NCBI GenBank assembly: GCA_964036045.1
Contig: OZ038384.1
Location: 49,886,843-49,950,842, forward strand
DNA length: 64,000 nt
Direction: 5' to 3'
Origin: Eutreptiella sp. 'Long Island Sound 2002'
Taxonomy: Eukaryota; Euglenozoa; Euglenophyceae; Eutreptiales; Eutreptiaceae
Shown here: piece after piece, positions 1 to 64,000 of the stretch
How the letters are laid out: the number at the start of each line of letters is the position of its first letter
Numbering within the stretch: position 1 is the stretch's first letter
Notes under the pieces: model-generated
Seen by the model: the letters and a program-made list of their open reading frames with translations, nothing else
What the model was told of the DNA's origin: nothing
Databases searched by the model: none
Position numbers and translations under genes: made by a program

Positions 1-1531
1 CGGATCGTATCCCCCGGGAGGGGGCCAACGAAGTCGTCCCAAGGGAAGGGGTTGCGGGGCCGCGGCCGCGGCTGGTCCGGGAATAGGGAGTGCCCGTGGC
101 CCGCCTGGTCCCCGCGGTTCGCAGCCATGCGGGCGGCGAGGACCGTCAGGTACATGCCGTACTAGGGGTGGAGGAACTCGTCCAGGAGTTCCCGTTCCAT
201 CCCCTGCGCAAGCCGGAGGGGGAAGAGGCCCAGCCTCCGCAAGCAGGCCGGCCACTGGCCCAACGGCCCCAGCTAGGGGATGGCCACCGCCGCGTTACTT
301 AGCTAGCTGTCCCCCTGGCCTGCTCCCACTAAGGGCAGTCCCACAAGACGTGGACCTCGTCCTCCTGTGCCGCACCGCAGTGGGGGCACGTGGCCGCTGC
401 CGTCCACAGGGCTCCGGCCATGAGGCCGTGCAGCAGGGACTTCTCCAGCTCAGTGGAGGCGCCGTGCAGTGCCGCGCGGCAGGCCGGGCCATCTACCCCA
501 TCGCCCAGTCCCCCGAAGGTGACCGGGCGCCGCGCCTCCACCTGGCGCGAGGAATGGCAGCGTAGGCTGTACCGCACTCGGTGCTGGACCTGGTGGAGGG
601 GCTCCTGCACGAAGTGCAGCGGGCGCTCTTGCCCCGGCACATCCTAGCACCACCAGCCCTCACGTGGGCTCTACCCCAAGGTGGCCGCCGTGGTCATGCG
701 GGCCGTGCGGGGGGGCAACGTGCCTGTCCGGGGCCAAGGACATTGTCTTCTCGGTCCTGTCCAAGAGGCGCCGCGTCTCCCCGGTAATGCACACGCGGTA
801 CGCGCGGCTGCTCCGGCTGGCCCGGGTGGCCCAGCGACCGGGGGTCACCTAGGTTGTCACCCAAGCCATTTGGGAGTCGGGCGGCTGCCGCCGTCTCCAT
901 TCCCTGCAAGTCGGGGTCCATCACCGAGGCGACGGCCACTCCATAGAGCGCCAGCGGGGTGACCAGCGCGCTGATGGCCCGCTCCCGGCGGTCGTAGGTG
1001 GAGAGGTGGGGGAGGCGGCGGAGAGCGCTCCGGCCCGCTTCAAGGCGCCGGGACAGCACCGGCCCCGTACACTGGAACCCCCAATGGCGACATCTACGCC
1101 GGTTGGCGGCAAGTCTCCGCCAGCGGGATGGAGGGACACCCCGGAGCAGGACCGCCGGGGCACGCTGTTCCCCCTGGACCCAGGAGCAGGACTTGTCCAC
1201 GCGCACGTCTTGGCCCGTGACCTGCAGCCACTCCTCCGTTGTGGAGATTGCCCCCTGCAGGGAGGCCGCGCCCACGGCCACCGCCTGGGTGTCGTCCGCG
1301 TAGCCCAACGACCCCAACGCGGCGTAGCCGGGACCCGCGTCCTTGAGGGGTAGTGGGGCCCCCACCTCTAGATCAGCCGAAGTGTCCTCGTCTAGAACGG
1401 GGGGGCGGGGGGCGTCCGCGCGCACACCTGTCGGCAAAGGGAGTCCACCTCCCCACTTCCACATCGTGGCGAGCACATTCACCACGATCACCGACAAGGG
1501 GCAGCCTTGGAGGATGCCGTTGGTGGCTTGC
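1..1531 (-). pseudogene. Retrotransposon ORF2, 3' part: RT palm with YADD and C-terminal zinc motif
   Basis: Reading leftwards from 1531 the frame gives NGILQGCPLSVIVVNVLA, the conserved RT block before the active site, and then GYADD at 1302-1291, the catalytic aspartate pair. Thumb-like sequence follows, rich in Arg and Leu (SRRLEAGRSALRRLPHL). Further left, in another frame, CPHCGAAQEDEVHVLWDCP (about 390-330) matches the CxxC-x-H-x-C signature found near the C-terminus of many LINE reverse transcriptases. Frame changes between about 850 and 640 and stops near 300 show decay. The upstream part of the same RT domain resumes at 5503, beyond element E. Confidence 0.82.
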
Positions 1532-1533
1532 CA

Positions 1534-1562
1534 CCCTAGAGACCTATGTTAAAACCAATATT
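1534..1562 (+). repeat. Left terminal inverted repeat of element E
   Basis: 29 bases, perfect inverted match to 5473-5501. Flanked by CA, which is repeated after the right end. Confidence 0.9.
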
Positions 1563-1779
1563 TATAACATTTGGTCAAAAAGTAATGCATTCACCCAAAA
1601 TTGACCCTTTGGGGGCGGTTGAGGGGTATAGACGGGAAAAACTCTACCCCCCTGGGGTGCCTTACGGGATCGAGTGTCATTTCACCCGGGGGTGGGGGGG
1701 GTCTCACCTGCTTCCACGGAAAAAATATCAAAACAGTCCTCAGATTTAATTTTTCATCTTAGGTTTTCAATCAAAATTT

Positions 1780-4445
1780 GAAATATTAAAAATTAATGAG
1801 TCGCCGGCATTAATATTAACCTGCGAAAAATTCATACGTTGCCGCAAATGTTAACGTCCCCTACAAATGCACAACAACAAGCCAAACACACTATGGGGCA
1901 TTCATAATTCTTGTGCCTTATTTAAAGTGGATGCCCCCCTCCCCCTTTTTTGCACACACACACACACACACAATAATATTGGCACCCCTACACACCTGCC
2001 CCCTCCCACACACATCCCTCCCTAATCCTTCTTCTTTCCTCCCCTTGCCCTTGGGGTTTGGGTTTGGCAGGGTATGCCCCTTGCTTTCTGCAGGTCTTTT
2101 GGAGATGTTCGTCAAAAGAATTTTGCAGGCAACCAATCAAAAAAGCTTGGAGGTATGTGTGTCTTGTTGTCTGCCCGTGTGTGTGTGTGCGTGTGTGTGT
2201 GTGTGTTTGTGCGTGCGTGGGTGTGCACATGTGCATTGTGGCTGGGCTGTAGGGTGTAGATTGCCTCAAAAACGGGTAGCTCAGGCTTTGTTTGCAATGA
2301 CAACCCCCCCCCCCTTTGGTAGTGTGCTTTGTGGTGATGTGGCGTCTGGGGATGTGGTGTGTGGGGTTGTGGTGTGTGGGGATGTGGTTTCTAGGGTTGT
2401 GGTATGTGGGGCTGTCATGTGTGGGTTTGGCATGTGTGGGGTCGTGTGTGGGGGTGTGGTGTGTGGGGGTGTGGTTTCTAGGGGTTTTGTGCGACTGTGG
2501 TTTGCGGGGATGTGGCGTGTGGGGCTATGTTGTGTGGGGTTGTGGTGTGTGGGCATGTGGTCTCCCGGGCCTTGGTGCGTGCAACTGTGCTGTGTGGGGC
2601 TGCGGTGTATTGGGCCATGCTCTGTGGGTTTGGTGTTTGGTGCTGTGGTGTGTGGGGTTGTTGCATGGGTGGGTGGGGTTGCTGTGGGGGTGCATTGCGG
2701 CACTGTGATGGGTTGTAGTGCAATATGGGTGCAACAAATAGTGCAGAAGGGACTAAGGGCCATGATACCTTTTCCGACAACTTTTTGATTTCTTGAAGGT
2801 TAATATTAACCGTTCCTTTTAATATTTCGAACGCCGGTCTAAAAAGTAAATACTAACCTAGCAATATTAACGGTGGCGGCCGAAAAATTAACTCGAAACA
2901 ATGGGGGCAATGGGGGTCTTTGGTGTGTGCGCCTGCGGTGTGTGGGCCTTTGGACTGTCAGATTGGGGTGTGTGGGGTCGTGGGTGTGGTGATGCAGGGT
3001 ACAAGGCTGGGTTGTGAGGACATGTGGTGTATGTGGTTGTGGTGTGCGCGGCCATGGTGTGTGGGGCTGTGGTGTGTGGGGCTGTGGGGTGTGGGGCAGT
3101 GGAGGGTGGGCATGTGGTGTCTTGGGCCGCGGGGTGTGGGGCTGTGGCGTGCTGGGTTGTGGTGTTTGGGGCCGTGGTGTCTCCGCCTGTGGGGTGTGGG
3201 GCTGCGGGGTGTGGGGCCGTGTGGTGTGGGGTTAAGGCATGTGGGGCTGTAGAATTTGGGGCGGCATGTGGTGTGTGGTGTGCAGTGGTGTGGCCGCCCC
3301 TCCACTTGTTGCATGCGCCAAAAAACCACGAAAAACCGAAAGTCAAGTTTTCGAACCCTGGTATTAATTTTTGCAGTTTAATATTATCGGGCCAAATATT
3401 AATTAATATATTAAATATGATTTGTCGATGGCGTTAATATCAACCTACAAAAGTTAACTGACCGCTTGAAATATTAACCTGAATAAGAACATGCACAACA
3501 CAACGCGAAACACACCAGGGGGCATGCATCAGTGTTGTGCCACACCATTTGGGGATGCCGGGGGGGGGGGGGGTTGGGGGGCCCTTGGGCGGGGGAGGTT
3601 GCATACCACAGAGACACCACACAGCACTATAACACGCCCAACTTGGGTGGTGGGGGGAGGTTGCTCTTGGGGGTTATTGGACCTTTTGACCCAGATACCA
3701 CACCACAGCCCCACAGATCACCGCCCCACACACCACAGCCCCACACAGCACAGCCCAACATGGCACACCCCTAAAAACCAGACCCCCACACATCAGATCC
3801 CACACACAACACAATCCCAAGGGGGGGGGGGGTTGGCAGTGCAAACAAAGTTTAAATAGCCCCTTTATCGGTTTTCGGGCAATCTACGACCTACAATCGG
3901 TCCACAATGTAGACACATGCACCCAGACACACATACCTACCAGCTTTTTTGATTGGTGCAATGATCAAAATATTTTACCTATATCTCCAAAAGACCTGCA
4001 GAAAGAAAGGGGCATACCCTCCCAAACGTTAACCACAAGGGCAAATGAAGGCCAAAGGGAGGAGGTAGGAAGGATGTGTGTGGGAGGGGACGGGTGTGGG
4101 GGAGAGCCAATATCATTGTGTGTGTGTGTGTGTGTGTGTGCACGTGCGTGTGTGTTTGTTCCCACGCCATACAAGAAAAGGTGCATTGATGCTGTATATT
4201 TTGTGTGTAAAGCACACTATGGGGCAAGTAGAGGCGACAATGGAGTGGCGCACAAGTAGGTGGTCATCCCAAATGGCTAGCGCACCGCGTAACTAGCGTG
4301 ATACCCATTAGAACCCCTTGCGGTCATCAATCTGTTGCAAGACCTACAAAAAAAGGGAATGAATTTTTGCATTGACGTTAATATTAGATAAATTTTTCAG
4401 CGGGCGTTAATATCTTAGAAAAATCAAATATTAACCTCGAGAATT
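1780..4445. repeat. GT/CA-rich minisatellite blocks and fold-back inside element E
   Basis: A (CA)n run at 1954-1972 and a (TG)n run at 4119-4140 sit in two long segments (about 1900-2180 and 3900-4200) that are imperfect reverse complements. They share, for example, the CTGCAGGTCTTTTGGAGAT / ATCTCCAAAAGACCTGCAG strings. Between them lie two arrays of 12-15-bp GTGTGGGGCTGTG-like units (2310-2720 and 2920-3290) and an oppositely oriented CACACCACAGCCCC block (3690-3810). Short AT-rich spacers carrying TTAATATTAACC-like sequence occur near 1810, 2805, 3365, 3475 and 4380. Long frames here are repeat translations (Pro-His-Thr or Cys-Gly-Val) and are not genes. Confidence 0.8.
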
Positions 4446-5158
4446 TAACATAAAAACGAACGCGAGTCAAAAAGGCCGAATACCTGCCGGTTTATGGACC
4501 ACACGGTCGTTGGCGCGGCCATGTCCTTATCCCTGCATACGGCCATCCTAGTCACCCATAGGTAGACGGGTGTGTGGGCTCGTGCGCCGTGGTTGAGGAG
4601 CCCAATGGATAGTTGGGTCCAACTTTCACGGGCACACGGGTAAGCATCCCTGTGGAGGAGGAAAGTGAGCGGCCTCTTCCAATTGATGGTGTCCACAAGG
4701 TCGTGGACGCGATTGGATTTAGCGGGCCCACGATTGCAACGGCCAAGAGCGGCCGCTTGTGGGGGGATCCGCCGCGGACACAGGTCGATGTAGCGCAAGC
4801 GGCTTCACCAACTCCTTCCATGTGTCCGTGAAGCGGTCACATGAAGGGATGGGGCGGGGGAATGGGAGGCCCGTTGCGGCAGTGTAAGCGCCCCCCCCCG
4901 GCGGGTCATGAACTCCGACACATGCCGGAAGCCGCCCTTGGGGACATTCAAGTCCATAACTAACCTGATCAATTCGGGCGCCGGGAAGAGGATGGATGCA
5001 TATTGCTTTACGGCCTCTATTTGCTTGTTGCGGATGAGCGGGAGGTGGGCAACCTCCGTGGTCTCGTACCACCGGGCCTTGGCGAAAGGGGATGAGGCCA
5101 CCCACTCACCAAGGAGTTGGGAGACCAAAGGGTCCCGCAAACTCTTGGCGCCACTCAA
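4445..5158 (-). pseudogene. Unknown coding remnant in element E
   Basis: Two minus-strand frames look protein-like. One is 5158-4805, with ARWYETTEVAHLPLIRNK and an aliphatic helix ending LIRLVMDLNVPKG. The other is 4798-4445, with DTINWKRPLTFLLHRDAYPC and QLSIGLLNHGARAHTPVYLW. They abut with a frame change near 4800, so they may be one interrupted protein of about 230 residues. No family was recognised. It could be a captured host exon or a relic of the element's own gene. Confidence 0.4.
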
Positions 5159-5472
5159 CGCGTGGGCGTCATACTAAGCTCGAGAAGGGTGTCTCGAGAG
5201 AAAGGCATAACAAGACGTACACAAGGGGAAAAGAGGCTAGGAGTGGGGTGAGTGCGGGGACCGGAGAGGGATGTGTGGGGCTACATAACTACCTATAGGA
5301 CTATGCAACCCTGTAGCATCCCGTTAGGCACCCTTTGGCCACCCAAACACTTGATGTAGGCACGGTACGCGCACAAGCAAAGCGGTGCAAATGACCCAAA
5401 ATTGGGTTAACGTGTTAGTGTTTGGCAAGTTAATTTTTTACCCCCTTTCATATATCAAAAATTAAAATTGGC

Positions 5473-5501
5473 AATATTGGTTTTAACATAGGTCTCTAGG
5501 G
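5473..5501 (-). repeat. Right terminal inverted repeat of element E
   Basis: Exact reverse complement of 1534-1562. Followed by CA (5502-5503). Confidence 0.9.
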
Positions 5502-5502
5502 C

Positions 5503-5617
5503 ACCAACGGCCGAGGGCCTCGGCGACCTTGAAGGCCCGGTGGAGCTGCTTGTATATGGCCCTGAGGGAACGGCACGTGCCCGGGTGCACGCCAAACTCC
5601 AACCCCACGGCCAACAT
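5503..5617 (-). pseudogene. Retrotransposon ORF2, middle fragment of the RT domain
   Basis: A 115-bp island lies between elements E and A1. On the minus strand it reads MLAVGLEFGVHPG followed by an amphipathic helix ending KVAEALGRW. It continues the frame that stops at the A1 insertion (12143) and passes into NGILQGCPLS beyond element E. Its edges define the target sites: TG/CA for E, and AACAT on the plus strand for A1. The match in frame on both sides is the main evidence that this is one RT domain broken by two later insertions. Confidence 0.8.
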
Positions 5618-5643
5618 CTTAGGCGGCCCTATACGCACGTAGC
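5618..5643 (+). repeat. Left terminal inverted repeat of A1, after target duplication AACAT (5613-5617)
   Basis: Starts CTTAGGCGGCCC and matches the reverse complement of 12113-12138 over about 25 bases (CCTAT here, CCTTT at the other end). The same sequence starts A2 at 59667. Confidence 0.9.
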
Positions 5644-6297
5644 AAAATTGCCACAGTTCCCGAATGGGTACCACCCGAAAAAGGGGGCTGAAAAACCACT
5701 TTGAAAAATTGCACAATTGTGCTCTGCAGGGAACACCCCCAAAAACGTGTGAATTGTCCAAAATGACTGTGTGTAGGGGGTACAACATGTGCCAGTCAAA
5801 AGTCATGTATCCCCTTCAAATTTGGGCACTGCAGTGTCCATCCAAAGAAAAATCCAATTCTTCCAAATCATCCGCTGCTGCATTTCAAACCACACCGTAA
5901 AATGCAACCTAAAAAATGAAGCAAGGAGGAGGACAGGCAAACACATGCAAAACTCTGGTTTGCTTTTTGTTACCGCGTCTGCTGACCCAGTCACTGTGAT
6001 TGTATGCGAAGCGTCAAGAATGATGCACCACCAGTGGTGCCGACCAACAACGGAGGCGCCGCCAGTGCAGGCATTCCAACAATAAATGACAACAACAATG
6101 CCTGCAAAAGAAATGGCGCAGCAGGGGTAAAAAAATGGCGAGTCGCTGAGTTTGGGCACTGCAGCGCCCAAAATTACCAAAACATGGAAAAGGGCACCAG
6201 TCTCACACCTGCATAGAACAGGACGCGCGACAGTGTGCAAATCGAGGCGAAAAAACTACTGACATGGTCACAGGCAGTGCCAACCGCACAACGCAGT
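5618..6297. other. A1 3' flank between X and the left end, with two palindromes
   Basis: No convincing gene. It contains the palindrome copies at 5821-5839 (one base changed, GTGTCC) and 6151-6172 (GCAGCGCCC). A 145-codon minus-strand frame (6240-5803) crosses both palindromes and is conserved in A2. Its composition is not clearly protein-like and elements B and C have only non-coding sequence here, so it is treated as 3' untranslated DNA. Confidence 0.5.
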
Positions 6298-8972
6298 CTA
6301 CTTCTTCTTTGGTGGAGCCTTCTTACCCTTGGCCTGACCTACTTTGGCGTGAAACATATTGAGGGGGGTACTGTCCTTGGCCTTTTTGGCTGGCCTTTCG
6401 GGGGGATCATCAACCTCATCCCCACTGTCGTCGGAGGACGGCTTCTTCTTGCTGGGGGTGCTCCTCTTCTTGCTGTCACCACCTCCGACCAGCACGATCT
6501 CGTCATCCTCCTCTTCCTCCACATCGTCCCCCCCCTCCTCATCTTGCCCTTCCCCAGGCCGCTGCACCACAACTGGCATATAGTCCCTAATCCTTGGCAT
6601 CCAAGCGTCCCAGTTAACCAAGTAGACACAGTCCATCTCCTGCACATACGCCGCTAGCTGTTCACGGAATTCGTTAAACAAACCCTGGCGCCCAGTGAAG
6701 CAAGCTGCCAGACAGGGGGACTCAGGAAGGCAGGACAGGAGCTGTGCTGGCAATACAGCCGATGCTGTCAAAAGCAGGAGCCAGACTTCATCCTCGGACT
6801 GTCTGTCGCGTCGGGGAACAATACCAAGCACACGCAGGAGCCAACCAGCCGCTGCCAGACCAATGGTGCTGCCGTATGCACCCTGATCGCAAATGACAAT
6901 ATTGGGGACCTTCACCCTAAACTTGTCGGGGACACAGAAGCAAATAGTCCTGTCCTCGAACCGATAGGTCGGGTGACCGACTGCCTAATCAAAAAAAGAG
7001 GTCGTAATATATTGCCAGCCTCCACACTCTTGAGAGGCGCGCAATTGATTAACCAGGAACTTAACATCGGCCGCCATTCCACCAATAGCCACAGGTACCA
7101 ACTTCGCAGCAACCTTCAGCACCAATGGATGGATATCGTCAATTTGTTCCTTCGTACACTCAATGAAGACCTGTTGTCAAAAGCACATTTCATTACAGAT
7201 GGGCACTTGAGTGCCTAAAGTGACCAGCAATGCGAAATCGATCCGTTTCTTATGCCTAATGGTTGCATACCGCTTTGTACTCCCTCAATGCAATCGTATA
7301 CGGGATGGCCTTGCCAGGAACCAACGCAATTGCCTCTGCCCGAGCTCCGGTTGCTTCAGTCCCATCCTGCGGCTTGTTGAGCCAGATAGTTGTTGATTTC
7401 CCCCCATCAGTCGTTGTCACTGCAGTTTCCTTGACAGGCCTCGCCATCGCAATCCTCAGGTCAGCCCATTCCTCATCCTGCCACAGCGGTGCTTTCTGGA
7501 TAGTGTCTCAGCTTGGTAAGGGATTTTCGGCACTCCAGGTCCATTTCCCCAGTGACAATTTGGCGGCCCTCGGCGACTTTGCAAGCAGTTTGCGGACTCT
7601 TTGCATTTCATGCACGTTCACTGTTAGAACAGGAGACCACTAGTACCACTGGGATCGAAACAGCCTTACGTTGTGGGTTCGGGGGGGGGGGGGTCAAAAG
7701 CGATCGCGCCAGACCCAGCCGCCCCGTAAACATACGTCGAGAAGGATGGATGAGCGTGTTGTCCGGGTGAAGGTACAGCATCTCCCACAGGCGGTCCCGC
7801 TTCAACAGTCTGGCCTTGGCATGTAGTCCTCCGATCTTGGCCCCATCTCCAGCCATGTACAGCAGTATTTCATCCATTTGGTCGCCATGCAGTCCCGTCA
7901 ACGGCCGCAGAGTGTATGGGTTGAGCACTGCAGTGCAAAAATTAGGGTCGCATCGAGTTTTGGGCACTGCAGTTCCCATGAACACCAAAAGACGACGAAA
8001 ACAGGTGCTCAGAGGACATAATACCTTCACCGGCAGTCTTCTCAAAGGTGTCAATAAACTCAGCCACGCGGCCACCAGATATCTGCAGTAATGAGACCAG
8101 CGGTCTCCAATTTTTCCAGATTGAGTCCTGGCAGGGATACAGTGTTGGACAGGCCACAGGTACGCAGAGGACTGACAACGGTGGTCTCATCGTGCATCTC
8201 TCATACCACAGATGTTTTCTCGCCCAGCCGGCCACACTTCCGCAGAGCCACCAGCAGCATCTCTTTCGCTTTGCCCTTCTGCACTTCAGTCCAAATTCGA
8301 GCGGCCACTTGTCCCAAAACCAGCTTGCTCACTGAGTGTTGTACCGCATTGTGATCGCCTCCAATGATCTCTCTGATGTCAACAGGACAGTCGTGTCTGA
8401 TCTCCTCGCGGTAGACGTGTTGTAACCAGTCCGGCAGTGCCCGCGACTTCTCACAGTATTCTCGGTGAAGTCTTTGGAGTGCCGTCAAGATATGAGCCCC
8501 GCCCAAGCAGTAGGGAATTTCAGCTGATAGAAAAATGCACCACAGGGAGATGGTAGATGGGGGATATCATCGAGATGGGCACTGCAGTGCCCAAACGACC
8601 AGAATGTGTGAAAATTACAACACGTGTGTGACAGGATGGTAGTGTACCTTCGTTTCGCCATATGAGAATGTTTGAGATGGGCCGGCAGGGTGGATTTGTC
8701 CTCAGGCTTGCGATCCGCGATAGTACTGAGTCCTCGTCCCTCTCTCTGGTCTGCCCGCGCGTGAGGTCGGTGTCAAACTTTATCTTGGTCAGCTGTATCT
8801 TGACCAGTTCCTTTTTGATCCACGTTGTCCGGAATGTTTCCGTTGCCCGGTTTGTCCCCGTCCGCTTCACTGGAGCCTGCCCCGACTGCGCCCGTGTCTT
8901 CTCTGCTTTGTGAACGGCTTGCGATGCGGTCTGCTGCTCATCCCCTTCCGGCAGTTTGGTATCCGAAGGCAT
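6298..8972 (-). CDS. A1 protein X: ParB/sulfiredoxin-like N-terminus, Rossmann-like middle, acidic-basic tail
   Basis: Six exons can be placed with GT-AG borders: 8972-8648, 8523-8207, 8082-8025, 7927-7736, 7620-7271 and 7170-6298. They total 2115 bases, exactly 705 codons. Exon 1 has VKIQLTKIKF...GQTRERDEDSVLSRI, and the exon 1-2 junction gives YCLGGAHILTALQRLH. Together these resemble the ParB N-terminal fold (strand, R-box, GxxR/H-box, helix). Exon 6 has VFIECTKEQIDDIHPLVLK and LVPVAIGGMAADVKF, a strand-helix-strand pattern shared with B, C and D. The tail is a Glu/Asp run followed by Lys clusters ending KKAPPKKK, which suits nuclear localisation. TGA at 7510-7508 and TAG at 6987-6985 interrupt the frame, so this copy may be inactive or need readthrough. 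The ParB call is motif-based and unconfirmed. Confidence 0.6.
7928..8024 (-). other. Intron 3 of A1 X, whose 3' splice site falls inside a palindrome
   Basis: Donor GTATTATG (8024) and acceptor GCACTGCAG (ending 7928). It contains two palindrome variants, 7958-7979 and 7921-7940. The CAG at the centre of the second is the acceptor. Phase 1 on both sides, and exon 4 continues LNPYTLRPLTGLHGDQMDE. Confidence 0.65.
8524..8647 (-). other. Intron 1 of A1 X, carrying a perfect palindrome
   Basis: Donor GTACAC and acceptor CTATCAG, 124 bp. Joining the exons keeps phase 1 and gives a peptide in frame with the next exon. The palindrome GGGCACTGCAGTGCCC lies at about 8577-8592, near the middle of the intron. 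A2 has the same intron and palindrome at 61439-61458. Confidence 0.75.
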
Positions 8973-9053
8973 AGCTTAGCAAAGGGGCTAACAAAGGGTC
9001 ACACGACACACTACAAAAGGCCACAGGGCTGCAAATTGTTGATTTACAGGCTT

Positions 9054-11360
9054 CTAATGTTGATTACTACTGGCAGCGCTCGACGATTGAACACAGATGG
9101 CAGAAATAGCATCACAGTCGGATGCACCTGGTAAAAATCGAGTGTCAAACTCATTCAGCTCCGAAAGGACAGCCACGGGGGCGTCGGAATCATCACTGTG
9201 AACAGACACTGCTTCTGGAGGGGGGGGGTCCGGGTCCCATCCATCATCACCCACAAAATCAGCAGCCCTCAGGTCTGGATCTCCGGCTGCCCCACCAGCA
9301 GGGGGGGGGGGTTCCTCATCACTGTCACTGTCGCCATCAGCATTGGGGGGGGCGGGTATCCGGGCGGGGTCCCTTTGCGCAAAAGCGCGTGCTGGCCGGC
9401 GTCGCTTGTACCGGTCTGGTGTATTACATGCGCGTAACATGTCCTGTGCCTGTGCTACTGTTGTGTCCATATCACCTGGAGGACGCTGTGGCACGTGTCT
9501 ACCCAGCTCTGTCATCACATCAGCATCAGCTTTAACAGGTTTAACAAGTGTCTGCAATGTCTTGGCACATAGATCTCGGTAATGCTCTGCAGTGAGCACC
9601 GTATCTAGTGCGCAAGGAAAATCCATCTTGGCAGGATCCCACCTGTCTTGCACGATACTCGACTTCTGACTAAACCAGACCAGGGGGGGTATAACACCAA
9701 CATCAAATGGCGCCATCAATCTGCTAAAACGACGATTAACCAGTTGTGGCAGTCCCTTGGGAACATTAACGTACTGCAGGTCCTTTGGGGTCTGGTCTGC
9801 AACGGGAGTGAGTAGAAACAGGTCATGCACCTGTTGCAACGTACAGTTCCCAGGGTGTTGTGCCATTAAGTGCACAACACGGCTTAGCAGGGCCTCACAC
9901 GGTTCCTCACTGTGTGCCACCCCAGGTAAGCGGGCAAACCACTGCGACCACAACAGCCTAGCAACAACAATGGTGCGCACATATTCAACCTTGTCCTCAT
10001 AACCTAGGGTGAGCCTCAGAAGGACGTGTAGACAACGGCTCAACAATGGCCCTGCAGCGTGCTGCTCTCCCTGTGCAGACCAATGACAATCCCTCACTTG
10101 CGACCCAATAATAAACAAGGCTGGAATGTAACCATACAGCAGTGTTACCAACCCTTGCACCTGTGTAAGAAGTGTGCTGTGATTAGCGTTACCCGGTCGG
10201 TGCAAACCCCTTAGAGTCTGTAACTTCTGTTCCAAAGGTTGGCGCCACTTATGGGCCAAGTGCAAGAGCACCAGAATCATACGCTCCATATAGATTAGTT
10301 TCGGAAAGTTGGGCACTGCAGTGCCCAAATTGAGTGAACCATAGGAAAAATAGGTAAATAAAGGGAAGAATCTTCTGTAGCACAGGGTTACACAATATTT
10401 ATATGGGTGCCATGTGCCGTACACTACCGGGGTACGTGTAATGAACAGGGGCACGTTGTACCGAGCATAGCTGATGCTGTTAACGAGCTTAAGGACACGG
10501 TAGTGAATATTTTCGTCGACCAACAATGGAAGACGGTGCTGTGTGTGCTGCTGCACCTCCTGAAGCCCGTGAATAATAGAGACAAGGTCGGGGGTAGCGG
10601 ACACAGTTAGGTCTGTGAGAAAAAAGGGGGTCCAAGCTGGGCTGGTAACATTATCCCGTCGTATGTCCCAGGGACAACGAACATGTTGAAGGCGGATGGG
10701 GTCCTCCATCAACGCTTGCAAGCCATCAATGAAGTTTTTATGGCTCTGCACCAACAAGTCTGCAGTGTACCCAATCCTCTGCCGCAAGACCATGAGGCTA
10801 GGAAAACACGGCATAATGTCGACAGGTCGTTTCAAGAGTATGATAGCACCGGCTGTACAATTAAGGGACCGGTTCTCATTACCAGGCATAGGCCGGAAGT
10901 TACGTCTATAAAAATTATCAAACCATAGAACAGCGGGTTTACCTTCCAAGGTCTGCCAAAGACTGGTGCACGCAGTTGCTCCTTGAACTGCAAAGGAGGG
11001 TACATGGTAAGAACATTGACCCATGTGAGCCAAACACCTACGTTGCACACGACTCTTGGGTTGAACACCTACAGCCGTCTTGGCACGTGGACGACACCTC
11101 TTGTGTAGAACAGACCATATATTAAAAATCTCTTGCTCAGCAACACGGAACCATTGGTCCGGCAGACAATTAACGGTCCGCCTGTCCCTTTGTTGGATGT
11201 ATTCACCAACAGACCGCCTACTTCTCCACTCCAACCGGAGATCTAACACCCACGTACAGAACGCATCGGCACCCTTATCCACACCCAGAGCCTCAGATAG
11301 ATCCTCCTTTGAAGCATATACCATCGAACTAAGGAACTGCCGGAAGGGAGCCGCATCCAT
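9054..11360 (-). CDS. A1 protein Y: putative transposase-like protein with WFDN, VDEN and YGTWH motifs
   Basis: An uninterrupted 768-codon frame from the chosen ATG at 11360 (MDAAPFRQFL). The frame stays open upstream to 11525, but that extension is hydrophobic and not shared with B or C. Residues 145-152 are LWFDNFYR, 280-288 LVDENIHYR and 313-321 VYGTWHPYK. All three are conserved in B (MWFDNWW, IIDMKIHF, MYGAWHPYK) and C (LWIDNWYR, LVDENIHYR, VYGVWHAYK). RDCHWSAQ further on is also conserved. Spaced acidic residues and the GxWH block recall the DUF6589-type proteins found in eukaryotic transposons and suggest an RNase H-like DDE nuclease; this is inference. The C-terminus is Pro- and Asp-rich. 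This is the most intact Y copy in the window. Confidence 0.65.
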   Translation of the reverse strand: MDAAPFRQFLSSMVYASKEDLSEALGVDKGADAFCTWVLDLRLEWRSRRSVGEYIQQRDRRTVNCLPDQWFRVAEQEIFNIWSVLHKRCRPRAKTAVGVQPKSRVQRRCLAHMGQCSYHVPSFAVQGATACTSLWQTLEGKPAVLWFDNFYRRNFRPMPGNENRSLNCTAGAIILLKRPVDIMPCFPSLMVLRQRIGYTADLLVQSHKNFIDGLQALMEDPIRLQHVRCPWDIRRDNVTSPAWTPFFLTDLTVSATPDLVSIIHGLQEVQQHTQHRLPLLVDENIHYRVLKLVNSISYARYNVPLFITRTPVVYGTWHPYKYCVTLCYRRFFPLFTYFSYGSLNLGTAVPNFPKLIYMERMILVLLHLAHKWRQPLEQKLQTLRGLHRPGNANHSTLLTQVQGLVTLLYGYIPALFIIGSQVRDCHWSAQGEQHAAGPLLSRCLHVLLRLTLGYEDKVEYVRTIVVARLLWSQWFARLPGVAHSEEPCEALLSRVVHLMAQHPGNCTLQQVHDLFLLTPVADQTPKDLQYVNVPKGLPQLVNRRFSRLMAPFDVGVIPPLVWFSQKSSIVQDRWDPAKMDFPCALDTVLTAEHYRDLCAKTLQTLVKPVKADADVMTELGRHVPQRPPGDMDTTVAQAQDMLRACNTPDRYKRRRPARAFAQRDPARIPAPPNADGDSDSDEEPPPPAGGAAGDPDLRAADFVGDDGWDPDPPPPEAVSVHSDDSDAPVAVLSELNEFDTRFLPGASDCDAISAICVQSSSAASSNQH
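10309..10328. repeat. A-family palindrome inside the Y coding frame
   Basis: TTGGGCACTGCAGTGCCCAA, a perfect 20-bp palindrome, encodes NLGTAVPN at Y residues 343-351. The copy in A2 at 63175-63194 is identical in the core. Confidence 0.9.
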
Positions 11361-11894
11361 GGACAAAAGTCCTGTTCGCAGGCAGCAAAGGTAAAGAGAC
11401 AAAGAAAACAGAGACACTATCACAAAACAAACCTGATGCGGCATAGACCAAAAGCAGCTAGCGAAGATCCAAACAATGTATCTCCCAATGGACGTGGAAC
11501 GTTCCAAAGCCTGGCTACACTCCAAGGTGGCAGTCAGACAACCGGCAATATATTTCCAATGAGCAGAGGATGAGTACCAACGTCCGATGATTCATACGTC
11601 CTTTGTCAGGTGTTACGCAATGGAAACCAATAAGAGTGAAATACGGAGTTTTAAATTTTTTGGACACTGCAGTGCCCAAAAGTACTGGAAGTCCATTTTC
11701 AAGTGCACATTTGGACAGGAATGGAAGTGATTGGGCAAGGTACATTGTACGTGGCCTTCCGAGTATAACACCGCGGTGCGATGACCCATGGATAACGGGT
11801 ATGCCAAGTTTTGATGCATGCTGCTGCAGTATGACATCACCTGTGGAGATGACTACAAAGGTGTACGGGAGAACCCACTGAAAAAAGCCATTTC

Positions 11895-11926
11895 AAATTT
11901 TTGGGCACTGCAGTGCCCAAAAATTT
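11895..11926. repeat. Perfect 32-bp A-family palindrome in the 5' flank of Y
   Basis: The core GGGCACTGCAGTGCCC is extended on each side by five T or A residues and then AAA/TTT, giving 32 bases of perfect dyad symmetry. It lies 212 bp from the right end of A1. A second, weaker copy lies at 11660-11680. Confidence 0.9.
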
Positions 11927-12112
11927 TAAATGATACAATTTTCAGCCCGGAATAGGGGGTGTATACGTACACCTCTGGAAGCAACAAAAGGCAAGGTTGT
12001 TGTATCCCACGATGAAAATCCACGTGGGGTTGGCCGAAAAAATGATATGCTTTTTTGGAGGGCGAAAAACGGATGTTGAAATCGCCCTGAATCGCGCCTT
12101 TCAGCAACGAAG

Positions 12113-12138
12113 TCTACGTGCGTAAAGGGCCGCCTAAG
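12113..12138 (-). repeat. Right terminal inverted repeat of A1, before target duplication AACAT (12139-12143)
   Basis: Ends GGGCCGCCTAAG and is followed directly by AACAT, the same five bases that precede the left end. Confidence 0.9.
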
Positions 12139-13631
12139 AACATGACCGCTTGGGGGATGAGATCGAAACATTTCATGTAGTCGATACTCATGCCCGCCAT
12201 TGCCCACCCTCGGAGGCGACACAGCTCCAAAAGGACCTGTGTTACCTCCGCCACATCCAGGGCGCTCCTTGCGGGGCGGAAGCCAAAGGCCGCCGGGTGT
12301 GCCTAGGACTTTTGCCACGCAATGGCATCCGCCAAGCGCACGGACAGGCCCGTGAGCGGGCGGGTGTTCAGGGGTCCCGGCGGGCCCTCCTTGGGGATGA
12401 GGGCGGTGTAGCCCACAGCCAGGCGGGTCGGCCACCTGCCCACACACTCCATTTCCCGCAGGAGGTCCGCCAGCCAGCCCAGAAGCGTGTCCGGGAGGGA
12501 GCGGAGGTCGGCGGGGCTCCATCCGTCCAGTCCCAGGCCCGCGGGCTTCATGCGGGAGGGCCCCTTGCGCAGGCAGGGGCCGTCCAGGCGCGAGGCAATC
12601 ATGGGGAGTCGCCGGACATGGTACGCACACTGGCGGAGGAAGGCCGCGGGATGTAGCTCGGCATCCGCCGTAGACTTGCGGTTTATCGGGCACCAGGTGT
12701 CCTACAAGAGGCCATCCGTCTCCGTGAGGTCGGCCGTGGCAGTGCCATTCGGCCTGAAGATCAAGGTGACTGGCGGGGCGTAGGACTCATCCTTTAGCAA
12801 CCATCACACTGCCCCTTGGTCGGAGGTCTGGGGCTGCTGCAGCCAGGCGCGCCACTCGCGCAGGCGGCCTTGGTCCTCCGCCCGCAGCGTGGCCCGGACT
12901 TTACCCGCTAGGGTCGTGTGGAGGCGGCGCAGCGACTCCAGCGTGGCCAGTCGGTCGTGTGTGCCGCGCAGTTCCAGGCCGGCATACTCCGGGCCCAACA
13001 CGCGGAGGTTGTCAGCGCGGCATCGGAGCGTTACCCACACGTGTTGCACCCCGCTCGGTGTGGCGCCCATGCCTGGCGCCCGCCGCTCCAGCCAGCGGAG
13101 GACGTCTCGGAGCGGGCCCTGGGCCGCCTAGATGTGCGCCAAGGGGCAGGTGAGCGGCCCCCCGGTGTCCTTGCGCTGTTTTGGGCATAGGCACACCTCA
13201 CGAAGTAGCTGGTCGCCCCCCCTGCCCCGGGGCAGGTGCGCAGGGGCCAGTGGCAAGGCGGCCCCCGCCGGGAGGGAGTCCAGGGCAATGTCTGGGCAGG
13301 CAAGGGGGAGGAGGGTCACCTCTGCCGCCTTGGTCCAGAACGCCCAGGACTGGTCCACGTCACCCGTGGATAGGGCCGCTCGCCAGCCGGCCTCCGGGGG
13401 GTACAGGAGGCGATGCACGGGGGGGAGCCGCCCACGTTACTCCTGCGGGGCCGGCTCAACGGGCTTAGGGCGGATGAACTTCACCACCCGCTGAGACCCA
13501 CACTTCAGGTGCAGGTCGAATCGCACCGGGGTGTGGCCAGGGATGGCGTGGAGAAGCGCCGCTAGCCCAGTTCGACCAGCAGCCCATTGACGCGTGAGGG
13601 GCGCATACCCTCTAGTCGCTGGTACAAGCAA
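12139..13631 (-). pseudogene. Retrotransposon ORF2, N-terminal RT blocks and linker
   Basis: On the minus strand LGLDGWSPADLRSLPDTLL and ALIPKEGPPGPLNTRPLT (about 12560-12350) are the RT blocks that precede the catalytic centre. They are followed by FGFRPARSALDVAEVT and then SIDYMKCFDLIP (about 12190-12155), which carries the first catalytic aspartate. A TAG lies between the two halves near 12300. The stretch 12800-13630 is the linker between endonuclease and RT, rich in Arg, Leu and Trp, with further stops near 12807, 13128 and 13437. The frame runs to the A1 target duplication at 12139-12143 and resumes at 5617. Confidence 0.8.
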
Positions 13632-15882
13632 AGGGGGTCCCGCCCGAAGGCGGATGCCAATTCAAGGTCCGCGTCCGCCAGCTAGCGGACCAGGAGGGAC
13701 CCCCCCCCCCCCCCCAGCCGAGGCATCCCAGATGCCAACCCCCCTCCCCCCCGGAATTCTGGGGGAGCGCCCCAGAACGCTTGCCGGCCCGGCCCCGGCC
13801 CGGGCGTGCATTACGTGCTGCGTGACCGCCGTGAGGCGGGTCTCGGAGAGCAGCACCACGTCCACCCGCCACTCGGCGACCGTGTGCCAGTGCGGGCGCA
13901 AGGACATGACGTTGGCCTGCGCCACGCGCAACGGCCCCGGGTGGGGGTGCACGTCCCCGCAGCACAGCAACAGGAGGGGGGAGAGGTCCCATCACTAGCC
14001 CATCAAGGAGTGGGGAGGGGTTGAGCCGCGGTCACCCCAGCGTGGGAGGGGGGGGTGGGGGGGAGCGCCCGCCCCCCCCCCGGATGGCAAGCGATCAGAG
14101 GGTGGGAGGGGAGGGGTTAGAGGGGGGGCGGAATCGCATGCCTACAGGTAAGCTGTCGCTCCTGGGCCAGACAGGCTCGCTACACCGCGGTCAGGTGGTC
14201 GGCGGAGGTCACCGGCCCAAGGTGGGCGCGCCGGGAGGCAGGGGAGGCGGTGTGGGAGATGGCGGTCCGCCACTGGCAAGCGGCAGTGGGGGGGCTAGTA
14301 GGCGCGCGGGGCCGCCGTGCTCCCATCCCTCGGCGAGGCAATCGTCCTCCCAGGCTACCTCGTACAAGAGGTCCCGGTGGGGGCCGGGGGGGACACAGCG
14401 GGGGACGTGTGGCCACCGGGCGGTGGCCCAGACCTCCCCCGGCTCCGGCAGGACGGCCCACTAGATGTTTGTGAGCCGGGGCAGGAGGGCGTGCACCTCG
14501 GCGGCCACCTCCCGCCAAGTCGCCGAGGGGACGGGGTCGGGGGGGGGGGGGGGCTAGCGGGCGGGGTCATTGTCCCACAGCCGGCCCCACGAGTAGCCTG
14601 CCGCGGCGTGGGCCCTGCCGGCAGCGGTCTCTCCCTAGAAGAGTGTGAGGCGGCGGCGCGGGCGGAGGTGCTAGCAGTCGGGGAGGTCCCAACGCTCCAC
14701 CAGTCCGTGCTAGGTCGGCAGCCACATCGGCACGCCGGTCTCCTCCTGCCACAGTGGCGCCAAGTACCAGCACCACGTGTAGGGGAGGCCGGCGCTGCAG
14801 TCGTCCGGCCGGGGGGGGCGCGCAAAGAAGACCCGGGGGTACCTCCACTCCAGTGCCGGGCTGACGGTGGCCCCCTTGGCCCCAAACTCGGGGCCATCCG
14901 GGCTCTGGACGGCGGACAGCCAGACAGGGCCGTCCACGCGCGAGTGGTGGGTGTGCCACCACCAATTCCACGCCCCGGCGAGGAGGTCCCGCAGGCGCAA
15001 GAGCCAAGGGCACAGCCCCTCGAGGGGGGCAAAGCAACAGGTGGTGCTGGCCCCCCCTCGGCGCTGGTGGGGGGCGAGGAACACCTGGTTGGCCTGGCCG
15101 CACCATCACCACAGCAGGGCGAGGCCATGCTGCCGCCGCCGGCTCCAAGGGCCAGGCCCCAAGGGCTCCAGGGGCTCCGTGGAGCCCGCGGGGGGGGGGG
15201 GGCGGGCAACAGTGCCCGCGCCCTCACCCTGGGCCTCGTCCACGTGGTCCCGGTACCCTCTAGGCGGCAGGAGGGTGTCTATACGCCCTCGGCCCAGGAA
15301 GGCGCCCCGCGGCGAGGTGATGGCCTTGAGTCCATCTCGGGGGGGAGATCTGACCCAGGCGGTGGCAGGGGCCCCGGCTCCGGTCTAAGGCGGTGGCGGG
15401 ATGGCATGGGACCGACCCGCCGCGGCACTGTGGCTGTCCCTCACGCTAAGCGTGGCCATGGGTGTGTCAGGGACCCCCCCCCCCTCCCCAGGATGGGCAG
15501 TGACCGCGGACCGGGCCGACGGGGCCCGCCTCCTAACCAAGGAGTGCCAAGGATGGAGCGTGGAGCAGCAGCATGCAACCCCCTACCACTCCCCCCCCCC
15601 TGCCCATTGCTCTGGCCCCCCTGCCGCTTTTGTTGGCGTCCGCCTCCTTGGGCAGACTTTCGCCCCCAAGCGCTTCGCATCCCACCCCCGTCGCTACCCG
15701 GTTGAGCGGCGCTCGCTGTCTACCCGGCCCGTGGACACTATCTCACCAGGGGGGGGGGGTGGCTGGGCACGTTCCCGGTCACGCTCGGTGCGAGAACTAG
15801 CCGCAGTGCCGCAGCTGTTGTGCCCCTTGCCATACCGCCACCGCCCCACTCCGGCGTGGGGTCCCCTGCCGCCACGCCAGGG
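13612..15882 (-). pseudogene. Retrotransposon ORF2, endonuclease region and upstream remnant
   Basis: At 13970-13662 the minus strand reads HPHPGPLRVAQANVMSL and then WRVDVVLLSETRLT. This fits the start of an APE-type endonuclease (the N in QANV and the catalytic E in SETRL). The rest of the endonuclease is not clear, so the domain seems truncated or scrambled. From 14000 to 15880 several minus-strand frames of 80-290 codons are rich in Pro, Arg and Gly. One of them (15084-14710) has a plausible globular, Trp-rich composition but no motif I recognise. Poly(C) and poly(G) runs of 9-16 bases break the frames repeatedly. Confidence 0.55.
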
Positions 15883-15926
15883 ATGGATCTAATTGCGGGG
15901 GTGGGTCCCCCCCCCTCCCCCCCCTG

Positions 15927-15945
15927 TTGTGACGAGGCGTCACAA
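15927..15945. repeat. Element D left palindrome
   Basis: TTGTGACG-AGG-CGTCACAA, a dyad with a 3-base centre. Half-sites (CGCGTCACAAA) follow at once. Confidence 0.75.
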
Positions 15946-16095
15946 TACGCGTCACAAAAAACCCGGTCACAGATTGAGCCACGCAGGGTACCAGGAGGCA
16001 AGCAGGACAACCCTTCAAGAGAGGCATTCAATGCAAACCATTGCATACGCCAACAAACAGTTTTTTTTTCGTTTCTTGGTAGTCCACCAGGGTTC

Positions 16096-17496
16096 TCATT
16101 CCCTGTCACTGTCATTGTCTGTACCACTTTCCTCGTCACTGACGGTGAGGGCGCTTGAGCCGGAGGCATCTGTGGAGATGCTTCCAAAAGAGGACAGGGA
16201 GCTGCCTGAATCTGAAACCAGTCCCAGGTTATCTGCAGTTTCTGGCAGAAAGCGTTCCCTGGCCCGTCCTTTTCCGTTGTCCTTTCGAGGCTTCCGCACA
16301 TTTTGAGAAGAGCGCCGCCGCCGATGCGCTGTGGTACCCCATGACTGAGCCACTAACTCGTATGGGTACCCATCATGATCTACATCCTCGGCCCCAATAA
16401 AATGCAACCGAACCATGGGCCAGCTCATTCGGTTGCGCAGGGCTATCACGATTCGGTTCACGGTTGAAATGGCCCTGCCCCATCAAAGGATGATGGGGAG
16501 GCCAAGAGAACAACCGCACCATACAACCTCAGCGGCATGGGCAGGCTTTCTGTAGCTACCAGTGCCTGCCAAAACATAATGAAAGCGTCCACACCATTCA
16601 TCTGTGACCTGTCTGCCTGCGGAAGATGAAAGTATCTTTTTTTGGCCAGTCCAAAATGCTTGTGGGCGCCATACAAATTGGGGCAGGCCAGCCCCCATTT
16701 TTTTTCTGATGCAACCACCTTGTCGATCTCCTCTTGTGTCACCGTTGCAGTTTGCCAGGTCCTGAAATCTGCAACCTGCAGCCAGGAGTATGCCTCATTC
16801 TGAAACCTTTCCTCTAGCTGTTGCAATAGCTTTGTCAACGGAATTGTTTTCGTCACATCATCGCCCCCAACCCCTTTACTGTCCAACACCCAGCCATGCA
16901 AAACAGCTTGTTTGACCTCTTTTCGCACAACTTAATTGTGACGCGACCACCTCTCATATGGACCATGTTTTTTCTGCAGTTCACGCAGCTCTTCTTTCAC
17001 TTTGCGTAACACGTTCGCAATTCGTGCCGCACAGGCATTTCGTTGTTGTCCTTCAAGAGAAAGCTGCGACAGGGATGTCAACAGGTCGTGCAACACTGCA
17101 GTGTAAACGTGGAATTTCGGGGAGGCCCTCAAATGCACTGTGACCGCGGAACCAGAGCACAGCTGACGAAACATCTCGCACCTTCGCTGTCGGAGGTGCC
17201 TGTGGTTGCTGTGCCTGCAGTGTTTCCAACAGGCTCCTCTGTTTTGTTGCTTTCCGAGGAGGTGCCATTTGTGTCGGTGGTACAGGCCGCTTGACAGGCG
17301 TCTGCAGTCTGGACCCGGCGGCCAGAGCAGCTGCGACCGCAACAACAGCACCAGCACCCACCAGAGCTGCACCCACAGAGCCCACAGCCAGAGCAATTGC
17401 TGCGGCGCGACGGGCTACACGGCTCCTTTTTTGTCGACATGCCGCGGCAGAAACACACGGCGGATCACACTGACATTCCGCTTTCTTTCGACCCAT
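16096..17496 (-). CDS. Element D protein: basic N-terminus, Rossmann-like domain related to X, acidic Ser-rich tail
   Basis: Reading from ATG 17496 (MGRKKAECQC), the first 90 residues are Cys/Arg-rich and then Ala/Val-rich. Three minus-strand frames follow in order: 17170-16932 (FHVYTAVLHDLLTSLSQLSL), 16928-16458 and 16461-16096. The central part has GVDAFIMFWQALV, LYGAVVLLASP, IVIALRNR and VRLHFIGAED. This is the same helix-strand-helix-strand order as VYIEPPRGFTLGIHALV / VLVVVAGEP in B X and IHPLVLKVAAKLVPVAIGG in A X. The end is Ser/Asp/Glu-rich (SDEESGTDNDSDRE), like X. A TAA at 16934-16932 and a one-base frame change at 16460 may mark introns or decay. No ParB-like segment was seen. Confidence 0.45.
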
Positions 17497-17803
17497 GACA
17501 GAACTGGGACAAAGGCTGTCGGAAGGATGCAGCAGACGAATCGTCAGTCTTCGGAGCCTACAAAGAACACGGTGTCAGTTGACACCGCGTCTCATCTCTA
17601 TGCTGCGCATGCAATCAGAATGTCACAGAAAACAGCAAGGTCAGAAGCAAGGTCCGAAGCACAGACACGACAAGACAACATAGACAGCAACCTGCCCACA
17701 TTCCCTAAGAAAATACCACTGCCCTCAGGAAGTACCACAGAGCCTTTTGGGTGTCACAATATTTTTAGAAAAGCTGCTTTCCCACGATGGCATATTGTAT
17801 TTT

Positions 17804-17819
17804 TTGTGACATGTCACAA
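17804..17819. repeat. Element D right palindrome
   Basis: TTGTGACATGTCACAA, a perfect 16-bp palindrome with the same arms as the left one. Confidence 0.8.
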
Positions 17820-17978
17820 TTCACTACCCCCCCCCCCACCCTCACCCCCCGAGTGGCGCACAAATTAGATCCATGCCTGCACCACCCAAGCGAGTCCCCC
17901 CCCCCGGAGGGGACTCAGGGCCATCGCGGGTCACCAGTTGGGCCCCTGTTAGCCACCGTTGACATGCCGCCAAGAACA

Positions 17979-20289
17979 TTAATGAATGTCCTCCTCCTCC
18001 TCATCCATGTCAGCTGCGGCCCATTCCGCGCTGGCCATGGCCAGGTCCCCCATGTGCTCCGGGGCCTCTGGGGTTGCTGCTGGCTGCTGCTGCCCCCCCC
18101 GCCCCCCCGACCCCTCTAGGCGCGTCATGTGGGCCCTCGGGCCCACGGGCTGGCAGTGCCTCCGGCGGGAGCTGCGGGTAGTCCGCTCCCGGAGGCGGTC
18201 CGGGAGGTGGGTGTTGGGCGCGCCCAGCCGGACTCCCTGCCCGTCCTCAGCCACCCCCTCTAGCTCGAGGTCAAAGACCGGCCGTTCGAGGGTGCTGTGG
18301 GCCAGCTAGGCGCAGCGGTGGACGTGAATGTTCACCTTCGACCCAAAAGCCTCCTTGGCGTAGCGCCGGAGCTGCGCATATTCGTCCACCGCTAGACCCA
18401 GTTGCGCTAGGTAGCCCCGGAACCGCACAGAAAGAGTCTGCGACGTGGCCGGTGCGCCCAGTAGGCCAGCGATGTCCGCCACCACCATGGGGCTTGCCTG
18501 CTTGGCCCCCTAGATGCGTACCCCCACATTGCCGGGGGCATCCTGGTCCACGAATCCCGCGAACGGCGACTGGAGTTCCTGGTCCTCCGCGAGGGCCTTC
18601 TAGACCTCCAGGGAGGGCCTGCGGCGCTCCGGCGGCTGCTTGTACCACTGCACGTACGAGGGATGCTGGCATGCGGCGCTTGTGACTATCCACGGCCGGA
18701 AGTGGACGCCCCGGGCTTGGCCATTGGCGCGCATAACCAGCAGTGCCACCTCTGTCGGGAGGTCTGCGGAGACCTCGCCCTTCGACCCCAAGACAGCTGC
18801 TTCCATGGGTGGGGGGGGTGAGGCAAGGCCACCCCATAAACGGCTTGAGGTGCCTCCGGGCGTGGTCCTTGCCGAACGAACCCACAAGGAGCCGGCGCAA
18901 GTCGGCATCCGCCAAAACCGCCGGGTCCAGGACGCAGACGAACCGGACTATGGCAGGGAGTCCGGCGGCGTAGGGTCCACATCCGGGAGTTGGGCCGCCT
19001 CCCGCTTGTTATCTTCCGGGGGACAACCGCAGACGAGTTGCAGTACGTGCCCCGGCGGAGCGGGGTCCGCCACCTCCGGGCCAGCTGTCTCCCAGGGTTG
19101 GCGCTCAATCAAAACCATGCCCTGCAAGGACGTGTCCGCCGACGCCAGGCTGATTTTCGAGCGGTGGAGGGCCTGCAGGAAGGTCGCCAATGTGGGGGCC
19201 GCTTTGCTACCTCCCTGGACGTGCACCAGCGCCGTGACCCGCTGGACGCCGACATGCGACGCAATGGCGGCCGCAGCCGCAAGGTAGGCCTCGTGGACCG
19301 TGCAGCCCACAAGGGCCACACACCACAGGGCCCCCTCTTGGGAGGGTTATCTCCGGTCCGCCGGGTGGTGCCCCGGAACTCACCCTAGTAAAGGCGGTGT
19401 GGCTGCACCGCCATCGTCGAAGGCAACAGGGACGACATGGCAGCAGCCGTGGGCTGTATCGGCGGGCGCGCTGCTTTAGCACAGCCGGCAGAAGCCACCA
19501 CCCGCACCACACCTCGCCGAGATATCCGCCCTGCGGATCGGGTCACCGAGGCGTAGGTCATGCCACTAGGGCTAGCCTCCGAGGGGGGAGGCGGGGGGGG
19601 GGATCCCTCCTCGACGCCCGCCACCCCCCCGAGGACGATATTGTTGTGGGCTACCTTGACGTCCCCTGCGAGGAGGCAAAGGGGTGGACGGGGAGATGCC
19701 CCGACCAGCAAATACATCCATCGCGGTGCTCTAGGCTCTGCCGGCCGCTGCCGTTCCCGGTCAACACGCAAGGGGACCGGGCTGGAGTGGGGGTAGAGCG
19801 CTAGGGCGCGGCCTCAGCTTGTTGCGCCTGGGCGGTCCTGAGACGCCGGTTGGGGTCCCTTCCCGCCGGAGGCCAGACAGGGGCCGCCCGGGATGTGGGG
19901 CCGGCCTTCTTGTTGGCCGTCGTAGTCGTCGTCGTCGTCGGGGCCGGTGCCGCTGCGGTCGCCAAGGACCAGGCCGGGGCTGGCTCGCCCCGTGATTCAG
20001 CCAGCTCACGGCGGAGGGTGTTGATTACGCCCTCGAGAAATGCAAATTGCCGATGTACCGATGCGATCATGGCTTGCTCGGCGGTGGGGGGAGGGGGGGG
20101 TGGCTGGGAAGGTCCACCACCCCCCTTTTGCCCCCAGGAGCGGGAGCGGTTGCGTGCCGCCCCCTCGTCGATGGCTGCGGGCGGAGCGCCCACAAGAAAT
20201 GGAGCCAGTGCCGCACCTATGGCCGTAAGGACTGCGGGGTGCTGTAGGACGGCAGCCCGCTAGGTGGCCACCCCCTCTTGGTCACCCAT
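17979..20289 (-). pseudogene. Retrotransposon ORF1-like protein, broken by stops
   Basis: Starts at ATG 20289 (MGDQEGVAT), meets a TAG at 20263-20261, and continues in frame. Residues around EQAMIASVHRQFAFLEGVIN look like a short coiled coil, followed by an Ala/Pro/Thr-rich linker. After more stops and frame changes the segment 19319-18948 and then 18908-18310 includes RRYAKEAFGSKVNIHVHR. The acidic end (DMDEEEEDIH) stops at 17979. Coiled coil plus basic, possibly nucleic-acid-binding region upstream of EN-RT is typical for a LINE ORF1 protein, which packages the RNA. No zinc knuckle was found. The role is inferred from position and composition. Confidence 0.5.
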
Positions 20290-22812
20290 CGTGCTCAAGG
20301 CGCTCGGGCGAAGGAAAGGGAAAACACAGAAGCGTTATAGCAAGACAAGAAAGTTGTAGCTGAGCTAGGCAGCCTCACCACGTGCAGGTGCACAACAAGA
20401 GGCCTGAAAGAAACACAAAGTGGGTCTAGAACATGCTTTACATAGCATATTTCATCATTGTGAGTAATCGTAATGTCAATTTTTTAGCAAAAAAATTTCC
20501 ATTTTTGACCTCTAGAGGGTGGAAAAGTGCTTTGCACATACACCAAATGCCATTGAACCACCTACAAATAGCAATTTTGAAGCTTTTGGGGGGGGCATAG
20601 CTCGGGCTAGATGGGCCCAGTGGCCACTACGTGGGTCCCCATGGGCGCTCAAGTACCGATATTGTCACCAAATGATCACCCAAAGCCATCCTAGGGGCAA
20701 CAAATAGGGTTGAGAAAAAGTCAACCTGTGAAAATTCTATTGCCTTCGGTAAGTCCACCTCGCGGAGAATCTACCCCAAGCAATAGACAACCAAAATAGG
20801 GTAAAAACTACATAAATACGGGCTCAAACATGCTTTACGTATCTTGGATGGTCATTTTGGGTTATCACAAGATCCAAAAAAAAGTTTTGAAAAATTCGAT
20901 TTTTGAGCGGTATAGGCTGAAAAACTGCATAAGCACGTTGTGTACCCAATCCCGTTTGACCCCCCCCCCCCCCCGCACCCAATATCCAACTAAAGTGAAA
21001 AACACATAAATACGGCCTAAAACATGCTTTGCATACCTTGGATGGTCATATTGTGTGGTCACCACATCAAAAAAATAAGTTTCAAAAACTTCGATTTTTG
21101 AGCTGTTGAGGGTGAAAAAATGCACAAGCAAGTTGTGTACAAATCCCTGGGGAGAGCCCCCCCCCCCCCCCCCGCTCCAACCAAATGCGCAAATGTGAAA
21201 ATGTGAAATGTGAAAAACACATAAGTGAAATGTGAAAAACACATAAGGACGGCCTAAAACATGCTTTACATACCTTGGGTGGTCACATTGTGTGGTCACA
21301 ATATCAAAAAAATAACTTTCGGAAACTTCAATTTTTGAGCAGCCCAGGGTGAAGTCCTTCATGAGCAAGTTGTGCACGGGCCCATTCACGAATGTAAGCC
21401 ATTATTGGTGGAAACAGTAATTTCGCGTTTTTGGCACAGGTTTTGAACGGCCATAAGCAAGCCTGGAGACTGCAAAAAAAAAAGTCCTTTCGTATCCTAG
21501 TAGATATACACTGTAACAACATCCCCACTCACACCCCTGAGAGTGGGGACCACAGGGTCACCAAAGTCGCCAAAACTGCCAACATACCAAAAGTGGCTAA
21601 AAAGTGCATAAATTGCATAAGCTCGTCCCACTCTGCCCCATACAAACCCTATGGACTCGGGAGCCGGAAACACTTTTTCGGCTCAAAATCGAAAAAAGCA
21701 AAAAGATTCCTGATTTTCGACCCAAAAAAGGGGGGGGGGGTTATCCCCCCCCCCATCCCCCCCACCCGCCTCAAAACCTCAAAAAAGTGGGTTTCAAGTG
21801 GGGGGGTCTAGAGGGGTTCCGACCAAAAACTCATTGGGGGATGCGTTTGTTGGACAAAATAATGATTCTACAAGGGGTTAAACTAACACTTCAACCCCTT
21901 GGGGTAGGGTACGCAAATAGGCCCGAAAAGGCCCAAAATGGGGGGTATGTGGCATTTTCCCCTATATACCTTGCTTTGATCTAACAACCTCTGCGAGTGA
22001 ATTTTTCAAGTGCCACTAAACAGCCTACGCAAGAGCAAACTTTGGGGCTTTCGGAGGGCCCATGGCATGGGCTACATAGGCCTAGCAGCCACTACGTGGG
22101 TCCCCATGGGTGCTCAAGTACGCGTATTGTCACCAAATGATCACCCAAACCCATCCTAGGGGCAACGAAAGGGTTTCATGAAAAATTGAATTTCAAAAAA
22201 GTTTCACGCCACTAAACAGCCTATCCGGCGTGAAAACGGCTAAGTCCTCACTGGCAAGGGGCCATATGGTGGGGGCCGACTGGGGGTACCCGGAGTTGGG
22301 GCCTGAGACCCCCACCATGGGTTAGGGGGTCCATATACAAGAAAAAAGTTCTTCAGGACCCAGGTCCAAATACAGACACAACGGCCACAATACGCAAAGA
22401 AGTTTTGACCCCCCCCCCCAAAAAGGGGTACCCAGGTGTGGGGGGGGGGGGGGGTACGGGGGTGAAAATCCAAAACAAAATCATTGGGGGATCATTTTTG
22501 GTCCCAAAATGATGATTTTACAAGGGGTTAGACGTCAGAAATCATACATTGGGGTATGCTGCGCGAACGACCCCAAAACAGGGGGACATACGACGCTCGC
22601 GCCTGCGCTTGATCTAACAATCTCTCTTCGAGGTGATTCAAAATTCAACAAAAAAACCCTCCCACTTGGTCTGGGTGAGTGGGTTGGGAGGGGCGAGGGT
22701 GGGGGGCCAGCACATCAATCTGTTGCGGACAGGTCACCACAGGGCGTGCTGCAGGTGTTGCAGGGCAGGAGCCCCAGAGCTTCGATCTGGGGCTGCTGCA
22801 TAGCATATTTTG
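20290..22812. repeat. Non-coding dispersed repeats with poly(C) runs
   Basis: A unit of about 200 bp with AACATGCTTTACATACCTTG, GTGGTCAC, CGATTTTTGAGC and GCACAAGCAAGTTGTG recurs near 20430, 20830, 21020 and 21255. The later copies are separated by C runs of 14-17 bases. A second block containing CCACTACGTGGGTCCCCATG and GTCACCAAATGATCACCC occurs at about 20620-20710 and 22090-22175. Two further blocks (21835-21990 and 22480-22620) share GATTNTACAAGGGGTTA and CTTTGATCTAACAA-type strings. No gene supported. Confidence 0.7.
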
Positions 22813-23297
22813 TCAACTTGTCAAACTGTCAACCTTTTTTTCGGTTTTTGGGATAGTTTTGAAATCCGCATTTAATTCCAAGCATTTTAAAATTGCACAA
22901 ATGGCGGATGTGAATAACCATTCCCCACGAGTGAAAGCCAAATCCACTTCATCCCTGAATTGCTCATCAAAGCTCTCGTCATCATGACATGCTGTACCCT
23001 TTCCATATCTGTATTTCTTATCCAGGAGTACAAGTGATGTCATGGGCTGTCCAAAAACACCCTGGGCAGGTGCATTTCTCAGGAGACCAACTGCAAGAGC
23101 CCATGCGCGCAAATATATGCATGCGGAAAATGGGTCAAGGACCAGAAAGGGAACGTGCAGGAGGTGGCGGGTCAAGTGCAGATGTATGGTAAAGAAGATA
23201 CTTTGCGCAGCTCTTTCTCCCTCTGTTTGGCTTTTTTCTTGGCATGAGAGGACTTTGGCTTAGAGACCTCCTCCTCTTCATCCTCATCATCATTCAT
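22813..23297 (-). CDS. Small two-exon gene of unknown function
   Basis: Exon 1 (23297-23202) encodes MNDDEDEEEEVSKPKS followed by a Lys-rich stretch ending KELRK. An intron with donor GTATCTTC and acceptor CTGCCCAG (23201-23062, 140 bp) joins in phase 0 to exon 2. Exon 2 reads GVFGQPMTSLVLLDKKYRYG...RGEWLFTSAICAILKCLEL and ends DSLTS before the stop at 22813. The predicted product is about 114 residues: an acidic-then-basic head and a compact second half. No family recognised. It may be a host gene or the end of an unrecognised element. The spliced frame and biased composition support coding. Confidence 0.45.
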
Positions 23298-24405
23298 GTT
23301 CCTGTGTACATGCACAGTGATGGGTAAACGCCACGGGGGAAGTTCAGTTCAACTCCGGTTGCCAACCGCCGCGGTGTGAGCAACGAAGGGAGGGGGGGGG
23401 GATTCTGCACTTTGAGGCACCTCCCTTCCAATTCCCCATTTCATTCTGAGCAGTTTAGATTTCTACAGGGTGGGGGTTGGGGGGTTGCATCACATTCCCC
23501 ATTCACCATCCGCAACACCCCACAGACCTTTGGCACGGCACATGTTGCTCAAACGCAAAGCACGGAATTTTTTTTTGGACCCAAAAATCTTGGCATCATT
23601 CCCAGTGTTGCTAGCAAACATTCCGCTAATTCTCTTGGCAACATGATGAGCAAACGCTTGGACCACCCCTAGGGATGCTAAAAATCAGAAGCGATTTTCC
23701 GACCAAAATCCCGACCGACGTTGGGGGCAAGTGTTCCTAGGGATGCACGATTTCCGACCAAATCGGTCATGATGACAAAACACATACCACCCCCCCCACA
23801 CACACCATGATTGGGCCTTGATTTTGGGTCGAAAAAAGACCTATCCCCCCAACACCAACCCCTAGACACCCACCCATAGATAGGAAAATACTGCACAATG
23901 CTTCACCACTCCTCAAAGAGAAGGTGCCCCGCCTACCATGGCTAGGGGTGGCCAATCATAGGTCCCCGATCTTGGGACCGACTCACGGAGCGCTGAATCC
24001 CCCCCACCTAGCCCCTGGTTAGTCTCGTTCGAAGGGTTCGCCCAAGTACCCTGGTTAGCCCTCCCTCGCAAAGGTTAGTGGTCAGTCTTAGCTATGGGTA
24101 TAAAGTCTGAAGTCTGAAATCTGATTTGGCATCTCGTGTCAAGGACATAAAACAGAACACATCTCAGCAAAAGTCTGATAAAAGTGTGGTACCCGCCCCC
24201 TCCCTTCCTTCCTTCCTGTCCGAAAGGGACAAGAAAAAGTCTGGCACTCCCCCTCCCCCAACACAGCCACCCACCACAAAAAAAACCATCATGAAAATTG
24301 AAAGTTGGGAAGAATGGGAGTCCATGCAACACAGGGGAACCAGCCCCCCCGAAAAGAAAAAAAAGGGTGGAAAATGGGGCATTGGGGAAAATGGGAGTCT
24401 GGGAA
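23298..24405. other. Non-coding stretch
   Basis: No gene supported. It has short direct repeats (CCTAGGGATGC with TTTTCCGACCAAA or TTTCCGACCAAA at about 23669 and 23737) and a doubled AGTCTGA motif at 24105-24125, close to AGCTATGGGTATA. That motif pair recurs inverted near 36370-36420. Confidence 0.5.
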
Positions 24406-24596
24406 AAATATTCCACTGAGGTGGTGTACCTCCCCCCCCTGTGGATTAATATTCCATTGAGGTGGTGTACCTCCCCCTCTAGATAAATATTCCACTGAAG
24501 TGGTGTACCCCCCCCCCTGTGGACAAATATTCCACTGAGGTGGTGTACACCCCCCCTCTGGATAGATATTCCACTGAGGTGGTGCACCCCCCTGCT
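24406..24596. repeat. Minisatellite, about five 37-40-bp units
   Basis: Units of AAATATTCCACTGAGGTGG followed by TGTACC and a C run. Five copies in tandem with small differences. Confidence 0.85.
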
Positions 24597-25893
24597 ATGC
24601 GCCAATTCCTATGGGGGTCTGGACCCCCAAAATAATTGACGCGACCCTATGCGTCAATTCCTATGGGGGTCTAGACCCCCAAAAAAATTGACGCGACCCT
24701 ATGCGTCAATTCCTAAGGGGGGTCTAGACCCCCAAAATAATTGACGCGACCCTATGCGCCAATTCCTACGGGGGTCTGGACCCCCAAAACAATTGACGCG
24801 ACCCTATGCGTCAATTCCTAAGGGGGGTCTAGACCCCCAAAATAATTGACGCGACCCTATGCGCCAATTTCTATGGGGGTCTAGACCCCCAAAATAATTG
24901 ACGCGACCCTATGCGTCAATTCCTACGGGGGTCTAGACCCGAAAAAATTATTGATGCGACCCTATGCATCAATTCCTATGGGGGTCTAGACCCCCAAAAT
25001 AATTGACGTGACCCAATGCGTCAATTCCTAGGGGGGTCCAGACCCCCAAAATAATTGACGCGACCCTATGCGCCAATTCCTACGGGGGTCTGGACCCCCA
25101 AAACAATTGACGCGACCCTATGCGTCAATTCCTAAGGGGGGTCTAGACCCCCAAAATAATTGACGCGACCCTATGCGCCAATTTCTATGGGGGTCTAGAC
25201 CCCCAAAATAATTGACGCGACCCTATGCGTCAATTCCTACGGGGGTCTAGACCCGAAAAAATTATTGATGCGACCCTATGCATCAATTCGTATGGGGGTC
25301 TAGACCCCCAAAATAATTGACGTGACCCAATGCGTCAATTCCTAGGGGGGTCTAGACCCACAAAAAAATTGACGCGACCCTATGCGTCAATTCCTAGGGG
25401 GGTCTAGATCCCCAAAAAAATTGACGCGACCCTATGCGCCAATTCCTACGGGGGTCTGGACCCACAAAATAATTGACGCGACCCTATGCGTCAATTCCTA
25501 AGGGGGGTCTAGACCCCCAAAATTATTGACGCGACCCTATGCGTCAATTCCTAAGGGGGGTCTGGACCCCCAAAATAATTGACGCCACCCTATGCGCCAA
25601 TTTCTATGGGGGTCTAGACCCCCAAAATAATTGACGCGACCCTATGCGTCAATTCCTACGGGGGTCTAGACCACAAAAATAATTGATGCGACCCTATGCA
25701 TCAATTCGTATGGGGGTCTAGACCCCCAAAATCATTGACGCGACCCAATGCGTCAATTCCTAGGGGGGTCTAGACCCCCAAAATAGATTACGCGACCCTA
25801 TGCGTCAATTCCTATGGGGGTCTGGACCCCCAAAATAATTGACGCGACCCTATGCGTCAATTCCTAGGGGGGTCTAGACCCCCAAAATAATTG
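24597..25893. repeat. Satellite of about 52-54-bp units, each with two inverted repeats (about 24 copies)
   Basis: Each unit has GGGGGTCTAGACCCCC, a 16-bp palindrome, followed by AAAATAATTGACGCG...GCGTCAATTCCTA, whose TTGACGC and GCGTCAA arms form a second dyad. Variants (TATGCATCAA with GATGCGA, or TGGACCCCC) recur in the same order, so blocks of several units have been duplicated together. Confidence 0.9.
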
Positions 25894-28800
25894 ACACACA
25901 CACAGGGGTCAAATAATTCACGGAGGGGTCAAATAATTCACGGAGGGGTCAAATAATTCACGGAGGGGGGTCAAATAATTCACGGAGGGGTGAAATAATT
26001 CACGGAGGGGTAAATAATTCACGGAGGGGTCAAATAATTCACGGAGGGGGGTAAACAATGCACGGAGGGGTAAAATAATTCACGGAGGGGGGTAAACAAT
26101 TCACGGAGGGGTCAAATAATTCACGGAGGGGGGTAAACAATTCACGGAGGGGTCAAATAATTCACGGAGGGGGGTAAACAATTCACAGAGGGGTCAAATA
26201 ATTCACGGAGGGGGGTAAATAATTCACGGAGGGGTAAAATAATTCACGGAGGGGGGTAAATAATTCACAGAGGGGTAAAATAATTCACGGAGGGGGGTAA
26301 AGAATTCACGGAGGGGTAAAATAATTCACGGAGGGGGGTAAATAATTCACAGAGGGGTAAAATAATTCACGGAGGGGGGTAAAACAATTCACGGAGGGGT
26401 AAAATAATTCACGGAGGGGGGTAAACAATTCACGGAGGGGTGAAATAATTCACGGAGGGGGGTAAATAGTTCACGGAGGGGTGAAATAATTCACGGAGGG
26501 GGGTAAACAATTCACGGAGGGGTAAAATAATTCACGGAGGGGGGTAAACAATTCACGGAGGGGTGAAATAATTCATGGAGGGGGGTAAATAATTCACGGA
26601 GGGGTCAAATAATTCACGGAGGGGGGTAAAAAATTCACGGAGGGGTAAAATAATTCACGGAGGGGGGTAAACAATTCACGGAGGGGTGAAAAAATTCACG
26701 GAGGGGGGTAAATAATTCACGGAGGGGTAAAATAATTCACGGAGGGGGGTAAATAATTCACGGAGGGGTAAAATAATTCACGGAGGGGGGTAAATAATTC
26801 ACGGAGGGGTGAGATAATTCACGGAGGGGGGTAAACAATTCACGGAGCGGTAAAATAATTCACGGAGGGGGGTAAACAATTCACAGAGGGGTCAAATAAT
26901 TCACGGAGGGGGGTAAATAATTCACAGAGGGGTCAAATAATTCACGGAGGGGGGTAAACAATTCACGGAGGGGTAAAATAATTCACGGAGGGGGGTAAAC
27001 AATTCACGGAGGGGTCAAATAATTCACGGAGGGGGGTAAATAATTCACGGAGGGGTGAAAGAATTCACGGAGGGGGGTAAACAATTCACGGAGGGGTAAA
27101 ATAATTCACGAAGGGGTGAAATAATTCACGGAGGGGGGTAAATAATTCACGGAGGGGTAAATAATTCACGGAGGGGGGTAAACAATTCACAGAGGGGTCA
27201 AATAATTCACGGAGGGGGGTAAACAATGCACGGAGGGGTGAAATAATTCACGGAGGGGGGTAAATAATTCACGGAGGGGTGAAATAATTCACGGAGGGGG
27301 GTAAACAATTCACGGAGGGGTAAAATAATTCACGGAGGGGTGAAATAATTCACGGAGGGGGGTAAATAATTCACGGAGGGGTAAAAAAGTTCACGGAGGG
27401 GGGTAAATAATTCACGGAGGGGTAAAATAATTCGGGGAGGGGGGTAAATAATTCACGGAGGGGTAAAATAATTCACGGAGGGGGGTAAATAATTCACGGA
27501 GGGGTAAAATAATTCACGGACGGGGGTAAACAATTCACAGAGGGGTAAAATAATTCACGGAGGGGGGTAAACAATTCACGGAGGGGTCAAATGATTCACG
27601 GAGGGGGGTAAACAATTCATGGAGGGGTGAAATAATTCACGGAGGGGGGTAAATAATTCACGGAGGGGTAAAATCATTCACGGAGGGGGGTAAATAATTC
27701 ACGGAGGGGTAAGATAATTCACGGAGGGGGGTAAATAATTCACGGAGGGGTAAAATATTTCACGGAGGGGGGTAAACAATTCACAGAGGGGTAAAATAAT
27801 TCACGGAGGGGGGTAAATAATTCAAGGAGGGGTAAAATAATTCACGGAGGGGGGTAAACAATTCACGGAGGGGTCAAATAATTCACGGAGGGAAGTAAAC
27901 AATTCACGGAGGGGTAAAATAATTCACGGAGGGGGTAAACAATTCACGGAGGGGTAAAATAATTCACGGAGGGGGGTAAACAATTCACGGAGCGGTAAAA
28001 TAATTCACGGAGGGGGGTAAACAATTCACAGAGGGGTCAAATAATTCACGGAGGGGGGTAAATAATTCACAGAGGGGTCAAATAATTCACGGAGGGGGGT
28101 AAATAATTCACGGAGGGGTAAAATAATTCACGGAGGGCGGTAAACAATTCACGGAGGGGTCAAATAATTCACGGAGGGGGGTAAATAATTCACGGAGGGG
28201 GGTAAACAATTCACGGAGGGGGTTAAACAATTCACGGAGTGGTAAAATAATTCACGAAGGGGTGAAATAATTCACGGAGGGGGGTAAATAATTCACGGAG
28301 GGGTAAATAATTCACGGAGGGGGGTAAACAATTCACAGAGGGGTCAAATAATTCACGGAGGGGGGTAAACAATGCACGGAGGGGTGAAATAATTCACGGA
28401 GGGGGGTAAATACTTCACGGAGGGGTGAAATAATTCACGGAGGGGGGTAAACAATTCACGGAGGGGTAAAATAATTCACGGAGGGGTGAAATAATTCACG
28501 GAGGGGGGTAAATAATTCACGGAGGGGTAAAAAAATTCACGGAGGGGGGTAAATAATTCACGGAGGGGTAAAATAATTCAGGGAGGGGGGTAAATAATTC
28601 ACGGAGGGGTAAAATAATTCACGGAGGGGGGTAAATAATTCACGGAGGGGTAAAATAATTCACGGAGGGGGGTAAACAATTCACGGAGGGGTGAAATAAT
28701 TCATGGAGGGGGGTAAATAATTCACGGAGGGGTCAAATAATTCACGGAGGGGGGTAAAAAATTCACGGAGGGGTAAAATAATTCACGGAGGGAAGTAAAC

Positions 28801-31800
28801 AATTCACGGAGGGGTGAAATAATTCACGGAGGGGGGTAAATAATTCACGGAGGGGTAAAATAATTCACGGAGGGGGGTAAATAATTCACGGAGGGGTAAA
28901 ATAATTCACGGAGGGGGGTAAATAATTCACGGAGGGGTGAGATAATTCACGGAGGGGGGTAAACAATTCACGGAGCGGTAAAATAATTCACGGAGGGGGG
29001 TAAATAATTCACAGGGGGGTCAAATAATTCACGGAGGGGGGTAAATAATTCACAGAGGGGTCAAATAATTCACGGAGGGGGGTAAACAATTCACGGAGGG
29101 GTAAAATAATTCACGGAGGGGGGTAAACAATTCACGGAGGGGTCAAATAATTCACGGAGGGGTGAAATAATTCACGGAGGGGGGTAAATAATTCACGGAG
29201 GGGTAAATAATTCACGGAGGGGGGTAAACAATTCACAGAGGGGTCAAATAATTCACGGAGGGGGGTAAACAATGCACGGAGGGGTGAAATAATTCACGGA
29301 GGGGGGTAAATAATTCACGGAGGGGTGAAATAATTCACGGAGGGGGGTAAACAATTCACGGAGGGGTAAAATAATTCACGGAGGGGTGAAATAATTCACG
29401 GAGGGGGGTAAATAATTCACGGAGGGGTAAAAAAGTTCACGGAGGGGGGTAAATAATTCACGGAGGGGTAAAATAATTCGGGGAGGGGGGTAAATAATTC
29501 ACGGAGGGGTAAAACAATTCACGGAGGGGGGTAAATAATTCACGGAGGGGTAAAATAATTCACGGAGGGGGGTAAACAATTCACAGAGGGGTAAAATAAT
29601 TCACGGAGGGGGGTAAACAATTCACGGAGGGGTCAAATAATTCACGGAGGGGGGTAAACAATTCATGGAGGGGTGAAATAATTCACGGAGGGGGGTAAAT
29701 AATTCACGGAGGGGTAAAATCATTCACGGAGGGGGGTAAATAATTCACGGAGGGGTAAGATAATTCACGGAGGGGGGTAAATAATTCACGGAGGGGTAAA
29801 ATATTTCACGGAGGGGGGTAAACAATTCACAGAGGGGTAAAACAATTCACGGAGGGGGGTAAATAATTCAAGGAGGGGTAAAATAATTCACGGAGGGGGG
29901 TAAACAATTCACGGAGGGGTCAAATAATTCACGGAGGGAAGTAAACAATTCACGGGGGGGTAAAATAATTCACGGAGGGGGTAAACAATTCACGGAGGGG
30001 TAAAATAATTCACGGAGGGGGGTAAACAATTCACGGAGCGGTAAAATAATTCACGGAGGGGGGTAAACAATTCACAGAGGGGTCAAATAATTCACGGAGG
30101 GGGGTAAATAATTCACAGAGGGGTCAAATAATTCACGGAGGGGGGTAAATAATTGACGGAGGGGTAAAATAATTCACGGAGGGCGGTAAACAATTCACGG
30201 AGGGGTCAAATAATTCACGGAGGGGGGTAAATAATTCACGGAGGGGGGTAAACAATTCACGGAGGGGGTTAAACAATTCACGGAGTGGTAAAATAATTCA
30301 CGAAGGGGTGAAATAATTCACGGAGGGGGGTAAATAATTCACGGAGGGGTAAATAATTCACGGAGGGGGGTAAACAATTCACAGAGGGGTCAAATAATTC
30401 ACGGAGGGGGGTAAACAATGCACGGAGGGGTGAAATAATTCACGGAGGGGGGTAAATAATTCACGGAGGGGTGAAATAATTCACGGAGGGGGGTAAACAA
30501 TTCACGGAGGGGTAAAATAATTCACGGAGGGGTGAAATAATTCACGGAGGGGGGTGAATAATTCACGGAGGGGTAAAAAAATTCACGGAGGGGGGTAAAT
30601 AATTCACGGAGGGGTAAAATAATTCAGGGAGGGGGGTAAATAATTCACGGAGGGGTAAAATAATTCACGGAGGGGGGTAAATAATTCACGGAGGGGTAAA
30701 ATAATTCACGGAGGGGGGTAAACAATTCACAGAGGGGTAAAATAATTCACGGAGGGGGGTAAACAATTCACGGAGGGGTCAAATAATTCACGGAGGGGGG
30801 TAAACAATTCATGGAGGGGTGAAATAATTCACGGAGGGGGGTAAATAATTCACGGAGGGGTAAAATCATTCACGGAGGGGGGTAAATAATTCACGGAGGG
30901 GTAAGATGATTCACGGAGGGGGGTAAAGGATTCACGGAGGGGTAAAATATTTCACGGAGGGGGGTAAACAATTCACAGAGGGGTAAAATAATTCACGGAG
31001 GGGGGTAAATAATTCAAGGAGGGGTAAAAAAATTCACGGAGGGGGGTAAACAATTCACGGAGGGGTCAAATAATTCACGGAGGGAAGTAAACAATTCACG
31101 GAGGGGTAAAATAATTCACGGAGGGGGTAAACAATTCACGGAGGGGTCAAATAATTCACGGAGGGGGGTAAATAATTCACGGAGGGGGGTAAACAATTCA
31201 CGGAGGGGGTTAAACAATTCACGGAGTGGTAAAATAATTCACGAAGGGGTGAAATAATTCACGGAGGGGGGTAAATAATTCACGGAGGGGTAAATAATTC
31301 ACGGAGGGGGGTAAACAATTCACAGAGGGGTCAAATAATTCACGGAGGGGGGTAAACAATGCACGGAGGGGTGAAATAATTCACGGAGGGGGGTAAATAA
31401 TTCACGGAGGGGTGAAATAATTCACGGAGGGGGGTAAACAATTCACGGAGGGGTAAAATAATTCACGGAGGGGTGAAATAATTCACGGAGGGGGGTAAAT
31501 AATTCACGGAGGGGTAAAAAAATTCACGGAGGGGGGTAAATAATTCACGGAGGGGTAAAATAATTCAGGGAGGGGGGTAAATAATTCACGGAGGGGTAAA
31601 ATAATTCACGGAGGGGGGTAAATAATTCACGGAGGGGTAAAATAATTCACGGAGGGGGGTAAACAATTCACAGAGGGGTAAAATAATTCACGGAGGGGGG
31701 TAAACAATTCACGGAGGGGTCAAATAATTCACGGAGGGGGGTAAACAATTCATGGAGGGGTGAAATAATTCACGGAGGGGGGTAAATAATTCACGGAGGG

Positions 31801-33003
31801 GTAAAATCATTCACGGAGGGGGGTAAATAATTCACGGAGGGGTAAGATGATTCACGGAGGGGGGTAAAGGATTCACGGAGGGGTAAAATATTTCACGGAG
31901 GGGGGTAAACAATTCACGGAGGGGTCAAATAATTCACGGAGGGAAGTAAACAATTCACGGAGGGGTAAAATAATTCACGGAGGGGGTAAACAATTCACGG
32001 AGGGGTAAAATAATTCATGGAGGGGGGTAAATAATTCACGGAGGGGTAAAATAATTCACGGAGGGGGGTAAATAATTCACGGAGGGGTAAAATAATTCAC
32101 GGAGGGGGGTAAACAATTCACAGAGGGGTAAAATAATTCACGGAGGGGGGTAAATAATTCACAGAGGGGTAAAATAATTCACGGAGGGGGGTAAACAATT
32201 CACGGAGGGGTAAAATAATTCACGGAGGGGGGTAAACAATTCACGGAGGGGTAAAAAAATTTACGGAGGGGGGTAAAATAATTCACGGAGGGGGGTAAAT
32301 AATTCACAGAGGGGTAAAATAATTCACGGAGGGGGGTAAATAATTCACGGAGGGGTAAAAAAATTCACGGAGGGGTAAATAATTCACAGAGGGGTAAAAT
32401 AATTCACGGAGGGGGGTAAATTAATTCACAGTGGGGGGTAAATAATTCACAGAGGGGCAAAAAAATTCACGGAGGGGGGTAAATAATTCACGGAGGGGTA
32501 AAATAATTTACGGAGGGGGGTAAATAATCCACGGAGGGGTAAAATAATTCACGGAGGGGGGCAAACAATTCACGGAGGGGGGTAAACAATTCACGGAGGG
32601 GTAAAATAATTCACGGAGGGGGGTAAACAAGTCACAGAGGGGTCAAAAAATTCACGGAGGGGGGTAAATAATTCACAGAGGGGTCAAATAATTCACGGAG
32701 GGGGGTAAACAATTCACGGAGGGGTAAAATAATTCACAGAGGGGTAAAAAAATTCACGGAGGGGGGTAAATAATTCACGGAGGGGTAAAATAATTCACGG
32801 AGGGGGGTAAATAATTCACGCAGGGGTCAAATAATTCACGGAGGGGGGTAAATAATTCACGGAGGGGTAAAATAATTCACGGAGGAGGGTAAATAATTCA
32901 CGGAGGGGTCAAATAATTCACGGAGGGGGGTAAATAATTCACGGAGGGGTCAAATAATTCACGGAGGGGGGTAAACAATTCACGGAGGGGTAAAAAAATT
33001 CAC
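25894..33003. repeat. 7.1-kb satellite of 20-23-bp units, alternating and with higher-order blocks
   Basis: The unit is AATTCACGGAGGGG plus GTAAACA, GGTAAAATA, GTCAAATA or GTGAAATA. Short (GGGG) and long (GGGGGG) G-run units alternate, giving a dimer of about 41-42 bp. Rare variants recur in the same context: GGGAAGTAAAC near 27892, 28791, 29937, 31083 and 31941; GGTTAAAC then GAGTGGT near 28221, 30267 and 31208; GAGCGGT near 26848, 27991, 28974 and 30037. This shows higher-order duplication of roughly 0.9-1.1 kb blocks. No gene is present. Confidence 0.95.
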
Positions 33004-34242
33004 GGCGGCGCGCGCGGACACTCAGGGTATTCACTGAGGGGCCATCCTTCAGCGCTGCAAGCGCCTGTGCCCCACTGTCTCCCATGGAATTCCCACTAAG
33101 AACGAGGGACAGGGTATTCAGTGAGGGGGCATCCTTCAGCGCTGCAAGCGCCTGTGCCCCACTCTCTCCCACGGAATTCTGCCTAAGATTGAGGGACAAG
33201 GTATGCAGTGAGGGGCATCCTTCAGCGCTGCAAGCGCCTGTGCCCCACTGCCTCCCATGGAATTCCCACTAAGATCGAGGGACACGGTATTCAGTGAGGG
33301 GGCATCCTTCAGCGCTGCAAGCGCCTGTGCCCCACTCTCTCCCACGGAATTCTGCCTAAGATTGAGGGACAAGGTATGCAGTGAGGGGGCATCCTTCAGC
33401 GCTGCAAGCGCCTGTGCCCCACTGCCTCCCACGGAATTCGACCTCAGATTGAGGGACAGGGTATGCAGTGAGGCGGCATCCTTCAGCGCTGCAAGCACCT
33501 GTGCCACACTGTCTCCGACAAAATTATCACCAATATCGAGGAAGAAGGTATGCAGTGAGGGGGCATCCTTCAGCGCTGCAAGCGCCTGTGCCCCTCTCTC
33601 TCCCAGAGAATTCTGCCCAAGATCGAGGGACAGCATATGCAGTGAGGGGGCATCCTTTAGCGCTGCAAGCGCCTGTGCCCCGCTGTCTCCAACAGAAATT
33701 CCACAAAGGTCGAGGGACAGGGTATGCAGTGAGGCGGCATCCTTCAGCGCTGCAAGCGCCTGTGCCCCACTGCCTCCCACGATATTTGCACAAAGATCGA
33801 GGTAGAGGGTATGCAGTGAGGCGGCATCTTTCAGCGCTGCAAGCGCATGTGCCACACTCTCTCCCACAGAATATTCACAAAGATTGAGGGACAGGGTACG
33901 CAGGGAGGGGAAGAACACCGCAATGAGATGCAATGGGCCTAGGCAAATGGGCAAATCTTTGAGACGTTAGGTCAGACCCACACACCCTTCGTCCGATTCA
34001 GTAGTGCAACTGCACACAGAACCATAGTTAGGGTCACTGTCAGAAGACTAGTCGGATGAATCGTCGGAAGAACTGTTGGAGGAACTGGTAGAAGAACTGT
34101 CAGAGGAATTGTCCGAAGAATCATCAGAAGAAGTGTGCGAAGAATCGTCGGAAGAACTGTTGGAACTGTCAGCAGTGTCAGAACGTTCAGCGCAAAGCAA
34201 ATCTGCATTGGAGGATGTAGCAGTGCCAAGGTCTGGCCACAA
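33003..34242 (-). pseudogene. Leucine-rich-repeat protein, broken and cut off by the satellite
   Basis: The minus strand encodes at least ten 28-residue repeats of the form LHTLSLxLxxNSVGxSGAQALAALKDAPS, in 84-bp units on the DNA (33020-33900). This is the ribonuclease-inhibitor-like LRR type, normally a horseshoe-shaped protein-binding domain. Upstream, 34242-34048 encodes a Ser/Asp-rich head in frame but separated by TAG (34050-34048) and TAA (33969-33967). One G is missing in the unit at about 33209-33213, which shifts the frame. The 3' end runs directly into the satellite at about 33003 without a natural stop. It is therefore a truncated pseudogene, or less likely a gene with unseen introns. 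Confidence 0.7.
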
Positions 34243-36479
34243 GAGATGTCATGGGTGGCACAATCGCAACCACAAACAGGAAATTCAGGGGGTCTCGGTT
34301 TCAGTGGAGTGAGTGTAGTGCAGTGTGGTGCGGTACAGTGCAGGGGCTATTCCTAACTAAAGCACCAGGGCAAATCACAGAAAATTGTATTGTCTGCAAC
34401 ATCCCTAACGTGTTAAAGTCCTCAAAAATGTGTGGAAGCCGAAGCCAGGAAGGGTTGGTCCATGTGGACCGCCCAGGCGGGGAGGGTGGAGAAGAACTTA
34501 CAGGTTTTTATTTTTACATCCCACCCTGCTCTCTCTGACCCCTTGGGTGCCCGGGCGTCCTCTGCCCCCCCCCTTGTAGGGCAGTGAAGGCAAGCCTGCC
34601 TGCCCAGGCACCCCGCCATCAGACAGCACCGTTTAACAGGCAAGAAAGTGTTCCCCAAAAATGAAAAAAAATTTCTGAAAGCGGTGCTGTCAGTGGCCCC
34701 CTTGTGTTTAACTGACTTTTGTTTGTGCTGGTTGTTTAACAGAGGGTCGGGGAAGGGGTCGAGAGCAAAGGGGAGGGGTTTAAGGGGTATAGCTGCCCAG
34801 CCGATGAGTCCCCCCTTGCAGGGGGACCCAGAGCAAACATACAGACACCCACGCATGCCCACACATACACACATACACACGCATTAAAAACAACATCATG
34901 CACCCGCCAGCAATCAACCAACGTTCCCGTCACCGACGTTCTCTAAAAGCGAAGCAAAGGGCAGAATGGGGTAAGATGCAAAAATAGTTCTGGGTAACCC
35001 TGTAACCAATGTTCCTTAAAAGAAAAAAATGTTGACCTTTAACTAACTGACAGGGTCTCCCCTCGCAGGGGAACCCGAGCAGCTAAGCATAGGCACAAGC
35101 AGAGGCAAAAAGAAAGTGGCTCCCGTAGTGGAAAAAAAAAACATAACTGTGACTGTCCTTATAGGACCCCAGAAAAATTCAGGGCACCCTGGATAAGTGA
35201 TTATGCTGAAGTATGTTGAAAAATTTTGTTAAACCAACAAGTGTAGACAATTGTACCGAGGAAGTAAACGTGTGGCCCTTGGAGTCCCTTTTCACAACCC
35301 CCCCCTCGGCCTCGCTCTCCTTGACTCTCTGGTGCTTGGGCGTCCTCTCGGGCCCCCCACACCCGGCGAAGAACCCCTTGCACCCCACCCAGGCACCAAC
35401 CCTGCAGACAGTGTCATTTAACTGACAGAAAAAAATTACATGTGGAAAATAGCAGGCGCACCTGCAAAAAAAATTGTTTTTGGCAGAAGAGACACTGCTG
35501 CGGGCCCCCGTTCCATTGAAAAAAAGAGGGGAAGAGTCGAGAGCGGGGAGAGGGGGGTAGACCGTAGACGGTAGACAATGGAAAGATTGGGTCCCCCACA
35601 CTAAATGGGGGACCCCACTGAAATCGGGGGGTGTGAAGCAAAGCAGAATGCCCCTCCAGGCAGACACACAAAGAATGCAAAACACATACACAGAGCAATG
35701 TGAAGCAAAACACTGAATGCACAATCACATGTGCTTCCATGACCCTACATCGCCTGTCTCCCTGGACTGAGATTCAGGGTTCACATTGCCCCGAAAATAC
35801 CCCGAAATGTACTAAAAAGCCCCCCAAAACGTACTACAAAACCCCTGGAAATGTACTAAAAGATCCCCTGAAATGCACTAAAAAACCCCCCCAAATGTAC
35901 TAAAAAAAACCCGCTAACTGTACTAAAAAACCCCCTAACTGTACTAAAAAACCCCCCTAACTGTACTAAAAAACCCCCGAAATGTACTAAAAAACCCCCC
36001 GAAATGTACTAAAACTCCTTTGTACCAACAACCAACAAACAAATTGCAAGGCGTGAAGCCAATAATTAATTTTTTTTGCGTTTTTTTTTGCGGACAGGGT
36101 GGGGGGGGGGAGAAAAGCCTGATGGGGGGTTTCGGGTTGAGCGTTGGGGTAGCCCACCAGCAAAACTTACCCTGTTGTTATTCACATACCTAGTTCATGC
36201 CTACGGTCATGGTCTGCAAAGGAAGCAAGGTGCACAATTTGGCAAGAGAAAAGGGGGGGGGGCAAGTCTGATATGGGGGTCAAAGCACAAGTGTGATATT
36301 GGGGGGGGGGGGCAAAGGCCTATCATGGGGGGCTTGGGGGGTTGGGGGTTGGGGGTGATGGCCCATAAAAGTCTGAAGTCTGAAGTCTGATAGCCCATTG
36401 GGTTACTATACCCATAGCTGGTCAGTCTAAGTCACGGTCACGGTCACAGTTACTTTCCCTTCCTCCCTTACAATTTCTA
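34243..36479. repeat. Non-coding, with a diverged direct duplication and a 20-bp tandem repeat
   Basis: Segments at about 34530-34830 and 35320-35570 share, in the same order, TTGGGTGCCCGGGCGTCCTC / TGGTGCTTGGGCGTCCTC, a CAGACAG...GTTTAAC/ATTTAAC block and a GGGGAAG(G)G(G)TCGAGAGC block. Short foldbacks CCCCTTGCAGGGG (34812) and CCCCTCGCAGGGG (35055) also correspond. At 35790-36015 a CCCCCTAACTGTACTAAAAAA-like unit is repeated about ten times (one unit is about 20 bp). 36080-36340 has G runs. No gene supported. Confidence 0.65.
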
Positions 36480-37542
36480 TTATTGTTTAAGTGCCGCCTC
36501 AGTGTCCATTGGAAAGAAATCCCAGGCGACTCCACTCCCAGTCTGGGATCCAGCCCAACATATGCACGGTTTGTCACGCTGAGCCTGCCCGTCAGAGCGT
36601 GGTGGATCTATAGCGTAACTTGAACAATAAGAGTAGGATCTCCTCGGCCAGCTCCTGGGTTTCCGAAGCCGCCATGGTCCCATGGAAGACTCCCAACGTC
36701 GGTAGATATGATTCGTAATTTTGCCTCGTTCCTATCTTCCAGGAGCTAGGCAGGCACAATTGGACATTATCGGCAGGGTCCGCGTGCCCCAAACCGGCCC
36801 ATAAGCATTCGATTTCGACCCAGCTTATGGTGGCCCCAGACCAGCAATCATGGGGGGATGGGGGATTGCCAAGACCATCGGCGACCATGAATCCGGCGAT
36901 GATTCCCCCATCCCCCTCGGTACGTAACGTGACTCGAGGTGGGGGAAATGACAGATCCAAGGGCGGGGCCACTTAACCCCGGCTCCAACACGTCTTACAG
37001 GGACCACCACAGGGATCCTCGGATGTTTTGACCCACTCATTTTTGTGTAGTTCGAAATACTCCTACTCCTCCACATACCTAAAGCGCTTGCGAATGACAC
37101 GCTTGAGGTGCTTTCTACCCTGTGTCAGGCCTTTCTAACCTGGAATCTAAGCCTCGTGCGTGCCCTTGGAGACATTGGAGGGACAAGCAGAACTTTCGTA
37201 CCTCTCCTTTTACGTGGCGGTAGCGGTAGCAACCAGGGTGCATGAGGCCTCAACAAGGGCCAGAAACGGATCCCGCACCAACCCAGTGACCTCCATGGAG
37301 TCGTCCCCATCCATAGCCAAAGGAGGTCTCGAATTCCACGGCGTGGCATCCTGCTTCTCCTCGGCGGTGAAATCCAAGAGGATGACTTTCATATCTTCGT
37401 CCCGCATCTTGGCCACCATATGAGCGGATTCTGATGACAGAGTCTCAACAGGGTACACAGAATGAACAGCGCCTTTGAACACCATTGGGGATGGGGTAGT
37501 CAATCCGTACCAGGCGGTCCCAGAGCCACCAAACCCGCACAA
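36480..37542 (-). pseudogene. Possible coding remnant of unknown function
   Basis: Three minus-strand frames have protein-like composition: 37542-37210 (PMVFKGAVHSVYPVETLSSE, MKVILLDFTAEEKQDATPWN), 36972-36592 (GIIAGFMVADGLGNPPSPHD, ISWVEIECLWAGLGHADPAD, ELAEEILLLLFKLRYRSTTL) and a short one to 36480. They could be exons of one gene. No splice junctions were confirmed and no family was recognised. Confidence 0.35.
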
Positions 37543-37716
37543 GGAGGTTGATTTTTTTCTTTGACCAGATGTTTTACCGGAAAGTTTTCTTTATTTTCCC
37601 ATGCTCAAAAGAGGAATATTTAGCGGATATCCACATTTGAAAATAATTTTTCAGTTTTTGCCTTCTATGGTTTTCTCAAGCAGCAAATTTGTTGCACACT
37701 GTGGTACCCAAGACTG

Positions 37717-37968
37717 TTTGGCCGGATCCAGTCAAACGTCGGATAGCCGGTATAATGATTAGGTTGTGTGCATGGTATCCATGTATTTGTATGGTAACTA
37801 ATGATATGAACTCATGTGTATGTTTCACCGGATCTGGTGAAACCCCGTAGTATAAGGTGTTGAACGTGACCTATCTCATGCGGTAGCATGCATGATATCC
37901 ACGCATAGGTATGGTACTTTAATTGTTTCGTATCAACTCAGGGGTATGTTTAGCCAGATCCAGCGAAA
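37717..37968. repeat. Tandem repeat of about 115 bp with three palindromic sites
   Basis: Three copies of a dyad, best at 37823-37842 (TTTCACCGGATCTGGTGAAA), with variants at 37717-37736 and 37949-37968. The spacing is 106 and 126 bp. The spacers share GCATG(G/A)TATCCA, TAT GGTA and TATGAACTCA/TATCAACTCA-type strings. No gene lies across it. Confidence 0.75.
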
Positions 37969-37985
37969 GTGTAAGGTCCTGTAAC

Positions 37986-38570
37986 TTAGTATAAGTACTG
38001 CTGTTTGTATTGGAATGGGTTTACAAACATGATATACTCTTTCGGGTTCATATTTGTGGCCACCTCAGCTTCCGCCACAACCATCAAAGAGAGGGGTTGG
38101 GCAGGCTCCTTTCCTTTCACACATGCTTCGGACATGCCCTGAACTTGTGAAGTGAGGTGTTTGCTGAGATTGTGTTGACCCTCAATGAGGCGCATGAAAG
38201 GTGGGTTTGTAGATGGATGGGATGCAGTCTGCTGGGGGAGGGGATGAAAAACCCCTGACTCAAAAGGCCAAAGAAAACGGCGAGAGGGCATTGTAACCCA
38301 TCAGGCGTTCAACAAAATCATCTTCGGCACCAAAAAATGACACCAAAGCCGCAAAATTGCATAGCCACACCTGATGACGGTCCCCGGGATCCCTCAATGA
38401 CTTCTCACACGAAATGCACAACATGCAAACACTGAAATAAAAGCTCGGCAAAAATGTACAAGCCCGTAAGGGCATAGAAATGCATTCGCGTCGAAGGCGA
38501 GTGCGCGAGACCTCGCGCACACATGACTGCAAAAAAAAAGAAAGAAAAAAACACTTGGGTTAATTGTGAC
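37986..38570. other. Left flank of element C, possible coding traces
   Basis: Minus-strand frames 38291-37986 and 38532-38260 have fairly natural composition (for example RHQVWLCNFAALVSFFGAED), but no splice junction or family could be set. A C-family palindrome lies at 38500-38521. The left end of element C should be in or near this stretch but was not found. Confidence 0.35.
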
Positions 38571-38645
38571 TTACTTCTTCTTCGGTCCTGCCACCTTAGC
38601 CAACCTGGAATTGAGGCTTCTTGCCGCTATACCTCCCCCACTCGG
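38571..38645 (-). pseudogene. Detached 3' end of element C gene X
   Basis: The minus strand reads ARSLNSRLAKVAGPKKK and a TAA stop at 38573-38571. The Lys-rich end matches the X tails of A (KKAPPKKK) and B (AAAAKK). It abuts, in the opposite orientation, the start of X at 38658. The break is where the inversion join should be. Confidence 0.55.
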
Positions 38646-38657
38646 TGAGGCTGGCAC

Positions 38658-39846
38658 CATGAGTCAACCAGGGTCGCCAGAACAGAGGCCACCAGACGCA
38701 GAGGGAGTGGGGTCATCACCAGGGACCAACCAAGGGGACACACTGAAGAAAGGGCGGAAGAAGAAAGGGGAAAAGAAGCCAATACCGGAGATGAGGGGAA
38801 TGGAAAAGCAGTGAAGATAAAATTGGCTGATTTGAAGATCGACAAGACCAAGGAGCGAGGACAGATCCGAGCCATCAACGACGATGTTGTCAAAAAAGTG
38901 GCGGGATACCAAGCGTTGCCACCACCGGGACCGTTGCGTGTAACCGCATGGGAGGACAGTGGTATGACTCGCTCTGTATTTTTGCATAAGGTCGACAACA
39001 TTTCTTCTCCCTGCTGTGTTGTGGTACATGATTTGCGTTGCAGATGGCTCACTTTGCGTTCTGAATGGGCAACACGGGACAGAGACATGCAAGGCGATTC
39101 AGAACATGCGGCTAGCAGAAGGCAAAGAACTGAAGGACTGGCAAGAATATTGCTATGTTGACATTCTCAAGTACGAAACGCCTTGGAGGATCCGGGCCAA
39201 GGTTGCAGGATTACACCAAGCTGGCAGCCAGTCTGTGACGTGGATTCCGCTGTCCGAGGCGCTAGACAACATGCTTTTGTACGTTGAGGATCATAAGCGG
39301 GAAAAGGAACCACAAGATTTCGAACGGTTCCAAACTGCTGTTGTCCAGGCTGCCGCCAACTCCCCGTTTGTTGCCCCCGAGCAGTTGGAAGAACCAGGGC
39401 ACACAGTATGTGTTGGTGCGTCAAATAGTCGCAGTGCGCGAGGTGTCACACACTGTATTGCACGTTTTTCCTTCGTAGGAGGCAGCATTCAAGCACTTGA
39501 GGGACGTCTTCTCCCTGGCATACTACTGCGGCAAAGACGCGGTGAACGGTATGAGGAACCTCTAGGGTAAGAGCACGAAAGAGGACGTCACAGGGAATGC
39601 CTTCAAGAAGCTAGAGGGGCTGCATCTGCCAAGTTTATTGCAGAAGGTCTGCGCGCATATGAACCTGAAGGATGCGACCATACGCAGTACCCGGTCCCAG
39701 ACGCGTTGATTACAGAACAATGGGTTACTTTCCACCTTGACCATCCGGACAATAAGGATTTCGTCAACCAAACCGCAGGTATGCGGCAGTTTCGCAGCTT
39801 TAGTGCGCGAGGGCTCGCGCACTCACCCGCCATTTTTTCACATCTA
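38658..39846 (+). pseudogene. Element C protein X, N-terminal half (ParB-like region)
   Basis: Starts MSQPGSPEQRPPDAEGVGSS, shifts frame near 38800, and continues KIKLADLKIDKTKERGQIRA then PLRVTAWED. After a probable intron comes VLNGQHGTETCKAIQNM and later YVDILKYETPWRIRAKVAGL. Order and spacing match ParB-like domains: a first strand (KIKLADL), an R-box (GQIR), P-x-x-V (PLRVTA), a G-x-H box (NGQHGTE) and a downstream helix. A X and B X have the same order (GGAHILTAL and SGQHIVEAA). C-family palindromes lie at 39433-39454 (degenerate) and 39802-39823. The reading ends where element B begins. The ParB assignment rests on motif order only. Confidence 0.5.
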
Positions 39847-39870
39847 CTTAGGCCACGCAAACTGCCCACC
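39847..39870 (+). repeat. Left terminal inverted repeat of B, after target duplication ATCTA (39842-39846)
   Basis: CTTAGGCCACGCAAACTGC plus CCACC, an exact inverted match to 46801-46824. Confidence 0.92.
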
Positions 39871-39928
39871 TTCACGGAAGCATAGGTGGCAGACCAACAT
39901 CTTCGTCTGGTGCTGGTGCCAGCACCAG

Positions 39929-40594
39929 ATGGGGGGGTCTGTGGGCTCATTTTGATGGTGTCTTATTGTAGGCACAAAAACAGGGCCTTTTTGGGGGGTC
40001 TTAAACACGTTTCTTTCATTTTCATCTATTGAACCCAGTTCCCATTTCCTGGATTGAAGGTGTGATATGGGAGGAAAAGCACATGTAGGGCTTATTGCAC
40101 CATGTAAACAGGAAGCTGTAAAATCACGCTGTTCTGAACCCCCCCTCAACTGTGGACACGAACAAGCACGGTGACACAGTGTCTCTATTTCCACATTGGG
40201 AACTTCGAATCGTATGCTTTGTAATACACTAGTAGTATCATATGCACATACACAACCATACATAGGAGTCACCGCTGCGAAGTATATGCAAAATTCACCT
40301 GTAAATTGTTGTACCTGAAAGACAGGGCTGTTTACATGAAGATCCAGCTGAGCAGCTGGGGCCAGCACCAACACCTGGAAAAATGGCAATGAAAACAGGC
40401 AATTGGGCAAAGAGTAGCTGGTGCCAGCACTTCCTGAGGAAAACAAAGAAATAGTAGGTGCAAACCAAGCAGAGGTATTGTGAGTGCTGTGTAACAACAA
40501 AACCAACGGACAAGTGCATGACTGTGCAAGACGAACACTGACAGCGTTGTAGTGCAAAGCACTGGACCAGTCTTTATGGGATCAAGAAACATGA
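39929..40594. other. B 3' flank between X and the left end
   Basis: No gene supported. Two palindromes (40353-40373 and 40413-40432) lie here, as in the same position of A1. Confidence 0.5.
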
Positions 40595-43449
40595 TTACTT
40601 CTTTGCTGCAGCAGCCCTGTTGCTCCGGGTAGTCCAATTGGTAAATCCAAGTCGTTTGGGTGTCACAGTGTCAGCAGGATCACCAGCGGCGCCTTCACTG
40701 TTGGACCTCTCCCCGCCAGTCGCAGACTGCTGTGCCCCATTGCTCGTAGCCTTCCCTCGAGTTGCACGTTTCGAACTACTGCTCTCCTCATCCTGCTTCC
40801 GCTTGGCACCGGTTTTTTTGGGCTTCGGCTTTTGGGCCAACGGCTCTGCTTCATGCTCGGCCACTTCCTCTCCATCCTCATCCTCGTCCCCCTGTTCTAC
40901 GTCCTCAAGCTTGCGGAATTTTCCCCTGCAATCAATGGGTACCCCATGGAGCATCTCGTTTGTCACCCCAGTCCAGTCAATATTCGGCAGGCCATCAGCT
41001 TCCTTGCATCCAGCAACAGCATGTGTGACAAAGTCCTGAATTGCCGTATCCCCAAGGATACCAACCACCACATTGACAGGAATATGGAATCGAACTGTGA
41101 GGGCCCCGGGCAATGCGTGGGAGGAGGACAATAGCAGCAGCCATATTTCTTGGTACACCACCATTTCACCAGTCAGTATCAGCAAGTAACCAACAATCTC
41201 CACGGGCAGGTACCCCCCACTTGGGAAATCCGTCACAGTAATGTATCGAGGCACCTTAAAGGGGGGAAAAAAGGAATTCTTCAATGAAAGGAGCTGGCCC
41301 CAGCTGCAACGAGGTGAAACGACCATTTTGTTGTGATTTTTGAGCGCGTGTCCGAACAACCAGGGTCGCAGTGTGGTCTAGATACCTTTTGTGGCAGCGG
41401 ATGTTTCGAGAGAAGATTCACTTCAGTACACCCCATAGTAAATTGTGGTGACTTCTTGTTGAGGTGGTACACTGACAGCTTAATAGCACACAACCCCGTA
41501 TTTTGGTGCTGTTCACGAAGACTGTCCACAATGCCACGACAATCACCAGGCTCACCGGCAACAACAACAAGAACGCCACGCTGCAGCACTGTACTGACCA
41601 ATGCATGGATGCCCAGGGTAAAGCCACGGGGGGGCTCAATGTACACCATTGTAAAAGAGATACCAGCCACTGCTGCTGGGATGGCCGAGCCAATTGCAGC
41701 TGGCAGCACCAGTAGTTTTCCGTCCGAGTCCCCTTCCAACTGCAAGACATTCATGTTCCAAGTGAAGTTCCGAGTGAAGGCCAAGCGGTGACGTCAGTGA
41801 ATCGCTTTGCAACTGGGGTGGCACACAGACCTGTGAATTCTCCTCAGTGGCACCCATGTGCAGGTCGACGGTGAAGAAATTGTCCTGATTCGTCTGGACG
41901 GTTGGTAACACCAGTGGTTTCGACAAGGATTCTCGCAGACCAACATAGCTGACATGCTTCCAAATCGGCGCACTGACAACGTATTTCCAGGGTGGAAAAG
42001 GGTCCTCTTCTGTCCAACACCACGTGTATGTCTTGAAATACAAGTCACTTCGGCTTGCCAGGAGGGATTCACACTTTTCTCGTTCACCCAGTCCACCTTA
42101 GCAATCATAGTACAAACTTTGAGACCCCAGTGTTTGCAGGCACCAAAACGGCATTTCCGAACGATGGGTGCTGGCCCCAGCACCTCTCACAACAAATTGC
42201 AATCGAACAGCCACCGCAGATGCATCCTTATGGGAGGGCAAACATACGGCGAGATTCATGGATGAGATTGTTCTCAGGATGACACAGATGCCAACTCCAT
42301 AACCGATCCAGTTTCAATCGCTTTCCCATCTTCTTGAGCTGTGCTCCACCATTGGCCGTGTAAGGCATAAACTTGCAGATTGTCCGGATATCGGGGGGCA
42401 CCTGTCCTTCGAAGCAACACATTTGATTCACAGTCATGCTATGACCGCGGGCCTCCAGCATCTGCACTGCAAACCCTGCTTCACGTCCACAAGTACTCAC
42501 CAACACAGCCACAGGAGACCACTGCTTTATCATATTGGCCTACAAGGGGTACCACAGGATTCACACCGGGCAACATATGGCGGAGTACGTTGACAGGGCG
42601 ATGAAACCACAAACAAACGGACGTGCTGACGGGCAGGCACACACCAGTGTGCCATCTTGAGCGCCGAATCCACCTTTCACCCACAAATTCGTCAGGTGCT
42701 CTCTGGCAGTGAAGTTCCCCTCGGTATCCCTTTCGTATTCCACCACCAGTCGCTGAAATCTCTCACACAAAAGTGGTGCTCGTGCTGTTTGGTTGGCTTG
42801 ACTAATTCCTGCCAGGGACTCACGAATGGTCAACGGGGTCTCAGGCCGCACAACAGTCGCCAAGAAATGGGAACACCACCGGGGAGGGGGCAAGTTTCGC
42901 TTCTCCGGCTCCAGTTTCACGCGCCCAGCAGCCTCCACTATGTGCTGGCCAGACAGTATCCAGTAGATCCCACCTGATATTGCACCCGGTCACAAATGAT
43001 CAAAGTCAACGGCAATTTTGGACAAGCGATACTAGCAGCAGCAGTGACGAACGTTATTGGTAACGAAACAGCAAACTGTGCGCACAGAAGGCGGCATACT
43101 TCCGTCAGCCCGTATTACAATCCGTGTAGAGGAAGGTCGGCGGTCACTCCTTCAGGTCCTTGACCTTGTTCAGTACCTCATCCTCAGACCACTTTCGTAT
43201 CTGCCCAAACTGCATCTTCTCGTCCCATCGCAGTTTCTCCAAGGGTATTTCCACCTCCTTTTTTTCACAGTGGTCCGCGAGCTTGATCTTCAGTGCACTG
43301 TCTTTCTTGCCTCTTTTACCACCCGGCGCTGGAACTGGCTGTGATGCTGTCACATCCTGAGACTGGCTTAGGAATCCCCCGTTCGTTGACGGTGTCATTG
43401 GTAGAGGTGACATTGTACCAGCACCCTCAGCAGGGGTTGCATCTGACAT
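40595..43449 (-). CDS. B protein X: ParB-like N-terminus, Rossmann-like middle, acidic tail
   Basis: Starts at ATG 43449 (MSDATPAEGAG). Exon 1 has LKIKLADHCEKKEVEIPLEK and GQIRKWSEDEVLNKV. A later exon (about 42965-42660) has YWILSGQHIVEAAGRV and then TPLTIRESLAGISQANQTA, matching the G-x-H box and following helix of A and C. 42533-42250 has KLDRLWSWHLCHPENNLIHE, matching KRDRLWEMLYLHPDNTLIHP of A1. 41784-41300 has FTMVYIEPPRGFTLGIHALV and GVLVVVAGEP. The last exon (about 41260-40595) has PRYITVTDFPSGGYLPVEIV, an acidic run and Lys/Arg-rich sequence ending AAAAKK. Several introns are needed and not all borders were fixed. The IEPPRG segment weakly recalls the DPPY motif of class I methyltransferases. 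Confidence 0.6.
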
Positions 43450-43944
43450 TATGATGAAGAGTCTCATTTGAAGGGAAATGGTGTGGCAAATCGACAGGAA
43501 TCGGTAATGGAACAGCAGTTTCAGCAGAAAATGGCGCAAATTGAGCGGTGTGTCAGTGGCTCTGTCCATACGAAGGGCAGCGCACATCGCAGTCAATTAA
43601 TCCCCGACGGCGGCATCCGCTTCGCTACTATTGACATGGCACTGGTAAATTGCGCACTTGTTCCAAAGCCCTGGAAGGAGACGGCCGTCTCAAATGATCA
43701 TGTTTCCGTGACTGGTCAGTACACCTGCCAGACTTTGATTCCATTGCATCCAGACCAAACAGACCGAACAGAAAACAGTGCGACAGACAACAGACAACGG
43801 TGTGTGTGCAATGTGCAGCGAGGAAAGCAGGAACAATAGGAGGGAATGCTGGCACCAGCTACTCATGCAGACAAGCGTAACCCTACCCTATAGTTAGGCA
43901 GAGGGGTGGGGGGTTATTCTTGGAACACTGCCCCCTCCTCCTCG

Positions 43945-46113
43945 TCACTGGGAGGCAAACTGAATTCGTCTTCCTCTTGAAGCAAAACCAAGGGGGGGGG
44001 GGGCATCACTCATGGTATCCACATCAACTACCAGATGCCCCAGGGAGCCAAGGGAATCAGCACTGGACACGGATATGTGGTCATCCTCTACCCCCACAAA
44101 CCGATCTGGTGCATCAGCATCATCAGCATCAGGGGCACCCTTACCCTTGCCCTTCCCCCCCCCTTTCCCGCGCCTGTTCCGTGTGCGGAACCGTTCCATT
44201 AGGCTAGTGAGCTGTGCAACCTCTGCAGGGTCTCTCCTAAAATTGCATTGATCCAAGTACTGAGTAACACCTTCCGGAGGGGACCGGTTGGAAAAAAATA
44301 ACAGCACACTCCTGCGAAAAACCTTTCGCAGAGCAGCCTCATTAACAGAATCAGGGATGGGCTTGGGAAACGTGTGTCCTTCAGGTAGAAGGCCAACAAA
44401 AGCAGTGGTTTTAGCTGTAGTAAATGGGGCAAACAAAAGCTGGGGACTGGTACACCAGGCGATAAAGCGACGGAGGCGTGCTCGAAAAAGATCGCACAGA
44501 CCAGTGCGTAGCTTGCCGCGAAGGGTTTTGGTGCCCATGCGCGGGTGTGGCATACTGAGGAACAAGTCCATTAGAGCGGGTTGCGATAATGCGGTTGGAT
44601 GGAGCTTGACCCGGGCGGAGAGCCGGGACAACAGGGCCTCACCAATCTCTTCAGCAAAGAGACAACCTAGGGTATTACTCATCCACTCCTGCCACACTGC
44701 AAGTGTGACACTCAAACTGCGAACGTATTCTGTTTTGGCGTCCCAATCGCCAGTAAGAAACAGATGTAGCAACAGGCTCCATTGCAAAACTGTGTGGGCT
44801 GCCTGACCAGTGCCTGGCTGTCGCCCTGACCAGTTGCAGTTGCGTACCTGTACGCCTAACGCAAAAAGCGCAGGGACATAACTAAACAGCAAGGACTGGA
44901 ATCCTTGCAACCAACGGGTAGCTGTATCCATTTGAACTGATGAGAGAGATGCTGGTGCCAGCTGCAACCATCCCAATTTGCGTTGAATACGTACACGTAC
45001 CGAGTTACCTACAAGTAGTAGTGCTGCTACCACTTTCTCAATGTGGAGCAGCTTACGGTGGTGGTACACCATGGCACCCACTTGCAAATTACAGTTTTCC
45101 AAGGCAGCAAAGATAGGAAAGAAGGCCTTGTATACCTCAAGGGCAGTGTGTTTGTAAGGGTGCCACGCACCGTACATACAAGGCAACATGGACAGATGCT
45201 CATGGAAATTGTACTGCACATATGAATCCCCGTACAAAAAACGCAGTAAATAAAAATGTATTTTCATATCAATTATTAGGGGCATGGGGCGCCGGGTGTG
45301 CCGCTGTATGTCCTGGATCTCTTGTAGAATGTGTAGCAAATCAAGGATCCCACCGGTAGTCAAATCGGTCAACAACAGTGGCCGGAATTGTAGTCACCTA
45401 ACGTTGTCCCGTTTCATACCGAGGGGAACACGAATAAACTCAGGCTCCGCATCAAGCAAAACCCGTGTAACATCGTTCAAGGAGCGAAGTGCAGTAGCAG
45501 TGGAATGCACAGCTGAGTCCAGCTGTCCCAACACGGTTACCAAAGACAATTGCCCAGGGAAGGGACATAGGTCTGTAGTGTGCAACATTGCAAACACTGT
45601 CAGGTTCATGCCGGGATTGGGATGCTCTGGGTCAGTAGTAGACCTCTTCCACCACCAGTTATCAAACCACATAGCCATTTGGTGGTTTGACATGGACGAC
45701 CACAGTTGTTGTGCAGCCGAGGTAGCCTTGGCAGTTAGTGGTACAGGGCGATTGGTAACAACACCACAGTTTGCTAAAACACGGCGAACACCCTGCGTCA
45801 AAGGTTGACCTGTAAGTGTGTCTTTCCGTGATACCTTACTAGTTGGACGTGCAGCCTTGTGCAGGACAGACCATAGCATATATAACTGTTTCGTGAAAAC
45901 GGACAACCAACGAGGCTTCCTATTTTGCTTACTTGCAACAACAATTTGAGGTACAGTCTTACGAGTACGACGGTTGCAGCGGACCTGTGCCAATAGGTGC
46001 ACTAACATCAGAACCCCCGGCTCGCCAGCATGGGCATCACGTAATAAAGAAGACCCATTTGAATAATGTCCAGTACGTAGTAGATGCCGAACAACGGAGT
46101 AGGAAAATTTCAT
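43945..46113 (-). pseudogene. B protein Y: transposase-like, interrupted by TGA
   Basis: Chosen start MKFSYSVVRHLL at 46113. The first part holds LYMLWSVLHKAARPTSK and MWFDNWWWKRS, and ends at a TGA (45396-45394) that sits where A1 Y has Ser in RRDNVTSPAW. The same frame resumes LLLTDLTTGGILDLLHILQE, IIDMKIHFYLLRF, MYGAWHPYKH and VRNCNWSG, aligning without gaps to A1 Y. The C-terminus has a Gly/Lys-rich run (GKGGGKGKGKGAP) and Asp-rich sequence, and a 12-base G run at 43990-44001 probably shifts the end. Function as for A1 Y, probably inactive here. Confidence 0.6.
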
Positions 46114-46800
46114 TACAAAAGTCGGTGATGCAAGTAAAAGACACGATGCACATGGTGGCAAAACACAGCACACTCCCTATCCTTCAATGAGATGCACGTA
46201 CCTTATGAAGATAAACATCGGTGGAATGGATATGGGAATGGTACTAACCAGGTTGCTCAATGGAGTTGGTGCTGGTGCCAGCACTCATAGTCCGGAACAT
46301 CATCTCAGAGACTCGATTGCATTGAAAGGTGCTGGCACCAGCTACTTTGAGCCAAAGGGGGATTCGAGAAGACCATTTGAGTCAGCAAGTGCTGGCACCC
46401 GCACCTTTCTGCCAAAGAGAACCAAGGAAAGGTGAAATTGCTTGCAAAGGTGCTGGCCCCAGCTGCTTCAATGATAAACTTGATACCAAAGATACAAAGT
46501 AACAAGACATGTCCAATACGCGGTGACTATAGTAACCAACATGTGCACGATTGAATATCACCAACAAATGTAATTGCGGGACATCCCACAAGTACTTTTC
46601 GTCAAGGAAGGTGCTGGCCCTAGCTGCAATCATGGGAAACATACTTTTGAGATCAGCATTTTCAATCATCATGAAGTAGTAGTGTAGAAAGGGTGTTTTG
46701 AACCCCTAACTTCATCGGCCGCGAAAATACACGTTCAAAAAAGGGGAGTTTTTTACATTGCTCTTTTTGGGTATAGAACCGGGCAAAAGTGTGCCACGGG
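46114..46800. other. B 5' region between Y and the right end
   Basis: No gene supported. It holds five palindromes (46268-46625) and should contain the promoter for Y. Confidence 0.5.
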
Positions 46801-46824
46801 GGTGGGCAGTTTGCGTGGCCTAAG
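46801..46824 (-). repeat. Right terminal inverted repeat of B, before target duplication ATCTA (46825-46829)
   Basis: Reverse complement of 39847-39870. The host X frame resumes just beyond. Confidence 0.92.
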
Positions 46825-46829
46825 ATCTA

Positions 46830-48430
46830 TTAAGCTGCCGATGCAAAGATTCGAGCAGAAGTCGCAGCACTGGGCACGTTGCAACTGAAGATTGGCCTCG
46901 GAAACTGGGGTTATTGGGAAGACGCAAAAAGTTCGAAGTACCGGTCGCCGTGGCCACAGTGGAAAACGTTGACCGGTGCACCTTTGGGGCTGACTGGGGA
47001 CAAGGGAGCACCTCCGTCACCGCAGACCATGTCCGTGCGGAAACAGCCGCAAAGGAAGGCTGAGGCACCAGCATCGTCGCCGACGACACAGACACAGTTG
47101 AGCACTGGCGAAGTGACCAATGTCTCCAAGCAGGATGACCAAGGGGCCAAGTGCAGCTTGACGGCATGCCGTATTGGGGATATCGAAGAGACACCACCAG
47201 CCCGTTTCCGGGACTTGCAGTACTCGTTGTGGGTTGTCAATGCTGACCTCTTCGGGGAATACGACTCTGCAGGATTCATTCCTAAGTGGTTGTTCGATGT
47301 GATGATGTTGGGTAAGGATCTGATTTTCTATGGCGAGACTGATGTGGTGTACCGTATTGGCCGAGACATGCAGAGGCTGTGGCGTATCGAGAAGGAGAAG
47401 GATCCAACTACACTGCCTTTCTATCATGCCCGGTTGCCGGTATACTCTTGGATGTCGGGTTCCGTCACAACCAACATGTATCGGTTTGACGAGCACACTA
47501 TGTGGATTGGAACAACAAGCCGCTGGGATAAGCAGGTATATGTGCCGCGTTCGTTGTTTTTGACGTTGTAGTCTCAGTTATTCGTCTTTCTTCATCGCAT
47601 TTGCAGTTGCCGAACTATCTGACGTACTCCGTTGGACATTTCGAAGAGATGCAGAACAAGAACCTCGGTGGTTTCATGCCTGTGATTCACGTGCTGTGGT
47701 ACCTTGACAAGTATCTGGTTGATTGTGGGAATACTGATGCAGTGGTTGTTGTGGATGACACGCCGGCCATGGCCGCAAAGATTGCGATGTCGGACGGGAG
47801 GACTAAAGTGGCGTTTCTGGCTGTGTCAGCGATCAAGCAAAAGGACCTTAGCTATGCTGTTGGAGGTGCTCTGCAGCATGCCATCGTCATGCGGTACATG
47901 TTGGAGGACGATCAGGTGGAGCAGGGAGTGACAAGTGCACCTTGGGATACTCAAGAACAATGGCTTTTGCGTGGCATTCCAATCTGGGTTTTGGATAGCG
48001 ACCGAGGTCACGAAGGGCACCAGAAGGTGCATGTTGCGGAAGCCGCCCAAGAACAGATTGCGTCTAAGGCCCCCGTTGATGACAGTGAGTCTACTGCGCC
48101 TAAGCCTGCACCTACCCTGCCCAAGCTGAAGAAGATTGCCCAAGTTGTACCAACTCGGGGTACTGCAGCGGGAAAAGGAACCCCCTGAAGTAGCAAGAAG
48201 CAGGCAAAAGAAAAAGGAAAGGAATCGGACAAGGCGGAAGAAACAGACGATGAGGATGGCGACGAGGAGGAGGAAAAAGAGGATCTGGATCAAGTACCGG
48301 AGACCCAGCAGAAGCGGAAGCGGGCGCCGGCCTCTCACTTTGATGCAAGTCCTGATGATGCGGGTAAGGACCAGCCAAAGAAGAAAGCGAAGACTGCTGC
48401 AAGTGCAAGTGCAGAGTCCAGAACGCGAGA
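46830..48430 (+). pseudogene. Element C protein X, C-terminal half
   Basis: Continues X after element B. The first exon contains FRDLQYSLWVVNADLFGEYD, KWLFDVMMLGKDLIFYGE and MYRFDEHTMWIGTTSRWDKQ. It splices by GTATATG...TTGCAG (about 47536-47606) to LPNYLTYSVGHFEEMQ. The order strand-helix-strand matches the middle of A X and B X. An acidic and Lys-rich tail follows (KAEETDDEDGDEEEEKEDLD, PKKKAKTAAS), interrupted by a TGA at 48186-48188. The expected final codons lie at 38645-38571 on the other strand, so the frame runs on into unrelated sequence. Confidence 0.55.
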
Positions 48431-48858
48431 ACACGTCCATTTGGGCTCTGAATTTAGTCGAAACGCCATTTTGCCACTCGTTTTCGCAAATCTGTTACAC
48501 AAGGGTATTTGCTTCGACCAATTCCACGGGACTTAGCGACCTACTCAGTGCACGAGGTCTCGCGCACTCACACCGCATTACAGACCTGTTTGTCGTGTAC
48601 TTCAGTGCGCGAGGCCTCGTGCACTGCACGTGTCAGTTACCGCACTCGTTGGCGCACCTTGCGCGTTGCTGTTTCCCGTCTGTCGGCGTCTATATCTGTT
48701 CTCCTCCCCACAACAACATCCAGTTTCCGTTTCAGTTGGTTTATGGGGTTTGTCTTTTGGTCAATGAGGGCATTCAGCACGCTGTGACCAAGTAGCCGGT
48801 AGTGGTCGTAACAAAGGGGTTGCGTTGGTGAGGGTGGAAATCTCGGTAACGTCCTCGG
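48431..48858. other. Element C spacer next to the X inversion join
   Basis: No gene supported. Two C-family palindromes at 48547-48568 and 48604-48625. In the unrearranged order this would lie between Y and the start of X. Confidence 0.5.
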
Positions 48859-50599
48859 TCACGAAGTTGCAACAGTGCTGACGCGGTCCGGCTCCCATTC
48901 CACGTAGCCCATGCAAATGCGGTCCGCTGCCAAAAATCTTGTTAGTCGTTGTTGCATCCTGTGTACCAGGTTCTTGGGAACGTTTTGCACACCCACGCGT
49001 TTGCCATCTGGACCAACTTGTAGTAACAAGTAATGGTTTTCCACCTCCTCAACAGTAACAGAACCGGTGCTTTTCGCCTTGTCACGCACCAGCTTGCTCA
49101 ACATCTCCTCACCAAACTCCTCTGAGTGTGCCTGGCCGGGCAAGTCCTGGTGCCACTTGCTGCTGTACAGCAATGTGCACATGATGGTGCGTTCATACTT
49201 TAGAACGGTGTCACACGGTCCGCGTTGCAACCTCCGCAACATACACAAACTCAACGGCAACACCTCCCGGGCCCGCGACCCTGTACCGTTGTTTTCCCCC
49301 GCCCAGTTGCACGCTCGTACCACGTGACTCAAGTACAACAACAATGGGCACCATTCCGACAACAAACACAGCACTGTGTTTGCCACTGCTGCCCTGTTGG
49401 CATGCGATGTATCACGACAACTGATTGCAGTTGCAGCCTGTGCCTTGCAACGATACGGGCGTAGTATCCTGGGGGTCGCAAGCATCAGCGCAGCAATGGT
49501 TTTTTCCATAACTATCAGCTTTGGGTATGATAGTATGGTTGCACCAGGGCGTAGCAGGCCTTTCCGTATGTAAGTTAGAATAGGTCAAAACACCCGAAAA
49601 GTGTGTGTAACAACAAACTTGTAGGCGTGCCATACACCGTAAACTAAAGGTACGTACCGCAGGTAGGCACGCATGTTCCATCGTTGGTTCTTTGCCCCAT
49701 ACAACAGTTTTAGTATCCTATAGTGTATGTTTTCGTCAACCAACAGCGGCAAGACCCGGTTTGTCTGTTGTGCTGTGTCCTTCGCAAACTGCAACAAGTT
49801 TAACAGACCGACACCGCAGGTTACCTTTTCCTTCGACAGGGCAAACGGGGGCCACACCGGTGCCTGCACGGCTGTTGTATCCCTCCTCACATCTAGCGGT
49901 GCCCTCACATTTCCGGTATCTGGTACACAACCATCCGTATATCCCATGTCACGCAGAGTCGGGGAGATTCTCCTTTCGCGCTGTTGCAGAGCCCGCGCCA
50001 ATTTCGTTACACGTGCTGCCAGGTCCTCAATGGCTGGGTGTCCTGCCAAGTACGTTGTTCTCTGCTTTAGCTGAAGTACTGCCATTGCAGTACAACTCTG
50101 CGACCGGTCACTTTCGTCTGGGTGTAGCGTGTATTGTGCCCGGTACCAGTTGTCGATCCACAGCACGCAACACGATGCAAGCACCAATGTCCACGTTGCT
50201 TTAAGTGTTGTTGCTGCCTGTTCGTCCACTGTATTTGCGGCGGCGTCTGTGTGCCCAAGTCGTACTTTGGTTCGTCTTTCTGTTTGTGTTAGGTACCTTG
50301 TCGTGTTTCCCGTTTTTTTTCCTGTTTGGTACTGCCCGTTGACGCATCAACAGGTACAGGTTCTAGCCCTCTTGTCGCAAAACGCGCACCCAGCGCTTGT
50401 CCTCCTGCCTTTTAGCTGCGAGTAAATTGTGTCGCGTTCTTTTGTTGAACCTGAGTCGCTGTGCAAATGTTAACACCAGTTGTGCCGCCAGGTCGTTTCG
50501 TTTCAGTCCGTTCCACAAGTCATCAGCTGTTTGGTATGTTGGTTCTGCAGCGCATGCCTCTCTTAATGCGGCAGCCCCTTTGCTTACTTCTGCAATCAT
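48859..50599 (-). pseudogene. Element C protein Y, truncated and interrupted
   Basis: Starts MIAEVSKGAAALREACAAEP at 50599. The frame changes after a TAG at 50365-50363, then gives VLWIDNWYRAQY, LPLLVDENIHYRILKLLYG and VYGVWHAYKF. A TGA (49587-49585) follows, at the position of the second Phe in the FFP of A1 and B. The same frame continues to VMEKTIAALML, VRACNWAGENNG and ends CMGYVEWEPDRVSTVATS. Alignment to A1 and B is gap-free across the TGA. The long acidic tail of A1 Y is missing, which fits loss at the inversion join. Confidence 0.6.
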
Positions 50600-51735
50600 T
50601 CGATGCGTTACTGATTTTCTGGCGAGAAGGGCATTCTGTGTATTTCTGCGTTAAATTAAATTTGCGCGCATATTTTAATTCACGTTTCGCACAGCATAAT
50701 TTAAAAACAGCGTATTTAAAAACATCTGGCATTTTCGTGTCGTCATTACTAGTGCGCACGTTGCCGTCGCAATTTGTATTTGGTGTTTGCGTGCGCTCCG
50801 TTGCCAGTAACTAAAAACCATTTTCCCAAGCACAATCTCTTGTTCCGTTTTCTTCCTTAATCCCAGTTGGAAAAAAAAACCTATCCTTCGAGCAGCGAAG
50901 GCTACGGCCGCCATTAAAACCAGACACGCCTACCATTGAGTGGCTGTTAGAAAAAAGAAAATCATTCCCCGGCCCCCATGATTACAACGGACATTACGAC
51001 GAAGGTTAGCGATGTATAATCGCCGGTCACAAGTGGTAGCCTTGAAAGGGAATGTAAATGCCGGCGTAGCCTGACCTGCTCGCATTTTCATTTCCTTGTG
51101 TGGTTTGAGTGCACGAGGCCTCGCGCACTGATTATTTCTGTTAGACAATGTTGTGCACCGTTTCATGCGTGACCAACGCTGTGTCTACACATACGTACAC
51201 CACAAAAATCAAATGTGCTTGTCAGTATGGTACTGCACCTGCAGTCATACGAGTCATATCACCCCCATGAAACATTACATTACGTGATCGGAGTGCGCGA
51301 GGCCTCGCGCACTCCGGATGCCTAAATTTGTATTTTATTTGTACTTTAGCGTACATGTGTTTTACCGAACATGGGAAGTCTACCCGTCACATACTTTCAA
51401 TGCTGGTTCGTCAGTACAATGTGAGTTCTAATAACGTCTGAAAGCTGTGTACTTCCACAACCTCCGGTCACTACATTTTTTATGGTTCTGTAGCAAACTC
51501 TACTTCGAATAACTCGAGTGCGCGAGGCCTCGCGCACTCAGAGCACCGTAAAATATAAAAAAACGTCCCATTTCGGAACACTGAGGTGCGTAATGCCTAA
51601 AAAACAATTTATTTCACATTGCCCAAAAACACCTTCATCAAACATCCCAAAAAAATAGTTTTTTTGCTGTGTTGTGAACCGGTCCTTTTCCGCGCATTTG
51701 ATGCGCAAAACAGGGTGCAGTTTGCGTGGGCTAAG
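50600..51735. other. Element C 5' region with three palindromes and the right end
   Basis: No gene supported. Palindromes at 51108-51129, 51292-51313 and 51517-51538 share the core GTGCGCGAGGCCTCGCGCAC; the first has one changed base. The right inverted end is 51714-51735, ending GTGGGCTAAG. Confidence 0.65.
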
Positions 51736-54410
51736 ATCTTGCAGGGTGCATAGTGCCCATTTACCTATCATGGACTTAAGGGAATGGTGGTCTTCCCTTT
51801 GGCAGCATACTTTGCCTGAAGTAATGCTTAATCACATTGCTACTTTTGTACAAAGATGTACTTTTGTACAAAACTACATCTCATCCCCGCAGACCGTATC
51901 CTATTGACACATCGGGAGCAATTGAGCAAAATTGGGCAATGAGGTTAGTAGCCCACACGCCACGCGGTACTCCCCCTGCGTGAGACCTAGACTTGTCACG
52001 CGTGCTGGCATCCGGCAACGGAAATACATTACCGGGGCTAGCTACCGCAGCCGAGGCCGATGTCGGGGTGTGTGGCACCTGGGGTGCAAAAGAGGGAGGG
52101 CCCTAATCTAAGGACATACATGGAGGAGAGCCGGGTCCTAGCCAGCCGGCCCCGCGTTGAATTCCACGGTTGGTAAGTCCCCATTTTCCACACGATGTGA
52201 TAGCCTTTGCGTGTCACGGAGCGCCCTTGGTCCACGAGGCCTGCCCTCTCCGGTGTCACCTCCAATATCACACATGCCCCTAGTGCCTTAACCATGTCAT
52301 GTAGGATGGAGCACAAACTGTTAGCAAAAGTAGGCTACAAGGGTAGATCGACAAGTGTGTCCGTCATGATCTCCCGAGCATGGTCGTCATTGGTGGTCCA
52401 AGCCAATAAGGTGCTACCACACTAGAACCTGCAGATTCTCATGCCTGCCCAAAACACAGGCATAAGTGACATTGTCATTGTTCCATAGTAGCAATTTGGG
52501 GTCGTGATCGCCGAAGAGGGGACCCAAGGAGGGCGACTCCTAGTGGGGGGAAACTTGGTGCAACCGACACTGCCCAATGATTCATTAGTAACCCCCAACA
52601 ACATAAGACTCCTCCCTCTCCATACACTCTTTTCCCATCTCCGGCTCACCATGCTTGTTAGAGGGCACCGCAGAGCCACTATCCACCTCACATGGACACA
52701 TTGCTTCTTCAAGGCGGACACTGGAGGTGACGGATGCTTCTAGGACCAGTTTTATTCCGTAATTCCCATCACGGAGCTTTGTTGTGTGTCCCTTGAGGGT
52801 CCTGGCACTGCTTCTTCCCGGAGTAACATGAGTTGCACGCCGCAAAGTTTTGTTTTGTAATTCTTGTTGTTGTTGACAAGACTTTATTATTAAAAGTCAC
52901 AGGGCCTTCATCCGAAGGTTCTGTTCTGTCTGCACAAGCCGCATTCATTGGCACTTGCTTTGGACATCGTTGACCGTTTACCTCTTTAGAGTAGTACTTT
53001 TTGGCCGTGCAGACATCAGCGTTTGGGGGCCGGGGCGCGGGGTGTTGGGGGGGGGGGGGGCTAGTACTAGGGTCGAGCCAAGCTTGGAAAGTAGGTGACA
53101 ACATTTTCAGAAGAAGCACCTAGGTGCTTATCCACGGTGACCAAAACCGACATCAAGGTGGGCACAATGTTGTGCATCCCACACGATTGTTTGTGAACTC
53201 CCTTCACAAACGGACTCTGCGGCACGCGATGCCACACATAGGTGCTAGCATAAAGAAGAAATCTCAGCCACATGCCACTATGCGTGCATGCGGTTGGCAC
53301 TTTGTAAATGTGGCCCGTAGACAGGACTCCGTTGCTTGCTTGGCTTTTTCTACCTTTGCGAGCTGCTCTTGTATGAACTTCTTCTCGTACCGAAGGGTAG
53401 CAATGACAACATTTGGTTCGCCAGCAGGCACATGGGTTGTGACACCATCTTCGTCCGCTAGCTAAGGCAGCGGATTGATAGTTTAGTGTATGAGATTGAC
53501 ACTAAAAGCGCCACATGATGTTGACTCAACACCAAACCCACAAACTTTACCTTCCTATGGAGCCGTCAACGACTCTGCCTACGTGTGTGTTGCTTTGTTC
53601 CGCGCTCGAAACCAAATTAGGGGAGTGAAGAAGCTGGTGCTAGACACCTGTAGGAAGCCGGCAAAACCTATGGAGCCGTCAACGACTCTGCCTACATGTG
53701 TGTTGCTTTGTTCCGCACTCAAACCCAAATCAGGGGAGTGAAGAAGCTGGTGCTAGAAACCTGTAGGAAGCCGGCAAAAATAGGAGCAGACGCACAGCGA
53801 GCGAACTGTGTGAAAAAGAGTTTCCCCGCCGTGTTGTCCGTGTGAGCGGGTATGGTACAGGCATACGACGCCTTGGGAATACGATTCACTCTGGTAACCG
53901 ATTGCAAAGGAGGGCCAATGAACTAGGTTGGGGCACGCCTCTCATGCGGCCGAGCACCGAGCACCACCACCTATGACAACATGCACGCAAAGAACACTCC
54001 CACTTGCTCAAGTTCAACAACTTGCTCTCTATAGCACAGGGCTTTTGGTAGATACCAAAAGCAGAAGATAGCATTGGTGGGCTTCTTCTATACCCCATTT
54101 GTCCCAAACAGCCCTGAACTTTTCCGGGGGTCGATTTTACATGAAGTGAGCCCTATCTTTGCACCAACTGTGTCAACCTAGCACTCATGTGGGACCTTGT
54201 TGCACTATTAGTGATGACACAGGGCAAAAAGGCGGGCACCATGTGGAGACCAAATGCTGGGTCGCCACATCAGAGTTTTGAAGATATTGCAATAGCGATA
54301 GACTTTGGGCCAACGCCACAGGAACATATTGGACCACGTGAACCCAAGGTGTCTCAACATTGACCGTTGTTGTGAGTAGTACACCTGGTGGTACTAAAAG
54401 CGTGTGTACG
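51736..54410. other. Mostly non-coding, with weak coding traces and a 112-bp tandem duplication
   Basis: A minus-strand frame at 52316-52038 (ALGACVILEVTPERAGLVDQ, RKGYHIVWKMGTYQPW) looks protein-like but stands alone. 53558-53667 is repeated, with a few changes, at 53670-53780 (CTATGGAGCCGTCAACGACT ... AGGAAGCCGGCAAAA). A run of twelve or more G lies at about 53048-53060. Nothing else could be supported. Confidence 0.45.
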
Positions 54411-54790
54411 TCAAAAACTAGCTATCACTGCCAAGCGCCAAGCCTGACAGATATGAGACGAGGGTCCTCCATGGATGACAAGCAAAATCCGTTGAGCTTC
54501 AGGCACAACTGTAAGCCGCAAAGCATGCGTCATATCCAAAAGAGCAGCCTGCTGTCTGGGATCAATGGACCGCCACATTAGGGCCAAGAGACCATCCTGT
54601 ACCTCATCATGGCTCCCGATGATGGCATACAAAGATGGACAACAACCATGGCTGCAAAAATATCAAAAAGCTTGGACTTCCATGACAAATAACAGCTAGT
54701 TCCTCCCATTAGCTTGCACGGGTTGTTGCAGCTCTGGGTGTGACGTTCATCGGGAATAGTGGTCTGGACACCCATATCGAGAAGGCTCAC
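54411..54790 (-). pseudogene. Possible short coding remnant, unknown
   Basis: Two overlapping minus-strand frames: 54790-54578 (SWKSKLFDIFAAMVVVHLCM) and 54632-54411 (YAIIGSHDEVQDGLLALMWR, LLDMTHALRLTVVPEAQR). The second has natural composition. They could be joined by a frameshift near 54630. No family recognised. Confidence 0.3.
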
Positions 54791-55029
54791 AGTGCAAAAG
54801 GGAATGTTGTCCCCTCCCGTGTGACCGCCTGGATCAGCACCGCTCTGAGCATCACAATCGCAGGGTATTCATGATCAGCGTAAAGCTGTCACCTGACACA
54901 CTAAGAGTAAAAGCAACACACAAACATACCATTAAAACAACAGTTTATAGCAAGCATCAGAAATACAGTCACCTGTAGCAGCACAGCCATAAGCCCACGT
55001 GTGACTTCTGCGTTCATGCTTGTGGTGGG

Positions 55030-55060
<31 letters not shown>

Positions 55061-55066
55061 GTGTGT
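55030..55066. repeat. (GT)n microsatellite
   Basis: About 15 GT dinucleotides in a row, then GTTGTGTGTTGG. Confidence 0.9.
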
Positions 55067-56855
55067 TGGTGTTCTTGTGGGGGCTAGAGACCCTCTAGGG
55101 TTTGGCAGGGGTGGTGATATTGGGCCCTGGTGCTCACAGCCTGTGGTTGGCGGTAGGTCGCGCTACCATTTCATCCCCCATGTAGCATCCGCCGTGGACT
55201 GTTGTTGCGGAGTTGTGTTCCTTGCGGGGACCTTAGACCGCCACGTACACCTCCTGTGAAGTACACCCGGCCTCTGCCTGAGGAAGGGGGGGGGTGTCCA
55301 GCTTTACATTTCACACCATCTTCCCATGGTAACAGGGCTATGTACCGCAAATTGCACAGGAACGAAAAGGCTCAGGGCCCCCTCATCCTTGCACCAAAGC
55401 CCAAGATGTTTAAAGCAGCACTACTTCGTTCTACCATCACTACTGCACCACCACCCTGTTGTGGACCCCAGAGCTGTAGGTGCAGTCTTGTAGCATGTAC
55501 ACTGTACCCCTTGCACAAGATTGTAGTATGTGCACCGCAGCCCTTGTCCCAAAAGGTACCTTGTGAGCAAACCCTTGCGTAAAATTGTGCTGCCGGGACT
55601 GCAGCCGTTGTACAAAAGTGCAGAAAGTCAACTGTAGTCCTTCTGCACAGGTGTCAAGCAAAATATTGAACACTGAATGAACGGTGCTCTGGTGCAGTTC
55701 CTACCCTGACTACGGCCCCTGCCTGGCCACACTTGAATGATGGCTGCCGACGGTCCTTTTTCTTGCGGTTCCGTGACAATGAGGAAAACATGTCCTCTTG
55801 ATGCGAAACGTCCTCAGTGTCCTCCTGAAGAGACGGCACAGGAGCACAACAGCGCAATTCCGCACCTAGAACCAATGCGCATCTGTGACTGGCACTGATA
55901 CCAGGGCGGTGGTGCCCCACCTTTGCAGCCAGGGTGTTCACAAGGCCAGGCCGGCAGTCACTGAACGATCTGACGTTCATTAGCCACAACACAGGCCTGA
56001 ACAGGGGGCCTCCACCACCAGGAACCGCTTCGGTGGATGCCTCCCCTGGGGAAGGTGCGATCCGGATGGGGCAGCAGTACCACTGCCATACCAAGTGCTA
56101 CACACCCGGAGCCGTGGTGAGTGTGATGTCCTCTGGCAAACCTCACCAGTCTCAATACCTGTAGACCTGGTCCTGTGGTCTAGTGGTTCTCCCCTGACCT
56201 CGTGCATCATGTATCGGACTGTGCACCACCGCCTGTGTGCCTCAGCCGCTGCAGCATGGTGTGGGACCTGCAGTGACTGCCACTGCTTGCGGGTGAGCGC
56301 GGATACTCCACTGACTGCTTTGCGTGGGGCACGCCATGCCCCCCGGTCAGGACCATGGAATGACATGGTGTGTGTGTGTGCGTGAGTGTGGGCCGGAAGC
56401 CCCGGACGTGACGCCGACCAGGGTCCCCAAGGAGTGTGGGTATGGAAACTTCACCCGCCGGTCTCGGACTGGGTCAGTGGTGGTTTGCGTGGCTCCGAGT
56501 CCAGCGCGCGGCAACCTGTGGCACAAGCCGCTGACACATAGGGTCGGCCTGGCGACGTGTCTGGCAGGTGTTGGACACACTCCCATCCCATCCCATCCCC
56601 CCGCCAAAGTGCCCCGTACCCCTGCCTAGCACTGGAAGGGGTAGCCGGGGAACGGGATCGGAGAGGGGCGAGGGGGGGGGGGGTCAACAAGGGGTGGGTC
56701 GGTGGGAGCGGTGGTGGAACTGGTCCGCTACGTAAATTGGGCAGGGAAGACCAGGGGAAAGGTGAGGTAGGGCCACGTAGGGGGAACCCACCCGTTCCAC
56801 GAGGTCAGGGGTCCAAGGTTCCCGTACCCAATCGGCGTTTGGTTCCCGGTAGCAG
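55067..56855. other. No gene seen
   Basis: Frames on both strands are short and look like chance. 55470-55660 has a loose 35-45-bp periodicity of GTAG/GCAG-CC(C)TTGTAC-like strings. GT microsatellite again near 56368-56384. Confidence 0.4.
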
Positions 56856-56856
56856 G

Positions 56857-57320
56857 GAAAAACGGGGAAGAACGGGGAAAAACGGGGAAAAACGGAGGGA
56901 AAACGGGGGAAAACGGGGGGAAAACGGGGGGAAAACGAGGGAAATCTGGGGGGCGTATTTTGGACAAGACCCACCCACCCGAATTTTGCCCCCCCCCACG
57001 TTTAGAATTCTGCGGGGAGCATTTTTTGCAAACCAAATTAAAGCCAAGGCGCTCTCCCGGGTTAGGCATCCCAGCCCCAAAGGGTGACGCACATAGCAAA
57101 AAGAAAATCATCATATCTGTGTGGAGATGAGAGCAACATAAGCAGGGGTATGCATATAAAAAATAGTGGCAGTGGAAGAGACCTGAGCAGCTTGACCCAT
57201 TCATCACAGTTCCCATCGTCCCCCATTTTCCCCCCGTTTCCCCCCCGTTTCCCCCCCGTTTTTCCCCGTTTTTCCCCGTTTTCCCCCGTTTTCCCCCGTT
57301 TTTCCCCGTTTTTCCCCCCT
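56857..57320. repeat. Inverted pair of GGGGAAAAAC minisatellites
   Basis: 56857-56950 is a tandem GGGGAAAAAC/GGGGGGAAAAC array and 57222-57320 is its inverse (GTTTTTCCCC). The spacing of G-run variants mirrors, so the two arms could pair as a hairpin with a loop of about 270 bases. Lys/Gly-rich frames here are repeat translations. Confidence 0.8.
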
Positions 57321-59666
57321 TTTCATCCATCTGTATCCCTTGACCTATGTCACAGACTTTCCTCTCTTTGATCCTTTAGTAAAAAACCCTCTCCTGTATC
57401 CCGCACCCAACCGGCCTTTAATCGCCTGCTGTTCCCGGATCCTGGGAACCTTGGACCCCTGCGAGGTGGTCCGCAAGGCGAGAAGGCCCCAGGAGAGGGG
57501 GCCTGGGATGCCAGAAGAGGGGGCCTGGAGGAGGCTCCTGGGGGATGCGCTCCCTGGGGTCAATTTGGATGACCCCGGGCAGGCGGCGGATGGCAGGCCG
57601 TGGGTCTGCGTCCTGCAAGAGATCCTCCACCGGGAGGGGCGTTGGCACGAGGGTAGACCCCCGCAAGGGTAGGGCCCAAAAAAAAATCGTGGGCTATGTG
57701 CGGAGCGACTTGGAAACGGGTAACGCGTCGGTCCGTTGTGCTCTACTGATAGTGGCGCTCAGGCCCAGGGGGGTAGGAGCCAGAGACATCCACGGGCAAA
57801 GCAAACACGACATGAAACCCATCCCCCACCCCACACTAGGGGAGGGAGCTAGACCGGGGCCCAACGCACGGGCCGAGGGGTCAGCCTCGGCGGGGGGGAA
57901 GCCCGGGTGCCCCGAGGGGAGAAAGAGGAAAACACGGCAAGGGAATGGAGGGGGGCCGCAAGGACCTCTGTGGGATGCGGTGCCGGTGCATGGGAGGGCA
58001 GTAACCAGGGTAGGGGGGGAGAGGGTGGTGGGTCACAGGGGCGTAGGTAGGAGAGCATCAGTCACACCCTGCAAGAGCAGGAAACCAGCATTGCACAAGC
58101 GGATGCGGACAAAAGATGCACGGACGGGCTTATGCACACGCACGCGTAGCCACGTGGCTAAAATTTGAGCTCGTGCTTGCGAAACGCAGTAGGGCACTGA
58201 GGGTGTGGGCGGCAGCGACGTGGTGGTGCAGAGTTCCCCCCCCCCCCTTTTTTTGCTTACGCAGCAATTGAATTAGCCAACACGAATCCGCCTCCTGCGC
58301 AACGCGGGACCGGTACAGGGCGGCAGAGTGTAATGGATGAATGGGGTCTAACTTGTCCACATATGCCGTGAGCAGAGGGCGCGGGGGGACACCCAATAGG
58401 AAAGAGCACCCGAGAAGCAAAACACGTGGCGTGATAAGGGAAAGAGGCATAAGTGAAGGGGATCGAGTGGGCAGCAAAGAGACAGGCGGCAAAGGGGAGA
58501 GGCGTGACGAAGACGAGGGAGAGTGGCGGGTCGAGGGTGGGGAACAGGCAGCTACACAGGGAAAAGGGTAGACAGGGGGCAAGGGGCGGTGGGAAGGGTA
58601 GAGCAACGGGGTGCGCACGGGAAGTGGGATACAAGAAACATGGAGAGGTAAGACACGCAAAAGAGACGGGAAACAGAGAGTAAGGCAGCCAGTAAGGGGG
58701 CATATGTGCATAAGAGGGGCAGGGGCAAAAGGAGCAGAACAAAGAGGAGAATATGAGGGTAGGGCGCCGGGAGCTGAGTGTGAGATATAAAGGTCCAAAA
58801 GATCAAAGGGAAAAAAAGGCTAAAGGGGGTACCGCGAAGGGGGGAGCAACAGGGGGTGCGTGGAGGGGAGGGAGGTCGGGACAGTGGGGCACATGAGGCA
58901 AGGAACGCCAGGGCGGGTGCACATCACGATTGGCGTGGACATAGTGGTGTGGAACCCGTGCAGGCGTGGCGGAACGAGGCGAGGTGAACAACGCAGGTGG
59001 GATCACACGTCCGTGCATGCCACCTACGGGATAAAGAGGACAAGAGCGGCGGGGCCCGGGCAGGGGGGAAGAAAAGGGGTGAATAAGGGAGGAGCGGAGA
59101 GTGGAGGGGAAACGCAGGTCAGGGCATCGTGTGCTATGCGTTGTCCATGGGTTAAGATGAGCCAAACTATTCCATACACCCGGCCACCGACCGCCTGCTC
59201 AACCATCAGGGAGCTGGTGGACGCCGGCATGGCCGGGGGGCCAACGGTGAGTGACGGCGGAGGTGTTCCGTCAACCCTCCCTCCACGCCCGCGGCCATTG
59301 GCGTACCGGGTGGAGGATAGGGTGGTCATGAGGAGATGGCAGCGAAGTAGGGAGATAGTGCCCTACAAACAGATGGGAGACGAAGAAGAAGGCTAAGAGG
59401 GATGAGAAGACGAAAGACAGCAAGGGGGGATAGAGGGCACGTGCGGCAGGACTAGGAACCTGAGGCATGGGCGGAGGGGTAGGATGAGGGAAGAGGAGAG
59501 AAGGGAAGCAAGGGCAGGGGACACCTATGACATTTAGGGTTCGGCCGTTGGAGGGGGCTAGTCCCATAGAGGTAGTAGGCATGAGACAAAAGAGTGAGAT
59601 GGATAAGGGGTGCTACAAGTGGAGGGTTAACGGAACTGATCCGGTCCCGGTGTCTCCAAGCGTTGT
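57321..59666. other. Mostly non-coding; one possible short frame
   Basis: A plus-strand frame at 59157-59396 (MSQTIPYTRPPTACSTIREL, RVVMRRWQRSREIVPYKQMG) is the only one with natural composition. It has no confirmed family or splice sites. The rest shows no gene. Confidence 0.35.
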
Positions 59667-60387
59667 CTTAGGCGGCCCTATACGCACGTAGCAAAATTGC
59701 CACAGTTCCCAAATGGGTACCAACCCAAAACGGGGGCTGAAAAACCACTTTGAAAAATTGCACAATTGTGCTTTGCAGGGAACACCCCCAAAAACCTGTG
59801 AATTATCCAAAATGACTGTGTGTAGGGGGTACAACATGTGCCAGTCAAAAGTCATGTATCCCCTTCAAATTTGGGCACTGCAGTGTCCATCCGAAGAAAA
59901 ATCCAATTCTTCCAAATCATCCGCTGCTGCATTTCAAACCACACCGTAAAATGCAACCTAAAAAATGAAGCAAGGAGGATGACAGGCAAACACATGCAAA
60001 ACTCTGGTTTGCTTTTTGTTACCGCGTCTGCTGACCCAGTCACTGTGATTGTATGCGAAGCGTGACAAATAATGCACCACCAGTGGTGCCGACAAACAAC
60101 GGAGGCGCCGCCAGTGCAGCCAATGCAATAATAAATGACAGCAACAATGCCTGCAAAAGAAATGGCGCAGCAGGGGTAAAAAAATGGCGAGTCGCTGAGT
60201 TTGGGCACTGCAGCGCCCAAAATTACCAAAACATGAAAGAGGGCACCAGTCTCACACCTGCATAGAACAGGCCGCGCGACAGTGTGCAAATTGAGGCGAA
60301 AAAACTACTGACATGGACACAGGCAGTGCCAACCGCACAACGCAGTCTACTTCTTCTTTGGTGGAGCCTTCTTACCCTTGGCCTGAC

Positions 60388-61836
60388 CTACTTTGGCGTG
60401 AAACATATTGAGGGGGTACTGTCCTTGGCCTTTTTGGCTGGCCTTTTGGGGGGACCATCAACCTCATCCCCACTGTCGTCGGAGGACGGCTTCTTCTTGC
60501 TGGGGGTGCTCCTCTTCTTGCTGTCACCACCTCCGACCAGCACGATCTCGTCATCCTCCTCTTCCTCCACATCGTCCCCCCCCTCCTCATCTTCCCCGTC
60601 CCCAGGCCGCTGCACCACAACTGGCATACAGTCCCTAATCCTTGGCATCCAAGCGTCCCAGTTAACCAAGTAGACACAGTCCATCTCCTGCACATACGCC
60701 GCTAGCTGTTCACGGAATTCGTTAAACAAACCCTGGCGCCCAGTGAAACAAGCTGCCAGACAAGGGGACTCCGGAAGGCAGGACAGGAGCTGTGCTGGCA
60801 ATATAGCCGATGCTGTCAAAAGCAGGAGGCACACTTCATCCTCGGACACCAAAAGACGACAAAAACAGGTACTCAGCGGACACAATACCTTCACCGGCAG
60901 TCTTCTCAAAGGTGTCAATAAACTCAGCCACGCGGCCACCAGATATCTGCACTAATGAAACTAGCGGTCTCCAATTCTTCCAGATTGAGTCCTGGCAGGC
61001 ATACAGTGTTGGACAGGCCACAGGTACGCAAAGGACTGACAACGGTGGTCTCATCGTGCATCTCTCATACCACAGATGTTTTCTCACCCAGCCGGCCACA
61101 CTTCCGCAGAGCCACCAGCAGCATCTCTTTCGCTTTGCCCTTCTGCACTTCAGTCCAAATTCGAGCAGCCACTTGTCCCATACTCAGCTTGGTCACTGAG
61201 TGTTGTACCGCGTTGTGATCGCCTCCAATAATCTCTCTGATGTCAACAGGACAGTCGTGTCTGATCTCCTCGCATAAGACGTGTTGTAACCAGTCCGGCA
61301 GTGCCCGTGAGTTCGCACAGTATTCTCGGTGAAGTCTTTGGAGTGCCGTCAGGATATGAGCCCCGCCCAAGCAGTAGGGAATTTCAGCTAATACAAAAAT
61401 ATACCACAGGGAGATGGGAGATGGGAGATATCAGCGAGATGGGCACTGCAGTGCCCAAACGACCAGAATGTGTGAAAATTACAACACGTGTGTGACAGGA
61501 TGGTAGTGTACCTTTGTTTCGCCATATGAGAATGTTTGAGATAGGCCGGCAGGGTGGATTTGTCCTCAGGCTTGCGATCCGCGATAGTACTAAGTCCTCG
61601 TCCCTCTCTCTGGTCTGCCCACGCGTGAGGTCGGTGTCAAACTTTATCTTGGTCAGCTGTATCTTGACCAGTTCCTTTTTGATCCACATTGTCCGGAATG
61701 TTTCCGTTGCCCGGTCTGTCCCCGTCCGCTTCACTGGAGCCTGCTCCGACTGCGCCCGTGTCTTCTCTGCTGTGTGAACGGCTTGCGATGCGGTCTGCTG
61801 CTCATCCCCTTCCGGCAGTTTGGTATCCGAAGGCAT
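60388..61836 (-). pseudogene. A2 gene X, internally deleted
   Basis: Start (MPSDTKLPEGDEQQ at 61836), exon 1 and its palindrome-bearing intron match A1, as does the GGAHILTALQRLH exon. The deletion then joins intron 3 sequence to the last exon (join at about 60845). One G is missing in the run near 60411, which shifts the tail so that the frame ends at 60388 and not at the position of the A1 stop (60347). Not expected to be functional. Confidence 0.75.
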
Positions 61837-61918
61837 AGCTTAGCAAAGGGGCTAACAAAGGGTCACACGACACACTACAAAAGGCCACAGGGCTGCAAAT
61901 TGTTGATTTACAGGCTTC

Positions 61919-64000
61919 AAATGTTGATGACTACTGGCAGCGCTCGACGATTGAACACAGATGGCAGAAATAGCATCACAGTCGGATGCACCTAGTAAAA
62001 ATCGAGGGTCAAACTCATTCAGCTCCGAAAGGACAGCCACGGGGGCATCGGAATCATCACTGTGAACAGACACTGCTTCTGGAGGGGGGGGGTCCGGGTC
62101 CCATCCATCATCACCCACAAAATCAGCAGCCCTCGGGTCTGGATCTCCGGCTGCCCCACCAGCGGGGGGGGGGGGGGTCCTCATCACTGTCACTGTCGCC
62201 ATCAGCATTGGGGGGGGCGGGTATCCGGGCGGGGTCCCTTTGCGCAAAAGCGCGTGCTGGCCGGCGTCGCTTGTACCGGTTTGGTGTATTACATGCGCGT
62301 AACATGTCCTGCGCCTGTGCTACTGTTGTGTCCATATCACCTAGAGGACGTTGTGGCACGTGTCTACCCAGGTCTGTCATCACGTCAACATCAACTTTAA
62401 CAGGTTTAACAAGTGTCTGCAATGTCTTGGCACATAGATCTCGGTAATGCTCTGCAGTGAGCACCGTATCTAGTGCGCAAGGAAAATCCATCTTGGCAGG
62501 ATCCCACCTGTCTTGCACGATACTCGACTTCTGACTGGACCAGACCAGGGGGGGTATATCACCAACATCAAATCGCGCCATCAATCTGGTGAAACGACAA
62601 TCAACTAGTTGTGGCAGTCCCTTGGGAACATTAACGTACTGCAGGTCCTTTGGGGTCTGGTCTGCAACGGGAGTGAATATAAACAGGTCATGCACCTGTT
62701 GCAACGTACAGTTCCCAGGGTGTTGTGCCATTAAGTGCACAACACGGCTTAACAGGGCCTCACACGGTTCCTCACTGTGTGCCACCCCAGGTAAGCGGGC
62801 AAACCACTGGGACCACAACAGCCTAGCAACAACAATGGTGCGCACATATTCAACCTTGTCCTCATAACCTAGGGTGAGCCTCAGAAGGACGTGTAGGCAA
62901 CGGCTCAGCAATGGCCCTGCAGCGTGCTGCTCTCCCTGTGCAGACCAATGACAATCCCTCACTTGCGACCCAATAATAAACAAGGCTGGAATGTAACCAT
63001 ACAGCAGTGTTACCAACCCTTGCACCTATGTAAGAAGTGTGCTGTGATTAGCGTTACCCGGTCGGTGCAAACCCCTTAGAGTCTGTAACTTCTGTTCCAA
63101 AGGTTGGCGCCACTTATGGGCCAAGTGCAAGAGCACCAGAATCATACGCTCCATATAGATGAGTTTCGGAAAGTTGGGCACTGCAGTGCCCAAATTGAGT
63201 GAACCATAGGAAAAATAGGTAAATAAAGGGAAGAATCTTCTGTAGCACAGGGTTACACAATATTTATATGGGTGCCATGTGCCATACACTACCGGGGTAC
63301 GTGTAATGAACAGGGGCACGTTGTACCGAGCATAGCTGATGCTGTTAACGAGCTTAAGGACACGGTAGTGAATATTTTCGTCGACCAACAGTGGAAGACG
63401 GTGCTGTGTGTGCTGCTGCACCTCCTGGAGCCCGTGAATAATAGAGACAAGGTCGGGGGTAGCGGACACAGTTAGGTCTGTGAGAAAAGAGGGGGTCCAA
63501 GCTGGGCTGGTAACATTATCCCGTCGTATGTCCAAGGGACAACGAACATGTTGAAGGCGGATGGGGTCCTCCATCAACCCTTGCAAGCCATCAATGAAGT
63601 TTTTATGGCTCTGCACCAACAAGTCTGCAGTGTACCCAATCCTCTGCCGCAAAACCGAGAGGCTAGGAAAAGACGGCATAATGTAGACAGGTCGTTTCAA
63701 GAGTATGATAGCACCGGCTGTACAATTAAGGGACCGGTTCTCATTACCAGGCACAGGCCGGAAGTTACGTCTATAAAAATTATCGAACCATAGGACAGCG
63801 GGTTTACCTTCCAAGGTCTGCCAAAGATTGGTGCACGCAGTTGCTCCTTGAACTGCAAAGGAGGATACATGGTAAGAACATTGACCCATGTGAGCCAAAC
63901 ACCTACGTTGCACACGGCTCTTGGGTTGAACACCTACAGCCCTCTTGGCACGTGGACGACACCTCTTGTGTAGAACAGACCATATATTAAAAATCTCTTG
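61919..64000 (-). pseudogene. A2 gene Y, 5' end outside the window, with a nonsense codon
   Basis: Matches A1 Y closely: LWFDNFYRRNFRPVPGNENR, LPLLVDENIHYRVLKLV, VYGTWHPYKY and the exonic palindrome (NLGTAVPN, 63175-63194) are all present. A TAG at 63028-63026 replaces a CAG of A1 (LTQVQ). A longer G run at 62165-62177 (A1: 9301-9310) shifts the frame before the acidic tail. The N-terminus lies beyond 64000. Confidence 0.75.

Follow-up and report, generated by a model that had tools for sequence, protein, structure and literature searches.

Three related transposons in one window

The window, by which we mean the whole 64,000-nucleotide stretch analyzed here, from a host genome of 2.28 Gb with contigs of up to 201 Mb, contains three related DNA transposons, A, B, and a rearranged C, all of which encode a second protein, X, beside the transposase. 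Element A (5618..12138, minus strand) is complete, with terminal inverted repeats CTTAGGCGGCCC and a 5-bp target-site duplication, AACAT; its ends were fixed by a second copy, the inverted ends, and the direct flanking repeat. This second copy, A' (59667..64000, minus strand, running on past the window to 65003), has the same ends, is flanked by the duplication GTTGT, and differs from A by a 1.2-kb internal deletion. Element B (39847..46824, minus strand; inverted repeats CTTAGGCCACGCAAACTGCCCACC, ends CTTAGGCCACGCAAACTGC) is complete at both ends and is inserted in C, with the duplication ATCTA. CTTAGG-type inverted ends together with 5-bp target duplications, by which a cut-and-paste DNA transposon is recognized, were found in A, A', and B; C shows one end only.

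Element C occupies a damaged and rearranged span from ~38.4 kb to 51735, with B nested inside. Its right part (46825..51735, minus strand) contains the end CTTAGCCCACGCAAACTGC and a damaged transposase (48859-50229); the far (left) end was looked for and not found, and X is inverted relative to the transposase (38400-39846 and 46825-51735). A young C-type copy (L074) has its transposase and X on the same strand, with two perfect palindromes in the interval between the genes. Near the junctions of the rearranged C lie palindromes of its own family, and the minus strand near 38.6 kb encodes a terminal PKKK tail that resembles the end of a further X gene. Damage extends to all window copies, with in-frame stops in X of A and X of B and at least one in each of the transposases of B and C.

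The transposase of A is a single open frame of 823 residues without a Pfam match (9054..11525, minus strand), while that of B (43945..46173, minus strand) is split into two open frames with one stop between them. Transposases and X proteins of A, B, and C are mutually related by tblastx, with transposase identities over the best stretch of about 34% between A and B and about 39% between A and C. We conclude that the three elements represent families of a single group of cut-and-paste DNA transposons that has terminal inverted repeats and 5-bp target duplications and encodes gene X as well as one transposase. Three blocks recur in the transposases, containing D (WFDN), D (VDENIH), and E (EExCEALLSR), and would suit a DDE enzyme. 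A Pfam search with four transposases gave chance-level rows only, and a transposase profile run against viral contigs gave nine pattern matches, none confirmed. In the host genome, among 10,183 candidates, at least 55 places scored with the A transposase (itself included) at 89-100% identity, and further homologues lie at 27-37% identity; contigs under 10 kb carry eight of the 11 proteins listed. The genome copies of the A transposase comprise full-length ones and groups that end near residue 772 and near residue 753, which may be alternative C-termini or subfamilies.

Protein X and the fold of its N-terminus

In A, exon 1 of X (8648..8972, minus strand; KIQLTKI...GQTR...NILIWRNE) encodes the first half of a ParB/sulfiredoxin-like domain, and exon 2 (8204..8523, minus strand, ends set by eye), beginning YCLGGAHILTALQRL, encodes the second half; the later exons (approximately 6298..8137, minus strand), with one in-frame stop, encode an acidic and Lys-rich tail. 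X of B is a multi-exon gene (40595..43480, minus strand; GQIR at 43206, SGQH at 42953). Its reading as an intronless gene with open frames of 344 was rejected, as there are stops between the frames. X of C begins with exons at 38600..39846 on the plus strand (KIKLADL at 38814, GQIR at 38859, NGQH at 39064) and continues past the B insertion at 46825-48400. The motif order proposed in the first-pass annotation was recovered in each family: KIQLTKI, GQTR, and GGAH in A (minus strand); EIPLEKL (with KIKLADH just upstream), GQIR, and SGQH in B (minus strand); and KIKLADL, GQIR, and NGQH in C (plus strand). The two domain halves are split at the same place in all three, by an apparent phase-1 GT-AG intron placed by eye. 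The N-termini share 22 invariant columns, with 26-27% identity to B.

X recurs in the genome, with at least 168 matches for the A type, 258 for the B type, and 300 for the C type, and copies whose exons are open occur for all three. Over 100 C-type places among those listed have an identical score (220.8 bits, 84% to the copy in the window), for which reason we take this family to have been recently active. A profile built from the three N-termini retrieved 256 proteins at E values up to 1; no Pfam domain was found in the 120 best of these 256, and the 21 listed matches that were inspected were all of the same X type. Family searches returned little else: Pfam gave one chance-level row for 10 window open reading frames and chance-level rows only for three spliced X proteins, NCBIfam nothing for three members of the X alignment, PHROGs nothing for five X proteins, an hmmsearch of the X alignment nothing among PDB sequences, and tblastn of X in phages two chance rows only. 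For a helix-turn-helix or C-terminal dimerization domain, X exons and spliced N-termini gave no Pfam match above chance, and no ParA-like partner was seen among the ten element open reading frames scanned.

Against a joint ParB and sulfiredoxin profile, the X profile scored 34.0 over 67 columns (P 5.7e-5), whereas none of 200 shuffles reached that score (maximum 19.5) and six control slices scored 8.1-15.0. In the structural match list obtained with a model of X (mean pLDDT 45), ranks 1-15 among the 50 listed were all ParB, Noc, KorB, PadC, or sulfiredoxin. The nearest single profile was sulfiredoxin (24.1 for six rows, 0/200 shuffles), while a ParB-only profile did not rise above shuffles. 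Row by row, the resemblance is uneven: in Smith-Waterman comparisons with sulfiredoxin, the number of 500 shuffles reaching the observed score was 0 for A, 1 for A2, 21 for C30, 90 for B, 250 for C55, 251 for C50, and 259 for Cw, such that only the A-type rows resemble sulfiredoxin and the B and C rows do not. Against two ParBs, no single row fell below 19/500 shuffles.

ParB proteins are marked by a C-motif, GERR, and a P-motif, ENxxR, and Spo0J, included for comparison, reads GERR and ENLQR; the X alignment rows have neither at the matching place, reading GGAH, SGQH, or NGQH instead (NGQR in two rows). The same GGAH/SGQH/NGQH aligns with GGCH of sulfiredoxin, yet in every covering row an A or a Q stands in place of the catalytic Cys of GGCHR, and X is also far longer than sulfiredoxin and borne on a transposon. 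The combined evidence of profiles and structural model supports membership of the X N-terminus in the ParB/sulfiredoxin fold superfamily. Of the original ParB/sulfiredoxin reading, the superfamily stands, on the profile comparison and the structural match list, but ParB itself is not supported, its motifs being absent and its profile no better than shuffles. A 2025 survey of the ParB fold describes members that bind CTP, ATP, or GTP and many that belong to mobile elements (PMC12704722). Eukaryotic proteins of this fold are known mainly as sulfiredoxin, which that survey names as their most common form, and its main text contains no "transpos-" word (PMC12704722).

Palindromes private to each family

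Each element also contains dispersed copies of one palindrome. A has nine copies of TTGGGCACTGCAGTGCCCAA, 20 bp each, within 5822..11920 (at 5822, 6152, 7199, 7921, 7960, 8575, 10309, 11660, and 11901), and A' has six, two of them past the window edge. B has twelve copies of GGTGCTGGNNCCAGCACC within 39909..46627 (39909, 40352, 40414, 41290, 42167, 43845, 44948, 46268, 46328, 46388, 46449, and 46610), and C has eight copies of GAGTGCGCGAGGCCTCGCGCACTC within 38499..51539 (38499, 39432, 39801, 48546, 48603, 51107, 51291, and 51516). These were called at up to 5/20 mismatches for A, 4/18 for B (GGTGCTGGTGCCAGCACC), and 6/24 for C, thresholds at which eight mononucleotide shuffles of each element gave no palindrome at all. 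At the loosest threshold, two matches fell outside the elements, an A-type one at 37692 (5 mismatches) and a B-type one at 14946 (4 mismatches). Stricter cores numbered seven in A, five in A', 11 in B, and seven in C, with none in 38,465 other bases (the window and ~6 kb beyond, leaving out the satellite at 25.5-33 kb). Four B palindromes are 60-61 bp apart; Tandem Repeats Finder reported no array at 46150-46700, and the 60-bp spacing is not a tandem repeat.

Within A, the palindrome at 10309 lies inside the transposase, that at 7921 straddles a predicted splice site, and the rest lie outside predicted exons. The CTGCAG of the palindrome at 7921-7940 appears to supply an X intron with its 3' splice site (TTTTTGCACTGCAG). 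The single copy within the transposase (10309-10328) encodes GTAVP, and a distant homologue, P0019, reads GTAVP at the matching place. With exon limits set by eye, palindromes avoid exons in both complete elements: one of nine is exonic in A, which is 70% coding (P about 4e-4), and one of twelve in B, which is 61% coding (P about 3e-4).

The privacy of these sites extends beyond the window. No palindrome of another family was found in 59 A loci, eight A-like X loci, three B loci, one C locus, nine A sites, or the window elements, so that the palindrome present in eight to twelve copies per element is private in the loci examined. The exact A palindrome occurs at 626 sites in 2.28 Gb, compared with none for its reversed control. 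Among the first 50 sites, all on one contig, 37 have a listed A gene or a sister palindrome no more than 7 kb away and 13 do not. Nine sites were fetched (eight of the 13 distant ones and one paired one), and all nine are in A-derived DNA (84-99% identity over at least 157 bases). As far as tested, then, the palindromes do track with X families. Four relics (L075, L079-L081) lose their long match to A at a perfect palindrome. On its far side, the flank of the A palindrome at 11660 is matched weakly and over a short stretch at most, pointing either to rearrangement of the element at the palindrome or to a diverged subfamily that has kept the site.

Sequence variation was measured over 59 loci compared with A, some of which overlap, so that the same copy is seen twice and the loci are not all independent. 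In this set, six noncoding A palindromes vary at 0.0080 per non-CpG site, compared with an average of 0.0162 in random noncoding windows; 0.64% of 5,000 draws were as low as the palindromes (P 0.0064). CpG sites in A vary more than other sites, about twofold in coding sequence (0.0235 versus 0.0109) and 1.4-fold in noncoding sequence (0.0231 versus 0.0160), as expected if the copies are methylated.

A proposed self-targeting role for X

Accessory proteins with many short binding sites in their own element are represented by TnpA of En/Spm (CACTA) transposons, whose sites are subterminal and not palindromic and which, to our knowledge, has no ParB fold. The VANDAL transposons of Arabidopsis are closer in layout, as VANC is an extra protein of a DNA transposon, with short target motifs in noncoding regions, including the upstream region and introns, that differ between related families (PMC5735166, PMC10398659). 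Family-private motifs in noncoding regions are found here as well, and palindromes in cis, a trait of ParB-parS, are too. There are also differences from VANC: VANC21 has the motif YAGTATTAY, arranged in tandem repeats, and the word palindrome is absent from the paper describing it (PMC5735166), whereas the sites here are dispersed palindromes of 16-24 bp, and X has no Pfam family match and is ParB/sulfiredoxin-like.

The private sites that track a private protein, their mainly noncoding positions, the VANDAL21/VANC21 layout, and the CpG variation together lead us to favor, with middling confidence, X as a DNA-binding factor that targets its own family to mark or de-silence it. We infer both that X binds the palindromes and what binding does. 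X, probably nuclear given its Lys-rich tail, would bind its own family's palindrome at putative sites scattered over the promoter region, introns, the transposase-X spacer, and both end regions. Bound X would then mark and open the chromatin of the element, an anti-silencing effect, and would probably have a second role in helping the transposase pick its own family. Its mode of action would resemble that of VANC, by way of a different protein, and such self-targeting would account for the layout no less well than partition does.

An unlikely alternative, with something in its favor, is that the transposase rather than X is the protein bound at the palindromes, in the way that subterminal repeats aid assembly of transposition complexes, and that X does something else. 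Palindromes indeed cluster toward both ends of B and, in A and C, in the 5' region, and the transposases, too, differ between families; however, palindromes also lie deep in introns and in the transposase-X spacer, kilobases from the ends, where subterminal sites would not be needed.

Rather doubtful is a eukaryotic ParB-parS-like system in which X would be a true nucleotide-switched clamp, loaded at the palindromes and spreading or sliding over the transposon, marking, protecting, pairing, or retaining copies, its specificity diverging as new families arise. X shares with bacterial ParB a fold superfamily and several palindromic sites near its gene, but the replacement of GERR and the lack of ENxxR, the ParB-only profile, and the lack of a ParA-like partner among the frames scanned all tell against a clamp, and X is the product of an intron-containing eukaryotic transposon gene.

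We consider it quite improbable that the palindromes spread within a family as short insertion sequences or self-propagating hairpins, with no bound protein. Their near identity within a family and mainly noncoding positions would fit, but A sites stay in A-derived DNA (nine of nine), their variation is reduced, and one of them is transposase coding sequence whose GTAVP recurs in the distant homologue. Least credible of all is a captured host sulfiredoxin acting on host proteins, with the palindromes as unrelated promoter or splice elements: sulfiredoxin is the nearest profile and one A palindrome gives a plausible 3' splice site, but the catalytic Cys is lost, X also comprises a long additional region and a Lys-rich acidic tail, and palindromes also occur outside introns.

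If the self-targeting reading is true, the combination of a ParB fold in a second transposon gene with private palindromes would mean that self-recognizing transposon machinery was invented independently here. In the titles and abstract openings of the papers listed by searches of an open-licence library, we found no eukaryotic transposon of this kind. A, B, and C would provide natural, ready-made protein-site pairs for studying how specificity evolves, and the idea of a ParB-like switch in a eukaryotic nucleus becomes directly testable.

Elsewhere in the window, a satellite at 24589-33003 consists of ~52-bp units with the palindrome TGGGGGTCTAGACCCCCA (24.6-25.8 kb), followed by ~7 kb of ~41-bp units with strong strand skew, and an open frame at 33136-33954 encodes leucine-rich repeats (ALAALKDAPSLHTLSLDL units).
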